Under the pieces are notes generated by a model, which was not told the DNA's origin, did no database searches, and saw only the letters and a list, made by a program, of their open reading frames with translations. 34,954 bases of DNA, taken from Clostridia bacterium (GTDB lineage Bacteria; Bacillota; Clostridia; Oscillospirales; Acutalibacteraceae). Each line of letters begins with the position of its first letter. The first letter of the stretch is position 1. The DNA is taken from positions 1-34,954 of the forward strand of contig JAFQRF010000081.1 of NCBI GenBank assembly GCA_017410195.1, in the 5' to 3' direction. The translations under genes were made by a program, and so were the position numbers. Shown piece by piece: positions 1 through 34,954 of the stretch.

Positions 1-866
1 CCGTAACGCTCCATAGCTTCTTTATAAGTAAGTCTGGGGAGAGGAAGCTTGATTTCTGCGCCGAGAGCTTCACGGAAAACTCTTTCCATATAGCCTTCGC
101 CGATTGCAAGAACGTCTTCCATATCAACGAACGACATTTCAAGGTCAATCTGAGTAAACTCGGGCTGACGGTCTGCACGGAGGTCTTCGTCACGGAAGCA
201 GCGTGCAATCTGCATATATCTGTCAAAGCCTGCAACCATCGAAAGCTGCTTATAGAGCTGAGGTGACTGGGGAAGAGCGTAGAACTTGCCTTTATGAATG
301 CGGCTGGGAACAAGGTAGTCTCTTGCGCCTTCGGGAGTTGACTTGATGAGAATGGGAGTTTCGATTTCGATGAAGCCGTTTTCATCAAAATAGTCTCTTG
401 TGATTTTTGTAATCTTGTGGCGAAGAAGAATGTTCTTCTGAAGGTCGGGTCTGCGAAGGTCAAGATAGCGGTACTTGAGTCTGGTAAGCTCCGCTGTCTG
501 GCAGTCCTCGATAATCTCGAAGGGCGGTGTTTCGCTCTTTGCGAGAACACGGAGGTCTGTTACTTCGATTTCTATTTCACCCGTGGGGATTTCTGTATTC
601 TTTGCCGAACGCTCTCTGACCACACCCTGAGCCATGAGAACATATTCGCTTCTTGCCGAAGCTGCCTTTTCGAAAACGTCCTTTGCGGTTGCTTCGTCAA
701 AAGCAAGCTGAACGATGCCTTCTCTGTCACGAAGGTCGATGAAAATGAGTGCGCCAAGGTCTCTCTGACGCTGAACCCAGCCTGCTACGGTCACGGTTTT
801 GCCTGCGTCGGAAAGACGAAGATCGCCGCAATAGTGGGTTCTTTTGAGTCCTGTCATAAAATCCAT
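1..866 (-). CDS. aspS: Aspartyl-tRNA synthetase, N-terminal part (cut by window edge)
   Basis: Charges tRNA-Asp with aspartate in the cytosol. The reading frame runs off the left edge, so about 288 N-terminal residues of an enzyme usually near 590 are present. The start reads [17 protein letters not shown], followed by the OB-fold anticodon-binding domain ([20 protein letters not shown]). The class II core begins near residue 140 ([11 protein letters not shown]), and motif 2 is visible as [18 protein letters not shown]. The ATG at 866 has an AGAGGT ribosome binding site 8-10 nt upstream; a second in-frame ATG lies 9 nt further in. It follows hisS on the same strand, the usual hisS-aspS pair, but the two are separated by a 121-bp repeat element. 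Whether it also charges tRNA-Asn cannot be told from this part. Confidence 0.96.
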
Positions 867-886
867 GTTTATTTTACCTCTTTATC

Positions 887-1007
887 AATGAATAATGAAG
901 AATGAAAAGTGAAGAATTAAGGGTCGCTTCGCTCCGGTTTTTTATAATCGGGTGCGGGTGAAACCCGCCCGAAATTATTCATTATTCATTTTTAATTTTT
1001 CATTCAA
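887..1007. repeat. Heptamer-array palindromic element, copy A1
   Basis: Fills the gap between hisS and aspS. The left arm (888-922) is five 7-bp units in exact phase, the first ATGAATA and the last ATTAAGG. The core holds GGTCGCTTCGCTCCG, a TATAATCGG and a GCGGGTgaaACCCGC hairpin. The right arm (about 971-1007) is the inverse: read on the minus strand it is again RTGAANA units in 7-bp phase, and it starts directly at the hisS stop codon. Copies A2 (10006) and A3 (32949) share arm order and core. No ORF or transposase is inside. It could be a MITE-like or REP-like sequence or act as an RNA hairpin between the two genes. Confidence 0.85.
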
Positions 1008-2351
1008 TTATATCTGTCCGAGAATTGCGGAAAGGTCGATATCGCCGAGGTCGAAGGATTCGCCGAGAGCGGCAGTTTCCTGACGGAGAAGGAATTCCAT
1101 AAAGTTATCGGCAATTTCGGCAAGCTCCATTTCGGTTGTTTCGCCGTTATCCATATTTTTGACCTTTGCCTTGCCCTGAGCGATTTCGTCATCGCCAAGA
1201 ACCATTGTATACTTCGCGCCGATTTTATCGGCGTATTTCATCTGCGCTTTGAGCGAACGGCCGACAACGTCTGTCTGTGCGCCAATGCCGCCTGCACGAA
1301 GGTCGGCAACGATTGCCGCCGCTTCATACGATGCGTTTTCGCCCATCGGCGCGATATAGAGGTCGCATCCCGAAGGCTTGGGAAGCTCGATTCCCTGGGC
1401 TTCAAGGAGCATAAGCAGTCTGCCCGTACCCATGCCGAAGCCAAGCGAGGGAACATGCTGACCGCCGAGTTCTTCAACAAGTCCGTCGTAGCGGCCGCCG
1501 CCGCAGACTGTTCCCTGAGCACCTATCTGAGTTGAAACGAACTCGAAAACTGTACGTGTATAATAGTCAAGTCCTCTTACAATACGGGGATTGACAACAT
1601 ATTCGATATTCATTTTGTCGAGATATTTTTTGACGCTCTCAAAGTGAGCCGAGCAATCGTCGCAGATGTAATCGAGAATTGCGGGGGCATCCTTTGCGAT
1701 TTCGGAGCAGACCGGACTCTTGCAGTCGAGAATTCTCATGGGATTCTTCTCGAGTCTGCCGAGGCAGGTGGGGCAAAGCTCGTCCTTCTTTGTTTCGAAG
1801 TACTCTTTGAGCGCATTGTGATAATTCTTTCGGCATTCGGGGCATCCGATTGAGTTGAGCTGAAGTTCAAGTCCCTCAACACCGAGGAATGCAAAAATTT
1901 CGTTGGCAAGTGAGATTACTTCGGCATCTGCGGCGGGTGCGCCTGCGCCGAGCATTTCAACGCCGAACTGCTGAAATTCTCTCCATCTTCCTGCCTGAGG
2001 CTTTTCGTAGCGATAACAGTTGATAATATAGCAGAACTTCTGGGGGAGAGCTTCGTTGAAAAGTCCGTGTTCGAGGAATGCTCTTACCGCACCGGCTGTA
2101 CCTTCGGGACGGAGAGTTATTGAACGTCCGCCCTTATCGTCGAAGGTATACATTTCCTTCTGAACAACGTCGGTTGTTTCACCGACACCTCTCTGAAAAA
2201 GCTCGGTATGTTCAAAAACGGGGGTTCTGATTTCGCGGAAACCAAATTTTCTTGCGATGTCAAGCACGGTCTGCTCAATAAACTGGTTTTTATATACCTC
2301 CTCGGGCAGTATGTCCTGAGTGCCCTTGATGGCTTTGGTTACAAGTGCCAT
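1008..2351 (-). CDS. hisS: Histidyl-tRNA synthetase
   Basis: Charges tRNA-His in the cytosol; class II synthetase working as a dimer. At 447 residues it is slightly longer than the usual 420-430. Motif 2 is seen in CYRYEKPQAGRWREFQQFG, and TLRPEGTA precedes it. The histidine-specific motifs RGLDYYTRTVFEF and GGGRYDGL are both intact, and the C-terminal anticodon-binding domain follows from about residue 325. The last 25 or so residues are an acidic, leucine-rich tail beyond the usual end. The ATG at 2351 has a GGATG-type ribosome binding site. It lies downstream of mgsA with a stem-loop in the 98-bp gap, and upstream of aspS. No T-box consensus was seen in front of it. Confidence 0.97.
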   Translation of the reverse strand: MALVTKAIKGTQDILPEEVYKNQFIEQTVLDIARKFGFREIRTPVFEHTELFQRGVGETTDVVQKEMYTFDDKGGRSITLRPEGTAGAVRAFLEHGLFNEALPQKFCYIINCYRYEKPQAGRWREFQQFGVEMLGAGAPAADAEVISLANEIFAFLGVEGLELQLNSIGCPECRKNYHNALKEYFETKKDELCPTCLGRLEKNPMRILDCKSPVCSEIAKDAPAILDYICDDCSAHFESVKKYLDKMNIEYVVNPRIVRGLDYYTRTVFEFVSTQIGAQGTVCGGGRYDGLVEELGGQHVPSLGFGMGTGRLLMLLEAQGIELPKPSGCDLYIAPMGENASYEAAAIVADLRAGGIGAQTDVVGRSLKAQMKYADKIGAKYTMVLGDDEIAQGKAKVKNMDNGETTEMELAEIADNFMEFLLRQETAALGESFDLGDIDLSAILGQI

Positions 2352-2380
2352 TTTTTATCATCCTTAACTATAAAATTACA

Positions 2381-2404
2381 GGGTCGTCCATCAAAGACGA
2401 CCCC
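2381..2404 (-). terminator. Stem-loop between mgsA and hisS (terminator or processing site)
   Basis: GGGTCGTC and GACGACCC form a perfect 8-bp stem with a 7-nt loop, followed on the minus strand by TGTAATTTT. The U-tract is interrupted, so partial termination or transcript processing between mgsA and hisS is as likely as full termination. Confidence 0.45.
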
Positions 2405-2449
2405 GGTAAAACTTGATTTTTGCCAAGCAGGAGCGTCTGCGGAAGACTT

Positions 2450-2857
2450 TTATATCTTCGAAGGATTGACTATTTCGCGCCAATCAAGATCGCCTCTGGC
2501 AAGTGAATGTATGAGTGCCTCAGCCGTTGCAATATTCGTTGCAACAGGGACATTGTGAACGTCGCAGAGTCTGAGAAGCGTTGCTTCGTTGGGCTCGTGG
2601 GGCTTTGCAGTCAGAGGATCTCTGAAAAGGAGCAGAAGGTCAATTTCATTGCAGGCGATTCTTGATGCAATCTGCTGATCACCGCCCTGGGTACCGCTCA
2701 GGAATCTTGTAATATCAAGTCCGGTTGCCTCTGCAACCATTTTTCCCGTTGTTCCCGTTGCATAAATATCGTGCCTGCTGAGAATGCCGCAATATGCAAT
2801 GCAGAACTGAATCATAAGTTCTTTTTTGGCATCGTGAGCAATTAAAGCAATATTCAT
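2450..2857 (-). CDS. mgsA: Methylglyoxal synthase
   Basis: Converts dihydroxyacetone phosphate to methylglyoxal and phosphate, a cytosolic bypass of lower glycolysis that relieves phosphosugar stress. The 135-residue length fits the family, which is usually 130-150. The N-terminal ALIAHDAKK, the phosphate-binding TGTTG, the [10 protein letters not shown] loop with the catalytic Asp region, and [13 protein letters not shown] are all present. The start at 2857 is set by an AGAAGGAGG site 7 nt upstream. A sigma-A promoter with a palindrome over its -35 box lies upstream (2913-2949). It is first in a minus-strand series with hisS and aspS. The link to the synthetases may be only positional. Confidence 0.95.
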
Positions 2858-2912
2858 CGTTACGCCTCCTTCTGTTCTTTTAAAAGTACTCTTTTTTAAC
2901 GATTATAGGAGT

Positions 2913-2941
2913 ATAATATCAAATCCTGACAAATATGACAA
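2913..2941 (-). promoter_or_regulatory. Sigma-A promoter of mgsA
   Basis: On the minus strand, TTGTCA (2941-2936) and TATTAT (2918-2913) are separated by 17 bp. A perfect 12-bp palindrome, ACAAGTACTTGT (2938-2949), overlaps the -35 box, as an operator would. A second, imperfect AAAAGTACTCTTTT site lies downstream near 2883. Confidence 0.6.
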
Positions 2942-2993
2942 GTACTTGTTTAAAAAATTTTTGGTTTTTTTGTAATATTTTTATCACAACGAA

Positions 2994-5495
2994 TTATTCT
3001 TCCGCGCCCTCGTCTGCGCCGCCCTCATCTTCGGGCATTGCATCACGTTCTTCGCCTTCTTCAGGCTGAACGGAAACGGCGGTTATCAGTCTTTCGCCCT
3101 CGGTTACCTTCATAACACGGACACCCTTTGAGGGTCTTGCGCAAAGACGGATAGCTTCCATAGCAATTCGGATAATAATACCGTCGGAAGAAATAAGCAT
3201 AAGGTCATCCTCGGGGTTGACAACCTCAATTGCCGCAACATCGCCGTACTTCTTGACGTGATAGTTGGTGAGACCCGAACCGCCTCTGTTCTGGAGTCGG
3301 TAATCGGTAATTTCGCTGAGTCTGCCGTAGCCGGTTTCGCTGACGGTGAGAACCTTTCTGCCCTCGGTAAGAATATCCATACCGACAACACAGTCACCCT
3401 CTTTAAGCTTGAGCGCACGCACACCTCTTGCGGTACGGCCGATAACTCTTGCATCGTCCTCACGGAAAGCGATTGCCATGCCCTTCTTGGTAGCGATAAT
3501 AAGATTTTCGCCGCCTTCGGTAAGCTTGACCCATACAAGCTCGTCATCGTCGTCAAGGTTGATAGCGATAACGCCGTTCTTGCGGACATTCTTATATGCA
3601 TCAAGCTCGGTACGCTTGATAATACCGTTTCGGGTGAGCATACAGAGATAATAGTTATCCTCGCCGAATTCGGGAACTCTTATCATTGCGGATACTCTTT
3701 CGCCCTCTTCAACGGGAAGAAGGTTGACAATATTCATACCCTTGCTCTGACGTGAGCCTTCGGGGATTTCATAGCCCTTAAGACGGTAGGTCTTACCCTT
3801 CGTAGTGAAGAACATAATATAGTCGTGGGTCGAGCAGGTGAACATTGTTTTAACAACGTCTTCATCTCTTCTTGTCAGACCCTTGACGCCTCTGCCGCCT
3901 CTGTTCTGCTGCTTATATTCATCCATCGGAATACGCTTGATGTAGCCCATGTCGGTAAGAGTATAAACGCAGGTTTCAACGGGGATAAGGTCTTCAATAT
4001 CAACCTCGCCCGAAACATTGACGATTTCGGTTCTTCTTTCGTCGGAGAACTTATCACGGATAGCCATTGCCTCTGTCTTGACGATGTCGAGAACTCTCGC
4101 TTCGTTTGCAAGGATGTCAAGATAGTCGGCAATCTTCTCTTTAAGCTCGTCAAGTTCGTTCTGAATCTTGAGAATTTCAAGACCTGCAAGACGACCAAGT
4201 TGCAAAGCGACAATTGCCGCTGCCTGAGGCTCGTCGAAATCAAATTTTTCCATAATGGCAACCTTGGCATCCGCCTGACCGCCCTTACAAGCTCTGATTG
4301 TTGCAATGATATCATCAACAATATCAATAGCTTTTGCAAGACCTTCAAGAATATGAGCTCTGTCCTGAGCTTTTTTGAGGTCAAATCTTGTTCTGCGGGT
4401 AATAACTTCCTGCTGGAACTTGATATAATGGTCAAGAACTTCCTTGAGGGTGAGCTGCTTGGGTTCGCCGTTGACAAGCGCAATCATAATTACGCCGAAG
4501 GTTGTCTGAAGCTGGGTGAATGAGAAAAGCTGATTGAGAACAACCTGGGGATTTGCGTCCCTCTTGAGGTCAATCGAGATAAGCATACCCTTCTTTGACG
4601 AATAGTCGTTAACATCGGAAATGCCTTCGATTCTCTTTTCTTTTACAAGGTCTGCAATGCTTTCGATAAGCCTTGCTTTATTGACCATATAAGGAATTTC
4701 AGTTACCTGGATTTCAAATCTGCCGTTTTTCTTTTCAACGATTTCCGCCTTTGCGCGCAGAGTAATCTTGCCTCTGCCCGTGCCGTAAGCCGCTCTGATA
4801 CCCGCTCTGCCCATGATGACGCCCCTTGTGGGGAAGTCGGGACCCTGGATATGCTCCATAAGCTCCTCAAGGCTGATATCGGGGTTATCAATCATAGCGC
4901 ACATTCCGTCGATAACCTCGCCGAGGTTGTGGGGAGGAATGTTGGTTGCCATACCGACGGCAATACCGACCGAACCGTTTACGAGAAGATTGGGGAATCT
5001 TGACGGAAGAACGGTAGGCTCTTTAAGACGGTCATCGTAGTTGGTTGTAAAATCAACGGTATCCTTGTCGATATCGGTAAGCATTCTGAGCGAAAGCTTG
5101 CTCATTCTTGACTCTGTGTATCGGTAAGCTGCAGGGGGGTCGCCGTCAACCGAACCGAAGTTACCGTGACCGTCAACGAGAATATATCTCATTGAGAATG
5201 TCTGTGCAAGACGTACCATCGCATCATAAACCGATGCGTCACCGTGGGGATGGTAACGTCCGAGAACCGAACCGACGGTATCGGCGCACTTTCTGTATGC
5301 CTTATCGGGGGTCAGTCCGTTTTCGTGCATTGTATAAAGAATTCTGCGGTGAACAGGCTTTAAGCCGTCTCTGACATCGGGAAGCGCACGGGAAGTGATA
5401 ACCGACATCGAGTAATCAAGGAAAGCCTGACGCACTTCTTTGTTAAGGTCAACATTTATAATTTTCTGGGTATCTCTTGCGTCGCCAAAACTCAT
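2994..5495 (-). CDS. gyrA: DNA gyrase subunit A
   Basis: Breakage-reunion subunit of the A2B2 type II topoisomerase that introduces negative supercoils. The frame opens at a TTG (5501), but an ATG two codons on (5495) gives 833 residues and is the likelier start; the AAGGAAAGGA site overlaps the gyrB stop. The catalytic tyrosine is Y126 ([10 protein letters not shown]). The quinolone-determining region reads [14 protein letters not shown], so the residue matching E. coli Ser83 is alanine (A87), while the Asp87 equivalent is kept (D91). The C-terminal beta-pinwheel has a GyrA box, [10 protein letters not shown], near residue 530, which argues for gyrase rather than ParC. The last 25 residues are strongly acidic. 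It is third in an operon, 18 bp after gyrB. Confidence 0.97.
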
Positions 5496-5513
5496 TTTCA
5501 ATCAGTCCTTTCC

Positions 5514-7535
<2,022 letters not shown>

Positions 7536-8420
7536 TTAATTTCCGTTTCCAAGCATTGACATCATGCCTTTTTTCTTTGCTTTTGCAGGTTTATATTTAG
7601 GCGGATTTTCAAGACGCATTCTTGCGCCCTTGCCGCTTGCTGATGCAAGATATTTGTTGACATTGATTACGGGACTCATCATATCGTCGCTCATATAATC
7701 AACGCAGTTTGCAAGCATTTCCTGGTCGTTATTCATTGCACCGAGGATGGTTACAACGATAAGGCTCTGGGTTTCGTTGGTGCCGTCTTCATAAATCTCA
7801 TTGAGAAGATTGAAAAGTCTTTTCATCCTCTGGGGATTGTTTTCTTTTATCGTTTCAAGAACTGCGGCAGTACCGTGATTGATAAAGAATTCTTCGGGAA
7901 GAAACTGACCGTATCTCTCGCAATTTGCTTTGTATTCATCGCGCAGCTCTGTGTAAATAGAGGTAAATCTGTTTGCAAGGGTGTTGGGGTCGTAAGAAAC
8001 AGAGCCACTCTTTGCCGCTGCCTTTGAAACCGGTGTGGGAAGCTTTGATTTGGTCGGTTTCTGTGATTTTGTTCCGAAATGCTCAACAAGAGTTTCGGAA
8101 AATTCGTTGACGATATATTTAACATCCTTCGCATCTGCCGTTTCAGCATCGAGAAGGGAAAGAGTAAGCTGTGAAAAATCGCTGCTGAGAATTTCGCCTT
8201 CCTTGGCAGCTCCGAGAAGAGTGATTTTATTGTTGAAATGCTCAATCTTCAGAGCCTTGTTTTCGCCCTTGTATTCAACGGTTATTCTGCCCGAAACGGT
8301 TACCGCAGGAAGCTCTCCTTTTTCGATTCCTTCGGGGATAACGGGAGTAAAACCGCATTCCTTGAGTGTTTCGTTCAGACCGCCTGTGATATCGGCAAGA
8401 ACAGAATAGATATCTGCCAT
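7536..8420 (-). CDS. Unrecognised protein, first gene of the gyrase operon
   Basis: A cytosolic protein of 294 residues with no signal peptide or membrane segment and no confident family. Residues 1-115 look like alternating strands and helices (for example ITVEYKGENKALKIEHFNN). A Lys/Ser/Pro linker lies near 118-140. Residues about 150-260 are helical and include FFINHGTAAVLETIKENN and LFNLLNEIYEDGTNE, which loosely resembles DUF7674-type helical domains (weak inference). The tail is very basic (KPAKAKKKG), so nucleic-acid contact is possible. The ATG at 8420 has an AAGGAGA site, and a strong promoter lies just upstream. Its stop overlaps the gyrB ribosome binding site, 9 bp apart, so it is made with gyrase. 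A role in supercoiling is unproven. Confidence 0.85.
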   Translation of the reverse strand: MADIYSVLADITGGLNETLKECGFTPVIPEGIEKGELPAVTVSGRITVEYKGENKALKIEHFNNKITLLGAAKEGEILSSDFSQLTLSLLDAETADAKDVKYIVNEFSETLVEHFGTKSQKPTKSKLPTPVSKAAAKSGSVSYDPNTLANRFTSIYTELRDEYKANCERYGQFLPEEFFINHGTAAVLETIKENNPQRMKRLFNLLNEIYEDGTNETQSLIVVTILGAMNNDQEMLANCVDYMSDDMMSPVINVNKYLASASGKGARMRLENPPKYKPAKAKKKGMMSMLGNGN

Positions 8421-8459
8421 GGCAAAGTTCTCCTTTATATATAAATATAATTACAGTTA

Positions 8460-8487
8460 ATTATAACATGTTTTTATAAAAAGTCAA
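8460..8487 (-). promoter_or_regulatory. Sigma-A promoter of the gyrase operon
   Basis: On the minus strand, TTGACT (8487-8482), a 16-bp spacer and a consensus TATAAT (8465-8460) lie about 40 bp before the first start codon. The surrounding DNA is very AT-rich. Confidence 0.8.
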
Positions 8488-8564
8488 CTATATAATATAG
8501 TTAAATCATAGAAATAAAATACATATATCTCTGTATTTTGTCGGAAATGACGGAGAATCGGCTG

Positions 8565-8593
8565 TTGACTATTTAATAATGCTGTGTTATCAT
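8565..8593 (+). promoter_or_regulatory. Candidate sigma-A promoter of ddl
   Basis: TTGACT (8565-8570), 17 bp, then TATCAT (8588-8593). If used, the transcript carries a 5' leader of about 345 nt that contains repeat elements B1 and C1. No better promoter was seen nearer to ddl, except TATAAT-like bases inside the repeat itself. Confidence 0.55.
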
Positions 8594-8647
8594 AATTGAA
8601 TAATAAAAAGATTATAATGGGATTGTGCGGCTTGCAGCTTTGCTGCA

Positions 8648-8912
8648 ATGAAAAATGAAGAATAATTGATTTTGAGTGCAGAGTTCAGAACGCAGAATGC
8701 AGAACGGAGGGTCTGCGACGCAAATTTTATTCAATCCTCCGTCACGGCTGAACGCCGTGCCACCTTCTTCTCCAAGGAGGCTAATTCTGCACCAAGCTTT
8801 CTGCTATAGGCTCCTTAGAAAAGGAGCTGTCCGTAGGACTGAGGATTGATTTCAGCTTTTGCGGAGCAATATATAATCGGAGCGAAGCGCCCCTTCGTTC
8901 TGCACTCCGCAC
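8648..8912. repeat. Heptamer-array element, copy B1 (interrupted by element C1)
   Basis: Fills most of the 523-bp gap before ddl. The left arm has ATGAAAA-type units (8648-8661), then RTGCAGA-type units in exact 7-bp phase (8676-8710), ending in GTCTGCG. The right arm (8891-8912), read on the minus strand, has GTGCGGA and GTGCAGA units followed by GGCGCTTCGCTCCG, the family core. A TATAATCGG lies at about 8872. The middle is occupied by a separate palindromic element (8732-8848). The presence of both unit types links the A and B classes. Confidence 0.75.
8732..8848. repeat. Palindromic element C1 nested inside B1
   Basis: A 117-bp element bounded by perfect 8-bp inverted ends, CAATCCTC (8732-8739) and GAGGATTG (8841-8848). 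Inside are compact hairpins: ACGGC/GCCGT in the left half and CTCCTT/AAGGAG in the right half. No coding potential was seen. The layout suggests a small non-autonomous repeat that entered B1, or a part of a composite element. Confidence 0.65.
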
Positions 8913-8943
8913 TTAAATAAAAACTACAAGGAGAATAACCGAT

Positions 8944-9999
8944 ATGAAAAAGAAAGTTCTCGTGCTTTTTGGCGGCGTTTCGAGTGAACACGATGTTTCA
9001 CTCAATTCCGCAAGCTCCGTAATCAAAAATATTCCGACCGATAAATACGATATAGTCAAAATGGGCATCACCAAAGACGGCAGATGCTATATTTATAACG
9101 GCTCAGCCGATATGCTCCCCGATGAAAAATGGCTTGAGGACACCGAAAATCTTGAACCCGCAGTCATCTCCTGCGACCGTGGACATCACGGCATTATCCG
9201 CCTCTCAAGCGGCGAAATCGAGAGAATCGACGTTGCCTTCCCCGTTCTTCACGGCAAAAACGGCGAGGACGGCACAATGCAGGGCCTTTTTGAGATTTCT
9301 GGCATCCCCTATGTCGGCTGCGGTACGGCGGCAAGCGCAATCTGCATGGATAAAGCCGTCACAAACGCCATGGCGGACTTTTCGGGCATAGACCAGGCTA
9401 AGTGGACTGCTTTCGATAAACACGCTTATTCGGTCAATAAAGCCGCTTTATTGGCATCCGCTGCAGAGAAGCTCGGTTTCCCGATTTTCGTAAAGCCCGC
9501 AAATGCAGGTTCATCCGTCGGCATCAGCAAGGCAAAAAATCTTGATGAACTCGAAAAAGCCTGCGAAAAAGCTTTTGAGCATGACAGAAAGGTTGTTCTC
9601 GAGGAAGGCATTGTCGGCATGGAGGTCGAGGTTGCGGTTATGGGCAACGAAAGCCCCGTTGCATCGGTCGTGGGCGAGGTTGTTCCCTGCAACGAATTCT
9701 ATGATTACGACGCAAAATATCTCGCAAACGAAAGCGAGCTTCATATCCCCGCTCGTCTTTCGGACGATATGCTGAAAAAGGTTCAGTCAGAGGCTGTCAG
9801 GGCATACAGAGCGCTCGGCTGCGAAGGCTTCACACGAGTTGACTTCTTCGTCTGTGAGGACGGCTCAATCAAGCTCAACGAACCCAACACCATCCCCGGA
9901 TTCACATCAATCAGTATGTATCCCAAGCTTTTTGCCGCATCGGGAATTCCCTATGCAGAGCTGCTGGATAAGTTGCTGACACTTGCAATGGAAAGATAA
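8944..9999 (+). CDS. ddl: D-alanine--D-alanine ligase
   Basis: ATP-dependent ligase that makes the D-Ala-D-Ala end of the peptidoglycan stem peptide in the cytosol. At 351 residues it is typical. The N-terminal domain begins with LFGGVSSEHDVS, including the substrate-binding Glu. The ATP-grasp domain shows KPANAGSSVGISKA and the C-terminal LNEPNTIPGFTSISMYPKL. The omega loop FYDYDAKYL keeps the tyrosine typical of D-Ala-D-Ala enzymes rather than the histidine of D-Ala-D-Lac ligases, so no vancomycin-resistance role is indicated. An AAGGAG site precedes the ATG. It stands alone between repeats B1 and A2; no murF follows. Confidence 0.95.
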   Translation: MKKKVLVLFGGVSSEHDVSLNSASSVIKNIPTDKYDIVKMGITKDGRCYIYNGSADMLPDEKWLEDTENLEPAVISCDRGHHGIIRLSSGEIERIDVAFPVLHGKNGEDGTMQGLFEISGIPYVGCGTAASAICMDKAVTNAMADFSGIDQAKWTAFDKHAYSVNKAALLASAAEKLGFPIFVKPANAGSSVGISKAKNLDELEKACEKAFEHDRKVVLEEGIVGMEVEVAVMGNESPVASVVGEVVPCNEFYDYDAKYLANESELHIPARLSDDMLKKVQSEAVRAYRALGCEGFTRVDFFVCEDGSIKLNEPNTIPGFTSISMYPKLFAASGIPYAELLDKLLTLAMER

Positions 10000-10005
10000 A
10001 TTTTA

Positions 10006-10127
10006 ATGAAGAGTGAATAATGAAAAATGAAAAATTAAGGGTCGCTTCGCTCCGAAAAAATATTAATATAATCGGGCGTGGGCAGCGCCCACCCGAAATT
10101 ATTCATTATTCATTTTTAATTCTTCAT
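10006..10127. repeat. Heptamer-array palindromic element, copy A2
   Basis: Begins 7 bp after the ddl stop and ends 16 bp before the next gene. The left arm (10006-10040) is five 7-bp units in exact phase, starting ATGAAGA and ending ATTAAGG. The core has GGTCGCTTCGCTCCG, TATAATCGG and a GGGCAGCGCCC hairpin. The right arm (about 10095-10127) is the inverted array. Unit order matches A1 almost unit for unit, while the interior differs, so arms and core hairpins are better kept than the sequence between. Confidence 0.85.
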
Positions 10128-10143
10128 TATTTCAGAGGAAAAT

Positions 10144-10572
10144 ATGAAAAACGCAATCATTAAAATAACCGACCGTCACCTTCAGGACGGCGAGGAATAC
10201 ACAAGCGAGCTGACCACGGCAGGCGAATTTGAGCTGACCGAAGGCGGATGCAAAATCGTCTACAAGGAAACGGATGAAGAGCTTCTCGACTGCGTGACAA
10301 CTCTCACCGTTGAAAACGGAAAAAAAGTCAGCATGCTCCGTTCGGGCAGATACAACACCGAAATGATTATCGAGCTTGAACGCCGCCACAGCTGCTACTA
10401 TTCAACGCCCTACGGCGAAATGCTCATGGGCATCTACTGCAAATACATTGAAAATAATGTCGGCGAATCGGGCGGCACGCTCGGCTTCGCTTACACAATC
10501 GATTTCAACAACGTTCCGGCATCGGAGAATGAGCTTTTCATTTCCGTTACCGAAAAAATACAGGAGGAATAA
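10144..10572 (+). CDS. DUF1934 / YwiB-like beta-barrel protein
   Basis: A cytosolic protein of 142 residues matching the DUF1934 (B. subtilis YwiB) pattern: alternating polar beta strands, a central FELTEGGCKIVYKETDEELL segment, then a middle RSGRYNTEMIIELERRHSCYY and a late LGFAYTIDFNNV. The family has a calycin-like barrel and no settled function. It usually sits directly upstream of argS, as here; the gap is 3 bp and the argS ribosome binding site lies in its last codons, so the two are probably translated together. An AGAGGA site precedes the ATG. There is no signal peptide. Recognition is by pattern and synteny. Confidence 0.85.
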   Translation: MKNAIIKITDRHLQDGEEYTSELTTAGEFELTEGGCKIVYKETDEELLDCVTTLTVENGKKVSMLRSGRYNTEMIIELERRHSCYYSTPYGEMLMGIYCKYIENNVGESGGTLGFAYTIDFNNVPASENELFISVTEKIQEE

Positions 10573-10575
10573 AAG

Positions 10576-12321
10576 ATGTCAGTTTTGGTAAAACAGACAG
10601 TAAAAGAGCTTCGCACCGCAATTATGGAGGCAGCAGGCAGAGCCGTCGCAGACGGTGTTTTCCCCGAAGCTCCTCTCACCGATTTTATCATTGAAGTGCC
10701 TGCAAACAAGGATAACGGCGACTATTCGTCAAACTGCGCTATGGCGTGGGCAAGATGTCTCAAGAGCGCACCCCGCAAAATTGCAGAAACAATCGCAGAC
10801 CGCCTTGACCTTTCGGACACTTTCTTTGACAGATGCGAAATCGCAGGTCCCGGCTTCATGAATTTTTATCTTAAAGACAGCTTCAACGCCTGCATTATTC
10901 AGGATATACTCGAAAAAGGTGAAAATTACGGCCGCTCCGATTACGGTGAGGGAAAAAAGATAAATATTGAATTCGTTTCCGCAAACCCCACAGGTCCCAT
11001 GCACATGGGCAACGCAAGAGGCGGCGCACTCGGCGACTGCCTTGCATCGGTTATGGACTTTGCGGGCTACGACGTAAGCCGTGAATTCTACGTTAACGAT
11101 GCAGGCAATCAGATTGAAAAGTTCGGTCTTTCACTCGACATCAGATATCAGCAGCTCTATAAGGGCGCAGATGCTCCCGAGCTTCCCGAGGACAGCTATC
11201 ACGGCGAGGATATCATCACAAGAGCAAAGGAATTTGCCGAAATCCACGGCGATAAATATATCGATGCTCCCGAAGCTGAGCGCAGAAAGGCTCTTATCGA
11301 CTACGCTCTGCCCAAAAACATTGCTGCAATGAAGGAAAACCTCACAAAGTACCGCATCGAATACGATACATGGTTCCTTGAAAGCACTCTCCACAACGGC
11401 GGCGAGCTTGCCGAAACCCTCGAAATCATGAAGAGCAAAGGTCTTACATACGAAAAAGACGGCGCTCTCTGGTATAAAAACAAAGAAGTTCTCGGCGCAA
11501 GACTTGCAAAGGAAGGCAAGACTCCCGAGGAAATTGAAAAGCTTGAACTTAAAGATGAAGTTCTTATCAGAACAAACGGCAATCCCACCTATTTTGCCGC
11601 TGATATCGCATATCACCGCAACAAGCTTCAGATAAGAGGCTTTGACAGAGCAATCAACATCTGGGGCGCAGACCATCACGGTCACGTTGCGAGAATGAAG
11701 GGTGCGCTCGATGCAATCGGCTGCAACGGCGACGACCTTGACATCATTCTTATGCAGCTTGTGCGTCTTACAAGCAACGGCGAAGTCGTTCGTATGAGCA
11801 AGCGTTCGGGCAAGGCAATAACTCTTGTTGACCTTCTTGAAGAAATCCCCATTGATGCCGTCCGTTTCCTCTTTAACATGAGAGAACCCGGCTCACAGAT
11901 GGAATTCGACCTTGACCTTGCCGTTGAACAAAGCTCGCAAAACCCCGTTTACTACTGCCAGTATGCGCACGCAAGAATCTGCAGCATTCTCAAGAAGCTT
12001 GAGAGCGAAGGAAAACAGTCGAGAGAATGCACAATTCCCGAGCTTGTTCTCCTCTCCGCTCCCGAAGAAAAGGAGCTTATCAGACATCTTGCATCGCTCA
12101 CCGATGAAATCGTTATTTCCGCAAAGAATTACGACCCTGCAAAGATTACACGCTATGCCGTTGACCTCGCAACACTCTTCCACAAGTTCTATAACGCATG
12201 CCGTGTTAATTGTGAGGATGAGGCTCTTATGCAGGCAAGACTCAGCCTCTGCCTCTGCGTGAAGAACGTTCTTCGCAATATCCTCACAATGTTCAGCATC
12301 ACCGTTCCCGAGAGTATGTAA
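10576..12321 (+). CDS. argS: Arginyl-tRNA synthetase
   Basis: Charges tRNA-Arg; a class Ia synthetase that needs the tRNA for amino-acid activation. At 581 residues it is near the usual length. The N-terminal Add-1 domain covers roughly residues 1-110. The HIGH-like motif is HMGN in SANPTGPMHMGNARGG near residue 140, and the KMSKS-like loop is VRMSKRSGKA near 400. The DALR anticodon-binding domain fills the last 120 residues (QNPVYYCQYAHARI). The ATG is set by AGGAGG at the end of the upstream ywiB-like gene. No T-box leader was seen, so expression probably depends on the ywiB-like promoter. Repeat B2 begins 9 bp after its stop. Confidence 0.97.
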   Translation: MSVLVKQTVKELRTAIMEAAGRAVADGVFPEAPLTDFIIEVPANKDNGDYSSNCAMAWARCLKSAPRKIAETIADRLDLSDTFFDRCEIAGPGFMNFYLKDSFNACIIQDILEKGENYGRSDYGEGKKINIEFVSANPTGPMHMGNARGGALGDCLASVMDFAGYDVSREFYVNDAGNQIEKFGLSLDIRYQQLYKGADAPELPEDSYHGEDIITRAKEFAEIHGDKYIDAPEAERRKALIDYALPKNIAAMKENLTKYRIEYDTWFLESTLHNGGELAETLEIMKSKGLTYEKDGALWYKNKEVLGARLAKEGKTPEEIEKLELKDEVLIRTNGNPTYFAADIAYHRNKLQIRGFDRAINIWGADHHGHVARMKGALDAIGCNGDDLDIILMQLVRLTSNGEVVRMSKRSGKAITLVDLLEEIPIDAVRFLFNMREPGSQMEFDLDLAVEQSSQNPVYYCQYAHARICSILKKLESEGKQSRECTIPELVLLSAPEEKELIRHLASLTDEIVISAKNYDPAKITRYAVDLATLFHKFYNACRVNCEDEALMQARLSLCLCVKNVLRNILTMFSITVPESM

Positions 12322-12329
12322 ATCAATGA

Positions 12330-12523
12330 ATGCAAAGTGCAAAATGCAGAGTGCAGAATGAAGTGTCGCTTCGCTCCGATTCTATATTGCTCCGCAAAAA
12401 CTGAAGAATTATTATATAAGAACCTTTCGCACTTTTTGTGCTCGTGAACCTTGTTATTTTATAATAATCGGTCATAGGCGGAGCCTATCCTTCGTTCTGC
12501 GTTCTGCGCTCTGAACTCTGCAC
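12330..12523. repeat. Heptamer-array element, copy B2
   Basis: Occupies the gap between argS and the shikimate-kinase-like gene. The left arm (12330-12364) holds ATGCAAA, GTGCAGA and related 7-bp units in exact phase, followed by GTCGCTTCGCTCCG. The right arm (about 12490-12523), on the minus strand, is five RTGCAGA-type units followed by a GGCTCCGCC hairpin core. The interior holds a CGCACttttTGTGC-like stem and a TATAATAATCGG. It is the best preserved B-class copy with both arms. Confidence 0.8.
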
Positions 12524-12546
12524 TTGAAAATATAAGGTGCGTAAAA

Positions 12547-13038
12547 ATGAGAAACATCATCCTGATAGGCATGCCGGGTGCAGGCAAAAGCACAATCGGT
12601 GTTTTGCTTGCAAAATCCATGCTCATGGATTTTGCCGATACCGATCTTTCCATTCAAAAAAAATATTCCGTTGCCCTCTGCGAAATAATCAGAGAGTACG
12701 GAATAAATGAATTTCTTAAAATTGAAAACGATGTTATCCGCAAATGCGAATTTCATAATTGCGTTATCGCAACGGGCGGAAGTGCCGTTTACGGCGAAGA
12801 AGCAATGGAAAGCCTGAAATCAAGCGGAACTGCCGTTTATCTCAATGTTGAGCCTTCGGAGCTTGAAAAGCGCATTAATAACATCCACACGCGCGGAATT
12901 GCCATGAAGGACGGGACAACCATCGCCGAGCTTTATGCGGAGCGCGCGCCGCTCTATGAAAAATATGCGGATATAACCGTCAACTGCACAAATCTCACAC
13001 CCGAGCAATGCGTTGATGAAATAATGAAAAATATATAA
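12547..13038 (+). CDS. Shikimate-kinase-like P-loop kinase, substrate uncertain
   Basis: A 163-residue kinase with the shikimate kinase fold. Walker A is GMPGAGKST (8-16). The DTD motif (31-33) that holds Mg2+ and substrate is present, and so is the late Arg in YAERAPLYEKYAD (R133). However, the residue matching the shikimate-binding Arg of the FR..E motif is leucine (FLKIE, L57), the usual GGG loop reads GGS (77-79), and the lid RPLL motif is TRGIAM. An automatic label would be aroK, but these changes suggest another small substrate. No other aromatic-pathway gene is near. The start uses an AAGGTG site. It may be transcribed alone or from within repeat B2. Confidence 0.8.
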   Translation: MRNIILIGMPGAGKSTIGVLLAKSMLMDFADTDLSIQKKYSVALCEIIREYGINEFLKIENDVIRKCEFHNCVIATGGSAVYGEEAMESLKSSGTAVYLNVEPSELEKRINNIHTRGIAMKDGTTIAELYAERAPLYEKYADITVNCTNLTPEQCVDEIMKNI

Positions 13039-13064
13039 AAGTTTTTCCTGCCGAAACTGCCCAA

Positions 13065-13673
13065 TCAGAATTTGATTCCCTTTTCTGACATCGCCTTTTT
13101 GAGGATTTCAAGGTCACCGTGATAATAGCAATGACCGTCCATCCCCGCCTCTTTTGCGCCCTCGATGTTCACCGGTACATCATCGATGAAATAACACTCT
13201 TCGGGTTTTAGCGAGAATTTTTCAAAAAGAGCAAGGTAGATTTCCTTTTCGGGTTTAAGCAGCTTGTAATCGGCAGATATGAGATAGCCGTCAAAAAGCG
13301 AAAGAGCGGGTATTCCGTCAATTTGCTCGTAAAAATCGCCCGACGCATTTGAAAGAAGATATATTCCGTATCCGTTTTCTTTAAGACCCTTGATGAAGTC
13401 ATACATTTTTTCAAACGGCGGCATATAAGGATAGAAATTATGCACCATTTCACTCGCCTTCTCAAAGACGGCGGCAGGAATGGTGTTTTTCTTTTGCTCC
13501 ATAATTTCATCGGGGAAGATGATACCCCTGTCCTTATCCGCCCAGACGGGATTTCTGAAAATTTCTTTCAGCAGAATATCGGCAGTTTCTCTGTCAAAAA
13601 GAGAATGCAGCGTTTTTTCGGGGTTATAATCAATCAGCACCCCACCCATATCAAAAATAATGTTTTTAATCAT
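13065..13673 (-). CDS. HAD-superfamily phosphatase, subfamily IA
   Basis: A cytosolic hydrolase of 202 residues. Motif I is FDMGGVLID with nucleophile D8; the usual second Asp at +2 is glycine, as in the DxGxV group that includes the YihX-type sugar-phosphate phosphatases. Motif II is LLSNAS, motif III the lysine in LLKPEKEIY, and motif IV CYFIDDVPVNIEGA. A helical cap lies between residues about 15 and 90. The substrate is unknown. It converges with the kinase-like gene, with only 26 bp between them. A CGGAG site precedes the ATG, and a promoter is proposed upstream. Confidence 0.9.
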   Translation of the reverse strand: MIKNIIFDMGGVLIDYNPEKTLHSLFDRETADILLKEIFRNPVWADKDRGIIFPDEIMEQKKNTIPAAVFEKASEMVHNFYPYMPPFEKMYDFIKGLKENGYGIYLLSNASGDFYEQIDGIPALSLFDGYLISADYKLLKPEKEIYLALFEKFSLKPEECYFIDDVPVNIEGAKEAGMDGHCYYHGDLEILKKAMSEKGIKF

Positions 13674-13704
13674 AGCAAAAACTCCGTTAATTTAAGATGT
13701 TATT

Positions 13705-13733
13705 ATATTATCACGCAGTCTGATTATCGTCAA
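13705..13733 (-). promoter_or_regulatory. Candidate sigma-A promoter of the HAD gene
   Basis: On the minus strand, TTGACG (13733-13728), 17 bp, then TAATAT (13710-13705), about 30 bp before the start codon. Confidence 0.55.
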
Positions 13734-13874
13734 GGAACAATAATAAACGAAAAAAATCAAATTATTTTATTTTTGCTGCAACAATTTCCGAAAATTTGCA
13801 CACTAATATAACAAAGGGACAAAATCATTTTGAAATGTTAAAACAAAATCTCGTATAAAACGGAGAAGGCAAAA

Positions 13875-13958
13875 ATGGGATCATTTATAATCGTTTACGC
13901 AATTTTTGCGGTAGCCGCACTGTCAGTTGCTACTGTCTGTGCAGCAAAACTTATTTGA
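13875..13958 (+). CDS. Mini-protein A, 27-residue hydrophobic peptide
   Basis: Too short for standard gene calling. It begins MGSFIIVYAIF and ends with ALSVATVCAAKLI, enough for one membrane helix with a lysine near the end. A GGAGAAGG ribosome binding site lies 6 nt before the ATG. The second mini-protein (13982) shares the C-terminal pattern ALSVA..C.AK.I, so the two look like a tandem duplication kept under selection for the peptide. A TATAAA at 13854 with TTGAAA 18 bp upstream could be a promoter but would leave almost no leader. Function unknown; a small membrane protein, toxin-like peptide or signal peptide are all possible. Confidence 0.6.
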   Translation: MGSFIIVYAIFAVAALSVATVCAAKLI

Positions 13959-13981
13959 TTATCAAAACGGAGGGACATAAC

Positions 13982-14071
13982 ATGACAGCACTGATTATTA
14001 CCGGCGCTTTTTTTGCAACAACAACAGCTTTATCCGTAGCGGCAATCTGCACGGCAAAGCCGATTGAGTAA
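13982..14071 (+). CDS. Mini-protein B, 29-residue paralogue of mini-protein A
   Basis: Starts 23 bp after mini-protein A with its own GGAGGG ribosome binding site 8 nt before the ATG. It begins MTALIITGAFF and ends ALSVAAICTAKPIE. Nine of 13 C-terminal positions match mini-protein A, while the N-terminal halves and the DNA differ more. One hydrophobic helix is likely. A strong GC stem-loop follows at 14099, so A and B form a compact transcription unit between divergent and convergent neighbours. No known family was recognised. Confidence 0.6.
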   Translation: MTALIITGAFFATTTALSVAAICTAKPIE

Positions 14072-14098
14072 TTTATAACCGTATATAGCAAAGACAAA

Positions 14099-14134
14099 TC
14101 CCCCGGTTTTTCGGTAAATCGAAAAGCCGGGGGA
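14099..14134. terminator. Terminator between mini-proteins and secreted hydrolase
   Basis: TCCCCCGG and CCGGGGGA, extended inward by GUUUUUCG/CGAAAAGC pairs, form a roughly 15-bp stem with a short loop. T-runs are weak on both sides (AAAGTTTT on plus). It lies between convergent units and may serve both. Confidence 0.75.
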
Positions 14135-14145
14135 TAAAGTTTTAA

Positions 14146-15990
14146 TTAAAGAATATCGTTAAGCGGAGCGAAGATATATTCGTTGAGAAGTGTGAAGAAG
14201 CCCTTTGCAATAAGATTTACCGTAATTGCAGGCATCTCGATGAAGCCGTTGGTGCCGTAAATTTCATAAAGCCAAAGGCTGAGCTTTTCAAAGAAATCCG
14301 AGGGTTCTTCCTCTTCTTCGGCAGTATAAACGCCTGCTTTGACAAGAGCCGCATTGAGTCTTGCTTCGATTTCTTCTTCCTGACCTGCATAGCAAACCGT
14401 TCCGTTAACGAAAGCTTCCGCTTCCGCAAGAGCAGCTTCGAACTCTGCAGCATCCGCTGCGGAAAGCGCTGATGTATCAGCTTCCTTGGCAGCGGGAATA
14501 AGAGTATTCCTGATATGTCTGGGATCTCTTGCGCCATTGAACTGAGGATAATCGGGTGATGAATAAACATCCTTGATATCATCAGTCGCAAGGAGCGTTG
14601 TTGCAAGAGAGATTATGATATCGTTTCTTGCAGTCTTTTCGTGATTCTGACCGTCAAAATAGAAGGTAGTATCCGGAAGAAGACCTGTTGAGGCATCAAC
14701 AACTCTGTCGGGCGAAATGTGGTTATGCTCGGGATTTGAGCAATTTGTATTCGCCTGAACATAGTCCTCGGGAAGAGCTTCGCCGACCTTTGCGCTCTTA
14801 ACACCCATTGATGTTGAATCAAGGTGAATAACGCCGTCTGCATTATCGCCGTTCCATGTGTTACCGATGCAGTAAAGAGGTACATCGTAATCAACGATGT
14901 TGAAAACCTGAACGCCCTTGTCGATAAGAGTCTGAATATTCTTATCGGAATTGAGCTGTGCATGATAGTACATCTCGGTCTGACGCTTGATTTCAGCCTT
15001 TGAGGGGTCTGAGAGAAGCTCCTTTGCAAGCTTGGGATAATATGCCGAAGGACTGAGCGCCCAAAGGCTTGTAATATTAACAGCAACGTCATCGACAAGA
15101 GTATCAACCGCAGCGTTAAGAGCCTTGAGAAGCACTTCATCAGGGATGATTCTTGCGATAACCTCAATCATTCTTGCTTCGTCCTCATCCATGAGAGTTT
15201 CAAGGAAGCCGTTGAAGAGGAAATCCTTATCAAGGAAGGTAAGATCCTTTGCAAGAAGGTCACCGACGATTGTTGAACCGTCAAGAGCGGGAACGATATA
15301 AACAACCTTGTTGAGGTCGTCCATAACGTCGGGATGATATTCAAGAAGTCCGTTTGCAATTGAACCGCCCATGCTGATGGGAACGATATTGACCTTCTCA
15401 TGACCCGTATCCTTCTTGACCATCTGAATGAAATCGTAAAGCTCGTTTACGGCATCAAGATGATTGCCGAAGGAATTATAGGTGAAGAAATAAAGATGGT
15501 CCTCGCCTGCCTGCTCGGCATATGCCTGAAGAGGAACGGCATCATAAATCTGCTCTTTTTCGTATTCGCTGCACTCTGCAACGGAATAAGGATACTTTTC
15601 AACCTCGATATTGCCCGTGTTTTTGCCGTTGTCATCACACATGTTAACGGCAAAGCTGTCAAGAATAACATCAGAAAGAGCTGCCGAAAGACCTGCATCA
15701 CTCTGCGTGAGAAGAGTGAGAAGAATGGGGAAAAGCGCTCTTTTGATAATGTATCCGATATCGAAGATTGCGGGGAAACAGCTCATTCTTTCGCCATCGT
15801 CATCAAGAAGATAGTCGCCGTTTTCATCGAGCGCCCATACATTTGACTGACCGATACCGGGAACAACGATTGCCGGACATATATCGCAGTTTCCGCCGCA
15901 TTCCGTTTTAACCGCAGCAGCCGAAGCACCTACGGTCAGAACGGAGAAAACCATGGTGAGAGCAAGAATAACAGAAATAATCTTTTTCAT
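14146..15990 (-). CDS. Secreted alpha/beta-hydrolase (lipase-like), paralogue 2
   Basis: An exported protein of 614 residues with a signal peptide (1 to about 25, ending GASAA). The mature start has a CGGNCDIC cysteine motif, then the first hydrolase strand and oxyanion region IVVPGIGQSN (41-50). The nucleophile elbow is VPISMGGS with S206; proline and isoleucine replace the usual G-x before Ser. A candidate catalytic histidine lies in NHISPDRVVDASTG, in the last third. Residues about 520-560 form a helical FIVAR-like hairpin, and the C-terminus is hydrophobic. It shares layout and many blocks with the gene 21 bp upstream, so the two are tandem duplicates in one operon. Substrate unknown; lipid or ester hydrolysis is an inference. 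Confidence 0.82.
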   Translation of the reverse strand: MKKIISVILALTMVFSVLTVGASAAAVKTECGGNCDICPAIVVPGIGQSNVWALDENGDYLLDDDGERMSCFPAIFDIGYIIKRALFPILLTLLTQSDAGLSAALSDVILDSFAVNMCDDNGKNTGNIEVEKYPYSVAECSEYEKEQIYDAVPLQAYAEQAGEDHLYFFTYNSFGNHLDAVNELYDFIQMVKKDTGHEKVNIVPISMGGSIANGLLEYHPDVMDDLNKVVYIVPALDGSTIVGDLLAKDLTFLDKDFLFNGFLETLMDEDEARMIEVIARIIPDEVLLKALNAAVDTLVDDVAVNITSLWALSPSAYYPKLAKELLSDPSKAEIKRQTEMYYHAQLNSDKNIQTLIDKGVQVFNIVDYDVPLYCIGNTWNGDNADGVIHLDSTSMGVKSAKVGEALPEDYVQANTNCSNPEHNHISPDRVVDASTGLLPDTTFYFDGQNHEKTARNDIIISLATTLLATDDIKDVYSSPDYPQFNGARDPRHIRNTLIPAAKEADTSALSAADAAEFEAALAEAEAFVNGTVCYAGQEEEIEARLNAALVKAGVYTAEEEEEPSDFFEKLSLWLYEIYGTNGFIEMPAITVNLIAKGFFTLLNEYIFAPLNDIL

Positions 15991-16011
15991 TGATATTCAA
16001 CCCCCGTCTGA

Positions 16012-17865
16012 TTATTTAAAAAGCTTTGTAATGGGTGAGAAAACCCAGTCGATAAGGTTGCCGCCGCCAAGCCAATCAACAAGGAACTTGCTTGCGCCTT
16101 CCATTGTTTCATCAAGGAAAACATCGAACTTTGAGGGTTCCTCGTCATATGTATAAAGATCATACTTTGCAAGGATAGCGTTGAGTCTGTCCTCTGCAGC
16201 CTTAACCTTTTCTGCATCGGCAACAGTAGCATTGATAACCTCTTCGCCCTGCTTGATTGCAGCTTCAAGCTCAGCCTTATCCTCTGCGGGAAGAGTGATT
16301 TCGCCTGCTGCATCCTGCTCGAGAAGCTTCTTTGCATCGGGAATTCTCCAGCGGCGGATATATTTTGTTGTGCAGCTGTAGTTGAACTGAGGATATTTAT
16401 CAGGCTTATCGTTAACATCCTTAACATCGCCTACAAGGATAGCCTTGACAAGGTTGAGAACAACGTCATTGTTGCCCACTTCGTGATGCTGGTCAAGGAA
16501 AATCCATGTATTTTCGGGAAGAATCGATGTTGAAACGTCAACCTTATTGTCGGGAGAAATGTGGTTGTGGTCTTTGCAATATGTGTTCTTTTTGTAGTCG
16601 ATATCGTCAAGGGTCTTGCCTGCAGGTGCGCCTGTTGCGCCGAGAGTTGTTGAAGAAAGATTGATGATACCGTCTGTGTTATAGTCGTGAGCGGATGCAA
16701 CGATGCCGAAGAAGGTGTAATCCTGCTCGCCGAAGGAAAGGTTTGCGCCTGCAACGGAGTTAACCTTAACGCCGTCTGCAACAGCATCAAGAATGTTATC
16801 CTTGAGGTTAAGTCTTGCCTGCTGGAAACGGTCTGTCTTTTCCTTAAGCTTTGCCTTTTCGGGTGCATTGTTGAGATATTTCTCTGCAAGTGCATCATAT
16901 CTGTATGAAGGAACCATCGCCCAAATCTGGGGACAGTTAATCATCATTGAATCAAGAACGCCGCTGATTGCGCCTCTGAGAATAGCTTCGACACCTGCGC
17001 GGGGAATAATGTGAAGCACGCAGTTGATAAGATAACCGAGAGTTGCATCATCGCCGAGAATGGGAGGAATAAACTCGTGATAGAGGAATTCATCCTCGAG
17101 GTTCCACTCTCTTGCAAGCATATCGGCAACGATATCCGTACCGTCAAGGCAGGCAACTGCATTAACGATTTCGTCAACCTTTTCGTGGCCGTATTCGTCA
17201 AGATAAGCGGTGAGAATTGTACCGCCGAGAGAAACGGGAAGAAGAGTAACCTTATCGTGACCGGTCTGCTCCTTAACCATGTCGATATATTCGTCAAGTT
17301 CTTTAGCCGACTGCATAGGGTCGCCTACAAGGTTGAATGTGAACATATAGATATGGTCGCCGCCGATTTCCTTTTCGATTGCCTGAAGAGGAATCATGGT
17401 GTAAAGCCAATCCTTATCGTCTTCGGTCATTTCGGAAATGGGGTGATTCCATCTCTTGGTCTGAAGATTGTTGATGTGGTTACCGTCATTGTCGCACTTC
17501 TGAACCCAGAAAGCAGCGCTTGCAGCGTCGTAAGCAGCATCTTCAAGACCGATGGGAATCTGAAGAGTGAGGGTTGTGAGAAGGCTCAGAATGAGCTTGG
17601 GAAGTGTACCCCAGAGCTTGCTCAGCTCAAGGATAAGAAGGGTGCCGCCGACTTCGTTGCCGTCAGCATCAAGATAGGGTGTGTTATCTTCATTGTAAAG
17701 ATATGTGGGTGAATGGTTGATACCGGGGAGAATAACGACGGGCGATCTGCCGCAATTTCCGCCGCATTCGGTTTTTGTTGCTGCTGATGCACCTACCGCA
17801 CCGACAGATACAAGCATTGCAGCGCACAGAATAAGAGAAATCGCTCTTTTGATTCTGTTTTTCAT
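16012..17865 (-). CDS. Secreted alpha/beta-hydrolase (lipase-like), paralogue 1
   Basis: A 617-residue exported protein, first in the pair. The signal peptide (1 to about 29) ends VGASAA. The mature start TKTECGGNCGRSPVVILPGIN closely matches the second copy. The nucleophile elbow is LLPVSLGGT with S212; HNHISPDNKVDVSTSILP carries the candidate histidine. The C-terminal region again has a helical segment (LPAEDKAELEAAIKQGEEV) and ends with a hydrophobic stretch. An AAGGAG site lies 13 nt before the ATG, rather far. The copies differ most in the cap region (about 220-400), which would suit different substrates. GPI-deacylase, LCAT or PHB-depolymerase-like activity cannot be told apart by eye. 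Confidence 0.82.
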   Translation of the reverse strand: MKNRIKRAISLILCAAMLVSVGAVGASAATKTECGGNCGRSPVVILPGINHSPTYLYNEDNTPYLDADGNEVGGTLLILELSKLWGTLPKLILSLLTTLTLQIPIGLEDAAYDAASAAFWVQKCDNDGNHINNLQTKRWNHPISEMTEDDKDWLYTMIPLQAIEKEIGGDHIYMFTFNLVGDPMQSAKELDEYIDMVKEQTGHDKVTLLPVSLGGTILTAYLDEYGHEKVDEIVNAVACLDGTDIVADMLAREWNLEDEFLYHEFIPPILGDDATLGYLINCVLHIIPRAGVEAILRGAISGVLDSMMINCPQIWAMVPSYRYDALAEKYLNNAPEKAKLKEKTDRFQQARLNLKDNILDAVADGVKVNSVAGANLSFGEQDYTFFGIVASAHDYNTDGIINLSSTTLGATGAPAGKTLDDIDYKKNTYCKDHNHISPDNKVDVSTSILPENTWIFLDQHHEVGNNDVVLNLVKAILVGDVKDVNDKPDKYPQFNYSCTTKYIRRWRIPDAKKLLEQDAAGEITLPAEDKAELEAAIKQGEEVINATVADAEKVKAAEDRLNAILAKYDLYTYDEEPSKFDVFLDETMEGASKFLVDWLGGGNLIDWVFSPITKLFK

Positions 17866-17883
17866 TTTTAAAACACTCTCCTT

Positions 17884-17900
17884 TTTGACTAAACGTCAAA
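17884..17900. promoter_or_regulatory. Inverted repeat in the hydrolase-pair leader
   Basis: TTTGAC, 5 bp, GTCAAA: perfect 6-bp arms between the promoter and the ribosome binding site of the hydrolase pair. This is the place for an operator, though the size is near what chance gives in AT-rich DNA. Confidence 0.35.
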
Positions 17901-17907
17901 TTTACAC

Positions 17908-17942
17908 TTTATATTATCATATAATTTATATAATTTCAACAG
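17908..17942 (-). promoter_or_regulatory. Candidate promoter of the secreted hydrolase pair
   Basis: On the minus strand, TTGAAA near 17942, about 17 bp, then TAATAT near 17914, about 50 bp upstream of the start codon. The area is very AT-rich, so the exact boxes are uncertain. Confidence 0.5.
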
Positions 17943-18019
17943 TTTATTAATATATTTTGTAACATTTGTTAATCATTGTCGGTATCTTTAAAGGTTGAAT
18001 CAAAATTATTTATTCATTC

Positions 18020-18048
18020 TTGACTCAAATCGGAATAAATTGTATTAT
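18020..18048 (+). promoter_or_regulatory. Sigma-A promoter of mfd
   Basis: TTGACT (18020-18025), 17 bp, TATTAT (18043-18048). It rules out the far-upstream in-frame TTG at 18020 as the mfd start, because that codon is the -35 box itself. Confidence 0.75.
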
Positions 18049-18082
18049 AATTAATATAAATTCATTTACGAAAGAATTCTCT

Positions 18083-21000
18083 ATGAACTGTTACACCGAA
18101 ATTGCAAAATTAACGCCGGAGTTCCTGAATCTTGCTTCGGCAATTCAAAAAAACCGTCTGCCCTGCGGCGTGACGGGGCTTTCGCATGTCCATAAGGCAC
18201 ATGTTATCGCTTCGATGTGCATGGCTTTGCTGAAAAAAGCAATTGTCATCACCCCTGACGAGGCGCAGGCCACAAGGCTCAGGCAGGATATGGAAGCGTT
18301 CGGAATCAACGCACTCCTCTACCCTGCAAGGGATTTTTCATTCCGTACTCACGAAACCGTTTCGAGAGAATATGAGCATACACGGCTCAAGGTTCTCGAT
18401 AAAATGCTCTCGGGCAATTATGATGCGGTTGTCCTTTCGGCAGAAGCTGCTGCACAGCTTACCGTGCCGCCCGCAATGCTGATGAACAACAGCTTTGCCG
18501 TCACCGTTGGCGAGGAATACGAGGTTGACGAGCTTCTGCTCAGCCTTATCCGATGCGGCTACACCCGAAGCGAGCAGGTTGACGGACCGGGTCAGTTTGC
18601 GCTCAGAGGCGGTATTCTTGACTTCTTCCCGCCCGATTCAAAGCTTCCCTGCCGTGTTGAATTCTGGGGCGATGCCGTTGACAGCATTGCGTTTTTCGAG
18701 CTTGAAAGCCAGCGCAGAACCGATATGACCGATGAAATCCGCATAACCCCTGCAAGAGAAATTCTCTGCACCGACGAAATGCTCAAAGCTCTTATCGAAC
18801 GTCATATTTCCGATAAAAAAATTAAAGGCGATGCTCTCAAAAAATTTGAGGAGGATTTGAACAGCCTTAACGACGGAATCCGTCTTTCCTCTTTCGATAA
18901 ATATATGCCGCTGATTTATCCCGACGGCGCAAGCATCTTTGACTATGCAAACGGAAGCCTGCTTTTTGTTTGCGAAAGCTTTTCGGTCAAGGATAAATTT
19001 GATGCATCAACTCAGCTGATGAACGAAACCGTCAAGGGTCTTTTTCAGGACGGAACACTCTGCAAAGGACTTGACAGATACAATATACGTCTGCATGAGC
19101 TTTTCGGTTATTACGGAAAAATGGGCGCGGTTTATCTTGACAATCTGCCGAGGGGCAGCTTTGATACACCCGTCAAAGAGCTTATAACATTCACCGCAAA
19201 GCAGATTGCGCCGTGGAACGGAACCTTTTCCGCTCTTATTGATGACCTCAACGCCATACGCAGGCAGGGTAATTCCTGCGCCGTTCTCGCAGGCACGGAT
19301 AAAGCGGCAAAAACACTTGCCGACGACCTTGAAAACGAGGGTATACCTACCCTTTTCTGTCCCGTTCCGCCTGCAGAATTCCCGAGAAAAACGGTCTGTG
19401 TTCTTCCCGGCGGTCTGTCATACGGCTTTGAATATCCGTCGGCAAAATTTACGGTCATAACCTACCGCAGCAGAACCGTCACCAAAAACCGTGTTGTTTC
19501 GTCAAAGAGAGTCAAAAATGCTTTCAACAATCTTGACGAGCTTCACAGAGGCGAATATGTTGTTCACGCAACCCACGGCATCGGTATCTTTGAGGGCATA
19601 ACAACTCTTGAAGCATCGGGTAATACCAAGGACTACATCAAAATACAATATGACAAGGGCGATAACCTTTATGTACCCGTCACTCAGCTTGACCAGGTTT
19701 CGAAATATATCGGACCCAAGAGCGACGAAAAGCCACTCAAGCTCAGCAAGCTCGGCGGCAAGGACTGGCAGAAAACCCGTTCAAAGGTCAAAAGCGCCGT
19801 CAAAGATATGGCAAAGGAGCTTATAGAGCTTTATTCCAAGCGAATCAAGGTTCAGGGTCACTCCTTCTCCCCCGATATCGATATGCAGAGCGACTTTGAA
19901 CGCCGCTTTGAATTCGTTGAAACAGATGACCAGCTCCGCTGCATTCACGAAATCAAAAAGGATATGGAAAAGCCATATCCCATGGACAGACTGCTCTGCG
20001 GCGATGTCGGCTTCGGAAAAACCGAGGTCGCACTCCGAGCCGTATTCAAGTGCATTGCAGACGGCAAGCAGTGCGCAATAATGGTTCCCACAACCATCCT
20101 TGCGCTCCAGCACTATCAGACAATTCTCAAACGCTTCGAGGGCTTCCCGATTGAAGCAGGAATGCTCTCGAGATTCTGTACTAAAAAAGAAATTGACAAA
20201 ACAATCAGCGGTCTGCGCCGCGGCTCGGTTGACGTCGTTGTCGGCACACACCGTATAATTTCAAAGGATGTTCAGTTCCGTGACCTCGGGCTGATTATCA
20301 TTGACGAGGAGCAGCGTTTCGGCGTTGCCCAGAAAGAAAAGCTCAAGACTCTTTTCCCTGCCGTTGATGTTCTTACACTTACGGCAACCCCAATTCCCCG
20401 AACTCTCAATATGGCAATGACGGGTATCAGAGATATGTCCGTGCTTGAAGAAGCACCGCAGGACAGACAGCCCGTTCAAACCTATGTTATCGAGCATAAT
20501 ATGCCTGTTCTTGTTCAGGCAATGGAGCAGGAACTCCGAAGAGGCGGTCAGGTTTATTATCTCTATAACCGCGTTGAGGATATCGAGAAAAAGGCGGCGG
20601 AAATCAAGGCAATGCTGCCCGATGCGAATGTCGGAATCGGACACGGTAAGATGAGCGAGGATGAGCTGAGCGAAGTCTGGCGCAGACTTCTCGAAGGCGA
20701 AATAGATATTCTTGTCTGCACAACGATTATCGAAACGGGTGTTGACGTACCAAACGCCAATACGCTCATAATTGAAAATGCGGACAGAATGGGTCTTGCC
20801 CAGCTTCATCAGATAAGAGGCAGAGTCGGACGTTCATCAAGAAGAGCAAGCGCTTATTTCACCTTCACAAGAGGCAAACAGCTCAGCGAAATCGCAACCC
20901 GAAGGCTCGACTCCATAAGAGAATTTACCGAATTCGGTTCGGGCTTCCATATTGCGATGCGTGACCTTGAGCTGCGAGGCGCAGGCAACGTTCTCGGAGC

Positions 21001-21544
21001 AAATCAGCACGGTCATATGGAATCTGTCGGTTACGAAATGTATGTGAAACTTCTTGAACAGGCAATCAGCGAGGAAAAAGGCGAAAAATCCTCCGAACCG
21101 GAAAAGGACTGCGTTATCGACCTGCCGATTGATGCTCATATTCCGAATGAATATATTGAGAGTGTTCCGCAGAGGCTTCAGATTTACCGCAGAATTGCGG
21201 ATATCAAGACAAACGAGGATGCCTCGGATGTAATCGACGAGCTTTGCGACCGCTTCGGCGATCCGCCCGAAAGTGTTGAGGGTCTTATCAAAATCGCACT
21301 TCTCAGAGGCAAAGCGGCAAGGCACGATGTCTATGAAATCACGATGCAGAGCGACCGCATTATTTTCAGAATCAGTCAGCTTGACATGGAGAAAATCGCA
21401 ATGGCATCGGCACATTTCAAGGGCAGATTCGTTGTCAGTGCAGGCAACGGTAAGCCGCATATTGCGGTAAAGCTTCTCAAGGGCGAAAACCGCCTTAATC
21501 TCATCGAACGTGTGCTTGATTATATGGATGAGAAAACCGAATGA
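18083..21544 (+). CDS. mfd: Transcription-repair coupling factor
   Basis: DNA translocase that removes RNA polymerase stalled at lesions and recruits UvrA. From the ATG at 18083 the protein has 1153 residues, the usual size. The frame extends upstream to a TTG inside the promoter, which is not used. The UvrB-like N-terminal region is followed by the polymerase-interacting domain (HRGEYVVHATHGIGIFEG). The RecG-like motor shows Walker A GDVGFGKTEVA, the DEEQ box IIDEEQRFG, motif III LTATPIPRTLNMA and the motif VI region QIRGRVGRS. The C-terminal domain (about 1000-1150) is complete. The ribosome binding site is weak (GAAAG). It has its own promoter and no pth or spoVT neighbour. Confidence 0.97.
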   Translation: MNCYTEIAKLTPEFLNLASAIQKNRLPCGVTGLSHVHKAHVIASMCMALLKKAIVITPDEAQATRLRQDMEAFGINALLYPARDFSFRTHETVSREYEHTRLKVLDKMLSGNYDAVVLSAEAAAQLTVPPAMLMNNSFAVTVGEEYEVDELLLSLIRCGYTRSEQVDGPGQFALRGGILDFFPPDSKLPCRVEFWGDAVDSIAFFELESQRRTDMTDEIRITPAREILCTDEMLKALIERHISDKKIKGDALKKFEEDLNSLNDGIRLSSFDKYMPLIYPDGASIFDYANGSLLFVCESFSVKDKFDASTQLMNETVKGLFQDGTLCKGLDRYNIRLHELFGYYGKMGAVYLDNLPRGSFDTPVKELITFTAKQIAPWNGTFSALIDDLNAIRRQGNSCAVLAGTDKAAKTLADDLENEGIPTLFCPVPPAEFPRKTVCVLPGGLSYGFEYPSAKFTVITYRSRTVTKNRVVSSKRVKNAFNNLDELHRGEYVVHATHGIGIFEGITTLEASGNTKDYIKIQYDKGDNLYVPVTQLDQVSKYIGPKSDEKPLKLSKLGGKDWQKTRSKVKSAVKDMAKELIELYSKRIKVQGHSFSPDIDMQSDFERRFEFVETDDQLRCIHEIKKDMEKPYPMDRLLCGDVGFGKTEVALRAVFKCIADGKQCAIMVPTTILALQHYQTILKRFEGFPIEAGMLSRFCTKKEIDKTISGLRRGSVDVVVGTHRIISKDVQFRDLGLIIIDEEQRFGVAQKEKLKTLFPAVDVLTLTATPIPRTLNMAMTGIRDMSVLEEAPQDRQPVQTYVIEHNMPVLVQAMEQELRRGGQVYYLYNRVEDIEKKAAEIKAMLPDANVGIGHGKMSEDELSEVWRRLLEGEIDILVCTTIIETGVDVPNANTLIIENADRMGLAQLHQIRGRVGRSSRRASAYFTFTRGKQLSEIATRRLDSIREFTEFGSGFHIAMRDLELRGAGNVLGANQHGHMESVGYEMYVKLLEQAISEEKGEKSSEPEKDCVIDLPIDAHIPNEYIESVPQRLQIYRRIADIKTNEDASDVIDELCDRFGDPPESVEGLIKIALLRGKAARHDVYEITMQSDRIIFRISQLDMEKIAMASAHFKGRFVVSAGNGKPHIAVKLLKGENRLNLIERVLDYMDEKTE

Positions 21545-21577
21545 TTTTGCAAGTTAAACATATAAATCCTGCAAAAT
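21544..21577 (+). terminator. Weak stem-loop after mfd
   Basis: ATTTTGCA (21544-21551) and TGCAAAAT (21570-21577) form an AT-rich 8-bp stem just at the mfd stop, without a good U-tract. It may be only a partial terminator. Confidence 0.3.
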
Positions 21578-21619
21578 TTGTGCAAAAAGCAGAAAATATT
21601 CAAACCATTCTGCAAGATG

Positions 21620-21648
21620 TTGACACGTTTAAATTCATATGCTATAAT
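21620..21648 (+). promoter_or_regulatory. Perfect-consensus sigma-A promoter
   Basis: TTGACA (21620-21625), exactly 17 bp, TATAAT (21643-21648). Both hexamers match consensus fully. It drives the 126-residue gene at 21683 and shows that the longer upstream-extended frame is not its start. Confidence 0.9.
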
Positions 21649-21682
21649 ACACTCAACAAATCAAACCAAGGAGGCCAAGATT

Positions 21683-22063
21683 ATGAAAAACAACGATTTA
21701 CCGTTATTGCTGCTTGACAATTCCTCGATGAGTACAGTCATCAACGAGGGCGAATTCAAAAGCGAAATGATGACCTTTGAAGAAACAAAGGCAATCATCG
21801 AAATGTACGAAGAAGACGATATTATCCGTTGCTTTACGGGTGACCTGCTTGAGGAAATCATCTTCAAATATCTTGACATCCAGGGTCAGCATTTTGAATA
21901 CAAAAAAATAACAAATATGCGCCCCGGTCAGCACGCAATCGCATTCAAGGTTTACATCACGCCTTCGGAAACCCAGCCCGTTATCAAAACAAAATATGAT
22001 ACCGAGGCAAAGAAAATCCAGAATGTATATGTGTACTGCCAGCATATCGTTAAAATGGTATAA
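21683..22063 (+). CDS. Small protein, possible divergent DUF1874 (STIV B116/YddF-like) member
   Basis: A cytosolic protein of 126 residues. The start MKNNDLPLLLLDN is fixed by an AAGGAGG site (21668-21674) 8 nt upstream and by the promoter at 21620. The order of elements resembles DUF1874: an N-terminal strand, a GEFKSEMMTFEETKAIIE segment, then DDIIRCFTGDLLEEIIFKYL where DUF1874 has a conserved GH.ST and Leu-rich helix, then ITNMRPGQHAIAFKVYI where DUF1874 has a charged GD..lvf.l strand. The catalytic histidine of the AcrIII-1 ring-nuclease branch is not visible (FTGD instead of IGHD). The gene stands alone with a perfect promoter and terminator, so it is probably well expressed. Family call is inference; it may be an unrelated protein. 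Confidence 0.75.
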   Translation: MKNNDLPLLLLDNSSMSTVINEGEFKSEMMTFEETKAIIEMYEEDDIIRCFTGDLLEEIIFKYLDIQGQHFEYKKITNMRPGQHAIAFKVYITPSETQPVIKTKYDTEAKKIQNVYVYCQHIVKMV

Positions 22064-22098
22064 AAATTTTTCGCACATTCAGATTTGAAAAGACAAGC

Positions 22099-22147
22099 AA
22101 AAAGCGGATTGCAGAGATTTCACCTTTGCAATCCGCTTTTATTTTAT
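22099..22147. terminator. Bidirectional intrinsic terminator
   Basis: AAAAGCGGATTGCA pairs with TGCAATCCGCTTTT across a 13-nt loop, with T-runs on both strands. It ends the 21683 gene on plus and overlaps the stop region of the GH5 gene on minus. Confidence 0.92.
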
Positions 22148-23625
22148 TTGAATTTAACCGTAACCTTGTGGCTGCCGATGCCCGTTTTAATCTCAATATT
22201 GCTTCTGCCGGTTTCGCCGAGGGGAATAACCTTATATTCACCGTCGGTTTCGATGCTTCCGATTTCTTTGTGCGCAAATATGACGGTAGGAACATCAAAC
22301 TCTTTTTCCTGATAGAATTCGAGGGTAAAGGAATTATTCTCTCTGTCATGACGGTATTTTTCAATCGTTCCGCAAACGGCAATCGGGAACGGTCTTGAAA
22401 GATGCTCAAGAATCGGCAGTTCATAATATGTCATGCTCATGAAGAATGTATAATATGCCTGACTCCATTGGTTTTTGTCAAAATAGTCAAGCAGAAAATC
22501 GATGTGTCTCAGCATGCGTTCCGTGTCGCCGTAGCCTCCCCATTCGCCGACAAGAACAGGTGAATCCCATGCATCCTGCGTGTTTTTCTTTTCGTCAAAA
22601 ATAGCCTGAACTCTTGAATTGCTCGCAAATTCATATGCAGGGGTGTCAACCATAAGGTCATATCCGTGAGGCGAATAGCAAAGCTTTTCTTCACGCTTTC
22701 CGTCATAGTTAACGGCAGGCATGCTGAACGGAATGCTGATGTTTGTATAATAACAGCTTTCAACAATTATGATTCCGTTATCGGTAACATCTCTTATTCC
22801 TTTTGAAAGCCTATTAATAAAGTCAGCATAAACGCCCTCATCAAACTTCTTTTCAAGCGGAAGACCCGCTCTTGTGACTTTTCTGAAAAGATCGGGATCT
22901 TCGAACGGTTCAAGAACTCCCGGCATATCTTTTTTTAGCAAACACTTGAGCATCTTCATTTTCGGGCAGCGTTTGTCGGTTATGATTGTTTTTGCAAGGC
23001 TCATAATGAGCGTTCTGAAAATCTTGCCGCCGTCACTTCCCGGGAAGGGTTCGTTAAAAAGGTCAAAGCCGAAAAGTGCAGGATGGTCCTTGACTCTTTC
23101 AGCAATATGCTTCCACATATTTATGAAATATGTCTGCAAGCCGATTCCGTTTACCTCTTTGTCTGCCCAGAAATTGTCAAAGCAATTGTGCACGGGCTTT
23201 CCCCAGAAATAGCCCGTTGCCCAGACCAGCTTGTTCTTTTTTCTTTTTGCTCCGTCAGTTAAGGATGCCCATTCGGGAGCGCCGTCACCCCAGCAGCCTG
23301 CAACCGGACCGTATAAGTCCTGATGCATGTCAATAAAAACATACATACCGTATTTATGACACACATCCATAAATTTCACAATTTTGTCAATGTAGTCCTC
23401 ATTATATTTGCCGGGTTCGGTTTCAATTGCTTCCCAGGTTACGCCGAGTCTTATAACATTAAAACCGTATTCACTCAGCTTGCGCAAGTTAATCTCCGTA
23501 TATTCATTGGGATTTATAGAGCAATATTTTAATCCGCTTTTGTCGGCAAAATTCATGCCGTTGAAAATTCTTTGTCTGCCGTGTTCATCAATAAAGCGTT
23601 TTCCGTTAACATTTATTCTTTCCAT
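22144..23625 (-). CDS. Cytosolic GH5 glycosidase, endoglycoceramidase-like
   Basis: A TIM-barrel glycosidase of 493 residues. The acid/base is E192 in LFNEPFPG, the nucleophile E361 in LVGEWGGYG, and H320 sits in SPHGYD. The pattern DMHQDLYGPVAGCWGDGAPEWA near 99-120 is like that of endoglycoceramidase-type GH5 rather than cellulases. A C-terminal beta-sandwich covers about 420-493. There is no signal peptide, so it should act inside the cell on imported glycosides or glycolipids; the substrate is a guess. A GGAGG site precedes the ATG, and an extended -10 lies at 23653. It is monocistronic with a shared terminator and no transporter nearby. Confidence 0.88.
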   Translation of the reverse strand: MERINVNGKRFIDEHGRQRIFNGMNFADKSGLKYCSINPNEYTEINLRKLSEYGFNVIRLGVTWEAIETEPGKYNEDYIDKIVKFMDVCHKYGMYVFIDMHQDLYGPVAGCWGDGAPEWASLTDGAKRKKNKLVWATGYFWGKPVHNCFDNFWADKEVNGIGLQTYFINMWKHIAERVKDHPALFGFDLFNEPFPGSDGGKIFRTLIMSLAKTIITDKRCPKMKMLKCLLKKDMPGVLEPFEDPDLFRKVTRAGLPLEKKFDEGVYADFINRLSKGIRDVTDNGIIIVESCYYTNISIPFSMPAVNYDGKREEKLCYSPHGYDLMVDTPAYEFASNSRVQAIFDEKKNTQDAWDSPVLVGEWGGYGDTERMLRHIDFLLDYFDKNQWSQAYYTFFMSMTYYELPILEHLSRPFPIAVCGTIEKYRHDRENNSFTLEFYQEKEFDVPTVIFAHKEIGSIETDGEYKVIPLGETGRSNIEIKTGIGSHKVTVKFK

Positions 23626-23652
23626 AGCAGCCTCCTGTGTTTTGATACTTTC

Positions 23653-23661
23653 ATTATAGCA
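23653..23661 (-). promoter_or_regulatory. Extended -10 promoter element of the GH5 gene
   Basis: On the minus strand, TGCTATAAT: a consensus -10 (23658-23653) with an upstream TG. A TTGATA lies 20 bp further up, too far for an ideal -35, so the extended -10 probably carries the recognition. Confidence 0.6.
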
Positions 23662-23723
23662 TATTTTTTTATTCCTGATATCAAAAATACGAAAAAAATA
23701 TTAAATTCCCGGGTTAATTTCTG

Positions 23724-23752
23724 TTGTTATTCGTTTTCGGGTGTGATACAAT
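23724..23752 (+). promoter_or_regulatory. Promoter of the PatB-redoxin gene
   Basis: TTGTTA (23724-23729), 17 bp, TACAAT (23747-23752) preceded by TG one base upstream, an extended -10. It lies about 30 bp before the start codon. Confidence 0.65.
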
Positions 23753-23783
23753 AGGGGCAAATAAAAAATACGGGTGAAATAAA

Positions 23784-25469
23784 ATGAAGCACGATTTTAC
23801 AAGCATTCCCGACCGCAGCGCGTTCGGCAGTGCAAAATGGGAAATTGCAAAAAACGCATCAACCGAATTTGTTCCTCTCTCGGTTGCGGATATGGAATTT
23901 CCGACCGCAAAACCGATAGTCGATTCGATTAAAAAGCTTGCTGATGAAGCGATTCTCGGCTATACAAACCCTACCGAAAAATATTACGCTGCCGTTGTTT
24001 CATGGATGAAGCGCAGACATGATTTTGAGATAAAAAAAGAATGGCTGCTCCAGACTCCGGGCATCATCAATGCTCTTTCAATGCTGATTGAAGCCGTAAC
24101 CGCACCCGGCGACGGCGTTATTGTTATGTCGCCCGTATATTATCCGTTTGACATGACAATTATCGCAACGGGCAGACGGAGCGTAAGCTGTCCGCTGATT
24201 GAGAATAACGGCAGATACGAAATTGATTATTCTCTTCTCGAAGAAAAAGCAAAAGACAAAAACAATACCGCCATCCTTTTCTGCAATCCTCACAACCCCG
24301 TCGGCAGAGTGTGGACAGAGGAAGAGCTGAAAAAGACGGCGGAAATCTGCTGCAATAATAATGTATTTATAATAGACGACGAAATCCATAACGATTTGAT
24401 TATGCCCGGCTGCAAGCATACCGTTATGGCAAATGTCAGCGATGAAGCGAAAAACAATATTGCAGTCTGCACCGCACCGAGCAAAACGTTCAATCTTGCA
24501 GGAGTTCAATGCTCAAATATCATTATTCCGAACGATGAAATCAGAGCAAAAGCGGCAATCCGAAACAAGATGAATATGCAGATGCATCTCAACGTTTTTG
24601 CTTACACAATCTGTACTGCGGCATATAACGAGTGCGAGGACTGGCTTGATGAGCTTATCGGCGTTATTGCAGAAAACGCAAGATGCGTTGAAGATTTTAT
24701 GGCGGAAAACTTCCCCGAAATCAGGGTTTATCCGCTTGAGGGTACATATCTTCAATGGCTTGATATGAGAGCGCTCGGCATGACACACCTTGAACTGCGT
24801 GAAATGCTCGAGGATGCAAATATCTATCTCGATAACGGCGAGATGTTCGGTACACTCGGCAGGGGATACCAGAGAATCAACCTTGCCTGCGCAAAATCAA
24901 CGGTCGAAAAAATGCTTGAACGCTTCAAAAAAGCCGTTGAAAAAGCGAGGGCAAAAGAAAAAGAATATCACAAGACTCTCGAAATTGGCGACAGCTTTGA
25001 TGAAATCAGCACAGACAAAACTACTCTCGTTGTTTTCGGCAGAAAAAGCGGATGTAAGCTGACCGAAAATATGCTTAATGAACTCAAAGATAAATATGCG
25101 GAATTTACATCGGCAAATCTTGATGTTAAATTTATCGTACCGTCGGCAAAGGTTAACAGGGAATATCCTTTTGAAATCATAGCTGACCCCGAAGCCGTAA
25201 TTTATAAAAAATATAACGTTTTCGAGGCGGACAGCGCCGTTTACGCCGTTGCGGGCGACAAGATGTTTGAGGAAAAGGTCGGTGCGGATACCGATAAAAT
25301 TTCGGATTCAAATGTTTTTGCACCTGCAGACGAAAATGCATTCCGTCCCCTCCAGCTTTTCGCTTTTGTCGGCGTTGATAAAAACAAAAAGGTTGTCTGT
25401 TCTTATTATTCAAAGACTATCGGTGATTTCCCCGATATCAATGAAATCGTTGAAAAGCTGAAAGGTTAA
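23784..25469 (+). CDS. PatB/MalY-type C-S lyase fused to a redoxin-like domain
   Basis: Residues 1 to about 395 form a fold-type I PLP enzyme of the PatB/MalY group, which cleaves cystathionine or cysteine to release a thiol or H2S, ammonia and pyruvate. The PLP lysine is K234 in APSKTFNLAG, and the pyridine-contacting Asp lies in FIIDDEIHND (around 199). The family normally ends near 390. Here a further 165 residues follow: LEIGDSFDE, LVVFGRKSGCKLTENMLNEL with C424, PFEIIADPEAVIYKKYNV and AFVGVD, which match the AhpC/TSA-2 (PRXL2-like) thioredoxin fold with one cysteine. The frame is open across the junction. A GGTGA site precedes the ATG. A GH42 fragment begins right after the stop. Confidence 0.9.
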   Translation: MKHDFTSIPDRSAFGSAKWEIAKNASTEFVPLSVADMEFPTAKPIVDSIKKLADEAILGYTNPTEKYYAAVVSWMKRRHDFEIKKEWLLQTPGIINALSMLIEAVTAPGDGVIVMSPVYYPFDMTIIATGRRSVSCPLIENNGRYEIDYSLLEEKAKDKNNTAILFCNPHNPVGRVWTEEELKKTAEICCNNNVFIIDDEIHNDLIMPGCKHTVMANVSDEAKNNIAVCTAPSKTFNLAGVQCSNIIIPNDEIRAKAAIRNKMNMQMHLNVFAYTICTAAYNECEDWLDELIGVIAENARCVEDFMAENFPEIRVYPLEGTYLQWLDMRALGMTHLELREMLEDANIYLDNGEMFGTLGRGYQRINLACAKSTVEKMLERFKKAVEKARAKEKEYHKTLEIGDSFDEISTDKTTLVVFGRKSGCKLTENMLNELKDKYAEFTSANLDVKFIVPSAKVNREYPFEIIADPEAVIYKKYNVFEADSAVYAVAGDKMFEEKVGADTDKISDSNVFAPADENAFRPLQLFAFVGVDKNKKVVCSYYSKTIGDFPDINEIVEKLKG

Positions 25470-25470
25470 A

Positions 25471-25782
25471 TTAACGGCGTTTATCCACGATGTTTTCCGC
25501 TCAATGAAGGACGGTCAACCCTTTTTTATGATGGAAAGCACGCCGTCAAACGTCAACTGGCACGATGTTAACAAGCTTCCCAAGCCCGGCATGCAGGAGC
25601 TTTCCGCAATTCAGGCAGTTGCTCACGGTGCGGACAGCGTTCAGTATTTCCAATGGCGAAAGAGCAGAAACGGCCATGAAAAATATCATGGTGCAATTGT
25701 TGACCACGTCGGTCACGAAAATACAAGAGTTTTCAAGGGCATTGCCCGTCTCGGCGAGTGTGAGTATATTATAGTTATATAA
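25471..25782 (+). pseudogene. Remnant of a GH42 beta-galactosidase
   Basis: An internal piece of about 103 codons of a family that is near 680 residues long. It reads LTAFIHDVFRSMKDGQPFF, then MMESTPSNVNWHDVN with the GH42 nucleophile Glu, PGMQELSAIQAVAHGADSV, QYFQWRKSRNGHEKYHGA, and VDHVGHENTRVF, a very close match to GH42. The frame starts one base after the PatB stop and ends soon after with a foreign tail (ECEYIIVI). There is no ribosome binding site at its only ATG (25504). Both ends of the parent gene are gone, so it is a deletion scar rather than a working enzyme. Confidence 0.9.
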
Positions 25783-25807
25783 TCGGAGTAACCGCTAATT
25801 ACACATT

Positions 25808-25841
25808 AAAAAGCAGCCTGCATCCGCAAGCTGCTTTTCTT
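25808..25841. terminator. Bidirectional terminator after the small lipoprotein
   Basis: AAAAAGCAGC and GCTGCTTTTC form an inverted repeat around a 12-nt loop, with A- and T-runs that give a U-tract on both strands. It directly follows the 25842 gene on minus and the GH42 remnant on plus. Confidence 0.8.
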
Positions 25842-26078
25842 TTATGCCGTTACGGTAGATGTTGCCGCAGCGGTTGAAGATACAGAGGTGACATTGGTAT
25901 CGGGTGCATCGGTGAATGCCTCCGAAATATCTGTCATCATATCCTGCATCTCGGTCATCGCATCGGAAAGATTCTGCTGAGTATCGGTTATCTTTCCGCC
26001 CTCTGCGCCGTTGCATCCCGCAAAAACGCATGAAATAAGGATTGCCGCCGCTAAAATGGCAACTGTTGTTTTTTTCAT
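25842..26078 (-). CDS. Small lipoprotein of unknown function
   Basis: A 78-residue protein with a lipoprotein signal: basic start MKKTT, hydrophobic core and lipobox VFAGC with the cysteine near residue 22. The mature part is short and rich in Asp, Thr and Ser (MQDMMTDISEAFTDAPD) and probably unfolded or helical. A GGAG site precedes the ATG. It is last in the minus-strand series that begins at gltX and ends at a terminator. No family was recognised. The antisense and alternate frames lack a ribosome binding site. Confidence 0.75.
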   Translation of the reverse strand: MKKTTVAILAAAILISCVFAGCNGAEGGKITDTQQNLSDAMTEMQDMMTDISEAFTDAPDTNVTSVSSTAAATSTVTA

Positions 26079-26158
26079 ATATGCCGCTCCTTTTTTAGAA
26101 TTTAAAATCCCTTTTGCAATTATTTTTGCACGGATTATGCGGCAATATTCAAAAAATT

Positions 26159-26584
26159 TTATTTTATGATGTAATCTTCCTTGATAAGCTCAAGGTCCTC
26201 GGCGTAGGTACCGTAATACGCATTGCCCGACCAGAACGAGATATATCTCTTTTCGGCATCAATCTGAGTAACCTCGGATTTACCGTTCATCTCTTCGTTT
26301 GCAGCCGCAAAGGAATTTTCGTTGGTATAGAACATATGCGTAACTTCATCTGTCTTTTTGCCGTTTTCGTAATAAACGACAACATATTTGACATAATCGT
26401 TTGTATCCTCATGGGCAACAATACGGCTGTCCTGAATGGTTATGCCGAGTCCGTTGATGAGTTTGGTCTGAGCTTTTTCAACGGGTGTCGGCTCAACCTC
26501 CCCCGGCTTGGGTGAGGGTTCGCTGCACGAAGCAAGCGAAAAAAGCAAAACAAACGCTGAAATCAAGGCAATTATTTTTTTCAT
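26159..26584 (-). CDS. Lipoprotein of unknown function
   Basis: A 141-residue predicted lipoprotein with lipobox SLASC (cysteine at 20), followed by a Pro/Glu-rich linker (SEPSPKPGEVEPTPVE). The folded part (about 38-141) is a compact alpha/beta region with KYVVVYYENGKKTDEVTHMFY and YISFWSGNAYYGTYAEDLEL. It should be anchored on the outer face of the membrane. A CAGGAG site precedes the ATG. It lies 20 bp after the M28 peptidase gene, so co-expression with that membrane protease is likely. No family was recognised. Confidence 0.8.
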   Translation of the reverse strand: MKKIIALISAFVLLFSLASCSEPSPKPGEVEPTPVEKAQTKLINGLGITIQDSRIVAHEDTNDYVKYVVVYYENGKKTDEVTHMFYTNENSFAAANEEMNGKSEVTQIDAEKRYISFWSGNAYYGTYAEDLELIKEDYIIK

Positions 26585-26604
26585 CGGAATTACTCCTGCT
26601 GTTT

Positions 26605-27858
26605 TTATTTCTTATAGCTTGCGATTCCGCCCTTTTTATCATAAAGCTCTGCACATTCCTTGCAGATTTTAAGCGAAAGCTCAATGCATTCGGGGCTGAT
26701 GTTATCCCATGTATCCTCACGGGTGTGGTAATACTTTTTGGGATTATGGTTAACGCCGCAGAAGCCTGCAGCTTCAAGACCCTCCTGAGTAAACGCATCG
26801 GAATCGATTGCACCGGGATAAAGCTGCGCTCTGGGCATATCTATGCCGCACTTAAGACCTGCTTCGCGGATAAGGTCGCCGACTGCCTTGCTGGAGTGAA
26901 CCGAGCCTGTGCAGCCGATGTTGTAAATCTGGAGCTGGTCAACTTCACGCATTGTATCCATGGCGATGAAAATGGTTTCAGTTTCAAGGAATTCCTTCTT
27001 ATGCTTTCTTGCAAAGGCTCTTGCGCCTCTGAGACCCGCTTCCTCTGAGCCTGAAAGAAGGCAGCCTACCTCTGTGTTTTCAAATCTTTCGTCGGCATCA
27101 AACATATCCTTGATAACTGCCATTGCGATGTAGTTTGCGGAAAGATTGTCATTTGCGCCGTCAACAATAACCTTCCAGTTAATGAAGAAGAGAATAAGAA
27201 TGAAGAAGGGAATAAGGCAGAGCATAACAATGCCGATAACCTTCCATGCGCCCTCGATTTCGGGAGCAACAAAGCCGTTCATTATTGTTTTAACCATCCA
27301 GATGATGCTGAAAATCGCAACAACAAACATGCCGATGATTGCGCCTGCCATGACGGGAGCAAGAGCCTTAATGCCGCCGTGGTATGTATAAGTCCACTCC
27401 TGAGCAGCATCGGTATGACCGCCGAAGATGATGCGGCGCTTGACTTCACCTTTCGGTTTTCTTACAGCATAAACGTTTCTTGAAACTGCCTTGGGGAAAA
27501 GCTTGTCAACAAAGGGTCTGTAGAAAAGGAATTCGATTATAAACATAAGAAGATCGGCTATCATAAGCACACTTGCAACGATTGAAAGCCAGGGTGCATA
27601 CGGAGTAAGCCAGAAAAAGATTGCGGATAGAATTCCGAAAATACCCGCAACGGGGATAAAGCCCATGAAAGCTTTGGGATGAAGGTCGAAATCCTCCATA
27701 ATAACTTCATCCGAATACTTTTCAAGCTCTTTTTTGAGATAAGCCTGAGCATCTCTTTCGGACTGAGTGCCGGGCGCTCTGTCCTTGAACTTTTCGCAGA
27801 TGGTGCGAATTCCGTCCGTCATGTACTTAAGCGTTTCTTTTGAAACAGTCTTTGCCAT
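26605..27858 (-). CDS. Membrane-embedded M28-family zinc peptidase
   Basis: A 417-residue aminopeptidase-like protein. All five zinc ligands of the M28 family are visible: H148 (GGHTDA), D237 (GANDNLSA), E273 beside the catalytic E272 (GSEEAGLRGA), D301 (AMDTMRE) and H378 (YYHTRED). Hydrophobic segments occur at about 67-84, 89-112, 168-190 and 206-227; the last two are inserted between the first and second zinc ligands, which is unusual, as most M28 enzymes are soluble or have membrane segments only at the ends. There is no signal peptide. The side on which the active site lies cannot be set by eye. An AGAGGT site precedes the ATG. Its neighbours are a four-helix membrane protein and a lipoprotein. 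Confidence 0.88.
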   Translation of the reverse strand: MAKTVSKETLKYMTDGIRTICEKFKDRAPGTQSERDAQAYLKKELEKYSDEVIMEDFDLHPKAFMGFIPVAGIFGILSAIFFWLTPYAPWLSIVASVLMIADLLMFIIEFLFYRPFVDKLFPKAVSRNVYAVRKPKGEVKRRIIFGGHTDAAQEWTYTYHGGIKALAPVMAGAIIGMFVVAIFSIIWMVKTIMNGFVAPEIEGAWKVIGIVMLCLIPFFILILFFINWKVIVDGANDNLSANYIAMAVIKDMFDADERFENTEVGCLLSGSEEAGLRGARAFARKHKKEFLETETIFIAMDTMREVDQLQIYNIGCTGSVHSSKAVGDLIREAGLKCGIDMPRAQLYPGAIDSDAFTQEGLEAAGFCGVNHNPKKYYHTREDTWDNISPECIELSLKICKECAELYDKKGGIASYKK

Positions 27859-27915
27859 AATATAACCTCTTTCTTTAAAATTTTTCCCTGTTTGTTTTTT
27901 CTTCGTGTTTATTTA

Positions 27916-28542
27916 TCAGTGCTTTTTTCCGGTAAGCTTTTCTTCTTTGGGTTCACCGATTTCGATAATATAGAAAGAAGCGGTCCAGACAAGAAGGAAG
28001 ATAAACGTAAAAATAAGTCCGTTCTGGAAGCCGGCAAGCGAAATCGCTTCAATCTTGATAAGACTGCCGAGAATTGAGGTCAGAATGCCCGAAGAAAGAA
28101 CATCCTTGACACCGATAACGCCCGTTGTGATTACCGATGCGGCAGATTTGAAGCAGGTAACCATAACAATTGTTGCGATAAGACCTGCAACGCTTGCGGC
28201 AATAACGGGAATTCTTTTATCGCTGCAGATTGACCATATAATAATAAAAATCGCAGCAATAATAACAACAACAAGTGCGACACCCGAGGCAATAAGCCTG
28301 CCGTTGATGAGATCAAAGGCTTCGGGCCATGAAAAGCTTGATGATTTGACTCCGTCATAAATGAATGAGAAATAATGCTCACCGCGGATGATGTCAATGA
28401 TATCCTTGACCGAAAGAGTTTCGTGAAGACCCGCTTCAACAACGGTTGTACCGATTCTGAAATAGATAAAGTCCATTAACAGAATAACGGGGAAAACAAC
28501 AGCCGCAAGCAGGGCATTGACTATTCTGTATAAATATCTCAT
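27916..28542 (-). CDS. Four-helix membrane protein of unknown function
   Basis: A 208-residue protein with hydrophobic spans near 8-28, 85-108, 112-135 and 176-196. A charged region between the first two spans carries an aromatic SFIYDGVKSSSFSWPEAFDLI. The segment SVITTGVIGVKDVLSSGIL suggests a further re-entrant or amphipathic stretch. The C-terminus is basic (EEKLTGKKH). An AAAGGAT site precedes the ATG, 27 bp after glnS. It lies between glnS and the M28 peptidase on the same strand, so it is probably in that operon. No family was recognised. Confidence 0.8.
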   Translation of the reverse strand: MRYLYRIVNALLAAVVFPVILLMDFIYFRIGTTVVEAGLHETLSVKDIIDIIRGEHYFSFIYDGVKSSSFSWPEAFDLINGRLIASGVALVVVIIAAIFIIIWSICSDKRIPVIAASVAGLIATIVMVTCFKSAASVITTGVIGVKDVLSSGILTSILGSLIKIEAISLAGFQNGLIFTFIFLLVWTASFYIIEIGEPKEEKLTGKKH

Positions 28543-28569
28543 TTTAAAAATCCTTTCTTAATGCCGTTC

Positions 28570-30228
28570 TTATTTCCACGATGACTTAAGGTCAACCGTT
28601 CGGTTGAAAATGAGCTTTTCATCGGTTGAGTTTTTGTCAACGCAGAAATATCCCTGCCTCATAAACTGGAAGGTATCGCCGCATTTTGCATTGCCGATTC
28701 CGCCTTCAACAAGGCAGCCGCTAAGAATTTCAAGGGAATTGGGGTTAAGGTAATTAAGATAATTTTCTTTGCCGTCAGCCATGGGGTTTTCTTCGCTGAA
28801 AAGACGGTCATAAAGACGGATTTCGCAGGGGACGCAGTCCGAAGCGCTGACCCAATGAATTGTTCCCTTAACCTTTCTTCCGTCAGGAGCTTCGCCGCCC
28901 TTGGTTTCGGGGTCATAGGTGCAGTGAACGCAGGTGATTTCGCCGTTTTCATCGGTTTCCCAGCTGTTGCAGGTTACGAAATATGCGCTCTTGAGACGAA
29001 CCTCATTGCCGGGGAAAAGTCTGAAATACTTCTTGGGCGGCTCAACCATAAAATCGTCACGCTCAACAAAGATTTCTCTTGAGAAATGAACGGTTCTTGT
29101 TCCGAGTTCAGGCTTGAGAGGATTGATTTCAACCTCGATTGCCTCGCTCTGTCCTTCGGGATAGTTGTCAATAACAACCTTGAGGGGACGGAGAACAGCC
29201 ATTGCTCTGGGAGCGTTTTCGTTGAGATTATCTCTTACGCAGGCTTCAAGCAGACCGTAGTCAACAACGCTGTCTGCCTTTGAAACACCGATACGGTTTA
29301 TAAAGTCACGGATTGCCGCTGCGGGATAGCCTCTTCTTCTCATGCCGCTGAGAGTAATCATTCGGGGGTCGTCCCAGCCGTCAACGGTTCCGTTCTGAAC
29401 CATTGCAAGGTTGTATCTCTTGCTGGTTACGCAGTAGTTGAGATTAAGTCGTGCAAACTCAATCTGTCTGGGAGGCTCTTCAAAGCCGATTTCCTTGATG
29501 AACCAGTCATAAAGGGGTCTGTGATTTTCAAATTCAAGCGAGCAGAGTGAATAAGTTACGCCTTCCCTTGCATCCGAAAGAGGATGCGCGAAGTCATACA
29601 TGGGGTATACGCACCACTTGTCGCCCGTCTGATGATGGTGAACATGAGCGATTCTGTAGATAACGGGGTCACGCATGTTGATGTTGGGCGATGCCATATC
29701 AATCTTTGCACGGAGGGTTCTTTCACCGTCGGCAAACTCGCCTGCAGTCATTCTTGCAAAAAGGTCAAGATTTTCCTCGACCGAACGGTCACGGTAGGGG
29801 CTGTTCCTGCCGGGTTCGGTAAGAGTGCCTCTGTATTCTCTGATTTCATCGGCAGAAAGGTCGCAGACATAAGCCTTGCCGTTCTTGATAAGCTTGATTG
29901 TGCATTCATAAATAAAATCAAAATAGCTCGATGCGTAAAGCACCTTGTTCCACTTGAAGCCGAGCCATTCGATATCTGCCTTTATAGCATCAACATACTC
30001 AACATCCTCCTTTGAGGGGTTGGTATCGTCAAGGCGGAGATTGCATTCGCCGCCGTATTTTTCGGCTGTTGTGAAATCAATGCAGATAGCCTTTGCGTGG
30101 CCGATGTGAAGATATCCGTTCGGCTCGGGCGGAAAACGTGTCTGGATTCTGGTGTTGACTCCGTTGGCAAGATCTTCGTCAATGAAGTCATATATAAAAT
30201 TTGACGGTGTGGTATTAAGTTCGTCCAT
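28570..30228 (-). CDS. glnS: Glutaminyl-tRNA synthetase
   Basis: Charges tRNA-Gln directly with glutamine in the cytosol; class I enzyme of 552 residues, the normal bacterial size. The HIGH motif lies in [17 protein letters not shown] near 32-48, and the KMSKS-like loop reads VTSKR. The GlnRS-type beta-barrel anticodon domain fills the last 200 residues ([15 protein letters not shown]). Most Firmicutes lack this enzyme and make Gln-tRNA by the GatCAB transamidation route, so transfer in the past is plausible. It follows gltX with a miniature repeat (A4) in the 68-bp gap. An AAAGGA site precedes the ATG. Confidence 0.96.
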
Positions 30229-30253
30229 AGTGGGTACTTCCTTTCAAATTTAA

Positions 30254-30297
30254 ATGAAGAATGAATAATGAAAAGTTAAAAATCAGAAATTATTCAT
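30254..30297. repeat. Heptamer-array element, miniature copy A4
   Basis: Arms only, no GC core: four 7-bp units on the left (ATGAAGA first, GTTAAAA last, 30254-30281) and one inverted unit at 30291-30297 that overlaps the gltX stop codon. It lies between gltX and glnS. It could be a deletion derivative of an A-class copy. Confidence 0.65.
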
Positions 30298-31958
30298 CAC
30301 TTAAGGTTTTCAAGTGTCTTTGTAAGTCTTGATCTGATTTCATCCTCGCCGAGAAGATTCATTATCGAATAAAGGTCGGGCGTATTCTTTCTTGAAGTCA
30401 GAGCGATACGGATAACCGTTGAAACGTCGCCGACATGACCCTTGAAGGCTTCGGGATTCTTCTTGTATTCCTTGACATTGGGGGTGAAACCGAGAGGCTC
30501 GCACATATCCTTGATTCTTGCGAACCATTGGTCTTTGTCGTCAGCAAGAGAGAATTCGCCGAGATACTTTTCGATTATCGCCGCCGCATCTTCGTTTGAG
30601 ATGTTTTCGGGCATTGTGTAATCAGGAGTATAAAGCTCGTTATAAAGATATGAGAAATAATCCTTGACCTCGTTCCATTTTGCAATGTCTTTTCTGGGCT
30701 TGGGATTTTCTCTGTCGATATTGACGGCAGCGGTTGAAAATTCGGGGTCTGCCGTGAAAATATCATAAAATTCGGGGTCATAGACCCTTGCCCATTCGGC
30801 GATGTTATCGTAAACCTGCTGTGCGGTCATGACCGAGATAACGTTTTTGCTTACGTCGTTGAGCTTGACGAGGTCAAACAGACATCCGCTTGAACTCATC
30901 TTTTTAAGATTGAAGGGGAACTTCGAAATATCCTCTTTCGGATTTGCTCTGCGCCAATCCTCAAAGTTCGAGTTGAGAAGAGTGAGCAGATATTCAAGCA
31001 CGCTTTCCTTGGGGAAGCCTTTTTCAACAAAGTAGCTGACAGCTGCTTCGGGGTCCTTTCTCTTTGAAAGCTTGCGCTTATCGCCTGTTTCTTCGTCTAT
31101 CTTAAGCACCTGCGGAGTGTGCGCAAACTTGGGAAGCTTAAAGCCGCAGGCTCTGAAAAGCTCGATGTGCTTGGGTACGGAAGAAATCCACTCTTCGCCG
31201 CGGATAACGTGGGTTGTTCTCATAAAGTGGTCATCGCAGGCGTGTGCGAAATGGTAGGTGGGAATTCCGTCGGATTTGAGAAGAACCTCGTCGATTATGT
31301 TTTCGGGCATTTCAATCTTGCCTCGGATAACGTCGTCGAACATTATCTTTTTATCGTCGCTGCCGCCTGAGCGGAGTCGAAGTACCCAAGGCTTACCCTC
31401 TGCAAGATTCTTTTCGATATCTTCAAGGCTGAGGTCACGGCATTTTGCCCATTTTCCGAAGTAGCCCCAGATAAGAGCATCGCCCTGTTCCTGCTCCTTG
31501 CGAAGCTCGGCAAGCTCGTCCGCCGTGCAGAAGCAAGGATATGCAAGACCCTTTTCAACAAGGCTCTTTGCAACAGTCTGATAAATTTCTGCACGCTGGC
31601 TCTGTGTATAGGGACCGTATGCGCCCTTTTCGGTGCCGAAGCCGGTTACACCTTCGGTAAATTCAACGCCGAAATAATCAAAGCCGTTGATGATAGCTGA
31701 AACGCCGTCATCGATTTCACGCTTTTTATCGGTATCCTCAATTCTGAGGAATGAAACTCCGTTTGTTGCCTGAGCGGTAAGCACATCAACAAGTGCGCCG
31801 AAAAGTCCGCCGATGTGGAGATATCCCGTCGGCGACGGAGCAAATCTCGTTACTCTTGCGCCCTCGGCAAGTCCTCTTTCGGGGTAAAGCTCCTCATAAT
31901 AATCGGGAGTTTTGTCGATATGGGGAAAGAGAAGCTCTGCCAGTTTTTTATTATCCAA
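30297..31958 (-). CDS. gltX: Glutamyl-tRNA synthetase
   Basis: Charges tRNA-Glu; class I synthetase. The HIGH motif is in FAPSPTGYLHIGGLFGA and the KMSKS loop reads KLSKRKD. At about 553 residues it is longer than the usual 470-490, with the extra length in the C-terminal half. The frame opens at a GTG (31967) that touches the AGAGG site and has no spacing; a TTG at 31958 lies 8 nt from that site and gives MDNKKLAELLF, so it is the likelier start. Having both GluRS and GlnRS side by side suggests that this GluRS need not mischarge tRNA-Gln. A candidate promoter lies at 31995-32022. It heads a six-gene minus-strand series. Confidence 0.95.
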   Translation of the reverse strand: MDNKKLAELLFPHIDKTPDYYEELYPERGLAEGARVTRFAPSPTGYLHIGGLFGALVDVLTAQATNGVSFLRIEDTDKKREIDDGVSAIINGFDYFGVEFTEGVTGFGTEKGAYGPYTQSQRAEIYQTVAKSLVEKGLAYPCFCTADELAELRKEQEQGDALIWGYFGKWAKCRDLSLEDIEKNLAEGKPWVLRLRSGGSDDKKIMFDDVIRGKIEMPENIIDEVLLKSDGIPTYHFAHACDDHFMRTTHVIRGEEWISSVPKHIELFRACGFKLPKFAHTPQVLKIDEETGDKRKLSKRKDPEAAVSYFVEKGFPKESVLEYLLTLLNSNFEDWRRANPKEDISKFPFNLKKMSSSGCLFDLVKLNDVSKNVISVMTAQQVYDNIAEWARVYDPEFYDIFTADPEFSTAAVNIDRENPKPRKDIAKWNEVKDYFSYLYNELYTPDYTMPENISNEDAAAIIEKYLGEFSLADDKDQWFARIKDMCEPLGFTPNVKEYKKNPEAFKGHVGDVSTVIRIALTSRKNTPDLYSIMNLLGEDEIRSRLTKTLENLK

Positions 31959-31994
31959 AACATACACCTCTGTAAAAATATTTATACTCTATTA

Positions 31995-32022
31995 TTATTA
32001 CAGAAAACTCCGCAAGTATCAA
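31995..32022 (-). promoter_or_regulatory. Candidate promoter of the gltX-glnS series
   Basis: On the minus strand, TTGATA (32022-32017), 16 bp, TAATAA (32000-31995), about 37 bp before the proposed TTG start. The -10 is one of several AT-rich options. Confidence 0.5.
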
Positions 32023-32066
32023 GATATATTTTTAATTTTTTTCATTTATATTGGGGTTTTTTTCGG

Positions 32067-32090
32067 ATTTATTCGCCAAACGGAATAAAT
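32067..32090. promoter_or_regulatory. Inverted repeat between gltX and the M23 gene
   Basis: ATTTATTC (32067-32074) and GAATAAAT (32083-32090), perfect 8-bp arms with an 8-bp spacer, in the divergent gap. It could be an operator or a weak hairpin. No clear sigma-F or sigma-A promoter for the M23 gene was found in this gap. Confidence 0.35.
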
Positions 32091-32149
32091 GACACTTGCA
32101 ATGGCAAAAATATGGGTGAAATTAAACGGAAAACAAAAATTTTATTTTT

Positions 32150-32224
32150 GTAGGGCGGGATGCCCACATCCCGCCGTCTGAGTTTCATCTGAAATTGCGG
32201 CGGCTTGAGGGCAAGCCGCCCTAC
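32150..32224. repeat. Palindromic GC-rich element C2
   Basis: A 75-bp element with perfect 9-bp inverted ends, GTAGGGCGG and CCGCCCTAC. Each half forms its own hairpin: GGCGGGATG/CATCCCGCC on the left and GGCGGCTTG/CAAGCCGCC on the right, each with a loop of only 2-4 nt. It is far more GC-rich than its flanks and ends 37 bp before the M23 start codon, so it lies in or next to that leader. It has the look of a small mobile palindrome. Confidence 0.75.
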
Positions 32225-32261
32225 ACGAATTTTATGTTTTCGTTTGAAAAGAGGTTATACT

Positions 32262-32948
32262 ATGAAAAAGAAAATCAAGAAATACCCCAACATCTATCTT
32301 GCACTTTTTGTATGTCTGCTTGCGGTCGGAGTCGGCTCGGTTGTGGGGCTGACAAACCGAAGCTCAACCGATGAAACAACCGATTTCAGCCGAATCACCG
32401 TCACATGGAGCGTTGAAAACGAGCAGCCGCTGACGGATGAGGCGAACATCGGCATCAGCGGCATTGCGGACGAACGTATTTACACCGTACCCGAAACGAC
32501 AGAGAAGATTGAAGAAAACAAGCCGTATTCAGGCAATTTTGCCATGCCCATGGGTACGGATATCATCAAGGATTTCAGCAACGGCGAAATGGTGCTTTCA
32601 AAAACAATGGGCGACTGGCGTATACACAACGGAGTTGATTTTGCAGGCAGCGCAGGCAACGAGGTTGTTGCGGTTGCAGACGGCACGGTCACAACCGTTT
32701 ACGATGACAGCTTCTGGGGTACGGTTGTTGAAATCGACCACGGCAACGGCATGACGGCACGCTACTGCGGACTGAAAAGCGGAAGCTGCCTTCCCGAGGG
32801 CAGTGAGGTGAAAAAATACGATAAAATCGGCTCGCTCGGTCATATCCCCGTCGAAATCAGCGACGAGGACCACCTTCACCTCGAAATCCTCATTGACGGC
32901 GAAAATGTTGACCCGCTCAAAGCTCTGAACAAAGTCGGAGAGAATTAA
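32262..32948 (+). CDS. SpoIIQ-like membrane-anchored M23 peptidase
   Basis: A 228-residue protein; the frame opens at 32205, but the ATG at 32262 with an AAGAGGT site is the start. One N-terminal membrane span (11-30) is followed by a linker and an M23/LytM domain from about 88. The zinc ligands are complete: H122 and D126 in HNGVDF, then H204 and H206 in DHLHLE. This layout matches forespore SpoIIQ, which forms the engulfment channel with SpoIIIAH; clostridial SpoIIQ keeps the zinc site while that of B. subtilis is degenerate. General cell-wall M23 peptidases share the fold, and no spore gene is adjacent. It lies downstream of repeat C2 and upstream of repeat A3. Confidence 0.8.
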   Translation: MKKKIKKYPNIYLALFVCLLAVGVGSVVGLTNRSSTDETTDFSRITVTWSVENEQPLTDEANIGISGIADERIYTVPETTEKIEENKPYSGNFAMPMGTDIIKDFSNGEMVLSKTMGDWRIHNGVDFAGSAGNEVVAVADGTVTTVYDDSFWGTVVEIDHGNGMTARYCGLKSGSCLPEGSEVKKYDKIGSLGHIPVEISDEDHLHLEILIDGENVDPLKALNKVGEN

Positions 32949-33065
32949 ATGAAGAATTAAAAATGAATAATGAATAACTGCGGAAGGGCTTCGCCCTTGC
33001 CCGTTATAATAAGCGTCGCAGACCCTTAATTCTTCATTCTTCATTATTCATTCTTCACTATTCAT
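32949..33065. repeat. Heptamer-array palindromic element, copy A3 (reverse orientation)
   Basis: Starts on the base after the M23 stop codon. The left arm (32949-32976) is four units in exact 7-bp phase whose order equals that of the right arm of A1/A2 read on the minus strand, so this copy is inverted. The right arm (33025-33065), on the minus strand, is six units ending ATTAAGG, then GGTCTGCG. The core has GGGCTTCGCCC and a TATAAT. It is the first of three stacked elements in the 460-bp gap before the rpsO promoter. Confidence 0.85.
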
Positions 33066-33086
33066 TCCGAATTAATCTATGATTAT

Positions 33087-33152
33087 GGCGGCCGCCATTT
33101 GTCACCCGGCTCCCCATGGGCACGAATGTGCCACCGTTTAACGGCAGCCGCC
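33087..33152. repeat. GC-rich palindromic element between A3 and B3
   Basis: Bounded by GGCGGC and GCCGCC, with an inner GGCAC-GAAT-GTGCC hairpin (33119-33132) and a CCCATGGG. It is distinct from the heptamer elements but resembles C1 in its short hairpins. No ORF with a ribosome binding site was seen. Confidence 0.5.
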
Positions 33153-33229
33153 TTGCTTTTGAGAGATGTTTTTTGAAATGAATTGTGCTTAGCGCACACG
33201 AAGAATGATTTGTTGATTCGTAACATTAC

Positions 33230-33340
33230 GGACAGGCTCCGCCTATGACCGATTTATAATTGTTTTCAGTTTTTCAAAACAATATAAAAATCGGAGCATA
33301 GCGACCGTTCACTTTGCACTCTGCATTCTGCACTCTGCAC
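33230..33340. repeat. Heptamer-array element, copy B3 (one arm kept)
   Basis: The right arm (33306-33340), on the minus strand, is five 7-bp units (GTGCAGA type) followed by GGTCGCTATGCTCCG. The other end keeps the GGCTCCGCCTATGACCG core seen in B2 but has lost its array. The interior holds GTTTTcagtttttcAAAAC, a stem in the middle. It lies 70 bp upstream of the rpsO promoter. Confidence 0.75.
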
Positions 33341-33409
33341 TCATAAAGCCTCTCAATCCATTCTATGCCGATACAAAAATTCGGGTATAAAATAAATTCA
33401 AAAAAAGTC

Positions 33410-33438
33410 TTTACATTTTGATTTTGTTGTGATATAAT
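33410..33438 (+). promoter_or_regulatory. Sigma-A promoter of rpsO
   Basis: TTTACA (33410-33415), 17 bp, consensus TATAAT (33433-33438) with TG just upstream. It gives a leader of about 100 nt. Confidence 0.85.
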
Positions 33439-33444
33439 TCCTTT

Positions 33445-33544
33445 TGCACATGCCCGTTTCTCGGGTTGCGGAGTAAACCTCAACGAGGTGTTCACCTGCC
33501 GCATTCTGGGTTCCGAGGCAAATAATTAAATGAGGTGAAAGAAA
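33445..33544 (+). promoter_or_regulatory. Structured rpsO leader, probable S15 autoregulatory RNA
   Basis: Nested helices: CTCGG/CCGAG (33460-33464 with 33513-33517), TGCGG/CCGCA (33467-33471 with 33499-33503) and ACCTC/GAGGT (33477-33481 with 33485-33489). TTCACCT (33491-33497) is complementary to the ribosome binding site AGGTGAA (33533-33539), and GAGGTG at 33485 repeats that site. S15 is known to repress its own mRNA through varied leader structures in several bacterial groups, so this is a good candidate. Confidence 0.7.
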
Positions 33545-33808
33545 ATGACACAGGCAGAAAAGACCGCAATCATGCAGGAATATGCTCTTCACGAGGGCGA
33601 CACGGGTTCACCCGAAGTTCAGATCGCTGTTCTTACAAAGAGAATCAACGACCTTACCGAGCATCTCAAGGTTCACAAGAAGGACCATCACTCAAGAAGA
33701 GGACTTCTTATGATGGTTGGTCACAGAAGAAACCTTCTTGCATACCTTCAGAAGGTTGACATTGAGCGTTACCGCGCAATCATTGCAAGACTTGGTATCC
33801 GTAAATAA
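33545..33808 (+). CDS. rpsO: 30S ribosomal protein S15
   Basis: Primary 16S rRNA-binding protein of the 30S platform. At 87 residues it is of standard length. The conserved stretches [29 protein letters not shown] and HRRNLLAYL are intact, covering the rRNA-binding residues. The ATG is set by a GAGGTGA site. It has its own strong promoter and a structured leader, is followed by a stem-loop, and then pnp, the widely conserved rpsO-pnp order. Confidence 0.98.
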
Positions 33809-33818
33809 TTTATCAATG

Positions 33819-33851
33819 AAGCAGGCAGGAATAATCAACTCTTGCCTGCTT
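33819..33851 (+). terminator. Stem-loop after rpsO
   Basis: AAGCAGGCA (33819-33827) and TGCCTGCTT (33843-33851), a 9-bp stem with a 15-nt loop. The trailing bases (TGTGTCGTTTT) are a poor U-tract, so some read-through into pnp is expected. Confidence 0.65.
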
Positions 33852-33888
33852 TGTGTCGTTTTAACAGGCAGATTAACCTATTAAAACA

Positions 33889-34062
33889 CTACCGTGATAT
33901 CGCTTTAAACCGATATCGGCAATCGCATCTTTCAGGCGGCTGTTTCCCCGGTTTTAGCGGTAAATCGAGCATTTAAAGCTGATAATTGAATGTTGGATTT
34001 ATTGCTAAACCCAAATCCGCCGCCTGTGGAAATAAAAAATTTTTACAGAGAGGTAAAAGATT
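33889..34062 (+). promoter_or_regulatory. Structured pnp leader with a long imperfect hairpin
   Basis: CAGGCGGC (33933-33940) pairs with GCCGCCTG (34019-34026). Inside, 33950-33966 pairs with 33996-34011 (16 pairs, one bulge, two G-U), then 33968-33976 with 33986-33994 (9 pairs) around a 9-nt loop. A smaller GATATCG/CGATATC hairpin precedes it at about 33895-33917. No clear promoter was found between rpsO and pnp. In E. coli, RNase III cuts such a leader stem and PNPase then represses its own mRNA. Confidence 0.7.
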
Positions 34063-34954
34063 ATGTTTTTTGAAGCTTTCAAGAAGTACGAAACAGAAAT
34101 CGCAGGCAGACCTTTTGTTGTTGAAGTAGGCAAAATGGCTCAGCTTGCAGGCGGCGCATGCCTTGTCCGCTACGGCGAAACAAACGTGCTCTGCACAGCC
34201 ACAATGGCTGCAAAACCCAGAGAGGGCGTTGACTTCTTCCCCCTTTCGGTTGACTACGAAGAGAAACTCTATTCGGTCGGCAGAATTCCCGGCTCATTCC
34301 AGAGACGTGAAGGCAAGGCAAGCGAAAAGGCAACTCTTGCATCACGTGTTATCGATAGACCCATCCGTCCTCTTTTCCCCAAGGATATGAGAAACGATGT
34401 CGGCGTTGTTGCAACAGTTATGTCTGTTGACCCCGACTGCCAGCCCGAAATCGCTGCTATGCTCGGCGTTTCAATCGCTATCTCAATCTCAGAAATTCCC
34501 TGGGACGGCCCCATTTCAGGTGTTGTTGTAGGTCTTGTTGACGGTCAGTACGTTATCAACCCCACTCTCGAGCAGAGAGCAAAGAGCGACATGTATGTTA
34601 CCGTTGCTTCAACAAGCGACCTTGTTGCAATGATTGAAGCAGGCGCAAACGAAGTTTCAAACGACGATATGTACGACGGCATTATGTTTGCACACAAGGA
34701 AAACCAGAGAATCGTTGAGTTCATCAATCAGATTAAGGCTGAATGCGGCAAGGAAAAGGTTGATTTCCCCTCAAACGATCCCGATCCCGAAATGTACGAA
34801 GCAATCAAGGATTTCGCTATCGAAGATATCCGCTTCGCTCTTGATACAGACGACAAGAGAATCCGTGACGAGCGTCTTAAGCCCGTTTACGAAAAGGTTC
34901 ACGAGAAGTTCGATGAAATCTATCCCGAGATGGAGGTCAAGATCGAAGAATGCC
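34063..34954 (+). CDS. pnp: Polynucleotide phosphorylase, N-terminal part (cut by window edge)
   Basis: 3'-to-5' phosphorolytic exoribonuclease of the RNA degradation machinery, a homotrimer. The frame runs off the right edge with 297 codons of about 700. The first RNase PH-like domain is present: MFFEAFKKYETEIAGRPF, ACLVRYGETNVLCTATM, GRIPGSFQRREGKASEKATL and RVIDRPIRPLFPK, which includes the conserved arginine-rich RNA-binding loop. The start of the helical linker domain follows (NQRIVEFINQIKAE onward). An AGAGAGGT site precedes the ATG. The S1 and KH domains lie outside the window. Regulation by the leader hairpin is proposed separately. Confidence 0.96.
   Translation, partial: MFFEAFKKYETEIAGRPFVVEVGKMAQLAGGACLVRYGETNVLCTATMAAKPREGVDFFPLSVDYEEKLYSVGRIPGSFQRREGKASEKATLASRVIDRPIRPLFPKDMRNDVGVVATVMSVDPDCQPEIAAMLGVSIAISISEIPWDGPISGVVVGLVDGQYVINPTLEQRAKSDMYVTVASTSDLVAMIEAGANEVSNDDMYDGIMFAHKENQRIVEFINQIKAECGKEKVDFPSNDPDPEMYEAIKDFAIEDIRFALDTDDKRIRDERLKPVYEKVHEKFDEIYPEMEVKIEEC

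What the first reader, a model, noticed from the sequence alone, without database searches (positions are those of the whole stretch)
887..33340. Family of intergenic elements built from phased 7-bp units in inverted arms
At least seven copies or partial copies (887-1007, 8648-8912, 10006-10127, 12330-12523, 30254-30297, 32949-33065, 33230-33340) share one plan. Each arm is an array of 1-6 heptamers in unbroken 7-bp phase. The A class uses RTGAANA units (ATTAAGG next to one core end), the B class RTGCARA. The arms are inverted around a core with GGTCGCTTCGCTCCG or GGCTCCGCCTATGACCG and often TATAAT. Copy 8648 carries both unit types, so the classes are related. Unit order is kept between copies, so they are oriented. 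All lie between genes. As RNA each would be a long hairpin. Candidate roles: REP/MITE-like mobile DNA, mRNA 3'-end protection, or protein-binding arrays with a 7-bp period.
Basis: seen in the sequence. Interest (0 to 1): 0.72.

Follow-up and report, generated by a model that had tools for sequence, protein, structure and literature searches.

The report
Mobile-like hairpins with seven-base mismatched stems
Short repeats of about 115 bases lie between genes in this Clostridia-like genome and its relatives; complete copies have two facing arms of four seven-letter words that would fold into a stem broken by a mismatch in nearly every word, and they are likely spread by an enzyme that has not been found.

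Summary
In detail: all seven places hold phased heptamers, and a scan of nine contigs found 68 such arrays against 0 in a random control. These are not open-ended tandem repeats but a fixed ~110-120-bp element: two facing arms of four heptamers plus an end unit, each followed by a small hairpin, around a TATAAT-like spacer. A covariance model finds 19 loci in this genome and matches in 18 of 45 same-genus genomes. Related species lack copies at several orthologous gaps. No target duplication was found in 44 copies, and no mover was identified. Arms pair except at position 6 of each heptamer, unpaired in 26-31 of 34-35 copies. Perfect helices average about 6 bp, shorter than under unit shuffling; five class B copies do not show this. 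Position 4 is the same in all four units of 46 of 55 arms, 7.9 expected. Best reading: a REPIN/MITE-like family, apparently undescribed, with an unusual arm design, moved in trans by an unidentified factor. Effects on the host are untested.

The parts
888..1003 (+). complete class A element between hisS and aspS: L arm 888-922, R arm 969-1003
   Evidence: covariance-model match E 3.8e-20
923..936 (+). cap GTCGCTTCGCTCCG of that element; same cap at 10041-10054 and 12365-12378, one mismatch at 8878-8891
8648..8661 (+). two class A heptamers, likely remnant of an older element at this site
   Evidence: other heptamer element at the same site in L161
8676..8912 (-). class B element with another palindromic repeat (about 8731-8849) in its core
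10006..10127 (+). complete class A element between ddl and the next gene
   Evidence: covariance-model match E 2.8e-20
12330..12523 (+). class B element with both arms and both caps after argS
30254..30297 (.). remnant: one arm of four units and the inner end of the other arm, core lost
32949..33065 (-). complete class A element, R arm on the left; the right arm has five heptamers
   Evidence: covariance-model match to 32949-33058, E 1.3e-17
33230..33340 (-). class B element with one arm (33313-33340) and both caps; left arm lost

Best explanation
These are copies of a small non-coding, imperfectly palindromic repeat of about 110-120 bp, likely mobile in REPIN or MITE fashion and likely moved in trans by an enzyme that has not been identified. 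Shown: two facing arms of mostly four heptamers plus an end unit, a small hairpin behind each arm, a TATAAT-like spacer, dispersal between genes, and presence in one species but not another at the same gap. Predicted: one strand, as DNA or RNA, folds into a stem of about six pairs and one mismatch per heptamer. Inferred: the heptamer is the recognition unit of the factor that handles the element, which would explain the fixed arm length and why position 4 agrees in all units of an arm. Inferred: the regular mismatches keep the stem from being a perfect palindrome, so enzymes that cut long hairpins (SbcCD on DNA, RNase III on RNA; from general knowledge) would tolerate it. Copies seem to survive mainly between a stop codon and the next ribosome-binding site, where they break nothing.
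For: 68 arrays against 0 in control. Fixed arm length in a search anchored on a cap, not on heptamers: 30 loci. 19 loci here and 18 of 45 genus genomes. Relative L132 lacks elements at two window sites with both flanks aligned; five G022 sites are empty here with both flanks aligned. Nested and tandem half-elements in G022 and G063. Stem: position 6 pairs in 9% of cells, positions 2, 4, 5, 7 in 97-100%; two-sided changes at position 1 and in both caps; longest perfect helix 6.17 and 6.45 bp against 9.42 and 7.91 under unit shuffling, 0 of 500 as low. Position 4 uniform in 46 of 55 own arms, 7.9 expected.
Against: No mover found; no target duplication in 44 copies, so insertion itself is inferred from presence/absence. 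No movement has been observed, and the compared species differ by 12-20% in DNA, so no junction is defined to the base. Class B (5 copies) does not show the short-helix effect. The mismatch rule is absent in single copies of families f46, f25, f71. Shuffle control (a) does not respect relatedness, 23 of its 35 rows are from G022, and one of its five measures (further pair types) is not above shuffles (467/500). Copies are clustered on 8 of 88 contigs, unexplained.
Confidence: 0.55

Rival explanations
1. REPIN/RAYT system: the elements are REP-like doublets moved as single-stranded hairpins by a REP-associated tyrosine transposase of the same genome.
For: Inverted halves, solo and tandem halves, hairpins and no target duplication fit. 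In the 37 genomes common to, 11 of 11 element-rich ones (10 or more three-unit hits) and 11 of 26 others have a PF01797 match (hand count).
Against: No heptamer arms seen within about 220 bp of 18 RAYT-like genes; several carry GTAG-type hairpins instead. In 21 Y1 loci no heptamer tract was detected nearer than about 1 kb. Element-rich G063 has no PF01797 match and the only one in element-rich G022 has a stop inside. The consensus has no GTAG or CGTC.
Confidence: 0.17
2. MITE of a DDE transposon (for example IS630-like with TA target) whose autonomous partner is absent or rare and whose duplications have decayed.
For: Size, inverted ends, intergenic AT-rich sites. Nested copies in G022 can be read as having a TA duplicated (my reading).
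Against: No duplication above shuffled pairing in 44 copies, including 22 from G022, which has near-identical copies. No transposase seen by eye in 12 further loci.
Confidence: 0.13
3. Conserved RNA or DNA element with a host function (operon-internal mRNA stability or processing), kept by selection and shuffled by recombination rather than transposed.
For: 21 of 24 own copies lie in co-directional gaps (all gaps 200 of 279); 18 of 25 co-directional copies of a second set lie within 15 bp of the upstream stop; strong folding; one orthologous site (d) is filled in both species.
Against: Patchy presence (27 of 45 genus genomes without a match), empty orthologous gaps, orientation 14 sense to 11 antisense, no Rfam family.
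Confidence: 0.09
4. Heptamer microsatellite: replication slippage made the arrays and the palindrome is incidental.
For: Heptamer repeats are over-represented in many bacteria (PMC4692102, passages); longer arrays occur in the distant genome G243.
Against: Arm length is fixed and each slot has its own letters; exactly one arm has T at position 3 of unit 2 in 47 of 54 candidates; caps and outer boundaries are shared; controls give 0.
Confidence: 0.06

Closest known systems
REPINs / BIMEs (REP doublets forming hairpins; PMC3116915 and PMC3733652, passages read)
   Same: Dispersed intergenic pairs of inverted halves that form a long hairpin; halves also occur alone and in tandem
   Different: Arms are four phased heptamers with regular mismatches; no GTAG or CGTC in the consensus; no adjoining RAYT gene seen
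ERIC and other miniature palindromic elements treated as MITEs (PMC10969869, passages read)
   Same: About 100-200 bp, imperfect palindromes, between genes, patchy copy number
   Different: No target duplication found; no parent IS found; seven-base arm units; sequence relationship to ERIC not tested
Intergenic heptamer repeats: TAACTGA in Beggiatoaceae (PMC4679880, abstract and one section read), GGGAATC in Xanthomonas (PMC4692102, passages read), cyanobacterial STRR (seen only in search listings and recalled)
   Same: Seven-base units in phase, mostly intergenic, often near gene ends
   Different: Those are tandem repeats of varying number, described without paired inverted arms, fixed length or caps in what I read

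Membership tests
MITE | Short, non-coding, terminal inverted repeats | tested here: met
   about 110-122 bp class A copies with facing arms; no gene inside complete copies
MITE | Target-site duplication | tested here: not met
   44 paired copies, 2-9 bases, several offsets: only one copy shows a 7-base match, at an offset
MITE | Ends shared with an autonomous transposon | tested here: inconclusive
   none seen in the loci fetched; whole genomes were not searched for it
REPIN/RAYT | Inverted doublet forming a hairpin | tested here: met
REPIN/RAYT | GTAG or CGTC tag | tested here: not met
   absent from the consensus of 35 copies
REPIN/RAYT | Associated RAYT gene flanked by the repeat | tested here: not met
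   0 of 18 RAYT-like genes with arms within about 220 bp, by eye; none nearer than about 1 kb in 21 Y1 loci
ERIC | Sequence relationship to the enterobacterial consensus | not tested
   only architecture was compared, from the review and recall
Heptamer tandem repeat (SSR/STRR) | Variable number of units | tested here: not met
   lag-7 identity confined to about 33 bases before the cap in 30 loci; mostly four units per arm
Known RNA family | Match to an Rfam model | tested here: not met
   no match in the window at gathering score or at E 0.5

The most novel reading that the evidence does not exclude
A new class of bacterial hairpin element whose stem is a row of heptamer recognition units, each six pairs plus one built-in mismatch, read by an undiscovered protein; changing one position in all eight units at once switches the element to another dialect, so element and reader change specificity together.
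Probability: 0.25. Interest if true: 0.75.

Novelty: new variant of a known kind. Interest (0 to 1): 0.56.

Why it matters
Seven-base intergenic repeats have been noted in several bacterial groups, and the papers I read give no settled explanation. Here the seven-base phase coincides with a stem of six pairs and one mismatch, which offers a testable reason for the number seven. If a protein reads the units, the dialects are a natural series for finding it. Some genomes of the genus carry tens of copies, so the family also matters for annotation, assembly and operon expression in these mostly uncultured bacteria.

Tried and rejected
Rejected: slippage microsatellite (fixed length, slot-specific units); canonical MITE with target duplication; RAYT as mover; intrinsic terminator (T-rich before and A-rich after the element, the reverse of a terminator). 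No sign of a plasmid or phage home: one G022 copy has no match in 72,556 plasmid records and one exact cap pattern has 0 hits in viral contigs.

Led nowhere: Rfam. A paper search for six heptamer strings gave 0 papers, and searches for heptamer, MITE, REP, ERIC and Clostridia terms listed none that I recognised as describing this family; I saw listings only, and most subscription papers are not in that library. A look for an autonomous copy in twelve loci of G022, G063 and G024 showed only ordinary-looking ORFs, judged by eye from their first 60 residues.

Results against my reading: class B helix test not significant; position-6 rule absent in f46, f25 and f71 (seven copies in all, arms typed); the within-group shuffle for position 6 is weak for each group alone (50, 22 and 46 of 500 as low); position 1 of unit 3 is also mostly unpaired (23 of 35). 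Rows: 60 raw candidates, 54 after removing identical sequences (some off-phase readings remain), 41 kept after dropping 7 without a single-T orientation and 6 off-phase; one copy (L236) is still counted twice among the 41 and among the 51 rows; 35 were aligned; three with an unrecognisable first unit were left out. In one search three of 24 copies overlap mechanical ORF calls by 52-172 bp. One search scored 150 of 1254 candidates and 80 per genome. Only G022 loci with an ortholog on the nine element-bearing contigs were compared.
Full report
WHAT IS THERE. The window is contig C79 of a 2.36-Mb, 88-contig genome. A position-weight scan of nine contigs found 68 arrays and none in one second-order Markov version of each contig. 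The contigs were chosen because they had hits, so 68 is not a genome density.

THE ELEMENT. Reading the copies shows one plan. The L arm is four heptamers plus RTTAAGG; the R arm is four heptamers plus RTTTCGG, and its second unit has T at position 3. In 47 of 54 candidates exactly one arm has that T. Behind each arm is a small hairpin cap, and between the caps lies a spacer that is usually TATAAT-like. Complete class A copies mostly measure about 110-122 bp; some own copies are longer because other repeats sit in the core. Caps are shared between classes (GTCGCTTCGCTCCG, the TAGGC..GCCTA hairpin), so parts are shuffled. To avoid choosing by heptamers I searched the genus for one cap alone: 13 of 45 genomes have it at up to 2 mismatches. 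In 30 loci drawn from those genomes the upstream sequence repeats with lag 7 only over about the last 33 bases before the cap. By eye all but one (L283) have the arm.

DISTRIBUTION. A covariance model of 35 copies finds 19 distinct loci here at E <= 1e-3, on 8 of 88 contigs (150 of 1254 candidates scored), and matches in 18 of 45 same-genus genomes at E <= 1e-5; match numbers run from 1 to 70 and count both strands of many copies. Across the class, 70 of 391 genomes have at least one exact three-unit match of RTGMANA. Some of these are other things, for example single-word runs in G365, which also has matches in the control. In distant families arms can be longer (G243) and caps differ.

GAIN AND LOSS. 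In L132 (argS 91% identical; record named Clostridia bacterium RGIG6473, sheep rectum) the hisS-aspS gap and the gap after ddl have no element, with both flanks aligned, and the gap before ddl shows no arms by eye. In L161 the gap after ddl holds a different repeat, and the gap before ddl holds a heptamer element of another dialect. Of eight G022 element sites with an orthologous stretch on the nine contigs, five (a, b, c, e, f) lack the element here with both flanks aligned (e and f hold other repeats; c is a half-element in G022), one (a3) has only one flank aligned, one (a2) shows a remnant, and one (d) has an element in both species with other dialect and caps. At site b the G022 element lies between the stop codon and the ribosome-binding site of adjoining genes. 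The flanks are too diverged to define any junction to the base.

INSERTION. In 44 paired copies no duplicated flank of 2-9 bases rises above shuffled pairing, apart from one copy with a 7-base match at an offset. With copies oriented, the base outside the L arm is A and that outside the R arm is T in 51 of 51 rows (50 copies, one counted twice); farther out the flanks are T-rich on the L side and A-rich on the R side. Own copies lie in co-directional gaps in 21 of 24 cases (all gaps 200 of 279). In a second set of 40, 35 have both neighbours called: 25 co-directional, 7 convergent, 3 divergent; none of the 40 is inside an ORF; 18 of the 25 lie within 15 bp of the upstream stop; orientation is 14 sense to 11 antisense. 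Short operon gaps may explain this without any preference.

THE STEM. Six strands of four copies fold better than the mean of their dinucleotide shuffles (z -3.1 to -8.7; for one strand 3 of 200 shuffles did as well). In the alignment of 35 copies (23 from G022, 6 from this genome, 6 from others) positions 2, 4, 5 and 7 of the heptamers form Watson-Crick pairs in 97-100% of cells, position 1 in 73%, position 3 in 69%, position 6 in 9%. By column, position 6 is unpaired in 31/34, 30/35, 31/35 and 26/35, position 3 of unit 2 in 35/35, position 1 of unit 3 in 23/35, and two positions of the end unit in 33/35 and 24/35. Two-sided changes occur at position 1 and in both caps: 79 cells against 38.6 in shuffles, which do not respect relatedness; the number of further pair types is not above shuffles. 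The longest perfect helix in the four-unit stem averages 6.17 bp in 6 own copies and 6.45 in 31 copies of relatives, against 9.42 and 7.91 when the units of one arm are reshuffled within the copy; 0 of 500 shuffles were as low in either group. In 5 class B copies the values are 6.80 and 7.39, not distinguishable. Two copies of family f14 show a mismatch at position 6 in all 7 unit pairs, one of f41 at positions 3-4 in three units and at 4 in the last, and four copies of f46, f25 and f71 show no such rule.

DIALECTS. With a filter that does not use position 4, 46 of 55 own arms have the same letter at position 4 of all four units (31 A, 15 C), 7.9 expected if units were independent; in G063 16 of 17 against 5.9; G011, G022 and G024 are nearly all A and say little. 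The class B R arm seen three times in G063 (GTGCAAA GTTCAAA GTGCAGA GTGCAAA GTTTCGG) equals the commonest R arm of G022 except for C in place of A at position 4 of every unit. Pairing explains why the two arms agree, not why four units of one arm do. That is the ground for inferring a reader of heptamers; gene conversion between units is an alternative that I cannot exclude.

WHO MOVES IT. PF01797 (Y1 transposase) occurs in 23 of 41 genus genomes; six RAYT-like proteins match the NCBIfam REP-transposase model below its cut-off. Over the 37 genomes common to, 11 of 11 element-rich and 11 of 26 other genomes have a match (hand count). Against a role: no heptamer arms seen within about 220 bp of 18 RAYT-like genes, none detected nearer than about 1 kb in 21 Y1 loci, GTAG-type hairpins beside several of them, no match in element-rich G063, and a stop inside the only match of element-rich G022. 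No other candidate was found.

WHAT I CONCLUDE. A real, dispersed family of small imperfect palindromes that behaves like REPINs or MITEs but fails a defining feature of each. Shown: architecture, dispersal, presence/absence, pairing with regular mismatches in class A. Inferred: movement in trans, the heptamer as recognition unit, and tolerance by hairpin-cutting enzymes as the reason for the mismatches. Not tested: any effect on the host.

Noticed in passing
window 8731-8849: A different palindromic repeat (CAATCCTCCG...GAGGATTGA) sits in the core of the class B element; similar sequence lies in the cores at G000:C13:17630, C51:53912 and C70:43160.
   Followed up: partly
L161:4375-4508, L257, L262, L267, L271: GTAG-tagged hairpins next to RAYT-like genes and in operon gaps form a second, more classical REP system in the same genus.
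   Followed up: partly
G000, 8 of 88 contigs: Model matches are clustered: 19 loci on 8 contigs; G022 copies cluster on its contig C31. Cause unknown.
   Followed up: no
L245, L246, L247 (G022); L379, L380 (G063): Half-elements repeat at about 62-bp pitch around or inside other copies, in G063 with class B halves next to class A halves.
   Followed up: partly
L230 (G011:C29:62236): G011 also has an element upstream of aspS, but with L and R arms the other way round from the window copy at 888-1003.
   Followed up: no
L336, L337 (G243); G000:C13:7400-7562, C70:6260-6667; L216: Further seven-base dialects: RTGGACA-like words beside RTGAATA words in G243, and RTGCGTA-like words in this genome and G011.
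   Followed up: no
window 14146-15990 and 16012-17865: Two adjacent ORFs of 614 and 617 aa on the minus strand look like tandem paralogues (66-nt stretch at 71%; similar starts).
   Followed up: no
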